A model generated the notes under the pieces. It saw only the letters and a program-made list of their open reading frames with translations, did no database searches and was not told the origin of the DNA. The position numbers and the translations under genes were made by a program. This document shows positions 1 to 64,000 of a DNA stretch of 64,000 bases, piece after piece (position 1 is the first letter of the stretch; each line of letters opens with the position of its first letter). This stretch comes from Cladocopium goreaui (taxonomy: Eukaryota; Sar; Dinophyceae; Suessiales; Symbiodiniaceae): positions 62,001 to 126,000 of the forward strand of contig CAMXCT020000501.1 in the NCBI GenBank assembly GCA_947184155.2. Direction: 5' to 3'.

Positions 1-36
1 AAGCACAACCACAGCAAGAAGGGATATGTGGCTTGA

Positions 37-125
37 TCTGAAAATGGGATATCCCCAAAAATTGTTATTTTAACGGAAAACATTATGACAATCCCTTGGA
101 ATTGGGGTACTCCATTTTCAGACAA
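37..125. repeat. Foldback with TCTGAAAATGG arms
   Basis: Arms TCTGAAAATGGGATATCCCC and GGGGTACTCCATTTTCAGA, about 90 bp apart; resembles family 3 in layout with a different tip. Confidence 0.65.
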
Positions 126-1078
126 AACCATGATATTTGTCATCCCCATTTCTGTTGATGAAATCCACGTGAAGCCCAATAAAATTGGTGCCTTAAATCA
201 TGTTAAATCATGTTAAATCCGACATATTCTCAGGTACCAAACCATCAAACCCAGAGGGTGTGTCTGAAAGTAGGGTACACACATTCTATCCACTGGATAA
301 TCATCATTTTTACCATTTAAATGCCTATTCTAGGGAGTATATACATGTACTGCATTGTTAGACAGACCTAAAAAACATAAATATTGTTGGTTCACGTTGG
401 TGCTATACATAATATGTGTGTATGTGTATATATATATATATTATATTATATTATATATAGCCCATGTAATATTCCGGGATGTGTCTATTCTTGTCAGTTT
501 TTACCCAACGTCCCAAATTCCTCCAAAACTTCCCAGAAAAAAAATACCCATTCTATACTCATTCCTGAAAGAATTCACGCATTATAAATAAAATGTAATC
601 CCAATAGAATCAAAATATAATCCCCTCAATTATCCCAATCGTTCGATGCTTAAATCCCGAGAAAAATCTACGTTCGGAACATCCAACAATTCCAAGAAAA
701 CAATCGTATTAATCATCAACATCCAATGTACAATATAGTTCCAATATCGTTAATCCATGTTAATCCCTAATTTTAATCTCACAAATCATCACTAACTCAC
801 AAAATCCCAATCATCATCCATATTAACAGGCATCCCCTTTTTTTTATTGGATAAATCCTCAGAAGGCCCTCATCTCTAGTTGTCATCCCATCAACTAATC
901 ATCCCAACTCATTATCCCATCAATCAACCACGGAAATCCCTCAGGTGTATCAAAAAAAAACATATCATATCATATCAACATAAATCACAGAAAATATCAT
1001 AACATATCATTTTTTAATAGCATATCATATCACATCATAATAATATAAATCAAGTCATCATTCATCTCTCTATTTAAA

Positions 1079-1122
<44 letters not shown>

Positions 1123-1679
1123 CTACAGTAGATGGACAAATTATTCAAACCCCTATCCATGAGTTATAGGCCACCCCCTACCTCCCCCGAATTTCAATGT
1201 TATGGTTTCGTAGCGCTGTTCCTGCTCTGGGGGGTTGATTTATTTCGTCCATTCGAAGGAACGAACCAAACAAGAAAATGACATTGATATTTGGGGTGAG
1301 GGGGGTTGCTCTATGTATAAGGGTTTGAATAATTCGTCCATCTACGGTAGTAATCATTAATCTCACTAATAATCTCACTTATAATCACTCTCACATACTA
1401 ATAATCATTAATCTCTCTATGCAATCATCATATCATCATCATATCATTATCATATCATATCATGCATGACTAAATAATCACTAGTTTATCATTTCACTAA
1501 TAATCACTAATAATCATTAATAATCATTAATAATCACTAATAACGTCTAAATGATCACTAAATAATCACCCATAAATCCCAATAATCATTCATATATAAA
1601 TCCCTAAATAATCACTATTTAAATCACCCAATAAATTACCAATAATTTCATCACCCAATATAAATCCCATCTTTCCCGT
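126..1679. other. Non-coding stretch, left end
   Basis: AT-rich with many degenerate AATCATCACTAAT/ATAATCA and CATATCATATC repeats, a TA run near 425-455 and the ATC array. No exon is supported. Confidence 0.5.
1078..1122. repeat. ATC trinucleotide array
   Basis: About 15 perfect (ATC) units. Confidence 0.95.
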
Positions 1680-1746
1680 CCCGTCCCAGCGCTCCTCGCG
1701 CCGGCCGTCGCCCACTTCCGCCTCCTCCGGCAGGACGGGTAGAGAC
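1680..1746 (-). CDS. Exon candidate
   Basis: GC-rich island after acceptor tctcag|G. It reads S-L-P-V-L-P-E-E-A-E-V-G-D-G-R-R-E-E-R-W in a frame with strongly GC third positions. The donor is not fixed. Acidic/basic, family unknown. Confidence 0.4.
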
Positions 1747-4700
1747 CTGAGAAACCGCGACATCTCCCCGGAGTTTTTTGGGGGAAACCAGGGACCCAAG
1801 AAATCCGTGGTTCTTTCATGTGATTTATGTGATTTTTATGGACTTTTTTATGGAATGTTAAAGAGAATCGGATTTGTTGATGGGATATTTTCATGGGTTT
1901 TCACGGGAAAAAAACGATAAAACAATCATGAAATGGGGATTCTTTGGGAAAATACGGGAAATGCGGTCCATGAATTGGTGGAATTTGCGAAAATAGAGAT
2001 ATTGTTGCTGCAATGACCATAAAAAGGAAAAAGAAAGGAACATCCGGCCATTCACCATGGTCAAGATGGGAAAATATGAGGAAAAACATCAATCGAATTG
2101 GGATTTGTTGGGAAATTGTAATGAATGCGCAATTTGAGGTAGTTTGAAAATTGGGATATGGATGTGGCTCGAAATTTCTGTAACAATCAACCCACAGATT
2201 CGGTGATGCTCGAGCGTTGAACCATCCAACTTTTTTTTGTCAACATGTTTGAACAAATCCAAGATATCTATATATATCATATATGTGTGTGATCTATTTA
2301 TATATCCCACATATGGATGCATATGGCTTATGTAAGGACTTCTATATGTGAAAGTGCCCAGCAAATATGGACCTAAAGAGTCTCCATTGGCTCCATACCG
2401 TCGGGGCCAACTGTGGGAATGTTCATCCACCGATTGTCCAATGGGTATTGACTCATCGCCCCATCGCTTTTTTGGTCATTTGAATGGCGTGGTCCAAAAA
2501 GTGGTGCACCTGAAAATAACACCTCATTGTCCCTTCAAAATGGCAGTGTCTTGGTAAAAAATTTGCCATTTCTGGACAGACCCACAAAGAAATTCTCCCA
2601 TCCATTCTTATCTAGGATTTGAGTCATATGCATCCAGCAGCCCTTATATGATTTTCGTTGCTTATTAATTCATAAGTTGACTGTGCTCAGAACACAAAAT
2701 CTTCATCAATTGGCTGGTTAAATGATTAATTTCCCCTATTCTTAACCATACCCACATGGGAGGTTCTTAATCATCCAAGTTAGTGTTTCAGAAACACAAA
2801 AACATCCCAACCAGCAACAAAAAAACATCAACTCTGGTGAAATCGCCCTCGAGCTTGACCCTCGCATCTGTGGTCCAGACTGGGGGGCTGCCGCTGTAGC
2901 TGTACCGGTCTGGTGCAGTGCTACTATGGTTCGACAAAAAAGGGAGAAACTACTTGAAAAAAAAAGTGATGGATGAAAACTATGTATACCTAATTCTACA
3001 TAATTATATATATACATATGTATATATATATATTATATTATATATATATATATGCACAAGTATATCAAAATTGCAGAAATTAGATGAGACTTCTGCAGTT
3101 TGAAAAAAACCAAGATGAGTGATGATCCCACCGAAGCGCATCATCGATGTCTCAAGGGACGACTATGACGACTGGTGCAGCATCAAAATGTCAGGTTAAT
3201 CAAGATATTCGTCTCATGCATTCTAAATTAATGGAAAAACTGGGTGTTTCACCAAAAAGCGAAATTGGTCTGGAGAACGCACGAGGTAAAGCCAATAACG
3301 AACCTCCAACTGGGGATAGTTACAACCCATTTTGGGCAAAATCAGGGGGATGGTTCATGGTTTAAGGGTTTACCACGTTACCACTGACGTGCTTCTTCAT
3401 ACGGTCCAAGATGACCCGTGTTGCACATATGCCTGGTTGCATGCATTTAGTTCTTTCTGCCAGCATCAAGCGCTCTATCCGCTCTATCCGCTCTATCCTC
3501 TATGTTGGCAGAACTACATTTGATAGCTTGACATCCTTAACTCTTTCGGTGCCAAAATGTCATGTGCTACAAACCCAGCTCATTGGTGACGCATTTGCCA
3601 TTTGTGGCTCCATCAACCCACAGTTTGATCAATTTTCCAACCTGTTGCTTGGAATAGGGTTCAAAATCTTCACCGAGATCCACGTTATTGTCGCGATGTT
3701 GTCTGAAACAATGCTTAACCATCCATGTTTCATGTGTGGTTTTCATGTTTACTGTTAAAACCATCTCAAAATCTGGTTGAAAATCAAGGAACCGATTTGC
3801 TACCATGTATTGTATCATTTACCATTGCTTGTGAACAATGGGGGTCGCAAAGTCACACTTACCATCTGTGTCAATTCATCCGAAACGAGTGACTAACCAA
3901 CCAGGCTTAAACATCGTATTGTCGTTTGTTTATATATACTACATTATATCCCCAGAAAATGCATATGACAGTAATCATCAACCAACTACCGAGTAGGTTC
4001 TTTGAAACTACCACTAAATGGGTTGGTAGTAACTTAGTAATTCATCACCTAGATGGTAGCATAATCATCTAAATGCTAGTAAGCATCGACCAAGAAATTG
4101 TAGTAATCATCTATCAACTGGGTAGGGTTTTTTGAAACAGCCAATCCCCATTCATCCAAAAAATAACTCCAAATTCCCTATCAAGCCAGAATGAATCCTC
4201 ATCTCCGCAATCTGAATCGTATATCATCGTATATCCCTATTTCTTCGTTGGTGAAAGCCGTTAAGAAGGGAGTTCCATGATATCCCCAAGAACGGTTAGT
4301 AAAGCTAACAAAACACCATCCCCAATAGAGGTTTACTACGTATTGTGTTTTATGATTGGCTACAGCCCTTGTGACTGGGATGCTTAAAATGACTAATCTG
4401 ATCTCCAAAAGTCATGGGAATCCCTATGGGACTCCCTGTTCAAGTCCGTGGCTTTAGAGCCACCGAAAATGTGGGATGATGTAAAATGTCCCCCCAGTGG
4501 TTAGGTTATGGGATGGTTTCTTGAAGTCTATTCTTGGTTTTACCCTAAGTCATATTCTAGCTATAGGCCAATATGAATCATAAACCGCTCAATAGTTGGT
4601 TAGAGTTAACCCCCCAATAAACCCTAATGGTTAGTGTTATCCATGACTTTTACCCTTTTAAACATGGCATCAGGGTCGAATCATCGCTTTTGATATGATC

Positions 4701-4924
4701 CAACGACACGAGGATAGCCGTCTCAACAATGGATGAAAATACCGGACGTTTTCGGCATCTTTTTGGGGGGCTACTGTATATATATATAATGTGGCATCCC
4801 CAAGTCATCACCCTTTTTGATTGGCAGTCATTGGCAGATTTCCACATGAAGTATGATTAAGTGTATCATGGATAGTAATTTCTTGGGATATCATGGGATA
4901 TATCCCTAGTTCTGATGGCGAAAT
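1747..4924. other. Mostly non-coding stretch
   Basis: Holds TA runs (2,270, 3,005-3,060), a CGCTCTATCC triplication at 3,470-3,497 and protein-like but unproven frames: minus strand 3,567-3,730 (ending at a stop, with G-K-L-I-K-L-W-V-D-G) and minus strand near 2,830-2,863 (V-K-L-E-G-D-F-T-R-V). Neither has a complete splice context. Confidence 0.4.
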
Positions 4925-4968
4925 CACTTCAATCCCCAAGAAAGCGTCCCAAGGCGTTTCCCAGGCCT

Positions 4969-5041
4969 CATGGGGCGCTGGCGGCCCCGAGGCCCGCGCC
5001 CCACCGGCGCCGGCGTCGGCGCCCGCGTCGGTCATGGGGAC
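4969..5041 (-). CDS. Exon candidate, Ala/Gly-rich
   Basis: After acceptor ataag|GTC it reads V-P-M-T-D-A-G-A-D-A-G-A-G-G-A-R-A-S-G-P with almost all third positions G or C. A GC donor after CATGAG is possible, or the frame runs on to about 4,925. A plus-strand frame is also open, so the strand is not certain. Confidence 0.38.
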
Positions 5042-6777
5042 CTTATGCGACACACGCGATCGCTGGGGATTTGGGGATGATTTAAAACCAGAATTGTGGA
5101 GTATAAAAGGAACCATCTAGTTTGATTTATGGACCATTTTTGGATGTTCATCCAGTTTTGAATGGTTTTGACTGGTGTTGACTCATGTGTTTGAGATAAC
5201 GAGTCAATCGGTGGTGGACTTCTTTGAATCCACCATCTTTTAAAAAAGCTCAACGTTGGCGAGTTGGCGGGTGAAAACCGACCCCTAAGTTGTGTTGTTT
5301 TGTCCAACCGATCAGAGCCGGAGTTCTTTTTGAAGCAATGGAAGGAAATTGTGGATGATTGATACCCTCTGGTAAACTAACATAGCTATAGAAAATCACC
5401 ATTTTTAATGGGAAAATCCACTATTTCTATGGCCATTTTCAATAGCTACGTTAGTTTACCAGAGGGTAGTTTTCACAAAGGCCAGACAACGAGTAGTTTC
5501 TGAGTAGATACTTCCGAAAAGAACCCTGTATTATTTGTTCGAGAGCTCATGTCCAAATGCTCTGCCGCTGGTTTCAATTAGTTTCATCCACATAGGAGCC
5601 ATTGAGGGGCAAATGATGGCAGAATATGGCAGACCACCCATGGTTCCTGGTGGTTCACCAGGATTCAGGTCTTTGTCCACCACGGCGGGATGAACCACAA
5701 CTTCCCGGGGATGTGTCAAAACCGGCTCCAACAAAAAAGAGAACCAGGGGAAGTTTTTTTGGATGATCATCCACCCATACCACATCATATCACCTTTCTT
5801 TTGGGGCGGTTGTCTGTTTCCAAAAAGCCACAATCCGTCCACAATCCCCAAGGTTGATCCATCTCCCCAGCGGGCTGGGCCTCACCATGACCGCGCTTTC
5901 GCGCGCGGCTTGGGGATCAACCCCGCGAAGAAAAAATCCCAAGAAATTTGGTCGACCGGGGTCAGCGTCACAAACTCATCCTGAATCAATGGCTATTGGC
6001 TAAGAAATCTCACTGAACCAAACAAATGTTCAAACAATGGATGCTGGGGGGAGCCTCAACATGACCATCCTCAGCTGTTGCTGTTCGTTTTTCTGGCTTC
6101 AAGTTTGCTATCTGATTCACATGTCTAAGGGTTTTAAGTGTGTTACGCACGGCTCCCTGGTGCCATGGTGGTGTAGATGCGGACCCTCAGGCCGTGCTGA
6201 AGCCGTCAAATCCAACGGGGGGATCATCTCAGCTCTGGGCGGATCATATCCCATTTGAATGGGAGATTGGCATCATGTTCTTTAGAAATATTAAGAATAT
6301 TGGTATGATGAGAATATCCCATTTGTTCTCGGAATACAATATTATATATATATACATATGTATATATATATGTATATATATGCATATATCAAGAAAATAG
6401 TAGTCATCATCATAGTAATATATATATGATAATACCAAAAACACTAATCACTAATAATTAATAACTACTATTACCAATGATACATAATAAGGATACTAAT
6501 AATGATAATAAATGATAGTAAGTGGTAATAATACAAATTTACGACAAACGGTACACCAACTTCTACCCAAAGGATCAGTTTCCACCATTTCTTGCGCCAT
6601 GATTGCTGTGTTTGGCCGCTGCGCTCTTCGCAGAGTGCCAAGCAATGAGATCGGATGCACCCGAAGCCGAAAAAACAAAAGAACGGTATAGCAATCTAAC
6701 TTGGTAATGAGGTAAACGTCATGATAATGGTATGGGATAGTCTTATGGCATTGGGTTTACCACATTCACGGAAAATC
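5042..6777. other. Mostly non-coding stretch
   Basis: Contains one family 1 foldback, a TA-rich run (6,340-6,385) and GC-rich islands near 5,865-5,925 and 6,150-6,200 whose minus-strand frames (for example V-R-I-Y-T-T-M-A-P after ctgag|G) could be tiny exons but are too short to support. Confidence 0.4.
5363..5468. repeat. Foldback family 1 copy
   Basis: 106 bp. It begins TACCCTCTGGTAAACTAACA and ends with the complement, ending CCAGAGGGTA; the centre (GAAAATCACCATTTTTAATG) folds as well. No coding capacity. Confidence 0.9.
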
Positions 6778-6844
6778 CTCACAGAAAAAATCCCCATCTT
6801 TTCCCATGAAAGTCATCACGGCTGCTCGATCCCCAAGGCGGTGC
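6778..6844 (-). CDS. Exon candidate
   Basis: 67 bp between tgtgag|G and GAG|GATTTT (GA-type donor). It reads H-R-L-G-D-R-A-A-V-M-T-F-M-G-K-D-G-D-F-F. Both borders fit the splice rules of the large gene. Family unknown. Confidence 0.35.
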
Positions 6845-7493
6845 CTCACAGATCAGCAAAAGGCTGTGGAGTTCATCAGATCTAACCTAACCAGCAATTT
6901 CGCTTGAGAGTTTGAGTTACATGGCTTTTGGATAGTTCATATTATCTGGTTGGTGGTGCGATAACCATCTTGAAAAATATGAAAGTCAATGGGAAGGATG
7001 ACAACCCATATATTATGGAAAATCAAAAAAGTTTGAAACCACCTACCAGTTATACATTTGGGGATTTCCTAAAATGGGGGTACCCCCAAATCATCAATTT
7101 TAATAGGATAGTTCTGATAGTTCATATGAGTTTCATACGATGTTTTTAGTAAAACCAATTCACCAAACCACGAGTTCATGAGGAAAAACTCTCCAAAACC
7201 TGGGAACTTGGGAGAGCTGACCCCACCATTCGGCGGTAATCCAGCGGCAGAAACACTGGCGATCCAGTGGTGCATTGATCGCTCACCCAAAGCACTCAAC
7301 TGTAGACATGTTGCACATGGTTTTGACTGAAAAATATCGTACAGTACTCCTAATTCCAATGGATTATCAACATGCTCCATCATTTTCCCATCATTTTCCC
7401 ATCCTTTTCCCATCATTTTCTCATCATTTGAATGGCTATGTGTGGATATCTCCCTGCCCTCAGACCCCCACATCACTAGCAGCTTCAACTCAC
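6845..7493. other. Stretch with ambiguous coding signal
   Basis: Around 7,150-7,330 both strands have protein-like frames (plus: G-N-P-A-A-E-T-L-A-I-Q-W-C). A family 3 half-copy lies at 7,060-7,112 and a TTTTCCCATCA repeat at 7,375-7,430. No exon is called. Confidence 0.35.
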
Positions 7494-7542
7494 CCGCCTA
7501 AGTAGGCCCGCACCGTGAAATCTTCGGTGGATCCGTAGAGGC
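7494..7542 (-). CDS. Small exon candidate
   Basis: 49 bp between ggagag|GC and GGCGG|GTGAGT, a canonical donor. It reads L-Y-G-S-T-E-D-F-T-V-R-A-Y-L-G. The F-T-V-R-A core faintly recalls the gamma exons of the module gene, but there is no Cys. Confidence 0.4.
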
Positions 7543-7616
7543 CTCTCCATTGAAGTGGCATTCCGCGATTTACCATGGCGGGCATCGATGATTTACCAGG
7601 GATTTACCTATTCAAA

Positions 7617-7835
7617 ATGATAATGATAATGATAATGATAATAGTGATGATGATGATAATAGTGATGATGATGATAATAGTGATGATTATGATAATAGTG
7701 ATGATTATGATGATGATGATGATGATGATGGTGATGGTGATGGTGATGGTGATGGTGGTGATGATGGTGGTGATGATGGTGATCATGATCATGATCATGA
7801 TCATGATCATGATCATGATGATCATGATGATCATG

Positions 7836-7869
<34 letters not shown>

Positions 7870-7943
7870 ATGATGGATGATGGATGATGGATGATGGATG
7901 ATGGATGATGGATGATGGATGATGGATGATGGATGATGGATGA

Positions 7944-8025
<82 letters not shown>

Positions 8026-8221
8026 CGATGATCATGATCATGATGATCATGATGATCATGATGATCATGATGATCATGATGATCATGATGATCATGATGA
8101 TCATGATGATCATGATGATCATGATGATCATGATGATCATGATGATCATGATGATCCATGATGATCCATGATGATCCATGATGATCATGATCATGATCAT
8201 GATGATCATGATGATGGTGAT
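7617..8221. repeat. Compound GAT / GGATGAT / ATGATC microsatellite
   Basis: Successive blocks: ATGATA, GTGATGATGATAATA, GGTGAT, GATCAT, GATGATCAT, GGATGAT, a perfect (GAT)n of about 80 bp, then GATGATCAT 9-mers and GATGATCCAT. Stop-free frames up to 285 codons (Met/Ile, Asp/His or Asp runs) are by-products. Confidence 0.95.
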
Positions 8222-9543
8222 CTGGCCCATTACTATGTTAAATGGCCGGTTACCTATAGAAGATGGTGATTGTTCATAACTATGTTGTATGACCGGAGGG
8301 TGATCATCATAGAATCCGAGTTCTATAATTACCATTTTGATCCATTTTGGGGATGTCTCACATTTTGAGACAAACCCATATATGACTGGGGTCGTCCCTT
8401 TTGTGAGTGACTGTGCGACTCTATTTTGTCTCGCATATGGGATGCACATCCAATCGGACAACGTAAACCTTCACTATGCGGCGGAGTAAATGGCCCCAAC
8501 CGCGAAACCCGGGTAGCTGAAGGAACAGCTACAAGCAGAGTCCGCAGATGTCCGCAGAGTCCGCTGTTCTCTTTCGATGTTTCAAAGTGGCAAGTCAGTG
8601 GCAAGTCAGACTGAGTACCCAAAAAAATCGTTGGAGTTTACATTCCACAATTGACCAGGAACCATCTGTGCTTCCCAACGGGATGTTGTTTTTTGAAAAA
8701 AAACGATCCCCATGGATCGATTTCTTTCATCTCCATCTTTTCTGATGAATATCCCCATAATTTTCATTCTACTCGTTGATATAATGATAATCAATATACT
8801 ATAATATACTCATGTATTGTCCTGGCTGAATTGAAATAATTCACCCTCCTTGAGTAAGCTGATTTGGCGGTTCCGCTTGCTAAGCATCATTTCCAGTAGT
8901 GAGGTCGCAAGCCGGCTGAATGGATCAGTTGAAAGCCCATTAAATGCCCAATGCTATTGTTTTAATCCCTCTGTGTCTATGTTAACCATGTCAAAGCCAA
9001 TTTGTTGCTTGATATCCCCCATGTTTCCGACAAATTTCTTGCCTAAGATCTACTATCCAAATCCCACAGAATCGGTAGAAAAGTATACCCTCTGGTTATT
9101 TAACATAGCCATGGAAAATGGCCCATTTTTTATAGGTAAACCATCTATAAATAGGTGGTTTTCCATGGCTATGTTAAATAACCAGAGGGTATAATATATC
9201 ATTAATTTCATGTTTTTCAAGCTTTTACCGGCTAATAAACAATCACCAATGTGGTTTTTAAAGGATGTAGCCCGGCTGGACTGGGGGGATGATTTGTCAT
9301 GGCGCCCCTTTGGGATGGTGGTTTATTAATTGTTGGGTTTACCACATGAAATACCATTAACCCCAATATCGTGAACAATCCCAACTCAGATGGCTTTATC
9401 CTCTTGAATCTCTAGACTCTTATCTCCAATTCAAAAAATAATATGGAATAATATGGAATAATCATCCCATTCACCATCCCATTCATCATCATTGACCCTA
9501 TACCTCCCAAGTCTGGCCTTCCCAACCCCCCCGCCCCCGCCAC
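8222..9543. other. Non-coding stretch
   Basis: Apart from one family 1 foldback (9,084-9,193) and a small TCACATTTTGAGAC inverted repeat near 8,356, nothing is recognised. Confidence 0.4.
9084..9193. repeat. Foldback family 1 copy
   Basis: 110 bp with arms TATACCCTCTGGTTATTTAA and its complement, nearly perfect over more than 35 bp per arm. Confidence 0.9.
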
Positions 9544-9608
9544 CTTTGAGACCAATCACTTCCAAGTTGGCGCTGCGTCCGGAGCTCACCCCCAGGTTCG
9601 CCAGGCAC
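9544..9608 (-). CDS. Exon candidate
   Basis: 65 bp between atgag|G and AAAG|GTGGCG. It reads C-L-A-N-L-G-V-S-S-G-R-S-A-N-L-E-V-I-G-L plus K. Good third-position GC and both splice borders. Confidence 0.45.
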
Positions 9609-9699
9609 CTCATAAAAAATACCATGGTGGATGTAGAGGACGAAAACCAGAAGTTCCACATATGGGGGAAAAAAACACCCCTCAGGTGTGGTTAATATA

Positions 9700-9812
9700 T
9701 GTTAATATGGAGGTTTCCTGAAATGGGGGTACCCCCAAGTCATCCATTTTAGTAGGATTTTCCATTATAAACCATCCATTTTGGGGTATCTCCATTTCAG
9801 GAAGACCCCATA
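9700..9812. repeat. Foldback family 3 copy
   Basis: Arms AGGTTTCCTGAAATGGGGGT and its counterpart CATTTCAGGAAGACC; centre TACCCCCAAGTCATCCATTT. Confidence 0.75.
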
Positions 9813-9845
9813 TGAATTGAGGGGATTCTGAATGGATTGGTTTTC

Positions 9846-9928
9846 CGAAAATCGGAAACTGGCGGCTTTCTGTCAGGTTTTGGCGATCAGAAAGGCTCAT
9901 GGCCGTATCGAAGGGTAGGGAGGCAATC
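9846..9928 (-). CDS. Exon candidate
   Basis: 83 bp between ttcag|G and TTCG|GAAAAC (GA donor). It reads I-A-S-L-P-F-D-T-A-M-S-L-S-D-R-Q-N-L-T-E then S-R-Q-F-P-I-F. Family unknown. Confidence 0.4.
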
Positions 9929-9961
9929 CTGAACCAATGCTTCAAGGCTTTCAACCCCACC

Positions 9962-10150
9962 AATATATATATATATATATATGTGTGTGTGTATGTCTGT
10001 ATGTCTGTATGTAAGTATGTATGTACGTACGTACGTATGTATGTATGCATGTAAGTAAGTAAGTATGTAAGTAAGTAAGCAAGCAAGCAGGCATGTAGGT
10101 AGGTAGGTATCTATGTATCTATGTAACTATGTATCTATGTATGTATGGCA
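9962..10150. repeat. TA / GTGT / GTAT / GTAA tetranucleotide array
   Basis: A gradient of related tetranucleotides: (TA)n, (TG)n, GTATGTCT, GTAC, GTAT, GTAA, GCAA, GTAG, CTATGTAT. Confidence 0.93.
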
Positions 10151-10379
10151 TTATATGAGATGATGTGGATGACCTGCATGACGTGGATGATATGAGATGA
10201 TCCAAGCGACATTCATGTGGAGCAGAGATGAATACCATATATAACCTATGGTCTGGGGATTTACAGTGCATAAATATATGTACAATGTACATCTTTAAAT
10301 ATATAAACATACATACATACTTGTATATACATATATATATATTATCAAAATGAGATAAAATGAGTGCAAGCAAAGCGAT

Positions 10380-10453
10380 CTATTTTCGCGGCCCGGCACC
10401 AAAGTGAAACAGGGCCTGCTAGCCGCTCGTTGTATGGCCAGAGCGTCTGAACC
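10380..10453 (-). CDS. Exon candidate
   Basis: After acceptor gccag|GTT it reads V-Q-T-L-W-P-Y-N-E-R-L-A-G-P-V-S-L-W-C-R. A GC donor after GCAG would end it at about 10,417; otherwise it runs to about 10,380. The plus strand also has an open frame ending in TAA at 10,490. Confidence 0.33.
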
Positions 10454-11684
10454 TGGCGATGCGGCGGCAGTTGAAGTCGCCAAACTTTAAAGGAGTGCTA
10501 TATTAGTTTTTCTGAGTACTGAAATATACTAAAATAATCTAAAAGATACTAAAATAATGTTTACTATGGTTAGTCACTACTATTGAGTACTATCATATCA
10601 TTAAATTATTAGTGTTATGTTGTTTCTATCATGCTTTTCGATATTAGCATTACTATTTATGAATACTACGATTTCCAGCTTAGCAGCTTGGACGTTGCTG
10701 GTTTTGTTACTAGCAACCCACCAGAATCATCTTCACAGATCCATAGCCATGAAGGGGGGAGTCACAATCCATGCTGGTGGGACCCCAGTCGCAAATTGTC
10801 ATCCAAGTTCTTGGTCGTAGCAAAAACAAACACCCAAGTCTGACTGTTTGATCTTCAGCTGCACGCGGCAACTAAATGACCAAATGTTCAAAGTGAAGCC
10901 AGACATGTCAGAAAGGATGACTCTCCCATGCGAGATTGCCAGAGCCCTCACGATTTGATTCTGAGTTAGAATGTGTAGCTCAAACATGATAAAATGATAT
11001 GGGTCGACCTTTCAAAAAGTGCTCCTCCCAAGAGTCAGAGGTAGACAGAATTATTAAATGTTGTTGTCTCCATTGGTGAGTCAAAGAATCAAACCTGGCA
11101 ACAGAAACTCCCTGAAAATCAAAAAAACTGGTATCCATGGATCGGTTCCCAAAGTTTGCCAATTGAAACTGGGGGTCCAGTAACATCCAGCCACATCATC
11201 CGCGCCTTTGCAGCTCTCTGGCCTTGAATGGAACTCAGGGTGGACTGGAGGTCACTACCCAGGCCGGAAAAAACATGGCGGATGTAGGGAATAAAACCAG
11301 ATCTTTGGAAGCATTTGGGATGTGTCTAGGGGGAAGGAATGATCCGCACTGGATTTTCCACAGTTGGGCTTCATCCCGGTCTTGATCCAATGAGGAGTGC
11401 ATCCTCATTCTCGTTGTAGAATGCTCGTGCATCCTCATTCTCCCTCCAAAAAAAGCAAACGATGGGACCTACCCGGCCCGAAAATCTATATAAGGGATGG
11501 CAGAAGCGAGCTTCCAGGGTGGTTTCAGGAAATGGAAGACACCAAGAAGTGATTAAAATTGGGATATAGAAGCCATTAAAGAAATATTACGACAAAAAAA
11601 AGTGGGGATATGACCTCCAGTCTCAAGATGTATTGAGTGTACAAATATCCAAAGTGAAATCTCATAACATCCACAGCCCCCTTG
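10454..11684. other. Mostly non-coding stretch
   Basis: ACTAAAATAAT-type short repeats near 10,530. A minus-strand frame after tttcag|GGA at 11,111 (G-V-S-V-A-R-F-D-S-L) is protein-like but has ordinary third-position composition; not called. Confidence 0.35.
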
Positions 11685-11783
11685 GAGGTCGCGTCTAAGA
11701 GTCAGCAAGCTGAGCCACTGTAAACAGCAATGCACCAAGAACTTTGTCAAGGACTGCTGATTGGCCAAGTAGACCCGGAAGTC
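11685..11783 (-). CDS. Exon candidate
   Basis: After acceptor ggcag|GAC it reads D-F-R-V-Y-L-A-N-Q-Q-S-L-T-K-F-L-V-H-C-C then L-Q-W-L-S-L-L. GC or GG-flanked donors near 11,685 are possible. The helical Leu-rich pattern and third-position GC make this one of the better isolated candidates. Confidence 0.45.
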
Positions 11784-12174
11784 CTGCCACAAATGACTGG
11801 CGCCATGGCAGGACTTTCTCCGGTAAGAAAATCACAAGGGTAAGACTTGCTAGTCGCCTCCCTCCAATTCATTGTCTGTCTCTGAGAATTGACAAATTTC
11901 TGGGTCAAAATTTTGGACCAACCTACCCAAATCGCCCACTGAGGTGCAAAAGGAGTTCTATCTCCTCCACAGGGCCCCAGGCCCCAAGCTGGACACTCTT
12001 GTTTTGATGCAAAATTCAATGGTGTCATGTCCCTTTTTACCAAAAGAAAGGGGAAGAAATAGATGAGCAAATAGTAAATTTTCCCATGAAAAATGATGAT
12101 TTTCCATAAGTTCCCAAAAGCCTCTGTCATTCCATGAAATGCTAACGGGATTCTGCAGAGTCCCCATCTCCAAG

Positions 12175-12258
12175 ATAATTGGCCAGCTGTTTCCCGGACA
12201 AAAAGCGGAGTGGCTTTTCCCTCCTCCTTCAGCGCGGAGGTTCCCAGAACTTCCAGAC
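12175..12258 (-). CDS. Exon candidate
   Basis: After ccaag|GT it reads L-E-V-L-G-T-S-A-L-K-E-E-G-K-A-T-P-L-F-V then R-E-T-A-G-Q. A GA donor after CTGAAG would shorten it. Family unknown. Confidence 0.3.
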
Positions 12259-13019
12259 CTTGGAAAATGAAGCAAGGCACTCTCGAGGTGGGAAAGGCTT
12301 GGGAGAGATTGTTGGGGACTGAGAGATTCTGAGATCCCAAGCCCTAGTGGCCCTAGTATCATACTGGTTGATCACCCAACAGTTGGGAAAAAAGAGGAGA
12401 ATGACATCACCTTCTTACGGCTTCGGTGGGAAACTCTCCCGGAATCGTCGTTCGGCGAGGAGACCGAAAAGTTGGTCAGGTCAGGTGGACTGAAGCATCG
12501 AAGCCATGCCGAAGATTTCCCAAAAAAAATCCTGCCCCGTTATCCGTTTACCATTTAAATGGATTTAAGTGGTCTGAAAATCACGCGCCGTTTTCTTTCT
12601 AAAGGTCTAAGATTTCATGCGTCAGACATGTTTTTCTTTGGGAATAATCCTCGTCTAGCCCAGTGATAAGTGGTTCACAAGCCATATTAACCACTAACGC
12701 TCAATCTTAACATGGAACCCCAATGTCAGTTGGCTTTGGAAGATGATTTCGAACTTGGCTTGTGGCCAGTATGGCCAGAGCTATTGATTATGGCCATAAA
12801 TATGGGCTTCCATACGGAACACTTGGTGGTGTACCCTCTGGTAAACTAACTTGAGAGGGGGAACGCGAAAGGTAGGTAAGCAAGAAAGGAACCGAAGAAA
12901 AAATGAAGGGGAGAGGGGAGGGAAAAATACATAAAGTGGAGTCTGGTAAAAGCGACGCGGCCATTTTCTTTCCAAAAATATGAAGGGGAGTCTGGTAAAA
13001 GCGACTGAAAGGCTTCGGC
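12259..13019. other. Non-coding stretch
   Basis: Contains the family 1 fragment at 12,832 and a 24-bp direct repeat (GGAGTCTGGTAAAAGCGAC at 12,938 and 12,986). No supported exon. Confidence 0.4.
12832..12851. repeat. Foldback family 1 fragment
   Basis: Only the left tip TACCCTCTGGTAAACTAACT is present, next to the long TTGTTGTGTG array; the rest is missing. Confidence 0.7.
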
Positions 13020-14400
13020 GATGTGGTTGGGGTTGGTGGTGGTTGTGGTGTTGGTGGTGTTGGTGGTGTTGGTGGTGCTGGTGGTGTTGGTGTTGTTGGT
13101 GTTGTTGGTATTGGTGTTGTTGGTGTTGTTGGTGGTGGTAGTGTTTCTGGTGTTGTTAGTGTTGTTAGTGTTGTTAGTGTTGTTGGTGTGGTTGGGTTTG
13201 TTGGTGGTGTTGGTGTTGTTGGTCGTGTTGTTGGTGTTGGTATTGTTCGTGTTCGTGTTGTTGTTGTTGTTGTTGCTGTTGTTGTTGCTGTTGTTGTGTT
13301 GTTGTCTGTTGTTGCTGCTGCTGCTGTTGATGGTGTTGTTGTGTGCTGTGTTGATGTGTTGTTGTTGTTGTTGTTGTGTGTTGTTGTGTGTTGTTGTGTG
13401 TTGTTGTGTGTTGTTGTGTGTTGTTGTGTGTTGTTGTGTGTTGTTGTGTGTTGTTGTGTTGTTGTGTGTTGTTGTGTGTTGTTGTGTGTTGTTGTGTGTT
13501 GTTGTGTGTTGTTGTGTGTTGTTGTGTGTTGTTGTGTGTTGTTGTGTGTTGTTGTGTGTGGTTGTGTGTTGTTGTGTGTTGTTGTGTGTTGTTGTGTGTT
13601 GTTGTGTGTTGTTGTGTGTTGTTGTGTGTTGTTGTGTGTTGTTGTGTGTTGTTGTGTGTTGTTGTGTGTTGTGTGTTGTTGTGTGTTGTTGTGTGTTGTT
13701 GTGTGTTGTTGTGTGTTGTTGTGTGTTGTTGTGTGTTGTTGTGTGTTGTTGTGTGTTGTTGTGTGTTGTTGTGTGTTGTTGTGTGTTGTTGTGTGTTGTG
13801 GTGTGTTGTTGTTGTGGTGTGTTGTTGTGTGTTGTTGTGTGTTGTGTGTGTTGTGTGTTGTTGTGTGTTGTTGTGTGTTGTTGTGTGTGTGTTGTGGTGT
13901 GTTGTGGTGTGTTGTTGTGTTGTTTGTGTTGTTGTGTGTGTTGTTGTGTGTTGTTGTGTGTTGTTGTGTGTTGTTGTGTGTTGTTGTTGTGTTGTTGTTG
14001 TTGTGTGTTGTGTGTGTTGTTGTGTGTTGTTGTGTGTTGTGGCGTTGTTGCGTTGTTGTGTTGTTGTTGCGTGTGTTGTTGTGTGTTGTTGTGTGTTGTG
14101 GTGTGTTGTTGTGTGTTGTTGTGTGTGTGTTGTTGTGTGTGGTTGTGTGTGTTGTGTGTGTGTGTGTGTGTTGTGTGTGTGTTGTGTGTGTTGTGTGTGT
14201 TGTGTGTGTTGTGTGTGTGTTGTGTGTTTTGTGTGTTGTGTGTTGTGCGTTGTGCGTTGTGCGTTGTGCGTTGTGCATTGTGCGTTGTGCGTTGTGCATT
14301 GTGCGTTGTGTGTTGGTGTTGTTGTTGTTGTTGTTGTCGTCGTTGTTGTTGTTGTTGCTGTTGCTGTTGCTGTTGGTGTTGTTGTTGTTGGTGTTGGTGT
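13020..14400. repeat. TTGTTGTGTG minisatellite, 1.38 kb
   Basis: The core from about 13,375 to 14,130 is a 10-bp unit, TTGTTGTGTG, flanked by TTGGTGGTG and TTG/TGTG variants and CGTTGTG at the right. The plus strand is almost wholly G and T. The unit has no stop codon on either strand in any phase, which yields spurious frames of 438-569 codons rich in Cys/Val/Leu or Thr/His/Asn. Confidence 0.96.
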
Positions 14401-14484
14401 TACCCCTGCAGCGTTTTTGCTCGGTTCCGTAGTGGCCGAAAATCGTCAAATCGGTGGTGTTTTCGCGTGTTTTTGCAACTCTCG

Positions 14485-14710
14485 GAGCAAAAAACACCGT
14501 AAATACCGATGTTTTTGGCGGGTCGGAAGCCCAAAACCACGGTATTTACGATGTTTTTTGCCTCTGGTAGTAAAAAGCACGGTATTTACAGTGTTTTTTG
14601 GCCAGCACCTAGCAAAAACACTGGTATTTACGGAGGTTTCACCATGTAGCAAAATGTGGTTTCTTGATCCGAAAAGAACAAAAATACTGTAAATTACAAT
14701 GTTTTGAGTC
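14485..14710. repeat. Degenerate palindromic GGTATTTACGATG repeats
   Basis: Four or five copies of CGGTATTTAC(G/A)(A/G)TGTTTTTTG about 60 bp apart; the first is in the opposite orientation (AAAACACCGTAAATACCG). Confidence 0.6.
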
Positions 14711-14853
14711 TGCTCTTAGGGTGCGTGGGAGGTGTGGAGGGGGGGGGGGGGGTTACTAAAATGACTAGCAATCTCCTGAAGAATCAGGTAACGGGGCTGG
14801 CCGCCCTCCCCTTTACTTCGTAAAGTAAAACTCAAGGTAGCCCCTCTGGAGCT

Positions 14854-14951
14854 ACCTTTCGTGACATAGCTATGGAAAATCACAATCTTTGGTAAATTCA
14901 CTATAAATGTGCCGTTTTCAATAGCGAACTGTTAGTCATTACCAAAGGGTA
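14854..14951. repeat. Foldback family 1 copy, diverged
   Basis: Arms ACCTTTCGTGACATAGCTAT and ACTGTTAGTCATTACCAAAG...GGTA; the tip has changed from CCAGAGGGTA to CCAAAGGGTA. Confidence 0.7.
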
Positions 14952-14980
14952 CTACTTGGCACCAGTGGATCTTAAAGCGC

Positions 14981-15069
14981 CTCTGGACCCGACACAGCAA
15001 GGGATGCTTCGGCATCGCGGCCATCAGGGCCCCATTCACCGCCTTTGGAGAGAGAGCCACGCTGTGCGC
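14981..15069 (-). CDS. Exon candidate, resembles a glycosyltransferase sugar-binding region
   Basis: 89 bp between gccag|GCG and CAGAG|GCGCTT (GC donor), 29 codons plus two bases, about 80 percent GC at third positions. It reads A-H-S-V-A-L-S-P-K-A-V-N-G-A-L-M-A-A-M-P then K-H-P-L-L-C-R-V-Q. The pattern N-G-(A)-L-M-A-A-x-P-x-H-P resembles the N-x-x-M-x-x-x-P-x-H-P stretch after the DXD motif of GT32/OCH1-like sugar transferases. That assignment is inference from one short motif. Confidence 0.52.
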
Positions 15070-15662
15070 CTGGCCATGGGTTTTAACATCTTTATCTCAT
15101 CATCTTTGAATATCTTCGACAAATGTATGGAAAATGTATGGTGAAAATCTACGGAAATAAAAAAAACATGAATATATGGTTGATCGATGTTGATAGCGGT
15201 TTTAATCCCATGTAAAATATATCCGCTCTGGGTAAATGGCAAGGTAAATAAGGCCCATCCCATTCCTCGCAATATAAACATGAGTCCAGGGTTCGGTCAC
15301 GGCGTGAGGTCACTATAATTCACCCAGATGGATCAACGTTACGGCGATGTGGGCACCTGGGATCTATGGCCTATGGACCTATAAACCTCCGACTTGGGGA
15401 TGGTGTCTGAAATTAGGGATGGCTGCACTCGGTTTACCTCATTAATAGACTCATGAAAAAACATCTTTTTGACTGGGTGAATTTGCTGCTACCCTTGGAA
15501 CAATAGTTGTTACAATGGAATCGGGATAGCTCCACTACAAGTCCTAGAATTGCATGGACAGCAACCTGAAGCTATCTAATTAAATGCGGTAAACTGGGTA
15601 AACCCAAAAACCTCAAACAAAAAAAGGTTTGTCTTGGCGACCTCCAAGTTTCTGTCGATCAC
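15070..15662. other. Non-coding stretch
   Basis: Probable intron or spacer; nothing distinctive seen. Confidence 0.4.
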
Positions 15663-15724
15663 CTCCCATTCGGCGCCTTGCGGCCTGGATCCAAGACCTT
15701 CCGCAGAAGTTGCAAGACAAAGGC
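15663..15724 (-). CDS. Exon candidate
   Basis: 62 bp between cgcag|GCC and GGGAG|GTGATC. It reads A-F-V-L-Q-L-L-R-K-V-L-D-P-G-R-K-A-P-N-G. Both splice borders and codon composition are good. Phase prevents direct joining to the exon at 15,069. Confidence 0.5.
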
Positions 15725-16741
15725 CTGCGGGAGATGGGATCTGACAAATGTCCCAAAGATTCAACTTATAACTTGTTTGATGTGTTTGTACATGATTTTC
15801 TGGGATGAGCGCTGATTTCAACAAAAAGCATCTGAAACCTCCATTTAAAAAAAAAAGTTTCCCAAGTCAGGCTGACATTGTTTAAAATGATATATGATAT
15901 AGGAGAAAACTGGTGTTTTGCAATGGCAAAAAGCTTGGTTGAAAATGTTTAATGGGACTCACCGGCCATCAACACCATCACGGTTTCCATGTCCTGCAAC
16001 TCCATAGGAACCGATGAATCTTGGAGAGATGCCTTGGGTCGAGGTACCACTTTGGAGCAACACATCTGGTCATTTTGGGATTAAGTCATCTTTTGGCCAG
16101 GCTACCAATGAGATAGATTCAGATAGATTAGATATATATTATATAATATTATATAATTATAGTATTGCAAGAAATTGAAAGATACAAGCTTGGCAAGCTG
16201 GTTTCAACCGTCATTGGAGATCATAAGATCATCCCCGGTAGCGAATTGGACATTAATACTACTATCTTAGACTTTCAGCTGCCAACGAGCTTTTGTCCGT
16301 CAACATGGCTTCTGATCAACGCATGTTCGGGATCAAAAAATGGAAAGCACATATTATTTGATTCACATGATACCATAATTTCACCGAATTTCACCTAATA
16401 TTTGATAGCATAAGTTCACCAAATGTTCACATGAAACACCTTTTGGATACTCTGGATCACAACAACCATAGTACCCTCCCTGATGGGACCATCCTGCCAT
16501 GGAAAACACCAAGCCCCTGGCCAAGAGGGCCCTTGCATCCGAGGACGTGGCCTGATCGGTGGCTGGGACGATGGAATGCTAGACCATCTTTACCAGGGAG
16601 GTCATGGGAAGATGTTCTGGAAATAGCTTGGAAATGGTGATTTCACGTTATTTCCCAACATGTTCCCAACATTTTCCCATTTTTCCCAACATTGTTTGTT
16701 CCCAACATTTTCCAAGGATGATACATTTGGGGGGGAACCTG
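15725..16741. other. Non-coding stretch
   Basis: Contains an AT-rich palindromic run (16,130-16,165) and a TTTTCCCAACATTG repeat (16,645-16,715). No exon supported. Confidence 0.4.
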
Positions 16742-16809
16742 GGCTCTGGAGGCAATGCCCCGCCTGCGAGGAGTGGAAAGCCTCTTCCAGCAACTCTAAA
16801 ACGGCTGGC
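16742..16809 (-). CDS. Exon candidate
   Basis: After gctag|G it reads P-A-V-L-E-L-L-E-E-A-F-H-S-S-Q-A-G-H-C-L. Possible donors are GAG|GCTTTC, CAG|GCGGGG and CCAG|GTTCCC, so the 3' edge is open. Confidence 0.37.
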
Positions 16810-17194
16810 CTAGCGAAGGGTGACCGGCTTGCAACCCCCAGAAACCTAAAAAAAGGCCCCGTGGGCGAAATTAACCGAGGATCAAAAAGAGGAACCACCG
16901 TTTTTCATGATCAGAACCATTTGAAAATCCAGTTTTGGGATGTTTTGGGGGTTGAATTCTCATGGTTCCAGCCTCATGGTCGCAGGTACATACGGCCAGC
17001 AGGAAGGCAAGGCCTGTGATAGTTGCAGCAATCCCATTAGAAAGCAAAACGATGATCCTGGATAAGAAAACCAAAAAAGAGTTGAAAGAGCAAACATGAT
17101 TTTGGAACCATTGAAATGAATGGTTCATATATATATATATATACTATCATATGTATGTATATATACACTTAAATTTCCTCCAAACAATGCGACT

Positions 17195-17274
17195 CTAGCG
17201 GGTCATTCGCCAAACTTTGTCTTGGCTGCAATAGCACACAACCTCCAAAGCATCGCAGAGCCGCAAGTACTTGC
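17195..17274 (-). CDS. Exon candidate, possibly terminal
   Basis: After gccaag|GC it reads K-Y-L-R-L-C-D-A-L-E-V-V-C-Y-C-S-Q-D-K-V then W-R-M-T-R and a TAG stop at 17,195. Alternatively a GT donor after GAG (17,243) would make it a 32-bp micro-exon. Confidence 0.4.
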
Positions 17275-17400
17275 CTTGGCTGAAGGATAGTGGGAAAAAA
17301 AGGCCAGGTTTGGTTGGTTTTCCCAGGAATTACTGTGGTGAAGTCAACTTTAACCAAAAGAAAACTGAACCATAGCTACTTTTACCGCCTGCTTTTGATT

Positions 17401-17504
17401 TACCCTCTGGTAAACTAACATAGCTATTGAAAATGGCAATTTATAGTTGATTTTCCCAATAAAACTGGTGATTTTCCATAGTTATGTTAGTTTACCAGAG
17501 GGTA
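17401..17504. repeat. Foldback family 1 copy
   Basis: 104 bp, nearly perfect arms TACCCTCTGGTAAACTAACA / TGTTAGTTTACCAGAGGGTA. Confidence 0.92.
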
Positions 17505-17831
17505 GTCACCTTTAAAGTTGATGAACTTTGGGCGTTGCCATTCGGTTTACTGCACAAAATCAGATATCAAAGCAATGTCACAGGACAGTTGATCCCCTGA
17601 GTGACCTATACCAAGCCAACATTTGGTTTGGCGAAGATTGTAAGTCACTGAACATCAGCAAACATTATGTGTATATATATAATAATAATATAATTAATAT
17701 ATAATTATATGTATATATGTATATGTGCATGAGTTGTCCCCAAAGCCAGGGATCGCACAATCCCACACTCCCCCCACAACCAACCCCCTCAGTTCGGAGA
17801 CCCAAATCAGAGATGGTTAGGATTCGCCCCA

Positions 17832-17895
17832 TTCTCCACCAGGATCACCAGGTTGCTAAGCAGCTGTGCGAAGATGCTCTTAGCTTTCGGATGAC
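17832..17895 (-). CDS. Exon candidate
   Basis: After ctcag|GT it reads H-P-K-A-K-S-I-F-A-Q-L-L-S-N-L-V-I-L-V-E then N-G-A. GTGATC or GTGGAG donors are available. Helical pattern; family not recognised. Confidence 0.42.
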
Positions 17896-18795
17896 CTGAG
17901 GCCGTCCCCATATATTTTTCGGCAGGGTGAACTGAGATGCCGCCCCAGTCAGGATCAGAAAACTTTTTTGTAGTGGCCCCGCCTGACCCCGCAACACATT
18001 TAGCTTCATTCTCCACTATCCAAGGTGATAACCCAGCTTGTGAGGCCAAAAAAAAAACAAGAAAGAGGGAACGCGGTGGGGGTGGGCCTCTGAGATATGT
18101 AATCGGTTTGCAACTAGGCCAAGGTCTATGGTGGATATCTCAACAGTTGGATAGGTGAAAATCAAATTTAGAAGTGCTGGGCCCTACTTATGTACAGGTA
18201 AAAGAAATTATGGGCGAAATCATGCGAAATCCAAATAACATGTGGTTTGTATCCCCATTCATCATTCGCTAGATACAAAACAAGCCCATTCAGAAACGTC
18301 GTCCCCATCGCCCCTTCCCCTCATGGTTCGCCTGCAAATCTTCCCAAGATCACGTTGAGATGTGAAAGATAGGACCTCCAGACGGAGCCTAATTTATGGC
18401 AATGTTCATGTGGAATATGATGAAAGTCATAATTTCGGGACATTTCCCTGATTTCCACTGACCAAAAATCCTCATTTGGGGCTCATTGGCTTATTCTTTG
18501 GTTTTTGTGGAGAAATGAAATATCCAGTGGATTGGGCCCCTATCGGACCCTGTACGGTTGAGATTGACAGATACCATGACAGATTCATGTTCTCGTGTCT
18601 ATCAGAACAGCGAAGCACAGTTTGGTGGTGTCAAATTTGGTTGCCCGCAAAAATTTTCTGAAACGACCGGAATCTCTGGCTTCAGACAGGGTCTGAATTC
18701 AAATCATCTTTTGTTGGTGGAAACCCTATGTTTTCATGTTGACCAGGAATTCCCACCAACCTGTTCATAAGTGATACCCTAATTTGGTTGGCTAC

Positions 18796-18838
18796 AGCGT
18801 CTCCGAATTGAGCGGCTTGGCGGTAGTAGCTATGGTCC
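18796..18838 (-). CDS. Small exon candidate
   Basis: 43 bp between ttgag|GG and GCT|GTAGCC. Two frames are protein-like (D-H-S-Y-Y-R-Q-A-A-Q-F-G-D-A or T-I-A-T-T-A-K-P-L-N-S-E-T), so the frame is undecided. Confidence 0.33.
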
Positions 18839-19462
18839 CTCAAGAGAATCCGCCCAACTATAGTACCCACAGTTCTTCAATGTTGACTGGTCTCTTTTTT
18901 ACTCCATTCAGAAAGATCAACCATCCCTGGATGCAAACAGCTTCAAAATTCATGACGTGGCCTATGAAAAGCCGTTTGTCGTTCCAAAATCCTCATGTCT
19001 GGGTCGTCGTCATCATCATTCCATGCATCTCGTGGCCAGGAATCAGGATATAACTTAAAACCATGGCCATAGACCCACCTATGAAGTGGAACAGGACCCA
19101 GTACATCCCATTACATCCCCATTACATCAAATTACCATTATATCCCTGTACATCCCCATTACATCCCACTAAATCCACATTCACAATGTACCATCTCATA
19201 TCCCCAGTACCACAAAATTCACATAAAATATCCCAACATATCTCAATGATATTCCCACTGCGCGATGATCTGGAAAAGTTTGATCCATCTGGGGGGCTTC
19301 TTAAGTCATAGGGGTTCCCCAAGTCACCTACCAGGTGCCAATATGGTCATCCATGACGACTGGATGATTTGGGGATAATTCCCATATGACCTCATGAAAG
19401 CTCCATCGGTTTTCCATTTATTCACCATTTATTCCCCATTTAATCACCGAGGCTCCACCGAC
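18839..19462. other. Non-coding stretch
   Basis: Has TACATCCC(C/A)ATTACATC repeats (19,095-19,165) and a family 3-like foldback (19,300-19,395). No exon supported. Confidence 0.4.
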
Positions 19463-19533
19463 CTCTGCCGCTTCAGCCCCACTGCCGCCAGCTCCGCGGC
19501 ACCCGAGTCACTGGCCAACTCGCACAGGGCCAC
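19463..19533 (-). CDS. Exon candidate
   Basis: 71 bp between accag|GTG and CAGAG|GTCGGT, 23 codons plus two bases. It reads V-A-L-C-E-L-A-S-D-S-G-A-A-E-L-A-A-V-G-L plus K-R-Q, almost every third position G or C. A helix-rich segment; family not recognised. Confidence 0.57.
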
Positions 19534-20087
19534 CTGGTGATGGATGACCAACCAAGCCTTTGAAAAAAAATAGGGAAATTGACAAATGCTGGTTGGTGGT
19601 TTCTGTTCGCGACAGGTTCACCCGGGTAATATTATCGGGGGTACTAGCACTGACAGTCCTGACACGTCTTCGGCCAGAAAAGCCAGGTACTAGTCCACAC
19701 CTCAAACTCCTTGCGTTAGACACACAAAGTCCTCCACGGTCAGACAAGTGGTCCTGCGCTTTTAACTCTCTTTCCAAAGTCCTTCACGTTGGACTCACCG
19801 GTCTTTTCCGACCGATCTTTGAGCTTGGAAAAAAGGGCTATGGTGAAATGCCCATTGATTGAAATGACAATTGCAAAGTCATGACATGAATGCTAAATAG
19901 GGAATATGCAATTCGCACACCCCCTGACTGTGTTTCGCTAGAGGCACAGTCACACGAAAAAAGCAAAATATATCTCACACCATCTACACGACAGTGTTAC
20001 ATTCAAAGCTCAAGCCCTCTCTCAGATGTTCTTTTTCCGCTCTTCTTTTCCAAAATTTTTTCACTTTGCATGTCATCGCACCTTTTT

Positions 20088-23000
20088 TCACTTTTCGCTT
20101 TCATTTGGCCTCGCACACCAATTACACGGCTGATACGCAATGGAATATCCATGCATTTTTTCGCAGTGAGTCACATCGGTGTGCTGGGGTCCATTCAATC
20201 CAGCTCCATACATGTCTCTCCCTCGAGGATGCCATCCGCGAAGTTGAGGAAAACACTGCTCACAGATATCGGTGTGTCGTACCATCTGTGAATTTCTCAA
20301 CCCATAGCAATCCTTTCGGAAGTGATATTTCTTTCCAAGGCCTGTAAAGTACAGGTCAATCGATGGGTCAGCACTGGAAGATGGATCCGCAGGGATCTGA
20401 GCACCAGTGCTGGTGGATGAGGAAGCTGCAACTTTTGGCTCGGCTGCAGCATGGTTGGTTCTGATCTGCGTCATCCCTGTTGAGGTCGTTTCATTTGGCT
20501 TCTTTTCATCACCTTTCTTTCCTTTTGACTTTGATTGCAAAACTTTTGGTGGCGGAGCAACTTCTTTCTTTTCTGCTGCCGCCTTGGGAATCGCTGGTTC
20601 TTGGATTCCTGCAGAGGCTGTTTGATCTTCTGGTAGCGGAGCTTCCAGTTTTGAAGCTGGTTGGCCATAAGTGTTCTTCTGTCCGTCCTGTTTGGACGCA
20701 GAAGACTGGCCCATACTTTTGGCTCTTTTTACAGCCTTTGGTGTTTCTTCCTTTTCTTCTTTTAGTGGTGGGCCACTTCGCCTGGGGAGTTCGTCCCGAG
20801 ATTGGTCTCCTCCACCAAATCCCAGAACCGTCTCACCCGGCGGGGAGGTTGGACAATCGGTCTGTGACGCTAGACCCGACGTCCTGGCACTCCCAGATGG
20901 TTGGCCGCTTCGCCTGGGGAGTTCGTCCCGAGATTGGTCTCCTCTACCAAATCCCAGAACCGTCTCACCCGGCAGGGAGGTTGGACCACCAGTCTGTGAC
21001 GTCAGACCTGATGTCCTGGCACTCCCGAGCAACTGACTGCTTCCCCTGGGGAGTTCGTCCCGAGATTGGTCTCCTCCACCGAATCCCAGAACCGTCTCAC
21101 CCGGGACGGAGGTTGGACCATCGGTCATCAGACCCGATGTCCTGGCACTCCGTTGAGCGAGTTCGCCGCGGGATCGATCTGATCCCACAGCCGTCTCAGC
21201 CCTGAGCAGTCGTCGCTGCCAGCCGCTTTGAATGGCCAACGTGACCAACACCACCACTATTGTATATACCATCATCATGTCAAAGAAGATGGATGATTCC
21301 TCTCCTGCATCTCCATCTTCATCTTCGGCCTTCGCTCGGCTGAGCATGGCCATGATCATCGCCATCCTGACCATATCTTTTGGGGACTTTATCCCTCCTT
21401 TCGCTTCTTTCGTCTCTATGGCCGGCTCTCTCACCACGCCATTCTCTTCTTTTTCTTCGGTAGGCCCTCTCACCACACCGAGATCTTCCTTTTCTTTTTC
21501 TGTTTTGATCTTTCTATCTGTCATGCCCATGGCTTTCTTCAGCTCCTCCAACTTCAATGCCGCCAAAGCTTTGGTGCCCAGGTCGGCGATCATGCCGTTG
21601 CCTGGAGTGTGTCGGAGGATGACATCTCCACTCAGCACCCGCCATCTCATGTAGCGAGCCCTCTTTCTCAAGTGGCGCGTCCTCCAGGACGCACTGTCGC
21701 CTCCAACTATGGCGATGGCTGAGGCAGAATCCGAGTACTGCCAACATCGCACTGCCTTTTCCAAAATTTCTTCCACCACTACTCGGACTGCCTCTGCCAA
21801 AACTCCTCCTTCCAAAATCTCCAACAGCTCCGACTCTGCCGTAGAGGCGGTTTGAAGTTGTTGGCGCGAGCTTCGCCACAAAATTGGAGCTCCCAGCCAC
21901 ATCACCACTGAACATCCGTGGCCTTCATTTCCATAGGCCGCGTCAGTGTAGACCAGGAGGTCTAGGCAACCATCTTCGTTTCCTCCAAAGCGAATCCCTT
22001 CTTGGATGGAATTCGCAAGGTATTTCCAGATCTGAGGCGCTGCAGCAATGACCTTGGAAGGTCGTCTGGTGGTCCATCTGGAAATTCTGGACATGACGTA
22101 CATGATGTCGGGGCGACACCTGGTCACCAGCCAGGTCAGCTCACCTACGATTCTCTGTGCTTCTCGAACCTTTTCCACTGTCTTTTCTGCATCCTCCTCA
22201 CCATCACTATCCAAACTTCCATCCTCCTTTGACATGGGAATCTTCTTCAATCCCCACTTCTCTCTGTCCATCCCCATGTTCTTCTGCAAGAGATCCAAAG
22301 TGTAGGAGTGTTGAGTGGCGCACCACACTCCATTTTGATCTCGAGACAACTCCATACCCAAAAACCGGGTGGTTTGCTGACAGCCCACCTTCTCAGGGAC
22401 GGAGGTTTCCCACTTGGATTGGATGCAGCTGATCCAAGCTTCTGCAGTCTCCTCTGAGGCAAGGACCAAAATGTCATCAACATAGGTGAGCATGAGCCCT
22501 TGCAATTCGCCAGTCTCTTCTTGGCGGATGGCCCATGTGCTCGGCTCTGATTCAAGCTGATGCAGCCTCATCTTTCCAACTCTCATCTTTTCCATCTCCT
22601 CATCTCTATAATCCTTCCAGAGTTTCGGAGACCTCCGGAAGCCATAAAGAGCTCGCAAAACCTCCCAGAGCTGATAGGGAGGAAAGTAGCCAAGTTTGAC
22701 CAAAATTGGTGGTGGCCCAAGAAGCATTGGCAGCGGAGCTTCTTCGCCTTCTTCTTCAAAAAACCAATCTTCACCCCCCTTTTCATGTTTCCAGGGAGCG
22801 TTCAAAAAGGCGGTGCGAATGTCCACATTGATTCCGCACCATTTGCGAACTGTGGCCAGAGCAAGTGCCAGCCTGAGGGCGGCAGCATCTGCTCCTGCCG
22901 CAAAACAGTTTTCATCTCCACCCACATTCTCACAGTTGCCACATGCAACTATGCGGCATTTTCGCTTTCCCCGACGATCAGTCGGGTCGGGCTTCACCGT

Positions 23001-23708
23001 AAATACGGTCTTGGAAGGTAGTGGAATCGCTCCTCTTTCTTTGAGATACTTGTCGCTCTCCTCTTTCGTCAAGAGCTTCAACGCTTTCTTTTCTGAGAAG
23101 AGTGAAGTGATCTCATTGGAAATGGCCTGATGCCAAAGGTCTTTCTTCTTTACCACCTCAGCAGTGCCCACAATTTTCGTTTGGAGCACTTCTCCTTCAT
23201 CTTCTTGATCCATCTCTTGCATGGCTTTCACCCCCCTGAGTACGGCCTCAACAACCTCTTCATCATCATAGAAGGCATGTTCTGCCTCTTCCTGTATCAC
23301 CTTTTCCCGCTTCAGCCTGTCTTGCCTGCTTTCTTCATCTTTCTCCTCTTGTACCTTTCTGATCATGGCTTTTCCTCGAATTCTCCTTCGAAGATCCAAG
23401 GGAGTCAGATTGTCTTCTAAGGCAATCCACGTGTCCTCAGTGACTGGCTCCACGGTGTTGGTGATGACAGCCCTGGTCAAGGTTTGTGTGTTGTCTGAGC
23501 GAAGTACCCAATGCCCATAGTTCCGCCAGGATGGGGCGAGGTAGTGAACCTCTTCGTTGTTGGGTTCCATGTCCTTTGTGCGCCAATACCTTCTTCTGAT
23601 CAGCACTTTGGACATGAACGGTGGGATGGCCCCAATGGCCTCTGTTCTGTTTCTCTTCCATACTTCATTGAGATATCGAACAGCAATCGGCCACCATTCG
23701 ATACCCAC
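20088..23708 (-). CDS. Copia Pol fragment: reverse transcriptase-RNase H with membrane segment and zinc-ribbon-like tail
   Basis: 1206 codons, counting from a GTG at 23,708 that is only a convenience start. Residues 1-70 match the integrase-RT linker of copia elements (W-W-P-I-A-V-R-Y-L-N-E-V-W-K-R; I-R-R-R-Y-W-R-T-K). RVT_2 reverse transcriptase spans about 185-470, with D296 in V-D-I-R-T-A-F and Y-V-D-D at 409-412. RNase H has D589 (Y-T-D-A-A-Y-G), E625 (S-T-A-E-S-E), D660 (Y-S-D-S) and H679 (R-T-R-H-L-R-K-R). After an acidic/basic linker come a hydrophobic helix (about 808-828), a 44-residue repeat in three copies (about 845-976, each with V-L-G-F-G-x-G-D-Q-S-R-D-E-L-P-R), a low-complexity linker, and a tail with H1129-x4-C1134-x14-C1149-x2-C1152 and a second H/C cluster (1181-1198). 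Catalytic residues are all present. Confidence 0.9.
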   Translation of the reverse strand: MGIEWWPIAVRYLNEVWKRNRTEAIGAIPPFMSKVLIRRRYWRTKDMEPNNEEVHYLAPSWRNYGHWVLRSDNTQTLTRAVITNTVEPVTEDTWIALEDNLTPLDLRRRIRGKAMIRKVQEEKDEESRQDRLKREKVIQEEAEHAFYDDEEVVEAVLRGVKAMQEMDQEDEGEVLQTKIVGTAEVVKKKDLWHQAISNEITSLFSEKKALKLLTKEESDKYLKERGAIPLPSKTVFTVKPDPTDRRGKRKCRIVACGNCENVGGDENCFAAGADAAALRLALALATVRKWCGINVDIRTAFLNAPWKHEKGGEDWFFEEEGEEAPLPMLLGPPPILVKLGYFPPYQLWEVLRALYGFRRSPKLWKDYRDEEMEKMRVGKMRLHQLESEPSTWAIRQEETGELQGLMLTYVDDILVLASEETAEAWISCIQSKWETSVPEKVGCQQTTRFLGMELSRDQNGVWCATQHSYTLDLLQKNMGMDREKWGLKKIPMSKEDGSLDSDGEEDAEKTVEKVREAQRIVGELTWLVTRCRPDIMYVMSRISRWTTRRPSKVIAAAPQIWKYLANSIQEGIRFGGNEDGCLDLLVYTDAAYGNEGHGCSVVMWLGAPILWRSSRQQLQTASTAESELLEILEGGVLAEAVRVVVEEILEKAVRCWQYSDSASAIAIVGGDSASWRTRHLRKRARYMRWRVLSGDVILRHTPGNGMIADLGTKALAALKLEELKKAMGMTDRKIKTEKEKEDLGVVRGPTEEKEENGVVREPAIETKEAKGGIKSPKDMVRMAMIMAMLSRAKAEDEDGDAGEESSIFFDMMMVYTIVVVLVTLAIQSGWQRRLLRAETAVGSDRSRGELAQRSARTSGLMTDGPTSVPGETVLGFGGGDQSRDELPRGSSQLLGSARTSGLTSQTGGPTSLPGETVLGFGRGDQSRDELPRRSGQPSGSARTSGLASQTDCPTSPPGETVLGFGGGDQSRDELPRRSGPPLKEEKEETPKAVKRAKSMGQSSASKQDGQKNTYGQPASKLEAPLPEDQTASAGIQEPAIPKAAAEKKEVAPPPKVLQSKSKGKKGDEKKPNETTSTGMTQIRTNHAAAEPKVAASSSTSTGAQIPADPSSSADPSIDLYFTGLGKKYHFRKDCYGLRNSQMVRHTDICEQCFPQLRGWHPRGRDMYGAGLNGPQHTDVTHCEKMHGYSIAYQPCNWCARPNESEK
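20780..21170 (-). repeat. 132-bp coding tandem repeat in the copia frame
   Basis: Three copies containing GGGGAGTTCGTCCCGAGATT on the plus strand, in frame with the polyprotein (44 residues per unit) and still highly similar. Confidence 0.88.
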
Positions 23709-23735
23709 CTTACCATAGGCACGGCCATACGGTCC

Positions 23736-24061
23736 TCACACGGACGGTTGCGAACGGTTGCGAACGGTTGCGACCGTGAACGCAACGTCGAGCGAACACA
23801 CCCTCAACCCCCAGACCCCCAGAGTGAAACGGGAACCCTTGCTACGCATTCGGGAAAAACGAGTAGTTCAGTTATGCATGCCCCTATCAAGCAATCGCCC
23901 CGAATCAAGACCCGTCCCCACATAATGGAAATTAATTACTCTATCTTTTCTCCAATCAGAAAATCATCCATATGTTCAAACCCAAGTTTCATCAAGTGTT
24001 TGTCATCTTGCTTGGCTGGAAGGTTCTGCTTTCCTTTTGGGGATTGCTGTCCCTGCTTCCG
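23736..24061. other. Flank of the copia truncation
   Basis: Starts with the CGGTTGCGAA triplication, then unique sequence with no supported exon. Confidence 0.4.
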
Positions 24062-24275
24062 AAGTCAGCCATCATCTTATAATATATATATATATATATA
24101 CATTATATATATACATTATATATATATTATATATATACACATATAATATATATATAATATATATACATATAATATATATGATATATATATTATATATATA
24201 TATATAATATATATATAAAGATATATATATATATATAATATCATATATATTATATGTATATTATATATATATATC
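24062..24275. repeat. AT-rich palindromic TATA array
   Basis: Long (TA)n with TATATAATATATATACAT variants; able to form hairpins. Confidence 0.93.
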
Positions 24276-24355
24276 AAGTCTGTCCCAGCATCCCAGCGCC
24301 TCCAACAAGGGACCCAAGACATCACCTGGACAATGGAGTACAGGGTTGTTTGGAG

Positions 24356-24463
24356 TACCCTCTGGTAATTTAACATAACTTTTGAAAATGGCCATAGAAA
24401 TAGTTGATTTACCCATTAAACATGGTTATTTTCCATAGCAATGTGGCTGTTTACCAGAGGGTA
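24356..24463. repeat. Foldback family 1 copy
   Basis: 108 bp, arms TACCCTCTGGTAATTTAACA / TGTGGCTGTTTACCAGAGGGTA (tip intact). Confidence 0.88.
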
Positions 24464-24529
24464 GCATCAGTGAATCTGTGGATTGCGAAGAAAGACATGT
24501 TGTTGAAACTGGAAATGTTAAGGTCAAAA

Positions 24530-24649
24530 TACCCTCCGCGAATCAAACGTAGCAATGGGAAATGCCCTATCAACGGTTTGGTTTCTGGGAAAATCATCTC
24601 TCATAAATGGAGGATTTTCCAGCAAAACATCTTTGGTTACCGGAGGGTA
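24530..24649. repeat. Foldback family 1 copy, diverged subtype
   Basis: 120 bp, arms TACCCTCCGCGAATCAAACG and TTTGGTTACCGGAGGGTA, 66 bp from the previous copy. Confidence 0.7.
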
Positions 24650-24770
24650 TTTGGGTATGGGTCAATACCTATAGATACATTTTTATTGGGATGAACATCC
24701 ATTTACCAGCTATTTTGGGGTTCACTAGGTACCAGGGTTTTGACCCATCCCCATTTGTTGAAATGTTAAA
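24646..24770. repeat. Foldback family 2 copy
   Basis: Contains TGGGTCAATACCTATAGATA, a core GATGAACATCCATTTACCAG and right arm GGGTTTTGACCCATCC. Confidence 0.7.
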
Positions 24771-24796
24771 GTCAAACATGGTCAAATTCCCGTCAC

Positions 24797-24855
24797 CTGG
24801 GCACCACACCATGCTGTGCCAGCAAATCTTCGAACAGCTCAGCGGCCCGTTCCAC
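24797..24855 (-). CDS. Exon candidate, PPR-like helix
   Basis: 59 bp between ggcag|GTG and CCCAG|GTGACG. It reads V-E-R-A-A-E-L-F-E-D-L-L-A-Q-H-G-V-V-P. The pattern V-x-x-A-x-x-L-F-x-x-(M/L)-x-x-x-G-x-x-P is that of a pentatricopeptide repeat (helix A/B end and loop), a family greatly expanded in dinoflagellate organelle RNA processing. With only one partial repeat the call is tentative. Confidence 0.57.
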
Positions 24856-25364
24856 CTGCCCGAGAGTTGCCGCAAAGGGAATGCTCCGGATGCAGCGTTG
24901 GTTGGGATATTCATTTTTTATGTCCCTTTCATTTTTTTCTTGGGGATCGATTGGGGGGGTCAGATTGTCAGAGAAAAACTATGGTTCGGACACGGATACT
25001 TCGCAGAACGTCTTGCGATCCCTGATTTTTGACACCCCCAGACGTCATAGGTTTGATCAGGTGGAGATTGGCATCTTCATCAAATTCTCCCCTTGTGCTG
25101 AAAACCTGGCTCACTTGGCGCCAGACAACTCATCTCAACCTCTAACCACGGCGAAAAATGAATTATTGTATGATTTCCCATCGTATCTGTGTTTGATTGT
25201 CAGCTGCCCCCAAAAATGATGCGTAATAAGTGGATGTGAAGCCCATTTAGCAACTGGATTCTAAGCCATATCTCAGTCGGAATACATCCCAATTCAATTT
25301 CTATGGCTCAAAAAATCATCGTTTTCAACTCCGAAAACTTCCTGGGATGCTGAAGATATCCATC

Positions 25365-25503
25365 CCCAGTCGGCTCCATCTGTGCCTCCGCTTCGCTGCC
25401 CTGCTTGGTGGAGGGCGACAACATGCTCAGCAGCACGAAGAGGCCTCCAGCCGCCAGGAAAGCGCTCAGAGATCGCGCGCCAGAGGCCAGTGGTAAGCTG
25501 CAC
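25365..25503 (-). CDS. Exon candidate with transmembrane segment
   Basis: 139 bp after gctgag|G. It reads C-S-L-P-L-A-S-G-A-R-S-L then S-A-F-L-A-A-G-G-L-F-V-L-L-S-M-L, followed by polar S-P-S-T-K-Q-G-S-E-A-E-A. About 80 percent GC at third positions. It is a single membrane helix; whether it belongs to the module gene upstream is unknown. Confidence 0.48.
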
Positions 25504-25578
25504 CTCAGCTGGGGCTCGGAGGATTTGAAAGAGGTAAAACGATGGGAAAAATCCCATGAAATACATCTATAATTTTTA

Positions 25579-25689
25579 AAATATGGCCATGGATCAATAC
25601 CTATAAATGCAACTTTTAGGGGAATGAACATCCATTTACCAGCTATTTTGATGTTCACCAGGGGTACAAGGTTTTGACACACTGCCATA
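25579..25689. repeat. Foldback family 2 copy
   Basis: Shares AATACCTATAAATGCA, the core GAATGAACATCCATTTACCA and GGTTTTGACACA with the copy at 24.65 kb; outer tips ATATGGC/GCCATAT pair. Confidence 0.75.
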
Positions 25690-26290
25690 TAGGAGGATTC
25701 ATGTAAATGGTACCTTCTGATTCAAGCAAGTCGGGGAAATGATGAAATCATACCGTAGTTCGCCTCAACCCATCTCAATCTCTCTGTCACTTGGCGATCA
25801 TCATGTCGTAACATGCTTGGAGGATTTTGGAGGCCCAGATCTAAGTGGGATATGCATGGTTTCATAGTATGACTGCTAGGGGGTCACTGTTGGTGATCAG
25901 TTTGTGGTTTTCCTTGGGTCGCAGTTCCAAGCCAGCTGCCCCCCTAAGCCGTAAATAGAACCATGCCTCCACACAGGGATCCTATCCTCCAAAAATGTCC
26001 CTCAAATGCTACAGAAAATGTTGGTCGTCTTATGGTCATCTTATCCATGTTCATGGGCATTCATGGGTCATCATGTCGGGGCCCCGATCCTGCCCTGGGC
26101 GCTCCAGATTTAGCCAATCAACATTCAGGCTGAACCCATCCTGCTGTCTGCTGTCATGTTCGGCTGGTTAGAAGCAAAAAGCGCCATTTGTACCAGCATT
26201 TATACCACCGCTTATAGCACCATTTACTACGGAAAAACAGCAACCATCCACCTACTCAACCAAGGTTTACCCAAGAGTCACTGGGTGCAC

Positions 26291-26324
26291 CCCACTGCAG
26301 GGCGTCTAGCGCTGCGGTGCGGAC
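26291..26324 (-). CDS. Small exon candidate
   Basis: 34 bp between cgtag|GTC and TGGG|GTGCAC. It reads V-R-T-A-A-L-D-A-L-Q-W, resembling a HEAT/ARM helix start (V-R-x-A-A-L-x-A-L). Confidence 0.35.
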
Positions 26325-26390
26325 CTACGGCATCGAGAATTTTCCACCCAAGAGGCACTGTTGGGATTTTTTCATATGTTCCAGATTAGC

Positions 26391-26487
26391 TACCCTACGG
26401 TATAGCTATTTTTATGGAAAATAGCGATGTTTTTTTCGTGGTAAACGGGTCATGGATTCCATGGCGATGTTAAATTAGCAAGGAGTA
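26391..26487. repeat. Foldback family 1 copy, decayed
   Basis: Arms TACCCTACGGTATAGCTATT and GATGTTAAATTAGCAAGGAGTA; tips degraded. Confidence 0.6.
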
Positions 26488-28066
26488 AATGGTGGATTCA
26501 CATAAGAGAAAATCATCAGCAGATCATCAGCAGATCAGCAGATCCAGGTCTGGAACCATTCCCATGCACGCCTGTAAGAGCTTAGGCCCACGGAGCATCA
26601 GCATGGCCTTGCACTGCAAAAAGAAGCACAAATGGTGGGTAAGATTTGCCGAGTTCTTGGTAGCTAAAAACGTGTTTTTTTTGCTAAACTCGTTCTGTTT
26701 GCTCAAAATCTCGTCAAATCTCCCCACGGTGATTTCCTCCTTAAAGCATCTTAAAGCCTTGAAGGCCTTAAATCAGAACAGGTCTGCCAGTTGATGTGTC
26801 CACATAATGCCCGATGTACACTATGTTTTTTTTTTGAGGGGGGGTGCTCACATGTTATCCGGTTTCTTTTCCATGCCACATCTGCATCAAACACCCGCCA
26901 GGGTCGCCAGTAGGATGGGCATTGCCTCTGAGACCTCCAGGAATCGGGGAAAACAAACAACACTAGGTGAAAAAACAATGGAAACTGAAGAGGGTCGGCA
27001 TTTTTAAGGGGGAAACCATGGGAAACCACTGTAAATGTTGAAAGAAAAATAAAGAAAACGGTGCGATCCGTTGGTCACAACTTGGAAACATCAGCCCAAA
27101 GAACCAAAGCCTCCCATTGCACAGGGTCTTCAGGTCAGTTCCGTGACGATTCGGCAGGGCAAACTATTTGGGCTATCTTGGGTTGCCAGTGGCAGCTGCC
27201 CTTACAGAAACTGGCTCTTGTTAGTTGGTGGGAAAGATATGAGATATTGGAGATTAGATATTAGCCCATCCCGCATTGTGGTTTTCTTCAAATTTTATAC
27301 TCCTGCCAATTACGCCAAATTTGTTCTTGAAGGATATCGAGACGGCAGATTAAGAAAGATTGCGCGCGAATTCATTTCAGAGTTTCTCCAGCCACCAAAC
27401 AATCTCCCCAAAAAAGTGGCCCTAGATCCATGCTATATTTGGAGACCTCATCCCAAACCTTTGGGGTTCCAATTATATTTGGCTGTTGAAAAGAAGTTCT
27501 GGTAATTAATTTACTATCCACACAGGAAACCACATCTATCAATAGTCGCAAATCTCCATCCCCCAATCTGGAAATGGGTTCAATGATGTTCTGCAGTTTG
27601 ATATGGCCACTTCGTTGGTTCCGCGTGAGACTTCCAAAGGGAATCGCAATGCTCCGTATTTATTTTAATAAAACACATGAAATGGTGATTCCCAGTGGAA
27701 AACTAAAATGCCGATGCCTGCATTCCCACAGGAAAAACATGATAAGTAACATAAACCATTGCCTGGAATGGGAAATCAACCAAGATCATAAAAATCGCAA
27801 AGCTGGCATTATCAGAGGATCATATCACTGGACTGGTGAAACACAGGATAACAAAACTCCATCCCTGAATGAACTGAACCGTGGCTATATATCCAAGCAT
27901 AGAATCATCCATGAATCAGCAGAAATCCACAACACAAAAAAGAAAGTAGATCATGAATCCATCCTCCCAAAACATGTTAGATAATATCCTCCTGTTTGCT
28001 GGTTAAACATGGTTAAGCTCCGATGTTCACCATGTTTGTGGGTCATTGAATCCCAGTGCTCCAAAC

Positions 28067-28122
28067 CGCGCCTCGCTCCCCACAGTGGCTGCGTGGCAAA
28101 CGGCCTTGGCGACATAGGAGAC
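28067..28122 (-). CDS. Exon candidate
   Basis: 56 bp between tgcag|GTC and GCGCG|GTTTGG. It reads V-S-Y-V-A-K-A-V-C-H-A-A-T-V-G-S-E-A. The helical repeat look (V-S-Y-x-A-x-x-x-x-x-A) would suit a PPR-type protein, but it is not decisive. Confidence 0.47.
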
Positions 28123-28399
28123 CTGCAGCGTCGGGCAGTTGGACCAATCTGGATGATTATTGCAATTATTGTAATTATTACATACAGAGAGAGAGAGAGA
28201 GATATATATATATATGTGTGTGTGTGAAGGTACATATTCTATATATGCGGTCTATAGATACAAGTAGAACCCGCGCAAGGCGGGTGGCGGAAGTTTCCAG
28301 GTTTAAGGACTGTGACGCTATAGGATCCAAAGATAAGGTTTGCCTATAGGAACTGGAGTGAGGCCTCACATCTTCTGAATTCTGTTCTGTGAATTCGTC

Positions 28400-28785
28400 C
28401 TCATCTTGCCTCACCCCTTTTCAACTGTGACCACCACTTCTCAGCTCTTCGCAGCTCTTCTCAGACCATCTCAGCCCTTCTCAATTTTCGCAACTCTTTG
28501 CAACAGCTCTCAAAGTTTTTCGTCTCTTCCGATCAGCTCAACTCTTTTCACCTCTTCCCCGCTTTTCTCAACTCTTGTCAACGACTCTCGCCTCTGCTCA
28601 CCTCTTCTCAAACCTTCTCAACTCATCTCAACTCTTCTCTCCTCGTGCCACCTCTTATCAACTCTTCCCACCGCGTCTCACCTCCGCTCAACTGTTCTCA
28701 CCTCTTTCTCAGCTCATCTCAACTCTTGTCACCTCTTGTCAACTCTTCTCAACTCTTGCCAACTCTTATCACCTCTTTTCACAGA
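28400..28785. repeat. CTCAACTCTT decamer array
   Basis: Degenerate 10-bp repeat CTCAACTCTT / CTCACCTCTT / CTCAGCTCTT, on the order of 35 copies. Confidence 0.92.
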
Positions 28786-29105
28786 GATGGAAGCTTTTAC
28801 ACACAGCAAGCTTTTACACCTAGTACGCACGACGGCTACACAAATTGCAGCTCCAAAACTGGATCTCGACGCCAAAGCGGAAAAACGACGATTTTGAAGC
28901 ACTTTTTGAAAGGAACTTAAAAGGGGAATCATCAGCGCCAAAATGGAAAAATTCTGCTGCCAAAGCATCATTGGCAACCTTCATGCCGCTACTACAATAC
29001 GATTTACGAATCTCAGCTGCAAAAGACAATAGTATTTCGCACGCAGCCGCAGCAGTGAGGAACCTTGACGCAGCTATTCCACTGCGATCAGCAGACACGA
29101 GCTAA
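28786..29105. other. Protein-like plus-strand frame between satellites
   Basis: An 86-codon plus-strand frame (28,845-29,105) reads A-P-K-W-K-N-S-A-A-K-A-S-L-A-T-F-M-P-L-L then Q-Y-D-L-R-I-S-A-A-K-D. No intron borders and no third-position bias. It may be a dispersed repeat rather than a gene. Confidence 0.35.
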
Positions 29106-29119
29106 AAAAGACAAAAAGA

Positions 29120-29690
29120 ATTGCAACACACTACAGTAGAACGCATCGCTTTGATGCACCAGTTCGAATGCACAAAGTGTCTCAACACATGCAAAGTACC
29201 ATAGCCATAGCACAGCGTCAACAAAGAAGAGAAAAAGTCACCTGGAACCCTCAGTACATTGCGCGCGCAGTTCCAGACAGATGCCACGGTAAAGCGGCGA
29301 CGCCTAATCCCGTCGCGCAAGCGAGCCAACTTTTCTCCGCAACGTAATTTCCGTTTACCCGGAAAAAACACAATGTTTCATGCAAATCCTAACATTCAAA
29401 TCGCATCCATGATGTAGCAGTTGCGATCTGCCACAGATGCGCATCCATGATGTAGCAGTTCGATAAGCTTGCGAAGCCATTCCACTGCGATCTGCACAAA
29501 TTGACATGCAAAACACAAAAGCACAGCATCAGCAAAGAAGAGGAAAAAGTGTCACTTACATTGCGCGCGCAGTTCGAGACAGATTCCACGGTAAAGCGAT
29601 GACGGCTCACCTGGTTGCGCACGCGAGCCAACTTTTCTCCGCAACGTAACCTCCGTTTACCCGAAAGAACAATGTTTTGTGCAAAACCTA
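29120..29690. repeat. Diverged tandem duplication of ~290 bp
   Basis: Two copies (about 29,125-29,395 and 29,440-29,690) share ACATTGCGCGCGCAGTTC, CCACGGTAAAGCG and GCGAGCCAACTTTTCTCCGC with 10-20 percent difference. Each is followed by an AACAATGTTT box. GCATCCATGATGTAGCAGTT is itself repeated at 29,402 and 29,442. Confidence 0.75.
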
Positions 29691-30200
29691 ACTCTACAAA
29701 CTTCCCTGCCCTTCTCTACTTTTCTCGACTCTACTCTACTCAACATCTACCCCTACGCAACTTCTACTCTACCGCTACCTACCTGTACCCCTACTCCACT
29801 TCTACTCAGCTCTGCTCTACTGTCCTCTACCCGACTCTGCTCTACGTTACTCTGCTCTACTCTACTCATCATGCGTCTTCTCTACTCTACGCAGCTTTAC
29901 TCTGTTCTAATTCTACTTCTACTGTACTTTGCTCTACTCTACTCTGCTAATCTCTCCTCTTCTCTACACTACCCTGCTATACTCCACTCTTCTCTACTCT
30001 ACTCTTCTCTACTCTACACAGCTTTACTCTACTCTACTTTCTACTTCTGCCTCGACTCTACCTCTACTCTACCTCTAGTCTTCGCTACTCTACACAGCGT
30101 TAATGCGTTATCTATACTCTACTTCTGCTCTACTCTATTACAAAGCTTTACTCTACTCTACTCCTACTTCTGCCTCTACTCTACCTCTACTCGACCTCTG
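29690..30200. repeat. CTCTACT pentamer-type array
   Basis: Degenerate repeats of CTCTACTCTA with CTTCTACTTCTGCCTC variants over 500 bp. Confidence 0.92.
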
Positions 30201-31437
30201 CGCAGGTGCCAACTTGACACAATGATCTTTTAGCTAGTGAGAATGTGACTTCAGGACTTCATGATCTCGTAAGGCATATGCCAACTGGACACACTGACAT
30301 TGGGCTAGTGAAAATCTGACGTCATGATCTCTTTAAGGCACATGCCAACTGGACGCAATGATCTTTTAGCTACTATGATCTCTCGAGGCACATGCCAACT
30401 GGACACTGTCACAATGGTCTTTTTGCTAGTGAGAATTTGAATGTGACTTCATGATCTCTTGAGGCACATGCCAACTGGACACAATGATCTTTTTGCTAGT
30501 GGGAATGTGACTTCATGATCTCTTAAGGCACATGCCAACTGGACACAATGATCTTTGGGCTAGTGAGAATGTGACTTCATGATCTCTTAAGGCACATGCC
30601 AACTGGACACAATGATCTTTGGGCTAGTGAGAATGTGACTTCATGATCTCTTGAGGCACATGCCAGCTGGACACAATGACCTTTTGGCTAGTGAGAATGT
30701 GACTTCGTGATCTCTTAAGGCACATGCCAACTGAACACAATGATCTTTGGGCTAGTGAGAATGTGACTTTATGATCTCTTAAGGCACATGCCAACTGGAC
30801 ACAATGATCTTTGGGCTAGTGGGAATGTGACTTCATGATCTCGTAAGGCACATGCCAACTGGACACAATGATCTTTTTGCTAGTGAGAATTTGAATGTGA
30901 CTTCATGATCTCTTGAGGCACATGCCAACTGGACACAATGATCTTTTTGCTAGTGAGAATTTGGATGTGACTTCATGATTTCTTAAGGCACATGCCAACT
31001 GGACACAGTCACAATGGTCTTTTTGCTAGTGAGAATTTGAATGTGACTTCATGATCTCTTAAGGCACATGCCAACTGGACACAATGATCTTTGGGCTAGT
31101 GAGAATGTGACTTCATGATCTCTTAAGGCACATGCCAACTGGACACAATGATCTTTGGGCTAGTGAGAATGTGACTTCATGATCTCTTAAGGCACATGCC
31201 AACTGGACACAATGATCTTTGGGCTAGTGAGAATGTGACTTCATGATCTCTTAAGGCACATGCCAACTGGACACAATGATCTTTGGGCTAGTGAGAATGT
31301 GACTTCATGATCTCTTGAGGCACATGCCAACTGGACACAATAATCTTTGTGCTAGTGAGAATTTGAATGTGGCTTCATGATCTCTTGAGGCACATGCCAA
31401 CTGGTTACAATGATCTTTGGGCTAGTGAGAATAAAAC
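30200..31437. repeat. 64-bp satellite, about 19 copies
   Basis: Unit contains AAGGCACATGCCAACTGGAC, ACAATGATCTTTGGGCTAGT and GAGAATGTGACTTCATGATC. Spacing is 64 bp, with some 70-78-bp units carrying an extra TTTGAATG or ACAGTC. A small palindrome GGCACATGCC lies in each unit. Confidence 0.95.
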
Positions 31438-32585
31438 AATCCGTAACTTGGAGTTTCTCTACGAAACTTCCTTTGAGAATATGTCTGTAAAATGTTTATA
31501 GTCTGTGGGTAATCTATATGTGAAAATTGTCTTGATTGCTATAGTCTACATGAATCATAATACAATAAAATAAACTGATTGTTCCAATGGAATGTAAATA
31601 TTTGATTATATCCAATTAGATTGGATCAATATAGTTATAGTTATATGTATATAGTTGTAGTTATATGTTTCATGTAATAGCATACCCACATATGAAAACA
31701 TTAAATTTGATCTTTGGGTGACCATGAGCTGGATTGTGGTTATCATAGATCACGATAGCTGAGCGCTGTTTGGGAAATCCATATGATGCTATATGATGCT
31801 ATCCATTGACATGCAATAATGAAATTCATGGGCAATGGGACTGCGCAATACATGAACAGCCGAGAGACATGTTTTGCATGTTTTCTTCACTGAAGGCCCT
31901 AGAGCTGTCTCACAATGCATGCAATCTTTCAGAAATTCCAACTTAAAATCTGGTTCCAGTCGGATTTCAATGTTTTGATCCTTGAACACCCGGGGAGGAT
32001 TGCCATATGGAAAATAGGACAACTTGGGTGTCATAACCGACAAATGGTGGGCAACATGATCTTTAGTTGAAAAAATGGCTTATGCACACAGTTCCAAAAA
32101 AATGGTGGAGGCGTGCTACAGACATTGGGGTGCAGCCTCCAAAACCTTCATTTCACTCACAGGAAAAGGTAATAAAAAAACACTAAAAGAAAACCCGGCC
32201 CCCGGAACATCTGAGTTCAAAATCTCCAGGCGGACGCCCCCCATTCCACCCGATGGTAGCTGCTTCCCACCCGATGGCCGGTGGCCTGTGAGGTAAAGGT
32301 TTGGAAGAGGCCGTTCACCTCTTCGGCACCTGGCGAGGGAGGATGGCCTTCCGAGATTCAGAACTTGATGATGTTTTTTTCGTTTGCCCTGCGATTCTTG
32401 GGGCCCAACTTGGATCTTCCGAAAGTGGGGCGCCCATCACCTGGAACCAAGGAAGCCCCATGTGGCATTGGGTGACATCTCAGTCTGATCTCCCATGTTA
32501 CAAATCTAGTTTTCGTATGTTTTCGTAAAGAATAAACGATCTTGTTATTCCCCACCTGCCGGGTGAGGATCTCTAGGCTTTATCA
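31438..32585. other. Mostly non-coding stretch
   Basis: A minus-strand 84-codon frame (31,789-32,043) carries two C-x-x-C pairs (D-C-M-H-C and T-C-K-T-C) and reads naturally, but it has ordinary third-position composition and no promoter or splice context. Otherwise nothing is recognised. Confidence 0.35.
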
Positions 32586-32668
32586 GTTGCCTTCTCCTTC
32601 CTCTCCTTCCTCTCCTTCCTCTCCTTCCTCTCCTTCCTCTCCTTCCTCTCCTTCCTCTCCTTCCTCTC
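32586..32668. repeat. CTCCTTCCTC decamer array
   Basis: Eight perfect copies of TCTCCTTCCT. Confidence 0.95.
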
Positions 32669-32945
32669 TGCGACCTCCAGATCCCAGTGGACCTCAACCA
32701 AAACCGTGAGCTCCAGATCTCAGGGGCACGGACGACCTCAACCACAACCTCCAGATCTCACTGCACTCCTCAACCGCGAGCGCCAGGTCTCAGTGGGGAG
32801 TGCTCCAGATCTCAATGGGCACTGCCGGACCTCAACCGCGACCTCCAGATTTTAGTTGGCACTTCCGGACCTAACCTCAACCGCGAGATACCGCGACCTC
32901 CTGCCGGACGCACTGACCCTTGCGCAGGAGAGGTCCGGCAGTGCC
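32669..32945. repeat. Degenerate ACCTCAACCGCGACCTCCAGAT array
   Basis: Irregular repeats of CTCAACC(G/A)CGA, CCTCCAGATCTCA and GTGGGCACTGCCGG, 35-60 bp apart; open on the plus strand by chance of composition. Confidence 0.75.
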
Positions 32946-33150
32946 CATGTCAGAAAGAATGTCAGAATAGCCAGATAGAATACCAGAGAAAATGTCAGGA
33001 TAGATGCCAGAAAGGATGCCAGATAGGATGTCAGAGTAGATGCCAGATAGAATGCCAGATAGAATGTCAGAATATACGTCAGATAAAATGACAGACAGAA
33101 TGCCAGATAGAATGTCAAAAAATATGTCAGAATTTATGTCAGGTAGAAAG
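32940..33150. repeat. AGATAGAATGCCAG / AATGTCAG array
   Basis: Interleaved 12- and 16-bp units (AGATAGAATGCC, AGAATGTC, AGGATGCC) across 210 bp. Confidence 0.88.
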
Positions 33151-33151
33151 T

Positions 33152-35561
33152 CACTTGGTGAGGATCACTCGAAGAAGTTGGATTTACCAGGTATTCAAAA
33201 TAGCTATGATACGTAAGTCGGAACTTTTGAGACTAGTTCGACAATCTTGGACTCAAATATCTTGAAGGATACATTGGCATATGTGACTTAGCAATCATTT
33301 GCCCTCCGGCAATCTAGTCTAGTTTTTAAAGGAATCGGCTATTTGCAGATTTCAAAAAACTAATCTGGCAAAAACATGAAAATGATAAAATAAAACAACT
33401 TGTGCAATCTGTTTGGAAAATCAACTACCTCCGATCCAATCGGCCGCAGCGTTGGATAAGAGCCTCTGCATCCGCGCGGTGGCAAGTCACCTGAGCGACA
33501 GCTGATTTCGAGTCATAGATATTTATTGAGGAATTCCCTGGAAATCACCTGGAAATCTAAGTCGAACCTCCAACAACTCTTCTTGGCCATAGCTCAAAAT
33601 CTCACATTACCCCATTCCATTCACTGGTTCATCATAATTGTCCCCAACCAATGGCCGACGCCAACCAAATACTGCTAGAAATCAGGCAAAAAGGATCACG
33701 CCAAGGTGGTTTTCTGAGAAAGCAATCCAGAAAAAAGATAGAATTTGACAAAATACGGCTACAATAGTGATAAATCATGGCTCCATCGTTTTGGTGGCTT
33801 ACTCTGAATCTTGGCACCACATATTATAAAATATTATCTACAATGATATTAATATTACATATATAATCATATATATATGATATAAATTATAATTGATTAT
33901 AATTGTATATATATATTATATAATATATATTATAATATATATTATAATATATATTAATATATATTATAATATATATTATAATATATATATATATATACGA
34001 ATACGATTATATACGTATGACATCGATTGATGCGCAATATTCTCAGTGCTGCCGAAGTTTGGTGGAAGAGTCGGCAGCAACATTCCTCCATGTCCGGCTT
34101 AAACTTCACCCACTAATGGAATGATATTTTCTATCAACAAAAACCATCCTCCATGAAAATGGAACCCCCCACAAAAATTACCATCTGGGTAACTTATAAT
34201 ATTTCACTAACCTGAATGCTTCGGCCATAAAAGGGGATGATTTCCCTCAAAAAAACATGATTCCAGGCTTCGGGAGAACAGGGTTCGGTCGTTATAGTTT
34301 ACCCAGAACCATTCCAACCATTCCAACCACCGGGAATTTCTCCAGGGAGCCGTGGAACCGTCGTCCAGCACTTCTCCTACAGTAGCGCCCTCGGTTGTGT
34401 TTTGTGCATCCGGATGTGCGGATGGCATGGAATGAAGCACCCATTACCAAAAACAAACACCAACAGAAATGAATGGCATCAACAAATACGATTTATCCAT
34501 CAACATAAGATAACGAAACAAAAAAAAAAGGCCTGAGCCAACAAATGAGGATCTCATTCAACAAAAATGAGGATGTAATCAACAAAAGGAAGAATTCAAC
34601 CAAGAAAAGCTCGAATCTAGCCCGTTTTTTTGACGGGCGCTAATGTAAATCTATACACCTGTGGGTATTGTTTAACATCTTCGGAACCTTTTTGCGGATG
34701 AACATCAGTTTACCATCTATTTTGATGTTCACTAGAGCCATATTTTTGGCCGATACCCATGCGAACTGCAAGAAACGGGTACATCATCTACTCACGGCGG
34801 TGTTTTAAAATGTCCAGATCCATAGCTGGCACGGGTCATAGGTATAAGGTTCATGGTGGTTTCTTCGCAACCTATGATGACAGTACCATCATTGTACATC
34901 CAATACATCATCCCATTACCATGGTGCGACCGAGCCCAGTGACGTCAGTCAAAAAGAACCCATCTGCCTTAGCCAATGACGATGACGATGCGGAATCCGG
35001 ACCCCTATGGCGAGTCTGGGATACTCGGCCAAAAAAAAAACGGGCGCAATATTCCTCTATTGCCGGTTGGACATTTAATCCATATTTAAGTATTTAACCA
35101 CTAGCCTGCCCTATCAAGGTTTACCCAGAAAACATCAGAAAACATGCTTTTTGGAGTCCCCGGTTTTACCAACACACCGGTTCAAAAGAGGGGCAACCAA
35201 TGCTTCACTGAGTCAAAATCGTTTGGTTCCATCTTTGATTCTGAACAGTCAAGCACATGGCTGAAAAATGTTCAAACCATCCAAAATGACAGACAGCACT
35301 TACTCCACGGGACCAGATTCACCAAAGTGGACCAGCGTTTGGGCCCGGGCATTAGAAGCGGTCATCTTTGGTGGATGATTGGGAATGCCCATGAAAACAG
35401 AAATGCCCATTTAGTCATGGTTCAAACTTGGGCTCCCAAAAAAAAATGCAAATCCCAACATGGCAAAATAAGCGAAACATTGGACAGCATCGGATGGTTA
35501 ACACCACAAAATCGGCTGGTTCATACTCCAATTTTCGTATACACCCAGTTGTCACCCCCTT
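33152..35561. other. Non-coding stretch
   Basis: Contains a TA-rich palindromic array (33,825-34,000) and one family 2 foldback. A 177-codon plus-strand frame (35,144-35,677) has no codon bias and overlaps a better minus-strand candidate. Confidence 0.4.
34660..34765. repeat. Foldback family 2 copy, diverged
   Basis: Shares GGATGAACATCAGTTTACCA and TTTTGATGTTCACTAG with the two copies above. Confidence 0.65.
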
Positions 35562-35608
35562 CCATTGAGCCGCAAACGGCGGCCATGCGAAAGAAGCACA
35601 AAGGCAAC
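35562..35608 (-). CDS. Small exon candidate
   Basis: After tcggag|GTT it reads V-A-F-V-L-L-S-H-G-R-R-L-R-L-N-G. GC-rich third positions; donor unclear. Confidence 0.35.
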
Positions 35609-38600
35609 CTCCGATGTGGCCAGCAGGGCATGGAACATGTAATTGTCGTAGACATCTGCGTTTTGCTAGTTACATAACTACAGCTCCATTTTTTGGGAAC
35701 ATATTATGTTTCGTTGCATGCTCGACATCATGTTATTGGATTTGGCCCTGGTGTAGCTTCGAAGGGCAGCCACAGCTCAATTTCGAGCCACAGCCACTCT
35801 ACATGGAAATTGAACCATCCTTGCTAGCGGCAAAAGTTTCCTGAACTCGCAGCTCACCAACCCTTTTCCAGATCATCCCTATACAGTCAACCGTCATAGT
35901 ATGGGCATGGGTCAAAATGATCACCTCCCAAACAAAAATTGATGTTTTAACACCAACATGTCAGCCGTCATTTGGTCCATTACGGCGAGTTTGACCCCCC
36001 CCCAAACCGCTGGGAATTCTGTCCAAAATCCAGCCCCAAACTCCACAACTGCCCGTGCCTACTGGGAAAGACCAAGCGGAAATCTGTAAGAATGCGCTGC
36101 CGCAGGGAGGCCTTGCCAAAAATGGGGGTTCGCCCTCCGAAACCTTGCGTTGAACCCACAAAAAGCTATTGAATGCAAAGGAAAATCATCTTCCAGGCCT
36201 CGTCTGGACCCCTGGTGATTTAACATAGCTCCTAAGCAAAACGGGTCCATTTATAGAGGATTTATTTCTTACAAATTGTGTTTTTAGTTCGGGTATTCCA
36301 AATGCACCGCTAGAAAATGGGTCCATGGTTAGGGTGTCATTTCCACCTTCATTTTCAACTTCATGTCCAAGCCGCCACCGTGCTTTTGGGCTCCACCAAA
36401 ACCACGAAGCGTACCTTGAGTTCGGACCCATCGGGTCAAAGGGGAGATCATGGGGACATGATTCGCAACAAAAAAGGGGTGATTATTAATCACCAAGAAT
36501 ATGCTCTTGATGTTTCTTAAAGGCTTAAAAAACGGTGCGTATTACTTTACCAACACAAAATTGGCGTGTTCGCCCACAACAAATGGATTCTGGGGAATAT
36601 GACAGGAATCAAAAACACGCGAATACTCGGCCTACCGCCAATACCTTTTAAGGATGTTCATGGTGTCAGAATGAGGGTCACCCAACATCGACGTTGCTGT
36701 CAAGAGGAGAAATGGATTGGCCATCATTTGTTGCCCTGTGGGATGTATAGGTTCCCCAAGCACAATTTGACAATGGCGAAAGATCAACTCATAAAGCATT
36801 CACCAAGCTTTCCTTGGTTTAAGACCCCTGTGCTTCCATTTCTACGCACGGGAGAAACCAAAGAAAAACATCGTTAAACAACCAATCAAGTACTAGCAAG
36901 GGATGGGCCCCCATTGCCATAACTGGCTAATACATCCAGTTGCTTTCCACAATCGATGGGAATCCCGAATATTAATGGAAAAAATAAGATTATTCCCATT
37001 ATGATCACTATATGGCTATGAGTCAAAACCCTCAAACCCTAGGTACCCATAGGTACCCTAAAACAGCGGATTGATGGATGTTGATTCCCAGAGTCATATG
37101 GTAAATCCATACGGTAACTTGACCCATCCCCAGCTTTACATCTCCGGCCTCTTGTTCAGCTCCATCGAAGGTGATGAAGAGCTTCATGGCACGGATGAAC
37201 CCCAAAAAGTGCTATGTTTTTTTTGGTACCAGGGAAGCCTCTTGCTTTCATGTTTGGGATGGTTTAGCCATGGCTGGAAAACATCCCATTGACATCCGTT
37301 TAGTTCATTCTTGACGGATTTCCTGTCAGGAATGGGGCATTTCCCAGTGTCAGGAATGGATAAGTCTGATAAGTGTAGTGCAGCATAGCCAAAAGTGGCA
37401 AATGATGTTCTTCATTTTCCTCACCTCCAAAGTGACTGCCAAGTTTGCACCTGGTTGATGCTTTCAGGTTTCAACCCACTGCACAGCTTGGAAATGTAGT
37501 CTGTCAGAGTGCCATAATGGCTGCAGAATAGCCCCTGCTGCTTGGTTGAGAGCGGCATTCCCATGTTGGATTGCCAATGTATATTACAAATACATAGTAA
37601 TCCCCATGAAACCAGTAAATATGTAAATATCATCTATCATCCAACCATCTAACCATCAACCACCAGGTCACCTACCTTGTCCATGAACACAGTCTCCAGC
37701 CTTCTCTCAAAGGAAACCGGGCACAGGTGGAGTCAAAGTCTCTGATGGGCCCTGGTCTCGTGTTTTTCACTGGGCTATTTGAATACATTGAACTGATACA
37801 TCAGCAATGCAGCAATATGTTCATGTAATTCGATCACCGTACTTCCCTGTTATTCAGAGTATCTATGAGCCAATTTGGATCGGCTAAGCGGACACCCCCG
37901 CAACACCGGTCAGTCATCGCCTTTTTTTCTCAAAACCACCAAGCCGCTTAGCTTCCCCTATTCCAGCCCATCATCGTAGTTCTATTCACCATATGCTAAA
38001 GGAACCCTTCAGGTGGCCAAATCCCCATCAAATTGCTGCGGAAATGGCAGCGGTGGAGTATGGATGAGTATGCCACTTTATTGAGAGATACCAAAGATCT
38101 ACATGTAATGCGGTCAAGTTAGATGGTATATGGATCTGTGTATATCTATATCTATATCTATATTCTATGATTTGTGGTCATCCATCCCATAGATCCCTAT
38201 TGATAGCACATTGCTGCTCTCCAGTGTTGCAGCTAGAAGCACTTGTCGCAACGAGAAAAAAATCATGTCTTCAGGTCACAATATCTGCCAGTGATCCAAT
38301 CCAAAACCCCCAAAAAAATCCTACCACCTACCAAAAAAATGCCAAAAAATGGCATGGATTGCGTCCCCAAGACGCCCAAGTTGTGGCTCTGACCCCTTTT
38401 TTGGCCGCGTTGCGAGCCTCGAGTCTTTCGAGTCTTAGCCGTCCAAAGGTTCAAGGACCTCGTTGTCAGGATCTTGCTGAGTAATATCACCTGGCGTCGT
38501 GGCGGTTCCCCCTCGGGACTGAGATCGATCTCAAGCAGGTGATGAATGGCTAAGTGGCTGATGATCGACTGAGCCAAAACCACTTTGGCCACTTGGGTAT

Positions 38601-38749
38601 GAATTTGACGGAGTCCTCCTGAAAGTAACCTAGTTTCTTGGCATCAAAGCTCCCAAATTTTGACTTTGACCCAGCATGTAGCTACAAACAAATCATACAA
38701 AAAAATTAGGAAAACATCCCCAGACCCGAAAAAAGTAACAGCGGATCAC
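35609..38749. other. Region downstream of the last recognised module exon
   Basis: One weak minus-strand candidate is seen at about 37,130-37,192 (M-K-L-F-I-T-F-D-G-A-E-Q-E before a GCCGGA donor). A C-rich tract lies at 35,995, and a half-decayed family 1 arm at 36,208. No further G-C-x-P-x-x-C module was found, so the 3' end of the large gene is unlocated. Confidence 0.4.
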
Positions 38750-38894
38750 CTCCAGGGCTACAGCCCTTGAGAATGTAGGGCATCCCATCTCCACTGCAGG
38801 CAGTGACGTTCACCGCACAGCCGCCATATTTGCACTTCGCAGAGACGCTAAAACTGGGCCGTTCCAGGGAATAGACCGTGAGGTCATACGCCTC
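38750..38894 (-). CDS. U8 alpha exon, opening a further delta module
   Basis: 145 bp, entry phase 0, exit phase 1. It encodes E-A-Y-D-L-T-V-Y-S-L-E-R-P-S-F-S-V-S-A-K then C-K-Y-G-G, N-V-T-A-C and P-Y-I-L-K-G-C-S-P. Acceptor cccag|GAG, donor GGAG|GTGATC. It is the last module exon recognised; the second half of the module it opens was not found below 38.7 kb. Confidence 0.82.
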
Positions 38895-41800
38895 CTGGGA
38901 TGGTGACCCCCAGATGACCCATCTGGGCCGGTTTTTTTGGTCTTCTGTTAAAGAGGTATCACGGTATCACTTCAATTTACTTAACTACAGTAGGCAAGAT
39001 TCCATGGTATGTTTTTGGATTTTCAAAACCCGGCAGTCAATACAATAGTTCCTGTGGGCATCCTTGTTATCGAAGTATATGTAGCATCCTCTTGTGTCTG
39101 ACCCTTTTCCAAGCAGTGGTGGAGAATGATTTTGTTGAATACTCATATGGTCCGATCCACAAAAGCCCTCCATTGGTTGCTCACTTTTCCTCTGAGAATG
39201 CCTATGAGGACGAAGGCAATTTGGCCCTGTACAAAGCTCACGCTGCATTTTGGGCCTTCCCCCTGTGGTTGTCCATTTTAGGCCCTTGGAACTGCAGATG
39301 GGCCATGTCTAGTACCGGTACCCTCCAGAAGACCATCCAGCAAATGGCTGGAAAATCCCATGGAAAATCGATGAACATCCAGCATTTGCAGATCATTCCC
39401 AAGAAAAACCAGGGATTCATTCGTGTTCGTTGGATACCCAATTTCGACCCATTCCCATGTCTCCCTTCCTCCCCGGCGCCTTCTCAGCCTCCCCTGGTTC
39501 AGCGCAGACCTCTGGACTGCAGCCACTCAAGGAGTAGGTCTCCTTGGTAGCCCCGGGCATGGCTGACATGTGATATCTTGTCATTTAACGTCTAAAAAAT
39601 GGGGGGATACAATGGGATACATGTGTATTTACAATTTCTGTGGGTTCTCAATCTGCTGTCACTTAGAAATTGGAAAGACGGTATACACTTTGATCTGCCA
39701 GAATTGAGGCTTGTCCCGTTATCCCATTCTCAAACAAAGCCAGATGGCCCCTGGGCGCTGGAGGTATCAGGTCCGGCCGCCTTGACGTCAGTGGTATCAG
39801 TGCTCTTCAGAGCAAAGCATGCTGTGCTAGCCGCCGCTTGTCAAGAAAGCGCAGGGCATTTCGGAACACCAAATCCACTGGTTAGTTATGCTTAGTCACT
39901 CCTAATTTTCCCTTTGAAAACTGCCATATTTTTTATGGCATATCCGGATATCCCCAAGTTTCAGACAGCAAAAAGGTGATATTGCCCAAAAAATTGATCC
40001 GGGATGTTGTCCACCTGCCCACAAAAATGAAGTTTCTGGTCATTCTTAGGAGCTTAACAGAGATTTACAGAGCTTCACCTGCTCATCATCCAATGTCAGG
40101 AGTATCAAGTGACTTGACCCATACCCATCTGAACCCTTTCATTCTGTGTAACACCTGGGGCTGTGAATTGCGTACAGAACAAGCGTCTTTGGACGCTGAC
40201 TTGACTTTCGGGGGTACAACCACTTCCAGTGACTGGAGCCTGAAATCCAACCATTCTTTCTCAGAGAAACAACACAAATTCCCACGACCTGGGCTGGATG
40301 GGGATGGAATTCCTACAGATTGGCTGGTCATTTGCAGCCTCTTTCGAAAAAAACGTGCCCATTGGTGGAATATGTCCCAGCTAGTGTTTGAGAAGCGGAG
40401 GGCACTCAGATGATATCCCCACATCATCATTATCCCCACAATATCCAATGAAATCACCATTTTCATGCTGCTTAAACCACGATGTGTCACTATTTAAACG
40501 ATGCTTCACCATCTTAAATCATCCCCAGCCTATGCGCACCACCTTGCCCAGGGGCGTTGTTGCTCTTGCACTTCGTCACCTCCGCTACGCCTGAAGCTGG
40601 TAGATATGCTTGTCATGTCATGTCGAGAGGGAATTAAAATAATCAAACATCCCATATCTTCCACTAGTAATGATAAGTGAAAGTGATGATGGTGTGCAAT
40701 TTCATGATACCATGAACTGATAATTTCCAATCATGTTCCATGGTATCATAAATTCCCTCCCCTAAATCGTGTTTCCATGTTTCCACACACTTTCCGCCAC
40801 GTTCCCATCCCCAGCCTTTGTATCCCTCGGCACACTTGGCGTGGATGGTGAAGTTTTCGATCTTCTTGTTGGCTTCAAACCTCGGCCATGGCGCCTGTCG
40901 GCCCCGCATCCGGGTGAAACCAAAAGTGGCCCCCCCTCAGCGATCAATCCATCGCCGCAGAAGCAAATTGGACAATCAAATCCAAAATCATCAAATCATC
41001 ATGGATGTTCTCCACAATTTGCAAATCATGAATCATCAATTGTTCACATTTCAGAACGGCTTAATCATGATGATGAAGAGAAATGTTTTTTTTGAAAGGC
41101 TTAATTGGTTAATTAATCATCATGAATCATCGTGAATCTTATGGTGTTTTTCACATTTCAGAAAGGGTACCCTCTGGTAATTTAACATAGCTATTGAAAA
41201 TGGCCCATTTATAGCTGATGTACCTGTTAAAAATGGTGATTTTCCATAGTTATGTAAACGTTTACCAGAGGGTAAAAATCATCGAACATCGAACGGTCGA
41301 AGTCCGAGCAACACCACATAGCCGGCTTCGGCTTGGGCTCTGGGAGAAGTGCAGGAGCCCAGGTAGCAGCCCTCCAAGGTGTAGGTCCCTCCGTCCTGGC
41401 CCCATGGAAACATGAGGGAAACATGAGGGACATATTGGGAAAATGATGGGAAATTTTCTGGGAAAATATTGGTAAAATATTGGTAAAATATTGGGAAAAT
41501 ATTGGTAAAATATTGGTAAAATATTGGGAAAATATTGGGAAAATATTGGTAAAATATTGGGAAAATATTGGGAAAATATTGGGAAAATATTGGGAAAATA
41601 TTGGGAAAATATTGGGAAAATATTGGGAAAATATTGGGAAAATATTGGGAAAATATTGGGAAACTATTGGGAAAATATTGGTAAAATATTGGTAAAATAT
41701 TGGGAAAATATTGGGAAAATATTGGGAAAATATTGGGAAAATATTGGGAAAATATTGGGAAAATATTGGGAAAATATTGGGAAACTATTGGGAAAATATT

Positions 41801-44800
41801 GGGAAAATATTGGGAAAATATTGGGAAAATATTGGGAAAATATTGGGAAAATATTGGGAAAATATTGGGAAAATATTGGGAAAATATTGGGAAAATGATG
41901 AACTTAAGTGGGTTCTTTGAGTTTTTGGAAACATCGGATTTTGGATTTCGAAACCAAAAAATGAGCGAGAGAGGGGTGATGCCACTTCAGACCTGATCCA
42001 GCTCCAACATACCATCGGAGAATGGGTATATGGATCCCGCTGAACCAAGGTGAACCCAGATGCATCCACTGATTCCACTGTCACTTGCACACAATGCCCC
42101 AGTCCCCAGTGGTTTCTTTCTGATTTAAACACCCCAAGTCTTGCATGGACCTCGAAAAATCCATGTTGTGAGCCGTCCTCCCACTCTCCATAATTGCTGG
42201 GTTCCATTTTGCTACTTTGGCTTCAGCATCTCCAGGGATGCATCTTTAATTTCTCTTCATGTTTGGTGTTCTTTCAGGCATTCATCAGTTCCATGCATCC
42301 AAAATGAATGCTCTTCCCACTTCTCCAGATTTTGTGTTTGTTTGAAAATAGGGGTTGATCATCATGTTCTGCATCAAAATAGCTGCAACAGATAGATCCG
42401 AATCCATCCAAATCCATCCAAATCCATCCAAATCCATCCAAATCCATCCAAATCCATCCAAATCCATTATTCATCAGGTTGAATCGCTTTGTTTCATGAT
42501 TACACCCCCCATACTTGTTCATTAAACCTCCATATTTCCCATATTTCCCATCCGTAAATCCACCATTTTTCCACCATCCACACCTCGGTACAGGGCACTG
42601 CTCTGCCATAGCCCCCCGTGAAGCGACAGGCCGCTGTGATGCTGAAGCCCGGCCGCTCGGTACTGTAGATGGTGAGGTTGTAGGCTTCCTGACCGCGAAA
42701 ATGTCGGACATAACTCATGAGGTTTTTACCGATCATCATAATGATGATGATAATGATAATAAAAGTAATTAATAATGATAATAGTAATCTATAGTCACCA
42801 TCCCCGAGTTTGAGTTTTATGAAATGGGTTTTTTTCCGCGGTTTTTTTTCGGCGGTATACCGTATTAATACCCCTTTCTGAATGGGATGATTTTTCATAG
42901 GACCCCCGATGTTGGTTTTCATGGGAAGGTAGAAATTGTTGGTTGTTGGATGTACGGTTCAACGGTGGATTTCAAGGACAAAACTAAGGGGATCCAGAAC
43001 TGGAGTTGGCCAGGGCTTCACCATGTTTCAGCTGGCGGAAAGGATGGAAACATGTATTTTTTTCAGCGCCGAAAAAACGCAACGGGGGAAACACTGAAAA
43101 AGTGCGAGAAAAAAGGGGGAAACCATTTATAGATGATTGTCCCATTAAAAGCTCCATTTATCATGGATTTTCCATGGCTACGTGAAATAACCAGAGGGTA
43201 ATTTGACCAGAAACACATCGGGCAAAAATTTGATTTGACCAAAACATCATTGGCTCTGGTTGACCTATACAATTGGCCATTCACCATTCAGCCCCATCCC
43301 TGAATTTATTGTTTAGGTGGGGAGGATCTAATCTCAGCGGAAGTTCTCTGATGTTCCTGACGAATCACCAAAGATTTTGATGACCTCACCTTGTTCCAGG
43401 ATCACAACTGCAATCATGTCCATTGAAGGATCATTTTCAATGGCTAATCAAGGATAGAGGGTAACATCCTCAAACATGAACACCCCCAAAAGAGGACCTC
43501 CAAAATACTGTGAAGTATCTTGACAAATTGAACTGTAGCACCAGGTTAACAAGAAATACAACTTATATACATGATATAACAATGTTTGACAAGAAACAAG
43601 TATGTACCGCGAATCCAATGTTTCATCATCATTTTCCCCATTGAAACTGCCTTTGTTGGGTATATCGGTATACCCCTTTTTTTTGGAACTAATTCTGAGC
43701 AAAGCCATAAGACAAAGCGACCCATGATGGCCCAAATGTACCAAAGCGCAAAATCACAATGGCAGAAAATGGAGACTTGAAACGAGACGAGGTAAATCAC
43801 CCGGCTAACTCAAAAACGAAGTGCCAGGCTCTTCTCCATTTTGGGTTGATACTCATCTCCAACCCTCCCAATTTATCCCCCTTTTGCGCCTTTTCAGCCT
43901 CGCTTGGCTCCAGGCATTTCTCGGGTTTGCAGCCGCTCAACTTGTATTCCTCTCCGTGTCCCGAGCACTCCTGCCATGTGCGTCCGCGTCAGGAATCTTC
44001 AGGCGTTTCACCAAACAAAAAGTGGGACATTTAATTTGTAGTGGGGCATGACTGCTGATCACATTCCATGACATATCACATCAAAACTCATATAATATAT
44101 ACATACAGTATCTAATTATATTATTATTATTATTGTTATTATTATTATTGTTATTGTTATTGTTATTGTTGTTATTATTATTATTGTTATTATTATTATT
44201 AATTATTATTATTATGTATTGTTATTATTATGTATTATTATTAGTATTAGTATTATTATTAGTATTATTATTTTTATTATTATTATATATATATATATTG
44301 TATCTATATCCCAATTATGTATTAAAAACATGTGGCATCACGGGTGATGTCTATGTTCCCATGACAGGCCCACGGCACCTCAGCGCATGGTTTTGGGGGT
44401 GTTCGCCCCCTCGATATAGAGGAAATTGCAACCAGGATTATATATATATATATGTATATTTATATTAACATTAGATAAGTGACATCAACTAACTCTATAA
44501 AACTTGGTTTCCTGAAATCTTAATTTTTCCCTTCCGTCAATCCCCTCAGCTCATCGTGCCGTTGCTCCTCAACCACTGCCACGCCGCGGTAGCCATCGGC
44601 GCACTGGGCGGACACGTTGAAGGTGCCCAAGCGTCGGTTGGCCTCGTACCTTTTCACGGAGAAATGAGGAATTCACGACGAATGGAAGAATGGTGTTTTG
44701 GAAAATTGAGATTTAATTGGTTTTGGATGGCGGAGAAACCTCAGAACTTTTTTATGGTGATTTGAGATGAAGGATTTGAGCGACAAAAATCCATGGATTC

Positions 44801-47800
44801 AACCAACATGGGGGAGTTCAGCAGAAAACATGTGGGGTTTCACGGTTTCACCAACCAAATCTGAGCTTTGGAGTGGCGTTTCTTTGTCGATGATTTCAAC
44901 CAGAATGGTAATGTCCAGGCATCTGTTTCCCCTCCCATTATGAATTCTGGAGATCAGCATTTCTTGGGAAAGGGTTCGGGAAGTAGCAAGTACCTGTCGC
45001 AGACTTGTGTTCAGTACTAAACAGACTATCCAATTTTGGAGTACCCAAGTTTGAACCACACCATTTCTGTCACTTGTAGGCACCGTTTGGACCATTTCTG
45101 TGTAGCTACAAGCTGCTGATCCTATGAATTCAGAGGCAATATCCAACAAAGGATAGGGTCGGAGAGGGTTCCTTCCGTCTAGAGTGTGGGGTCAACAACG
45201 ACAAGTCGACAAGTCACACAACATAGCCGGCATCCAATTTCGCCTTGTCCTAGGCTCACGGCTTCGACAGGTCGCCCGGCTGTTGCTTAAAGGCTGCAAG
45301 ACTGAAACGAGTCGATTTATGGATCTGAACTAGCATAAGGTACCTGTTTGAACCAAATGAGCCCAGATTTTTTGGTCATGTTCAGTGATGCTATAATTCT
45401 GAGCCATATCCAAATGAATATATGCGAGATTTACAGAGATTTACCGCACCTTTAATCAGTCACGGAGGTAGCGCCAGGTGGCCAAAATCCACGCAAATTT
45501 GCCGTTGTTCTCAGATGCTCTCAGTACGATTTTCTCAACTTGGGTCTATCATGGTCTATCCACCATGTACATTAATTGATGATGGGACAAAAACATGTTC
45601 CCCTGGTGAACATTAAAATTATGTGGGATGTCCAGATGTTGCAAAATCCAGAGTTCAGCTTGCGGAAAGAAGAAAAGAGACGACTCTCTAGGTTTGCTTT
45701 CTCGCAGCTAAATGCATCAATCTAGAACAAAAAGATACGACTTTGTCATTTGCTGGATGTTCATGCCCCAATTGTTGTCGTATTGCTTCTGACTCAGTTC
45801 CAAGCAACTCTAAGATCAGCACCAACTGCCATCCTCCAGTTATCTTTACTCCCATCCACCCACCCCATCCCATCCCAACCCCCAACCCACCCATCCCAAC
45901 CTCCCCCAACCTGTCGAGGTTCCGGTGCCTTGCACTCGCCCAGGGGACAGCCCCGCAGCGTAAACGGCTCCTGGTCCGCCTTGCAGGGCACCGCCTGGCC
46001 AAAGAGGTGCGGCGCAAAGGCGCACTGCGCGGTGACGCTGAACTTGGGACGTTGCAGGGAGTAGACCGTGAGGTTGTAAGCCTGGCAGAAAACGGCGGAA
46101 AACCATGGTGATCTTAGTGATCTTAGTCTTTTTTTTGGGACTGTGAATATTTAAATGGGATTCTAGTTCTTAGAAATGGTCGATGGATTTTGATGGATTT
46201 TGTGCGGCTGGGACAATGAAAATGGCGAATGAGATGGGTTTGGGACCTGAAGATTTAGGGATAAGACCCCAAACCCAATGGTATATCATGATATTCCTTT
46301 TTCAATACAAAGCCGTATGATAATTCATGGTCGTCGGGATCTTCAAATGGTAGTTGTTTCACCTGCCAAAACTGGAGAGCTGGCCATTCATCAACCAAAA
46401 ATTTGGAGCAAAAAACCTGTGGAGTCCTGTTGCGGTGAAGACTGCTGGTTCCATCGTGAGATTTAAATCTCAGATATACAAATGGGGAGTCTTCCATTCA
46501 TGGGGTGTTTCAGCTCCAAAAAGAAAATGTGTAGATTGACCCTTGGCAAAATGCAGGGATAGAAAAAAAACGAAAGGTAGTGCGAGTGGACAGAAACCTG
46601 GCCGTTGAGGACAGCACAGGGTCTGGGTCAAAATAGACAAAGAAAACTGCATGCGGTTGAATTAATAAAATATCCGTAAAGTGACCTGAACCACTGCGTT
46701 TTGGATGGTCTGGAATTTGGACTCGTACCTATTTGTGGCACTTCGCATTCCATTGTCCCTCACTGCAAAATAAGAGGATCATGCGCTGGCTCAGCCCCTT
46801 CAAGTCCCCTTATCCTATCTGCTTGGCAGACAGGAGCTGCAACTATCGTAAGGGCTTCCCCGCAGCATCTGCATGGCCCAATGTCAGTACCAGAGGTCTG
46901 GGCAGCTCCACCTCTGAATACTTCTTGCTGGGAACGGTGCAGTTTCCAGGGAAGCAGCCACTCAGTTGATACCTTGACGCAGCCCGGGCAGGCGGGGTCC
47001 CGCGTCACTCTCTCGGTCGATCCAATTTTGAGGTCGCTTTAGACTACATCCAAAAAGGGACACCCAGCTTCAAATATGTGCATAGGATAGAACTGAAATA
47101 ACTAGATATAACACTATCTATATATATATATTATATGGTCAAGGTGCGGCTCCCCAGGCTCCTTGCACATAGACACCTGCGCCACCCCTTCATAGGCGTC
47201 TCCACACGTGGCCGTCACGTCGAAACGGGTCATCAGCTTGTTGCCCTCATACCTCGGGTTTTTTCTCTGCGGGGCCACAAGGAACCAACATCTTGGTGCA
47301 TTTCATAGATTTCAGGCGGGAAAAGACAGGAAACCTGCAGCTTCTATGGTTCCCCGGAAAAACTCAGGCCAGGCTGGAATTTGGCAAAGAATCATGCCAG
47401 AATTCTTGTCAGGGGTGAAATAGAGAGTGGAAGGCTAGATTCGTGATGATCCGTGTGTTTGTTCGTTTGTTTCCAGCTTCATTTCCACATAGAACCCGAA
47501 AACAAAGCATCTTCTGCATCAGCATCACCCAGTGCCGGCCATTGAAATAGGGTTCCTCACATCTATGTTTATATCACCTTTGGGGGAAGTGTTACCACCA
47601 TTTCAGGACAAAAAACAACTGATACTTTGATTTTAACATATTTTAAACAGGAAAAACATGGGAGAAAATCTCTGGTGTGAAGCCCGAACTGAGGCGTTTC
47701 AAACGCGGCCAAGATTCACCATGTAGCCATCCTCGGCCTCTTTGTGTGGAGAGGTGCAGCTAGCAGGATAACATCCTTCCAGGGTGTAGGTGTCTCCATC

Positions 47801-50800
47801 CTGCGTGTGCATGAGGATGGTAGCTGACTGGGCGAGGTGAAACATCCCTGAATTTCAAAGGGTTAGCCAACAAAAATTGAAACGAAGCAAGAAAAATGAG
47901 GATTCCACCCATAAGAATGGGCCGAGTTTACATTTTAATTAAGTCAGCAAAATTGGAGTTTCAGCCGCGCAAGTGTGGATTTCCATGGGCCAACAGAATA
48001 TGGGGAAATCAAACATAAAAGATTGGCAAATACGGAGATATTACCCTCTGGTAATTAAACATGGCAATGGAATAAAATCCCCCATTGATCCATGATTTTC
48101 CCATCAAACCCTCCATTTATAGGGAATCTCAAGATTTCCCATTGCCACGTTTCATTGAGGGTACCTAACAAATCTGGGAATCAACCCAATGCTGAAGATT
48201 GAACTCAGGAACCCAAAGTTCGATGCTGTCCAACTCAGAAACCGAAAGAACTTCCCGCTTTTCTTCTTGAAGACACATCGAGGGTAGTCCGGGTAGTCAG
48301 ACCAGGGACCCCCCATTTTAAAAAATGTGTAAGTTTAAAGTATATCCCGGTATATCCCATGATATTCCCAACATAACAACCAGGAAAATCACCCCATTTT
48401 TTTCACCAAAAAACCACCATCTCCTGCGTGCAGGGCATTGCCTTGGGCGTTTGCCCCGTGAGCGCCTTGGTCTTGCAGCGGGTCGTCACGCTGAAGCTCG
48501 GCACCTCCAAGGAGCCCTCCGTCAAATCGTAGCCTGGCAACAACAAAAAACCACCGTCTGCTTGGGCTGAGAAATTTACAGAAGAAATTCTTCATTAATG
48601 TGTATGTGTATATATATATGTGATATCCAAGGAACATCACTCCGTGAACAGGTTTATCAATTTGGAAGGGGGAGATCAAAAATCATGAAAATCCCCGTCC
48701 AAAAATGGCTGAAAATTAAGCTTTAATGAAGCGTAAAACCATTCAAATCAAGGATTACTGTGAGGGTTGGAGGTTGCGAAAAAACAGACATTGATCAAGA
48801 CTCACTGGAAACATTTGAAAAAAGAACATTGTCGACGAGCTCTCCTCGTACTCAAAGAGTAGTAACTACTGAAACCTTCCAGTTCAAGCCCCAGGTTTGG
48901 TGATTACCTTCTCCCACAACTATCCATAGCAAGATATGTCGAGGCGCTATAGGTCTCAATCTCCTTGGGTGCGACGCACACCATTGGCCGGCAGCCTGAG
49001 AGTTTGTAGGCCGTGTCCGGCTTGGTGCACATGTCCACCTCAGTCCCCGCTTGCTGAAGGGGTCTCACACAGGGGCCGTGTTCTGGTAATGAAAGTTGGA
49101 GGAAATGGGGTTGTAAAGCGTGGGCCACCGGAAGGAATAATTCTTGGGATCCAGATTTTTGAGCACTCCATATTTCCAGAGAATTACTCCATATTACTCC
49201 ATATTTCCATATTTCCAGAGGGATCCATATCACTCCATATTTCCAGAGGACCCCTACAATCCCTACAGGCTAGGTTTTCCATCTCCGGACCTGGGAACTG
49301 CTGGAAGTTCTGACCTTTTTTCCAAGGTGCCTTGCCGAATTGACCAGTTTACCTAAGAATAGGTAACATATACATGATTAATCATCATTACACCTAATAA
49401 TACATATGAAAATAGATTGAGTTGATGTTTTTCATGTTTTTCATGTTTTTCCTTCCGTTTTTACCGACCCTTTGTGAGTTATCCGATGGTTTCCGCCATA
49501 AAAACTGTTGCTCCACCCGTCCCCAGCAAGGTGGGCGCTAAAAAAGCTGCTACGATTACCAGAGGCTTTGTCTGGAAAATATCGTAGCCCTAAATCCTCT
49601 GGTTAAAATTACGGAAATTTTGGAATTTTGGTGGTGACCGTTTCCCATTAAAATCATTTAAAATCCCTCGATTTTGGTCATGTTCCCATGAAAAATCCCA
49701 ATTTTGGAAAATGCCACTATTTTCAGACACGCCCCAAAAACTTCCAGCTCAGTCCCTCGCCTTAGCTTTTCCGATGTAACCCTCTGCGCATTTGGCTGTC
49801 ACATGGAAGCTGTCAGACGTGCGCGAGATCTCTTGCCTGGGGTTCGGTGCGAAAAAATTGCAGCAATTCGTGATTTAACCATGAAAATTAGGGACATGGG
49901 ATATGAATGGGGATATCACATGATACCATGGGATCCATAAACAACTATATATATATATATATCCAATTTGGGTTGGTCTGAGAATGGGGTATATGCTGGT
50001 ATATAAATGTATATAACCCCCATTGATGGTTGTTACATAGGGAAAATCATGTTCAGATGGAATGGGGTACTGGAAATCTTCACCAAAGCCATCGGCACAG
50101 CTGAGGTACACCACGTAGCCCAAAGCTGCTGTCGTGTTCAAAGGAGATGTGCACTCCAATGGCAAACAGCCTGCAACGGTAACCCGGCAACTGAATCATG
50201 AGATGCGATTATCATCTAATCTATTCACTGCAAAGAATCAAAACCTGATCTTCACAGATGTCGCCTTCCCATGAAAAGTGGAGAATTCCATCTTTCCAGA
50301 AATTTCAAACTTGTTCAAACTGCATGTGTCCCGAGTCACTGGAAGACTTCCGTCACTGGATCGAAGTGAACGAAAATCGACCACGGAAACCTCGCATCCC
50401 CGCCTGACAGGGTAAAGGCTTCGCCCTCCTTCTTGCAAGGAATGGCCTCACCAAGGCGGGAAAAACTCTAACTCGCACACGTTGGAATCACCAAAAAAAA
50501 AACCAAGACATTTTGGAAGTTGGAAGCCTTGCAGCTATTTACATATCCTTTGAATGTTGAAACCTTGAAGTTGGACAAAAGCACTCTTAACATGCTGGAA
50601 TTAAAATTTGGGATAATACCAGCTTGATCTGTCGAGTCTAAAGGCGTCGAGCACTTGGCAAGTAAATTAGTGCCAAATTTTGAAATTTTGGGTTGCACTT
50701 TTGGCCGTCGACGAGAAACTCAAACAAATAAAGGGCCCTTATTATTGATATACTGTATATACTTGTTCCGTAATCAGTGTCATTAAGAAAGAGAAGGTGA

Positions 50801-53800
50801 TGCCTAGCTACTAATTTGATGAAAAATGTTACCCAGAAAATCCCAATGACTCATGGATTACTCCTGGGTAAAATTGGTGGAGTATCGCAATTCTATGGTG
50901 GTTAAAAGTCAGTCATTTGGGTTTATCTGAGAATAGGATGCCTTAAAAATCCAGCAGATCATCATACTTTCCTAAAAACAAATGCCATACCCCATATGTT
51001 CAGACACACTCATGAATCACATATGGTTGCTTATATCAGATCTCACTATATTCCCATAAAAATCACGCGAAATGGATGCTGATATTCCCATGAAATCCAG
51101 ACATCCCTGGAAGGGCGCCTTGGGCACACTGGAGTTGTGCCCACGGCAGCGCACTGCGACGCTAAAGCTGGGCGTGGCCAAGGAGTAGACGTGATACTGA
51201 TATCCTCAGCTCCCAGTGGGGCGCTACTGACTACCATTTTTAGGGGATATACCAACCCCAGGGGACCCATCCAATAATCTATAGGGTTCTTAAAGGGTGC
51301 CAAAGGGGTGGCCAAGGGAGCTTAGGGAGTTTGTTCATGGTGGGCATAAACCCACCAACAACCACTAGTTGTTGGGATGATTCTCAATGTTTGGTGGTGT
51401 TTCATGTTTTTGTTCAACACGCTGAAAATATGAAAGTCCATGTTCATCATCACCATCCTCCCAGGTACCAGAGATGATGACATGAGGGTTCGATTGTTCT
51501 TGTTTTGATGAAAGGGGGAAGGGATTGCCAGAGAGCTTTGCAATGGAGATGTCAGCAAGAGAAAGATTGAAGAATACATCAAAGTGGAACAAGGCAAAAG
51601 CTGTGTCTTTTAATGTGTGGCTGTGATTTCCTCAGATTTATGTATGGATTTATGGATTTTCCTTACCATGGAGTGTGCCATGACCCATAGGCAGCGAGAG
51701 AGGGTGAACCCACATCCACCGTTTGATTGTCATTGTCCCGGTCAAACTTGTTATACAGTTCTGCCGCATGTTCAAACAAATGAGATAAATCCAAATGGGA
51801 GGGGCCAACTGCAGGTTGCCTGAAATGGGGTTTTCCCCAAATCATCCAAGTCATTAAACCATGCTTGTATTGAAACCCACGGTGACTTGGAGATCCCCCA
51901 TTTTAAGAAACCCCAACTATGTACATGTCCTGTCTAGGTATTTTTTGCAAAGGCTTCACCCAACCCCCACAACCCCACAGCACAGCCCCACCAAGTCTCG
52001 ATGTGGCACGTGTTTGGGCTCGCTGCACCTCATCATCAACCATGGAAAATGGCGAACTGTTCAAAAGCACCAAGCGGTTTGGGTTGGAATGGAAGAAACT
52101 GACGAAACTTCTCAATGTCCCAAAACCCTGACTCTGATCCACTTTCCGGAGAGATCTTTAGAGCTGCACACACACTAGACAAGAAATGGATCATTGAAGT
52201 GATCCGTTGGGAACTGAATCCCCTCACATGCAATTGGATTAGAAACAATGACCTAAGGTAGATCTCCTCGAAGTAGTATCCGAATATTGGGAATGCATTC
52301 CGATAAAGACAATCACGACCAGAAACAGGTTCAAGTAGATCCCAAAACCAGTAGCCACGTGAAATCTGTGATGTAAGGGTTCTTGGCTTAGCCCTTTGCC
52401 ATGTCAGCGAAATAAAATAATTGTAATGAAGACCAGATTGTGGCAACCGTGTAGAAATAAAATCGTTGTGGTTGGGGTTCTCGGCTTAGCCCGTGCCATT
52501 GCAGTAAATACGTCGATGAGCGTCCCCATCGATATCACAGATGACACACTGGCGTCTTCGTTGGTGCCAGTCCAGTGTGCATCCCTGGCACCCCCTGCAG
52601 TATTAAAAAATCTTGGGTTGGAGGTTTTACGTCTCTTCAGACGTTACGCACACACACTCTTGCTCAGAACAGTCTTTGCGAATTCTGATGTGGAATGCAT
52701 CTTACGTGCAAAAACACTCCAATTATACCTGACAGGAATGGGTCAGTGAACAGGCCCGAGAAAGTTCGAAAAGTTTCCCTCGCCATGACTAGTGCTAGAT
52801 GCAAGAGTCAAATCACTCCCACCTGACATTGACTTGAAATTCATCGGTTCGAGTTTGGTTTGAAAGCTGTTTCAAAACGACCGTGGACAAATGACATGAA
52901 ATGAAATGAAACGGCTTGGTGGTTCTTGGGTTAGCCACGTCCCATCACGAGGAAATAAAACTGATGCGGGTACGTCCAGCTGGCGTTGGACACAGTCCCA
53001 GTGAAATGCTGTGTCCCCCCTGCGGGAAAATCGATTTTTGAAGTTTTACATCTATTCAGATGGTTCACACACACACACACTATAAAAAAACTGTGAAAAG
53101 GATAATACCCTCTGGTAAACTAACATAACTATGGAAAATCACCATTTTCAATGGGAAAATCCACTATAAATGGTGATTTTCAATAGCTATGTCAGCCATT
53201 ACCAGAGGATAATAAATGAAAGGCCATCAATACCAGCAGATCTCAAACGGATAGACTCTAGCACCAAAACATTCAGAACGTTGGAAGATAACAGATTCAG
53301 AATCCAAATCTGACGACCAAGGTCTCCCATTCTTCCAGGAGCTCCATGTTGCCAGGTTAGCTAAGCAGAGAAAAACTGCATGTTGATGACGAAATCCTCA
53401 AGTTTGGAATCAGCTTTATCAGTTTTATCATCCCTATCTTACAGAGGTAAAATATGGTTGTATCAAAAAAAAAAACGTGTTGTTGGTTCGAAAAAGCCGC
53501 GTTACAGAGTCTCTCCGAAAAAAAGAAAAAGAAAAAAAAACTACATCAGGGCGAGGCACGTGAAGGCAGAACAGCCCGAGAGGGTGTAAGGTTCTCCTGG
53601 CCGAAATCAGAAATATGGAGTGCGCGTGCAATTTGTTGGTCAATAAAATTCAAGACACTCCTGATTTAAGATTATTTAAGTGCGTTCTTAAACAGTGTCA
53701 TAGAATGTCATATTTCGTCATGTTTCCCTGTTTTGAGGGATCATGACTTGGCAACAAAGTGAAACATCAGCAACTGGTTCAATTTTTGTCCGCATGATTA

Positions 53801-56800
53801 TGGATATAGTGGGTTCAAAAGAATCAGTGGGGCAGTTGGGCATTCTTTTCTGATGTCCTATTTCTAGTGCTTGCTGGCTCTTCCAATGGGAAGATCTTTT
53901 GGGACAGGATCCAAAGGCTGCATTGACGGCAACAGAAGCCACGAATGGTTGGCCTCACTCTTTCGCAAAGCACCAAAACTTTGGGATGTAGGCATTGGTC
54001 CAAACCAATGATCCCCCATGGAATAAAACATCAACCAAGATTCTCTCTTGGATTCATGTCACCCCGGCAACCTTTTGACACACAAATCAGAAATTGCTGG
54101 AGGGATGGTAACTGGCACCACCTCAGATCCAGGAAACGCCCGGCGGTGGCTCCTCCCTTCTGGCACTTCTGCACCACCGCCTTGCCATGATAGCCCTCCG
54201 CACACTGCGCCACAACATCGAAATCGGCCCAGGAGAGAAAGGACTCGTACCTGAGGCAGTGGTGATGGCTGTCCCAAGATCACTCAATGATGCTGGAAAA
54301 TCTTGGACAATTGTTGAGCCCCTTGTGCCAGGCCCTTAGGGCCTTTGGGGTGTTGCACACCTTGGGGCCTGACGTTGAAATATGTTGAAATTATATGAGG
54401 TGTGGACCAAAACGCCAGGGAGTTGTGGATACGCAGAAATGAGATGGTCCCAGGGCCCATGAAATGCGCAATGAATTTGCCTTCAAGCTGCATGTTGGTT
54501 GGCATATCTCCCTGATTCTGTTTCACTTTATTCCTGAGTTTCGCGGGGTTCTTGCCTCACCAATCGATCTTTTTCCTAATCTTCACCAAGCTGCACCACG
54601 TAGCCATGCTCCACGCTCTTGCGTGGGGAGAGGCAGGCCTGAGGCTTGCAGCCGCTCACGTGAAAGGCTTGGCCATGCACGCGACAGGGCTCCACCTTCG
54701 GGCGACCCTCGCCACTTTTGCAGCTGGCCGAGACGTCGAAGCTGGGGAGCTGCAAGGATTTCCTGAGGCCATCAGGGCCATCAGCCAGTTCGAAGCTGGG
54801 GGACCGGCCATCGATGTGAAAAGAAAACAGGGGTCCACACCTTCCACTCAGAGGTTCAGAAAGATGCGTTTTCAGGTCTTAGAATGTCGAAATGGTTTGG
54901 TGGGCTCTGAGAGCCTGGATGTGAAAGGCTTGGCACAATTTGGTGAGTCTGCATGGAAATCCACCACTTAGATCTGCCTGAAACCCATCTTGGAGATTCC
55001 CAAAGGATATCAGGATAGAGTGTGTTTCAGTACTAACTGACCATATTTTTCAGCCCTAGTTGGTCACCAATTTAGCCCCCAAGAAAAACCGCCGCCCTCT
55101 CATCGTCTCCAGGGTACACCGTGACATTGTAATCGTAGGTCTCCTCTGCTGGAGGCTCCACACACACAATTGGAGAGCAGCCGGACAAAGTGTAGCTCCC
55201 TCCTTCCTCCTCGCAGACTTCCGCCTGCCGCGGGGGTTTCTGGGACATGGAACTAGTCCAGCTACTAAACATGGGGGTGCTCCAATGCCAAGGGGAAATA
55301 ACAAGGTGACAAGGTGGGATGAAGGATGTGAAAGACTCTAGATTCCTTTCTTGCCTCAATTTCCTTTTCCTCCTGCGGATCAAGGTCTACGATGGGGGAT
55401 ACATCGTCCTTGGGTTCCCCTAACCAAAATCGACCCATCAAATGGGAAGAATCTTCAGGGTTTTCGTCCCGCCCAAATAGGTCGTTTCCTGCTTCTCCTT
55501 TCTGGTTTGTGGTTTTAACATGTTTTAACCCCCGTGAAAAAGAACATGATCACTTGGAGATCATCCTCAAATTTGCATGTGAAGCCACCAGAAACCAAAG
55601 ATCTTTCTTCATTTCAGGGTCATGAAACCTCGATGTTTTCCCTATCCTGCCTCCCCCTATTCAGGATACCCCTGGGTGCCTTGGGTTCCCCGTGGTAGCC
55701 CAGGTCGCATTCGGCTTCCACGTTGAATTCCAAAATTTCCAAGGAATCTTCCAGCCTCAGCCCCAGGTCGCGGATGGTTTCTAATCTCCTCCCCGGATCA
55801 TATTCAATTATTGAATACCACCCAGACGAAACCACAGTTTTTGTATTGGATTTATATATTGTCGGGGTATTTCATATGGAAGGGATGGGATGACAAAGTT
55901 TGAGATGACCCCATAGTGTCACCTCAAAAACTCTGGTGGTTTATGGCTTTTTCGACTCAGGTATAGCTCAAGAACTATACCAACCTTTTACCAAGCCAAG
56001 CGTTGTTCTTGACGCAGCCAGTCTGAAATGTACCAGTTCACACCCAAAAAAGCTGTGATTTATGATGATTTCTACATGTTCATCCCCAAGACAAATGGTC
56101 CCCATGGGCCCATCCCTAGCCAGGCCACAATTTGTAGCCTGTCTGGTTTGCCCGAGGCATGGTGGCACATTCCAGCGGAGCACAGCCTTCCACAGCATAG
56201 ATCTCTTCGTTCTCTTGGCAGACGGTAGCCTTGGGTTTGCCTGGTGCAAGGCTTCCGCAAATTTGGAACCCCGAAATGGTCCAAAATTGACTGCATTTGA
56301 TATTTTCAAAGCCATGACTGGGGGTCCCCCGTTCTAGGAAACCTATATTTGGGGCCCAAAATAGGGCTGGAATTCTGATGCCCCAGATAGTGCCACTTCT
56401 TTTCGGCCAGGGATCGTACGACTGGAAACCTGATCACAACTGTTGGCGAATACGGTAGCATTGAATTGGACTATTCTATCTTGTGGTTTCCATGTTTGAC
56501 CCATGCCCAATTACCCATCCAAGCACCGAAAAAGGAAAACACATGGGTGCAATATTGCTGTGGGAGGAGGAAGTACGACGAATGTTGGTCAATTGCTCAA
56601 CTTGGTCGCTTCAGTACACCAACTCTGTTCCACAGACGATTCTAATACCCCCGATCTTGAGAAATGCATCTGCATTATACAGGAATCATGCATTGTAGTA
56701 CGTATATTTGGCTTCTGCCCAAGCTCCGCCCTCCCAAAATTGATGCTCTAAAACCTCAGTTTCCCCAGTTTCCCCGAAATAACCGTAAATAGCCATCCTT

Positions 56801-59800
56801 TTTTGGTTCCAGCCATATCCCAATTCTTGGGTCCACAGGGTCGCAATCGGCCTCCTTCCCCGGCTTCCCCGGCAGGTTTGCCCTTGCATTTCAACGAGAC
56901 GTTGAAGCTTGGCACTTCCAAACTCGTCTCTGTGACCTACGGCGCTCAGTTGGGAAGCCAGCATTTCTAGGATTTTCTGCTTCAAATCATGGCATTTCCA
57001 TGGGTTTTCATCGATTTTCTGGTTCAAAATGGAAAGATCCTGTGGATGATCCCACTTTCCAGGCCAGCGACGGCATGACAGTCACATTTAGATCATAGGA
57101 AACCAGAAGAAACCAGTTCGTAGAAGCGTGACCTATCATTAGACTCATTAGACCCATTATATAATCATTACCCTCTGGTAAACTAACATAACTATGGAAA
57201 ATCACCATTTTCAATGGGTAAATCCACTATAAATCACCATGTTCAATAGCTATGTTAAATTATCAGAGGGTAGACCATCAACCAACTATCATTTCGACGT
57301 TTCGCACCCACATGTTCATTTCTGCTGGTTAAACCTCCCAGCCAAGGTGCGTGGACTCAGCAAAGGAGGCGTTGAAGACCGTTTCTTGAAGAAAAGATCC
57401 CAGCTGTTTACTTCAAAAAATATAAGTGGATATTCCCATCGTCTACACCAGCAACATTATAATATTCTATTAATATGATATATATATATATATATATGTA
57501 CATATAATTATATTAATAATAAATAATTAATAATAATAGGATATGATATGGGATATATCCTATTATAATATATTATATATAATACAATAGGATGAGATAA
57601 GATACATATTGGATATCCATCCACCACCAACCCATTCTTTAACGACGCTGGGTGCATCGCTTACCTCGTAGGCATGGAGGCTCTTCGCGCTGGGTGCTGT
57701 GCATTTCTTGGGCGTGCAGCCGCTGAGGCTGTAGTCGTAGCCGCCCTTGGGGCACACGCTGGCCTTCGCCCGGCCCATGTAACCTGGGCCAAAAAAAAGG
57801 TGGCAAAATGGGGATGGAAAGCCACGCAAAAGCAGTTCACCCAGAAAAATGCTGGAATGTGGACTTTCACCGAAAATGCCGGTTGAATGGGACATTAGTA
57901 TATTATATATATATATATTAATGTGATACCCTGTGGAAAATTGTGACTTAGCTATGGTATAGATGGCCCATTGAGTTTGATGATTTACCCATCAAACTGG
58001 GGATTTTCCATAGCAATGTGAAATTACCAGAGGGCATAATCCAAGGATGGTGAGCTTCAGTGTGTTGCAATCCCTCATATCATCCCAATTCAGAATCGTG
58101 GAGTTTCACCACCAAAAATGTGGATCTCATCCATACATGATGGTTGGTCGTTGGTGATGGTTGGTCGTTGGTGATTGAGCCATTGAAAAATAAATGCATT
58201 CAACGAACAAGAATGGGAATGGGGACTTAAATGGCACGAAAAAATTGGGGGACTAAACCAGAAATGGTGGTGAAATACGGGTAGTACGTGGTGATACCAT
58301 GTAATACCACTCATCATGTTCCCCTTTTTCGGGGGGGCATACCGATCTATCCAATTCTTGGACTGCCTGTCCTCGACATCCATTCAATCCATTCATGCGA
58401 TGTGAAAATTCGGCAGTTCCACCGGGAGACCAACCCAGGCCCCACCGGGCACTAGACCTGACTTGGACTGTTAACTCAGTTGACCCAGTGATTTTGGTAT
58501 TCGAAAGCTTCAAGTAGTTTAGTTCAACAACGACCAGAGACTTGTCTGAAAAAATGAGGATTGAGAAAAATGATGATACCAAAAGCTTCAGAAAGTCTCT
58601 GGTCCTGAAATGATTTCGTCCAGCGACCTTCCTGACAGCTGGCAGTGACCTTGAACTCCTTGGGGTTCAAAGAATCTTCGACCCTCGGTACGGCGGCCCT
58701 GTGGCATTCTGAGCTGCCAGCCATTGACATTCGCCTCTGGTAATTTATGACACAGCTATTTTTCAAATCACCATTATAACTTTTATAACCATCATTTCAT
58801 GGGTAAATCATCATTGTTCTCATCTGTTTCTATCATGGTTTCCATAGCTATGGGGTCCTCTTCAACCCCTTGGGCCATGGGATTTTGGGCCGGTTTTCAG
58901 GCCGAGGCGGCCAAGGTACACCACGTAGCCCGTGTCTTGGGCCTTGGTGGATGACAGGCATGGAATCGGCACGCAGCCGGAGAGCGTGAAGGGCTCACCA
59001 TCTGCGGCACACTCCGTAGCCAGGCCTGCCAGCTGGTTTCCATCAATGGGGTTCGATAAGGGGGTTATAATGGAAAATCCTACTCAATGGAGATTATATG
59101 AATTTCCTACAATTATATACTGTAATAATATAATTTTGGTGAAAATAATGTGGGGGGGTCCATAGTCATGGGGGGTACCCCAATAGCTGGTTGGCATATT
59201 TCATGGAAAATCCGAACATAAAATGGATGATAACTGCGGGTACCCCCATTTCAGGAAACCTCCATGTGAAAGCAGTTTTCAAAGCATGAACATGTCGAAG
59301 ATTGTGAATGACCATCGGCTGGGGAAGTGTGTGATAGGTTGATTCTTTTTTGACCCAGCTGTCCGAAAATTTTGGGTCGGGCACAGACTGGACTACTCTG
59401 GCTTCAGTGGTACATCGTGACTGTTCTACCTATGAATTTGGAGATATGACTACTATGTCTGCCCATAATTTTATGTACTCAAGCAAGCAGCAACTGTTTC
59501 GTATGGTTTCAATATCTCTGGCTTACCTGCAAATTCTGATACTCAACTGGAAATGATAAAGATATCGCCCCAAGTACAAAAAAACTTGAAAAGCTATTGG
59601 GATCAGGGACTCACACTCTTCGTTTCTCTGAAAAATTGATCAAACTCGGGGCTCTCCCGGCCTTGACCCTCGCCACTCTTGCACTTCACCAACACGCTAA
59701 AGCTGGGTTTGAACAAGCTCTGGGGAACATAGTCGTAGTCATAGGCCGCCTGTGGTGTGCGGCTTCGATGATTTTGATCATCCGCTTTGGTCATGTGTAG

Positions 59801-61277
59801 AATACCCATAGTGATCATGAAGAAACATGTAGTGTTGGTAAAACAATCATAAACCATCCCCAAAATCACCATAAATAGGTGGTATAAACCATTCCCAAAT
59901 GGGTGGTTTATTAATCCCTTCCTCCTAATACTAAACCCCCCCCCTAATACAAAACACGGCAAGTAGTTTTTAGTATTAGGGGGGTATTTATTATTAGGGA
60001 ACCAAAATATTGCCAAAAATGGCAGTTCGAAGCTTACCCCTAATACTAAATTAAAACCCTTAATAATAAAAACCATTTTTTCCGATCTCAAAATCAATTA
60101 AATTTCCTTATATAACGCAATTAAAATATTGCCAAAAATGGCAGTTCGAAGCTTACCCCTAATACTAAATTAAAACCCTTAATACTAAAAACTATTTTTT
60201 CCGATCTCAAAATCAATTAAATTTCCTTATATAACGCAATTAAAATATTGCCAAAAATGGCAGTTCGAAGCTTACCCCTAATACTAAATTAAAACCCTTA
60301 ATACTAAAAACTATTTTTTCCGATCTCAAAATCAATTAAATTTCCTTATATAACGCAATTAAAATATTGCCAAAAATGGCAGTTCGAAGCTTACCCCTAA
60401 TACTAAATTAAAACCCTTAATACTAAAAACTATTTTTTCCGATCTCAAAATCAATTAAATTTCCTTATATAACGCAATTAAAATATTGCCAAAAATGGCA
60501 GTTCGAAGCTTACCCCTAATACTAAATTAAAACCCTTAATACTAAAAACTATTTTTTCCGATCTCAAAATCAATTAAATTTCCTTATATAACGCAATTAA
60601 AATATTGCCAAAAATGGCAGTTCGAAGCTTACCCCTAATTGCTAGAGTAGCCAGGCAGCTTGGAGTGAGGGATTGGGACTAGGCCCCCCTAATACTAAAC
60701 ACCCCGGGGTGAACTAGTTTTTAGTATTAGGGGGGAGAACCCACAAATGGTAGGTTGATTTTTAAATTGTTTTTTAAAGGGGATCAATTAAAAGTCAAAT
60801 TGGCCAAACTGAAATTTTCGGAAATTGGAGATGGATGCCTGTTTTTAGTATTAGGGGGACGTTTAGTATTAGGAGGAAGGGATTATTGTTTTAACCACAT
60901 TACACCAACCCTGGTTGGAAAATGATGGGAAGGCTGGGGAAGAATTGACAACACAATAATGACACCAGCAGCTTTCCTATAGAGCTTGCAGCTTGATCTC
61001 TGACCAGTCGGTATCTGTAAAGCAAAGCCTTCGCCGCGGAAGTTTTCCATGGCAATTGGGATGACATGTTGTTGCTTGGCCTTTTCCCTCCACTAAAACG
61101 ACCACATTAAACATCATTAAACATTAAAATGACCAAGAACATCATTAAACATCATTAAACATCATTAAACAATCACAATTTCTGCGGCGAAAAACTCAGA
61201 CCTAGCCTCAGCGCTGGGCAAGGTGCAGGTAGTAGGAACGCAGCCCGTCAAGGTGTAAGGCACATCCTTCTCAGTGC
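38750..61277 (-). CDS. Large multi-exon gene for a cysteine-rich tandem-module protein (31 exons reconstructed)
   Basis: Reading the minus strand, short GC-rich exons encode one module type again and again: Y-x-L-x-G-C-x-P-x-x-C-x-x-P, a short spacer often ending G-Y-V-V, then F-x-V-x-x-x-C, often A-E-G-Y-x-G, then a fourth Cys before the next module. Four Cys per roughly 55-60 residues recalls small disulphide-bonded extracellular modules (sushi/CCP or EGF-like), but the invariant Trp of sushi is absent, so no family is claimed. Two alternating module versions make a four-exon cycle (delta, gamma, beta, alpha in transcription order), numbered here as units U1 to U8. Joined exons total about 2.7 kb of coding sequence in 22.5 kb. 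Reading phases agree at every resolved junction. The product is probably extracellular or lumenal (inference from Cys content). The start and the stop are not identified; the last exon ends in the opening of a further module. Confidence 0.8.
39480..39542 (-). CDS. U8 beta exon
   Basis: 63 bp, 21 residues, phases 0 and 0. It encodes E-T-Y-S-L-S-G-C-S-P-E-V-C-A-E-P-G-E-A-E plus K. Acceptor ccaag|GAG, donor AAG|GCGCCG (GC type), as in U7 beta. Confidence 0.83.
40538..40590 (-). CDS. U8 gamma exon, second part
   Basis: 53 bp, entry phase 1, exit phase 0. It encodes V-A-E-V-T-K-C-K-S-N-N-A-P-G-Q-G-G and provides the Cys that the first part lacks. Acceptor ttcag|GC, donor GGT|GCGCAT (GC type). Confidence 0.72.
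40816..40880 (-). CDS. U8 gamma exon, first part
   Basis: 65 bp, entry phase 2, exit phase 1. It encodes F-E-A-N-K-K-I-E-N-F-T-I-H-A-K-C then A-E-G-Y-K. Acceptor ccgag|G, donor AAAG|GCTGGG (GC type). In the other units the Gly-x-Ala-x-Val part follows without an intron or at another position. Confidence 0.82.
41168..41274. repeat. Foldback family 1 copy
   Basis: 107 bp, arms TACCCTCTGGTAATTTAACA and TGTAAACGTTTACCAGAGGGTA tip, 39 bp from the U8 delta exon. Confidence 0.9.
41313..41395 (-). CDS. U8 delta exon
   Basis: 83 bp, entry phase 0, exit phase 2. It encodes D-G-G-T-Y-T-L-E-G-C-Y-L-G-S-C-T-S-P and ends A-G-Y-V-V. Acceptor gccag|GAC, donor GTGGT|GTTGCTCGG. Confidence 0.84.
41466..41895. 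repeat. 11-bp minisatellite ATTGGGAAAAT
   Basis: About 39 near-perfect copies, with a few T-for-G and C-for-A variants. Because 11 is not a multiple of three, all frames give the same 11-residue cycle, producing open frames up to 124 codons that are not genes. It lies in the intron between U7 alpha and U8 delta. Confidence 0.93.
42400..42467. repeat. 10-bp array TCCATCCAAA
   Basis: Seven copies of AATCCATCCA in the same intron as the 11-bp minisatellite. Confidence 0.9.
42584..42688 (-). CDS. U7 alpha exon
   Basis: 105 bp, 35 residues, phases 0 and 0. It encodes E-A-Y-N-L-T-I-Y-S-T-E-R-P-G-F-S-I-T-A-A then C-R-F-T-G-G-Y-G-R-A-V-P-C-T-E. Acceptor gtcag|GAA, donor GAG|GTGTGG. Confidence 0.85.
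43120..43200. repeat. Foldback family 1, left end eroded
   Basis: Right arm ends TGAAATAACCAGAGGGTA; the matching left tip is absent. Confidence 0.65.
43890..43970 (-). CDS. U7 beta exon
   Basis: 81 bp, 27 residues, phases 0 and 0. It encodes E-C-S-G-H-G-E-E-Y-K-L-S-G-C-K-P-E-K-C then L-E-P-S-E-A-E-K. Acceptor ggcag|GAG, donor AAG|GCGCAA (GC type). Confidence 0.84.
44109..44290. repeat. ATT trinucleotide array
   Basis: Imperfect (ATT)n with G interruptions, followed by a short TA run; intron of U7. Confidence 0.9.
44568..44649 (-). CDS. U7 gamma exon
   Basis: 82 bp, 27 residues, entry phase 2, exit phase 0. It encodes Y-E-A-N-R-R-L-G-T-F-N-V-S-A-Q-C then A-D-G-Y-R-G-V-A-V-V-E. Acceptor aaaag|G, donor GAG|GAGCAA (GA type) by spacing against U4 and U8. 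Confidence 0.83.
45218..45249 (-). CDS. U7 delta micro-exon
   Basis: 32 bp. It encodes D-K-A-K-L-D-A-G-Y-V plus two bases of the last Val codon, between cctag|GAC and GTTGT|GTGACTTGT. Both phases fit its neighbours and it supplies the G-Y-V-V ending of the delta module, matching the corresponding part of U8 delta. Upstream in this frame lie stop codons, so it cannot be part of a longer exon. Confidence 0.72.
45847..45909. repeat. CCCATCC-rich tract next to an exon donor
   Basis: CCCATCCACCCACCCCATCC-like C-rich tract (G-rich on the transcribed sense) lying within the first 65 bases of the intron after the donor at 45,911. Confidence 0.7.
45911..46081 (-). CDS. Fused U6 alpha and start of U7 delta exon
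   Basis: 171 bp, 57 residues, phases 0 and 0. It encodes A-Y-N-L-T-V-Y-S-L-Q-R-P-K-F-S-V-T-A-Q-C, then F-G-Q-A-V-P-C, then P-F-T-L-R-G-C-P-L-G-E-C-K-A-P. Acceptor gccag|GCT, donor CAG|GTTGGG. The delta module is interrupted and completed by a 32-bp micro-exon. Confidence 0.85.
46912..46972 (-). CDS. U6 beta exon
   Basis: 61 bp, 20 residues, entry phase 2, exit phase 0. It encodes Y-Q-L-S-G-C-F-P-G-N-C-T-V-P-S-K-K-Y-S-E. Acceptor tcaag|G, donor GAG|GTGGAG. Confidence 0.82.
47160..47252 (-). CDS. U6 gamma exon
   Basis: 93 bp, 30 complete codons, entry phase 2, exit phase 2. It encodes Y-E-G-N-K-L-M-T-R-F-D-V-T-A-T-C then Y-E-G-V-A-Q-V-S-M-C-K. Acceptor cgag|G, donor AAGGA|GCCTGG (GC type). 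Confidence 0.83.
47718..47800 (-). CDS. U6 delta exon
   Basis: 83 bp, exactly the length of the U8 delta exon, entry phase 0, exit phase 2. It encodes D-G-D-T-Y-T-L-E-G-C-Y-P-A-S-C-T-S-P and ends D-G-Y-M-V. Acceptor cgcag|GAT; donor ATGGT|GAATCTTGG (GA type). Using the nearby GTGAAT instead would throw the next exon out of frame. Confidence 0.84.
48042..48163. repeat. Foldback family 1 copy
   Basis: 122 bp, left arm TACCCTCTGGTAATTAAACA, right arm ACGTTTCATTGAGGGTA with loss of the CCAGA part. Confidence 0.75.
48424..48533 (-). CDS. U5 alpha exon
   Basis: 110 bp, 36 residues, entry phase 1, exit phase 0. It encodes Y-D-L-T-E-G-S-L-E-V-P-S-F-S-V-T-T-R-C and ends A-M-P-C-T-Q. Acceptor gccag|GC, donor CAG|GAGATG (GA type), chosen by spacing against the U7 alpha exon. 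Confidence 0.82.
48948..49038 (-). CDS. U5 beta exon
   Basis: 91 bp, 30 codons plus one base, entry phase 0, exit phase 1. It encodes V-D-M-C-T-K-P-D-T-A then Y-K-L-S-G-C-R-P-M-V-C-V-A-P and E-I-E-T-Y. Acceptor ctgag|GTG, donor TATA|GCGCCT (GC type). Confidence 0.82.
49761..49836 (-). CDS. U5 gamma exon
   Basis: 76 bp, 25 residues, entry phase 2, exit phase 0. It encodes Q-E-I-S-R-T-S-D-S-F-H-V-T-A-K-C then A-E-G-Y-I-G-K-A-K. Acceptor cccag|G, donor AAG|GCGAGG (GC type); reading on instead meets a stop three codons later. Confidence 0.82.
50110..50170 (-). CDS. U5 delta exon, second part
   Basis: 61 bp, 19 complete codons, entry phase 1, exit phase 2. It encodes C-L-P-L-E-C-T-S-P-L-N-T-T and ends G-Y-V-V. 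Donor GTGGT|GTACCTCAG. Confidence 0.82.
50404..50446 (-). CDS. U5 delta exon, first part
   Basis: 43 bp, 14 codons plus one base, entry phase 0, exit phase 1. It encodes A-I-P-C-K-K-E-G-E-A-F-T-L-S. The intron splits the Gly codon of the S-G-C motif: TCAG|GCGGGG (GC donor) joins ttgcag|GC to restore S-G-C-L-P. Acceptor gtgag|GCC. Confidence 0.8.
51119..51204 (-). CDS. U4 alpha exon
   Basis: 86 bp, 28 residues, entry phase 1, exit phase 0. It encodes Y-Q-Y-H-V-Y-S-L-A-T-P-S-F-S-V-A-V-R-C. Acceptor ctgag|GA, donor AAG|GCGCCC (GC type). Confidence 0.8.
51815..51915. repeat. Foldback family 3 copy
   Basis: AGGTTGCCTGAAATGGGGTT ... CCCCAAATCATCCAAGTC ... CCCCATTTTAAGAAACCCCA. Confidence 0.7.
52378..53085. 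repeat. Imperfect direct duplication in U4 intron
   Basis: Two long copies (about 52,473-52,670 and 52,919-53,085) and a short one (52,378-52,420) share TTCT(C/T)GG(C/G)TTAGCC, a following ATAAA box, a stretch with CCAGT and CCCCCTGC, then GGTTTTAC or AGTTTTAC, TCTTCAGA or ATTCAGA, and a run of ACAC. A 117-codon plus-strand frame covers part of it, but the other copy does not keep that frame. Confidence 0.5.
53106..53211. repeat. Foldback family 1 copy
   Basis: Arms TACCCTCTGGTAAACTAACA and GTCAGCCATTACCAGAGGATA; flanked by AATA/AATA. Confidence 0.88.
53548..53596 (-). CDS. U4 beta exon, 3' edge unresolved
   Basis: Encodes G-E-P-Y-T-L-S-G-C-S-A-F-T-C-L after acceptor gccag|GA. The Pro expected after C-x-x and the segment leading to the alpha exon are missing, and none of the three possible donors (GCCCTG, GATGTA, GTAGTT) is in phase with the alpha exon at 51,204. 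A further small exon is probably hidden in the 2.3 kb between them. Confidence 0.65.
54156..54250 (-). CDS. U4 gamma exon
   Basis: 95 bp, 31 complete codons, entry phase 2, exit phase 1. It encodes Y-E-S-F-L-S-W-A-D-F-D-V-V-A-Q-C then A-E-G-Y-H-G-K-A-V-V-Q-K-C. Acceptor ctcag|G, donor AAGG|GAGGAG (GA type), fixed by the phase of the next exon. Confidence 0.82.
54595..54762 (-). CDS. Fused U3 alpha and U4 delta exon
   Basis: 168 bp, 55 complete codons, entry phase 2, exit phase 2. The first half gives L-P-S-F-D-V-S-A-S-C-K-S-G-E-G; the second gives F-H-V-S-G-C-K-P-Q-A-C-L-S-P and ends H-G-Y-V-V. Most other units carry an intron between these halves. Donor GTGGT|GCAGCTTGG (GC type); acceptor ctcag|G. 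Confidence 0.83.
55100..55224 (-). CDS. U3 beta exon
   Basis: 125 bp, 41 complete codons, entry phase 0, exit phase 2. It contains A-E-V-C-E-E-E-G-G then Y-T-L-S-G-C-S-P-I-V-C-V-E-P and E-T-Y-D-Y-N-V-T-V-Y. Acceptor ggcag|GCG, donor GATGA|GAGGGC (GA type). Confidence 0.82.
55680..55755 (-). CDS. U3 gamma exon
   Basis: 76 bp, 25 residues, entry phase 2, exit phase 0. It encodes L-E-D-S-L-E-I-L-E-F-N-V-E-A-E-C then D-L-G-Y-H-G. Acceptor gctgag|G, donor AAG|GCACCC (GC type). Confidence 0.8.
56129..56229 (-). CDS. U3 delta exon
   Basis: 101 bp, 33 complete codons, entry phase 0, exit phase 2. It contains A-T-V-C-Q-E-N then I-Y-A-V-E-G-C-A-P-L-E-C and ends G-Y-K-L. Acceptor ccaag|GCT, donor AAATT|GTGGCCTGG. 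Confidence 0.8.
56859..56936 (-). CDS. U2 alpha exon
   Basis: About 78 bp, entry phase 0. It encodes V-T-E-T-S-L-E-V-P-S-F-N-V-S-L-K-C-K-G-K. Acceptor cgtag|GTC. The 3' edge is uncertain: GGG|GAAGGA (GA) gives the expected Cys spacing, but GCC and GAAGCC donors a few bases upstream also keep the frame. Confidence 0.7.
57169..57272. repeat. Foldback family 1 copy
   Basis: 104 bp, arms TACCCTCTGGTAAACTAACA / ATGTTAAATTATCAGAGGGTA. Confidence 0.9.
57665..57783 (-). CDS. U2 beta exon
   Basis: 119 bp, 39 residues, entry phase 1, exit phase 0. It begins Y-M-G-R-A-K-A-S-V-C and continues D-Y-S-L-S-G-C-T-P-K-K-C-T-A-P. The donor GAG|GTAAGC is the most canonical in the gene. Acceptor cccag|GT. Confidence 0.82.
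57927..58038. repeat. Foldback family 1 copy
   Basis: Arms TACCCTGTGGAAAATTGTGA and TGTGAAATTACCAGAGGGCATA. Confidence 0.78.
58628..58683 (-). CDS. U2 gamma exon
   Basis: 56 bp, 18 complete codons, entry phase 2, exit phase 1. It encodes V-E-D-S-L-N-P-K-E-F-K-V-T-A-S-C-Q-E. Acceptor ccgag|G, donor GAAG|GTCGCT. Unlike the other gamma exons it stops right after the Cys; the Gly-Tyr segment is completed by the next exon. Confidence 0.78.
58734..58858. repeat. Foldback family 1 copy, decayed right arm
   Basis: Left arm CCTCTGGTAATTTATGACAC; right arm ends near TTCCATAGCTATGG without the tip. Confidence 0.6.
58920..59025 (-). CDS. U2 delta exon
   Basis: 106 bp, entry phase 1, exit phase 2. It encodes the module opening P-F-T-L-S-G-C-V-P-I-P-C and ends in D-T-G-Y-V-V. 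Acceptor ggcag|GC. Donor GTGGT|GTACCTTGG, one of seven homologous delta-gamma donors. Confidence 0.82.
59165..59265. repeat. Foldback family 3 copy
   Basis: Begins at ATGGGGGGTACCCCAATAGC and ends at GGGTACCCCCATTTCAGGAA plus ACCTCCA; internal GGAAAATCC shared with the 9.7-kb copy. Related half-copies lie at 7,060-7,112 and 19,300-19,395. Confidence 0.65.
59662..59749 (-). CDS. U1 alpha exon
   Basis: 88 bp, 29 residues plus one base, entry phase 0. It contains A-A-Y-D-Y-D-Y followed by K-P-S-F-S-V-L-V-K-C-K-S-G-E-G-Q. Acceptor cacag|GCG. Donor CAAG|GCCGGG (GC type), chosen because it keeps the Cys spacing seen in the U3 alpha exon. Confidence 0.8.
59912..60885. mobile_element. 974-bp terminal-inverted-repeat element with internal tandem array
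   Basis: The ends are exact inverted repeats of at least 24 bp: TAATCCCTTCCTCCTAATAC at 59,912 and its complement GTATTAGGAGGAAGGGATTA ending at 60,885. Flanks allow a TA or ATT target duplication. Inside are five full copies of a 119-bp unit and secondary inverted copies of the motif CCCCTAATACTAAA. No open frame for a transposase is present, so it is a non-autonomous MITE-like element lying in an intron of the module gene. Confidence 0.75.
60003..60639. repeat. 119-bp tandem array
   Basis: The unit, containing AAATATTGCCAAAAATGGC and TTCGAAGCTTACCCCTAAT, starts at about 60,122, 60,241, 60,360, 60,479 and 60,598, with a diverged copy before. The copies are almost identical, so the expansion is recent or homogenised. 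Confidence 0.9.
61207..61277 (-). CDS. U1 beta exon
   Basis: 71 bp, 23 residues, entry phase 1, exit phase 0. It carries Y-T-L-T-G-C-V-P-T-T-C-T-L-P-S-A-E. The acceptor is cgag|GC; the donor is inferred as GAG|GCTAGG (GC type) because this joins in frame to the next exon exactly as in U7 and U8. Matching U1 delta and gamma exons were not found upstream. Confidence 0.78.
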
Positions 61278-62558
61278 CTCGAAACACAAAAAAAAAACGG
61301 ATGGCTGGGAGACGTCTCCATTGATGGTGTGTGGTATCAAGAAAATGGCTGGTGGTTATAGGTGATGGTTGTATATATATATATATATATATACACATAC
61401 TATTTACCCAAATGGCTGTAAATGAATGTAAATGGACGTAAATGGATGCAATGAAAATAATCCACAAACTCGACTGCATGGAGTTGCCTGTTCTTTGGTA
61501 TATGTATGTTCAATAACCAAGGTTGATAAGCCACATCTAATTTTTAAAGGTTGTAACCAGCTACTAGTGACTCGTGGACATGCACTCTGCATTGAAGATC
61601 CAGACCATAGGATTCATATGGATTCCAGGTCTCTATTTTTGGTGCTTCGGTTTTGTTCCCAGGTCCCCAATTTGAGGACCCACATAAGGACCTGACCCGC
61701 CCTGTTTACCCTTCACTTTCTCGCTGATAGATGAGTTCGTGCTTGCAAACGGAGCGGCTTCTGTCTTTCGAAAAGTTGGCGGCAAAGAACTGGCAGCAAA
61801 AACCCAGACCGTAGTTCTTAACTCGATGTTTTGCGTATAGATCTGTAACTATTCTGTAACTCCAAGCTGCAGGGAAAGAAACTCGATTTTGAAGACCTGC
61901 AAAGGCTCAACCTTTCGAGCTATGCTGAAGACACACTCAAAGTAGGGGGAAGCCCACGGCATTGGCCCAGCGGGCTCATGCAGGTGCTCATGACCATGTT
62001 CACCAGCACAGTTTCAACATGGATGTCCCAGACCCCAAGAGTTTGGGGGTCTCCACAGCCACCATATCACCTTTACGTTAAAAAAGATGTTATAACTCTT
62101 AAACTATATGCTATACAGGCTATATATACAGCCAATGAGGTCAAAACAAGTTTCTATGTTTTAAGATTGAAAATTTTGACTGCGGCTTGCCGGCGCCGCA
62201 TCTTTCAGGGCCGCGTCCACATTGTGGATAATATATGATAAATTATGATAATATCTTTGTCAGTTGTCGATTTCGAGCAAGGTGAAAATGGTGATTTCGA
62301 GCACTCCCTTCATTTGGCATATTAGCCCTGCAGCTTCGTGTACATCTCTGCAAGCTCATTGGAGGATCATTCCACGTGCCCACTGGTAATGATGCCCTTG
62401 GGTAATCAAACATGGCTAGCTGGGAAATATGTTTGGTTACTGGAGGGTATAGATGTATGATATATATAAATATAAACCACTGGAAGAAAAACATCAACAC
62501 CCAGGGGGGTGTTCTGACCGGACATGGTTTGTATATGTTTGTATCGCATTGGATCAAC
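61278..62558. other. Gap upstream of U1 beta
   Basis: No module exon was recognised, although U1 gamma and delta are expected. It holds ATTAAACATC repeats (just below, near 61.1 kb), a short TA run near 61,375, one short foldback copy (62,392-62,449) and a protein-like minus-strand stretch near 61,950 (P-Y-F-E-C-V-F-S-I-A-R) without a clear acceptor. Confidence 0.4.
62392..62449. repeat. Foldback family 1, short copy
   Basis: 58 bp with arms around TTGGGTAATCAAACATGGCT and ATGTTTGGTTACTGGAGGGTA; the internal region is deleted. Confidence 0.6.
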
Positions 62559-62752
62559 CTCCAAGCACCGGATTTTGAGGGCCAGCGCTGCCCGCAAGCT
62601 ACGGGGTACCGGGTACAGCAGAGGAAGGGTGGCCCCAAACCAGCCAGCACTGAGCGGCATGCCGCGTGGGGCCATCCTCCACTGGTACCAAAATTCAGAG
62701 CAAGTTCTTCCACGTGCACGATTTTCTGCAGAGCTCTTGCACATTCTTGTAC
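62559..62752 (-). CDS. Exon candidate upstream of the module gene
   Basis: 194 bp from gctag|GT to GAG|GTTGAT, entry phase 1, exit phase 0; the entry phase fits the preceding candidate. It includes A-G-W-F-G-A-T-L-P-L-L-Y-P-V-P-R-S-L-R-A. A second frame, reading V-Q-E-C-A-R-A-L-Q-K-I-V, is also open over the first 64 bp, so the frame is not certain. Confidence 0.32.
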
Positions 62753-63165
62753 CTAGCGTCGCAGATCCTGACGAGAACAACTATCTCTGATGTCTGATGA
62801 CTTGCCTGGAAGCATACATTTTTCACCTGCAATAAGTTTCTATAAAACTTGAAAAATGGCAGTCCCCATTCAGGAAGTCATCTTCCAAAGGCCCATAATG
62901 GCCCATATCTTTGGAGCTTCCAGTCGTCAGTGTTCAAGAAATTGGGTCTGGGATCTGCAGCGCCACAGGCGGACTTGGATTCAGCACTGCCTGCTGGCAG
63001 TCTCCTGCAGATTCATCACAGGGTTCCTTGGATTCGCACAGATTCCCTCAAAAAAAAAAACTACATTGGAAGGGTCGATCCTATTTAGCCACCGTTTCAA
63101 GCAACCTTTAAATCGTTCAAAATGGTCAAGATTTAGGGGACCCCTGTGAGCATGGTGGAAGCCAC

Positions 63166-63250
63166 CTTGTATTGTGCTGACAAACTTCACAGCGGACAGG
63201 ACACGTCCACGCCCGCGGTGCGGGAGCATAGAAGTCACTAAGAACGGATC
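63166..63250 (-). CDS. Exon candidate upstream of the module gene
   Basis: 85 bp between ttgag|GAT and CAAG|GTGGCT, entry phase 0, exit phase 1. It reads D-P-F-L-V-T-S-M-L-P-H-R-G-R-G-R-V-L-S-A then V-K-F-V-S-T-I-Q. Third-position GC is high. The family is not recognised. Confidence 0.5.
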
Positions 63251-63453
63251 CTCAAAACTGCTGCCAGTTCTCAGCATCTTCTGGTGTTAACGCGTGCGAA
63301 CTCACATTTAGAGCTATGGTGAGAGGCACATCCTAAATTTCTCGGTTCATCGTCATCTAGGCAAAAGCACCATGAAACCTGCTACAACTGCCGGCACGGA
63401 GCGGCTACCCATACCCAGGCCCAGTCCGCTCACGAAACACACGTTGACGCCGC

Positions 63454-63540
63454 GCTGTTGATGGTGATCTGGGAGCCATCCACACTCGCCAGCTTGTAGT
63501 TAGCCCCGAGTACAAATTTTGTAAGCCAACATGCTGGCAT
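63454..63540 (-). CDS. Candidate first exon with ATG
   Basis: Starting at ATG (63,540) the frame reads M-P-A-C-W-L-T-K-F-V-L-G-A-N-Y-K-L-A-S-V then D-G-S-Q-I-T-I-N-S, with high third-position GC. No AG|G acceptor precedes it, which suits a first exon. A GC donor after AGC gives exit phase 0, matching the next exon. The link to the module gene is inference. Confidence 0.4.
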
Positions 63541-64000
63541 TCTATGGCATAAACCGCAATTATATATATATATATATTCTATATATTTTTTTTTTTCATA
63601 GATGGCCATAAACTAGTGCACATCCTCTCCGATGTCATCATCATCATCAAACCATGGTTTTTCCGTGCCATGCAATGGCCTTTCCCAAAGAACGATCTGC
63701 TTCAGATCGACCATCCAACAACTCTACGGTGCTCATGTTCGGTCAAGCCTTGCCTTGGAACAGAGGCAAACTCTTGGGGTATGCCAAGGGAAGAAAAGAT
63801 CGCAGGCCTTCTGATGGCTGGAGCCTTTGCATCTGATTCGCCCTGAACAGCAAAACAGCTGGTATGTTCATCTTCCAGGTTTTGAACTACCCCCGTTTCA
63901 GCATTTACATGCATTTACCATTCAAAGCTGTTGACCATCGCTGTTTACCATCCAAAGCTGGTGGTTCCTGTTGCTACAAGCTTTTGGGACCGAGGTCATC
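63541..64000. other. Right end of window
   Basis: Holds a short TA run and T run near 63,560-63,597. Overlapping short open frames occur on both strands, but none has a convincing splice context. Nothing else is seen. Confidence 0.4.

Follow-up and report, generated by a model that had tools for sequence, protein, structure and literature searches.

The 64,000-nucleotide window analyzed here, a stretch of the genome of the dinoflagellate Cladocopium goreaui, contains on its minus strand a gene, hereafter the array gene, for which we modeled at least 31 small exons between positions 61277 and 38750. The final model holds 887 open codons in 31 exons, arranged in two in-frame blocks of 363 and 524 amino acids; a first model, in which exons were joined by hand at G[T/C/A]...AG sites, had 880 amino acids and no stops. 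The encoded protein consists of 15 tandem modules with four cysteines each (C1 to C4), modules of class A (encoded by gamma and beta exons) alternating with those of class B (encoded by alpha and delta exons). The exon motifs named by an earlier note on this DNA are present along this span of the minus strand, as is the roughly eightfold repetition that it described, the window containing 8 copies each of beta, alpha and delta (the final delta being incomplete) and 7 of gamma, or about 7.5 cycles.

From the 5' end (all exons on the minus strand, window coordinates), the model begins with b1 (beta; 61207..61277), which holds the C4 tail of a preceding module and then the C1 start of B1, followed by a1 (alpha, B1; 59668..59749), d1 (delta; 58920..59025), which carries the end of B1 and the start of A2 and ends in GYVV, and g1 (gamma, A2; 58628..58683). 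Exon b2 (57665..57783) spans the end of A2 and the start of B3, a2 (B3; 56882..56936) was found by profile outside the training set described below, d2 (56129..56240) joins the end of B3 to the start of A4, and g2 (A4; 55680..55755) leads to b3 (55118..55224; A4 end, B5 start). Alpha and delta then form a single exon, ad3 (54595..54762; B5, A6 start), before g3 (A6; 54156..54250) and b4 (53553..53596; A6 end, C1 of B7), the latter also found by profile outside the training set. Between b4 (53553) and a4 (alpha, B7; 51119..51204) a further exon of some 25 bases was expected, and none of 134 candidates was convincing. The next delta is split into d4a (50404..50446), the third exon found by profile outside the training set, and d4b (50110..50170; A8 start), after which come g4 (A8; 49761..49836), b5 (48948..49038; A8 end, B9 start), a5 (B9; 48424..48533), d5 (47718..47800; B9 end, A10 start), g5 (A10; 47151..47252) and b6 (46912..46972; A10 end, B11 start). 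Exon ad6 (45911..46081; B11, A12 start) combines alpha with most of delta, the 32-base end of which, d6b (45218..45249; GYVV), is below profile length and was placed by eye. The array proceeds with g6 (A12; 44568..44649), b7 (43890..43970; A12 end, B13 start), a7 (B13; 42584..42688), d7 (41313..41395; B13 end, A14 start), g7 (A14; 40816..40880), the 35-base g7b (40556..40590), b8 (39480..39542; A14 end, B15 start) and ad8 (38750..38894; alpha and part of delta, B15), which carries the last module in the window.

Exon g7b was identified by module spacing together with a coding score that, trained on the exons of the first model, indicated a further stretch containing it. This exon supplies the missing C3 of A14, the spacing of which becomes 29-13-12, and with it A14 scores 81.6 bits, instead of 57.7, against a profile built from the remaining A modules. 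The exon order of the earlier note thus holds in general but not strictly, since alpha and delta (or most of delta) share one exon in three of the eight cycles (ad3, ad6 and ad8), delta is split in two cases (d4a/d4b and ad6/d6b) and the extra exon g7b comes after one gamma. As part of the explanation that we favor overall, the array gene would continue past the modeled exons, the 31 exons being part of a very long, intron-rich gene.

The cysteine layout of the modules is regular. Of the 14 complete modules, 12 have a distance of 29 residues from C1 to C2 and the other two have 30 and 34; the distance from C3 to C4 is 11-12 throughout, and C2 and C3 are 13 residues apart in all seven A modules and 9-15 in those of class B; the fifteenth module, B7, is without its start, and B15 carries a fifth cysteine. 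Neighboring modules are joined as GC-x4-C, namely by a linker of four residues. Sequence identity is 44% between A modules and 43% between B modules versus 32% between classes (31% for adjacent A-B pairs), and the difference within versus between classes is reached by 2 of 5000 label shuffles. The alternation of two classes, each module resembling its counterparts more than its neighbors, is therefore as the earlier note had it, and the separation of beta-type from delta-type modules that it predicted is recovered in the A/B split of the module tree (ultrafast bootstrap 91, or 88 with the revised module set). Trees and alignments A1, A4 and A6 leave out the incomplete B7, and alignment A3 is without both B7 and A14; alignment A1, in which A14 is without its C3 exon, is the basis of the tree with bootstrap 91 and, in the following section, of the hhalign score of 22.34, the first PDB search and the 14-module consensus ranking.

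Resemblance of the module to CCP domains

The earlier note had matched the module to no named domain, and neither did the databases: Pfam returned no match at its cut-off for the protein, for the modules (including all those of a set of 30) or for five paralogous open frames, and NCBIfam returned none for the spliced protein. Specifically, neither the protein nor any of the 30 modules matched the CCP/sushi family PF00084, and the same was true of all 15 scored candidates in the organism's own genome, in which the control likewise matched nowhere. No close relatives were found by tblastn among the contigs of IMG/VR and GTDB (1 and 32 pattern stretches), and no title or abstract start names such an array among the matches listed for the open-access literature on dinoflagellates or Symbiodinium.

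CCP domains have a beta-sandwich fold with disulfides C1-C3 and C2-C4 and a conserved Trp between C3 and C4. Nine complete CCP domains of known structure, taken from CR1, CR2 and factor H, show 28-32 residues between C1 and C2, followed by spacings of 14-13 in five domains, 20-17 in three and 14-17 in one. The modules conform to a spacing near 29-14-13, their three distances being 29 (in 12 of 14 modules), 9-15 and 11-12. When the module profile was compared by hhalign with 16 CCP domains of the same three proteins, 49 columns were aligned with C1, C2 and C3 each in register with its equivalent. The score for 14 modules with A14 lacking its C3 exon was 22.34 (probability 53%), reached by none of 200 shuffles with fixed cysteines and none of 200 full column shuffles; it was 19.27 (probability 25%) for 14 modules after the revision of A14, and 22.38 (probability 55%) for 30 modules, the latter reached by 1 of 300 shuffles with fixed cysteines and none of 300 full shuffles. 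A search of the PDB with the 14-module profile retrieved two sequences at E<=10, both of complement receptor 2 (E 0.64 and 4.6, not significant). Also not significant were the matches of the A-only profile, to two Rieske proteins and to MASP-1 (the latter, as we read it, in a different region of the module), and those of the B-only profile, to four unrelated proteins (LM1841, SuhB twice and an antibody); the 30-module profile had no match in the PDB. The predicted structure of exon ad6 with 22 other exons of the window is of low confidence (pLDDT 65.6), and the fold search with it gave no match.

The Trp of CCP domains is absent, the single Trp of the 887 residues lying between C1 and C2 of A6. 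Moreover, the ranking of module profiles against single consensus sequences depends on the module set: with 14 modules CCP is first of 14 (18.7 over 50 columns, EGF scoring 15.1 over 18), and with 30 modules EGF is first of 12 (19.9 over 18 columns, CCP scoring 16.8 over 49). Our sequence comparisons therefore suggest, rather than prove, that CCP/sushi is the closest full-length resemblance of the module, with an EGF fragment competing locally. Given the missing Trp, the non-significant PDB matches and the competition of EGF, we call the module CCP-like in layout, its membership of the family being unproven.

It is possible, albeit somewhat doubtful, that the module is instead a dinoflagellate-specific disulfide domain unrelated to CCP, in which similar cysteine spacing was reached independently. 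The lack of any match in Pfam at cut-off or in NCBIfam for the spliced protein, the absence of significant PDB matches even with 30 diverse modules, the missing Trp and the higher score of the EGF consensus on the C2-C3 stretch than of the CCP consensus over the whole module are what such a domain would produce, but an independent origin accounts less well for a full-length, in-register similarity to CCP that beats nearly all column shuffles, and for linkers as short as four residues, compared with about 3-8 in CR1, CR2 and factor H.

Coding character and growth of the array

Profiles of exon halves were trained on 29 pieces, 14 of gamma/alpha type and 15 of beta/delta type. In leave-one-out analysis all 29 pieces (12.4-43.7 bits) scored above the best match outside the minus-strand span of the gene (5.0-7.7 bits), which argues that the recurrence of the motifs is not due to chance, and the three copies outside the training set were recovered at 24.0, 22.1 and 14.8 bits. 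Stretches above 14 bits, 15 of gamma/alpha type and 17 of beta/delta type, occur exclusively on the minus strand, within 38748-61287. Of the best 45 matches per profile, the top one outside the gene region scores 6.3 bits, and within this region the other strand reaches 7.0 bits.

Exons of the first model have 59% GC (GC3 73%) and introns 42%, and coding composition, as measured by the coding score, is mostly confined to exons. In 42 within-class pairs of modules, dN is lower than dS in all 34 for which both could be computed (median dN 0.63; median dS 1.44, near saturation). Mean lengths are 86 bases for exons and 604 bases for the 29 introns. Donors are GC in 13, GT in 12 and GA in 4 of 29 cases and a G comes after the AG at each of the 30 acceptors, counts that give no independent evidence because the sites were picked by eye for frame and homology. 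A decaying tandem array or pseudogene, instead of an expressed gene, would be in line with the failure to find the expected small exon between b4 and a4, the ends of the gene, or any module across the approximately 40 kb (part of which reads N) to a second array on the same contig; we consider it improbable nonetheless in view of 887 codons without stops or frameshifts, the consistently lower dN, the confinement of coding composition and, with the reservation just made, the uniform acceptors.

The introns of the array gene bear on how it grew. The intron between delta and gamma is in phase 2 and interrupts the corresponding codon in all seven copies, and this junction recurs in the second array of the contig, as read from two ends of delta and two starts of gamma. 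The beta-alpha, alpha-delta and gamma-beta introns vary both in the residue at which they lie and in phase (0, 1 or 2), and some are missing altogether; for instance, the seven beta-alpha introns that can be placed fall at six distinct sites and include all three phases, as drawn from splice sites chosen by eye. The exon assignment of each cysteine is independent of the choice of splice sites, and C3 belongs to the gamma exon for A6 and A10, to the beta exon for A2, A4, A8 and A12, and to a separate exon for A14. Whereas the earlier note envisaged repeated duplication of a two-module, four-exon unit, only the first attribute of this unit stands: the two alternating classes indicate duplication of a two-module block, with the common phase-2 intron in seven of seven copies, and no four-exon unit was copied as such because the other three classes of intron sit at differing places.

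The simplest reading of the intron pattern is that a gamma-beta-alpha-delta block with symmetric phase-2 ends would have been duplicated in tandem through phase-2 introns, with further introns entering afterwards at differing places; alternatively, introns may have been lost from an ancestor richer in them. Dinoflagellates are known for intron gain through introners (PMC11453091). Direct repeats as a mark of insertion were set aside, the signal being too weak and partly a product of choosing sites by eye: their mean length is 3.5 bases in the 22 introns not ending at gamma versus 3.0 when mispaired (14 of 2000 shuffles), and 1.4 versus 1.7 bases in the seven introns ending at gamma. The possibility that introns are copies of each other was also rejected, as the similarities listed reflect a short palindromic element inside introns and not whole introns. 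Under the reading of block duplication followed by intron addition, the array gene is a natural record of array growth, in which one common and three differing intron positions allow duplication to be separated from later intron change.

Several other elements were observed in the window. Palindromic, MITE-like elements of about 100 bases lie at 5364-5467, 9087-9190, 17402-17503, 24357-24462, 41169-41273, 53107-53210 and 57170-57271, with ends like ACCCTCTGGTAA (21 end matches with <=1 mismatch in the window versus 0.14 expected); three of them sit in introns of the array gene and align with one another in both orientations. The intron between a7 and d7 contains 42 copies of the 11-base unit ATATTGGGAAA (41432-41896), and that between b1 and a1 has 5.3 copies of a 119-base unit with 99% matches (60004-60639), apparently a very young satellite. 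A GT-rich, low-complexity array of 1.35 kb that is open in several frames occupies 13044-14394, and a 1215-codon open frame matching the reverse transcriptase family PF07727 (RVT_2, E 2.7e-11) on the minus strand at 20091-23735 belongs to a retrotransposon, presumably of copia type, far outside the array gene.

Related loci in the genome

Searches of the genome (1,165,616,438 bases in 6202 contigs) gave at least 43 matches with a three-module query (E<=10) and at least 29 with a single module from contig C2256 (E<=1), the array gene itself included. Seven contigs had matches at E<=0.01 in either search, namely C501 (the contig of the array gene), C924, C5936, C2256, C6000, C2183 and C979. These contig counts are lower bounds, which leave out C4401 (E 8.2, with two stops) and C5908, the latter supported by profile (31.7 and 27.2 bits) but with E 0.16 and 0.32 in the genome searches. 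On C501 itself a second set of gamma, beta, alpha and delta exons lies at about 162.5-168.1 kb on the same strand, approximately 40 kb upstream of b1, and could be either the 5' part of the same gene or a neighboring gene. On C924, 11 modules (spacing 26/27-13-12) follow one another without introns before a stretch of N, and the higher-order repeat there comprises three modules (X/Y/Z) compared with the two-module A/B repeat of the array gene. Two near-identical module loci about 33 kb apart on C2256 (L039 and L040) represent a recent duplication or an assembly copy, and on C5936 (L038:4915-5253, minus strand) an A-like and a B-like module lie side by side in one open stretch.

When 16 modules from other loci were added to the tree (alignment A6, which leaves out two near-duplicate C924 modules, the second C2256 copy and partial modules), the B modules formed a clade with one C5936 module (support 89) and the A modules mixed with those of other loci, although many inner supports are low. 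Because of this topology, A looks like the general module type and B like a derived one; since it is the second C5936 module that groups with the B modules of the window, the two-module unit may predate the array gene.

Taken together, these loci probably represent a large family of extracellular four-cysteine modules that has no name as yet and is spread over seven or more contigs, with differing higher-order repeats and with introns that record both the copying of the array and its later interruption by new introns, be it a new domain or an offshoot of CCP. Many dinoflagellates are coral symbionts, and their surface proteins are difficult to investigate wherever domain databases miss them; with the module defined, a profile that works and the loci listed, this family becomes open to testing.

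Predicted protein and comparison with known systems

The modeled protein contains 12 N-x-S/T sequons in 887 residues, a fourfold excess over the 2.8 expected that none of 2000 shuffles reached, and 7% cysteine beside its one Trp. It has no strongly hydrophobic segment (the highest 19-residue mean is 0.86), and neither a signal peptide nor a membrane segment was seen in the modeled 887 residues, the gene ends lying outside the model. Such features fit a secreted protein, or an ectodomain region in the modeled part, which we infer rather than observe because both ends of the gene are unseen. Each module would be a small bead stapled by disulfides, with pairs C1-C3 and C2-C4 predicted after those of CCP domains, and the modules probably belong to a secreted protein shaped like beads on a chain; given such beads and four-residue linkers, the protein should be a rod, which would display two alternating faces, A and B. 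Hence the explanation that we find the most convincing overall, and hold with reasonable though limited confidence, is that of a gene of dinoflagellate type whose product would be secreted and N-glycosylated and would comprise 15 or more tandem four-cysteine modules, CCP-like in layout. Its putative steps are splicing as drawn, secretion, a CCP-like fold and a rod shape; more tentatively than any of these, the protein might serve adhesion or recognition, either on the cell surface or within an extracellular coat.

EGF-like repeats have six cysteines in about 40 residues, and the modules do not show this pattern, having four (five in B15). Below the Pfam cut-off, the C924 array gave weak rows for EGF_PEAR1L (4.3e-4), DUF6501 (1.4e-3) and three others above 0.5, including cEGF (0.79), and cEGF also appeared at 0.14 on one of 30 modules. 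It is nevertheless very unlikely that the module is a degenerate EGF-like repeat with its C..GY.G....C stretch as the EGF C-terminal loop, despite these sub-cut-off rows and the EGF consensus score of 19.85 with the 30-module profile, since that consensus match extends over 18 out of about 55 columns and the modules have their four cysteines within about 55 residues, 29 of them between C1 and C2. The likeness is limited to that local stretch, EGF being also shorter and differently spaced.

The structure of the array gene fits that of Symbiodiniaceae genes. We found no match to the relict spliced leader in the window at <=3 mismatches (the 5' end of the gene is outside the model), a point of difference, although to our knowledge such a relict is not expected in every dinoflagellate gene. 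The likeness extends to GT, GC and GA donors, exons of about 100 bases, introns of about 500-600 bases and a genome GC of about 44%, which is also approximately that of the window. In published accounts, GC/GA-AG introns constitute 25-74% in Symbiodiniaceae (PMC11453091), and S. minutum has 43.5% GC, GT, GC and GA donors, a mean exon of 101.7 bases and a mean intron of 516.6 bases (PMC5177918).

With the CCP/sushi domains of PF00084, as in CR1, CR2 and factor H, the modules have in common a length of about 55-60 residues, four cysteines with similar spacing, short linkers, an arrangement in tandem arrays and a core of F/Y.V.x.C..GY..G....C in register. They differ in having Y.LSGC in place of the Trp before C4, a conserved G-Y-x-V after C1 and scores below the Pfam cut-off. 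Among alveolates, the apicomplexan proteins CpTSP2 and PgTSP2 are likewise large surface proteins with sushi among their annotated domains; in these proteins, however, sushi is combined with Notch and TSP1 (PMC9250747), whereas the array gene presents one type of module only.
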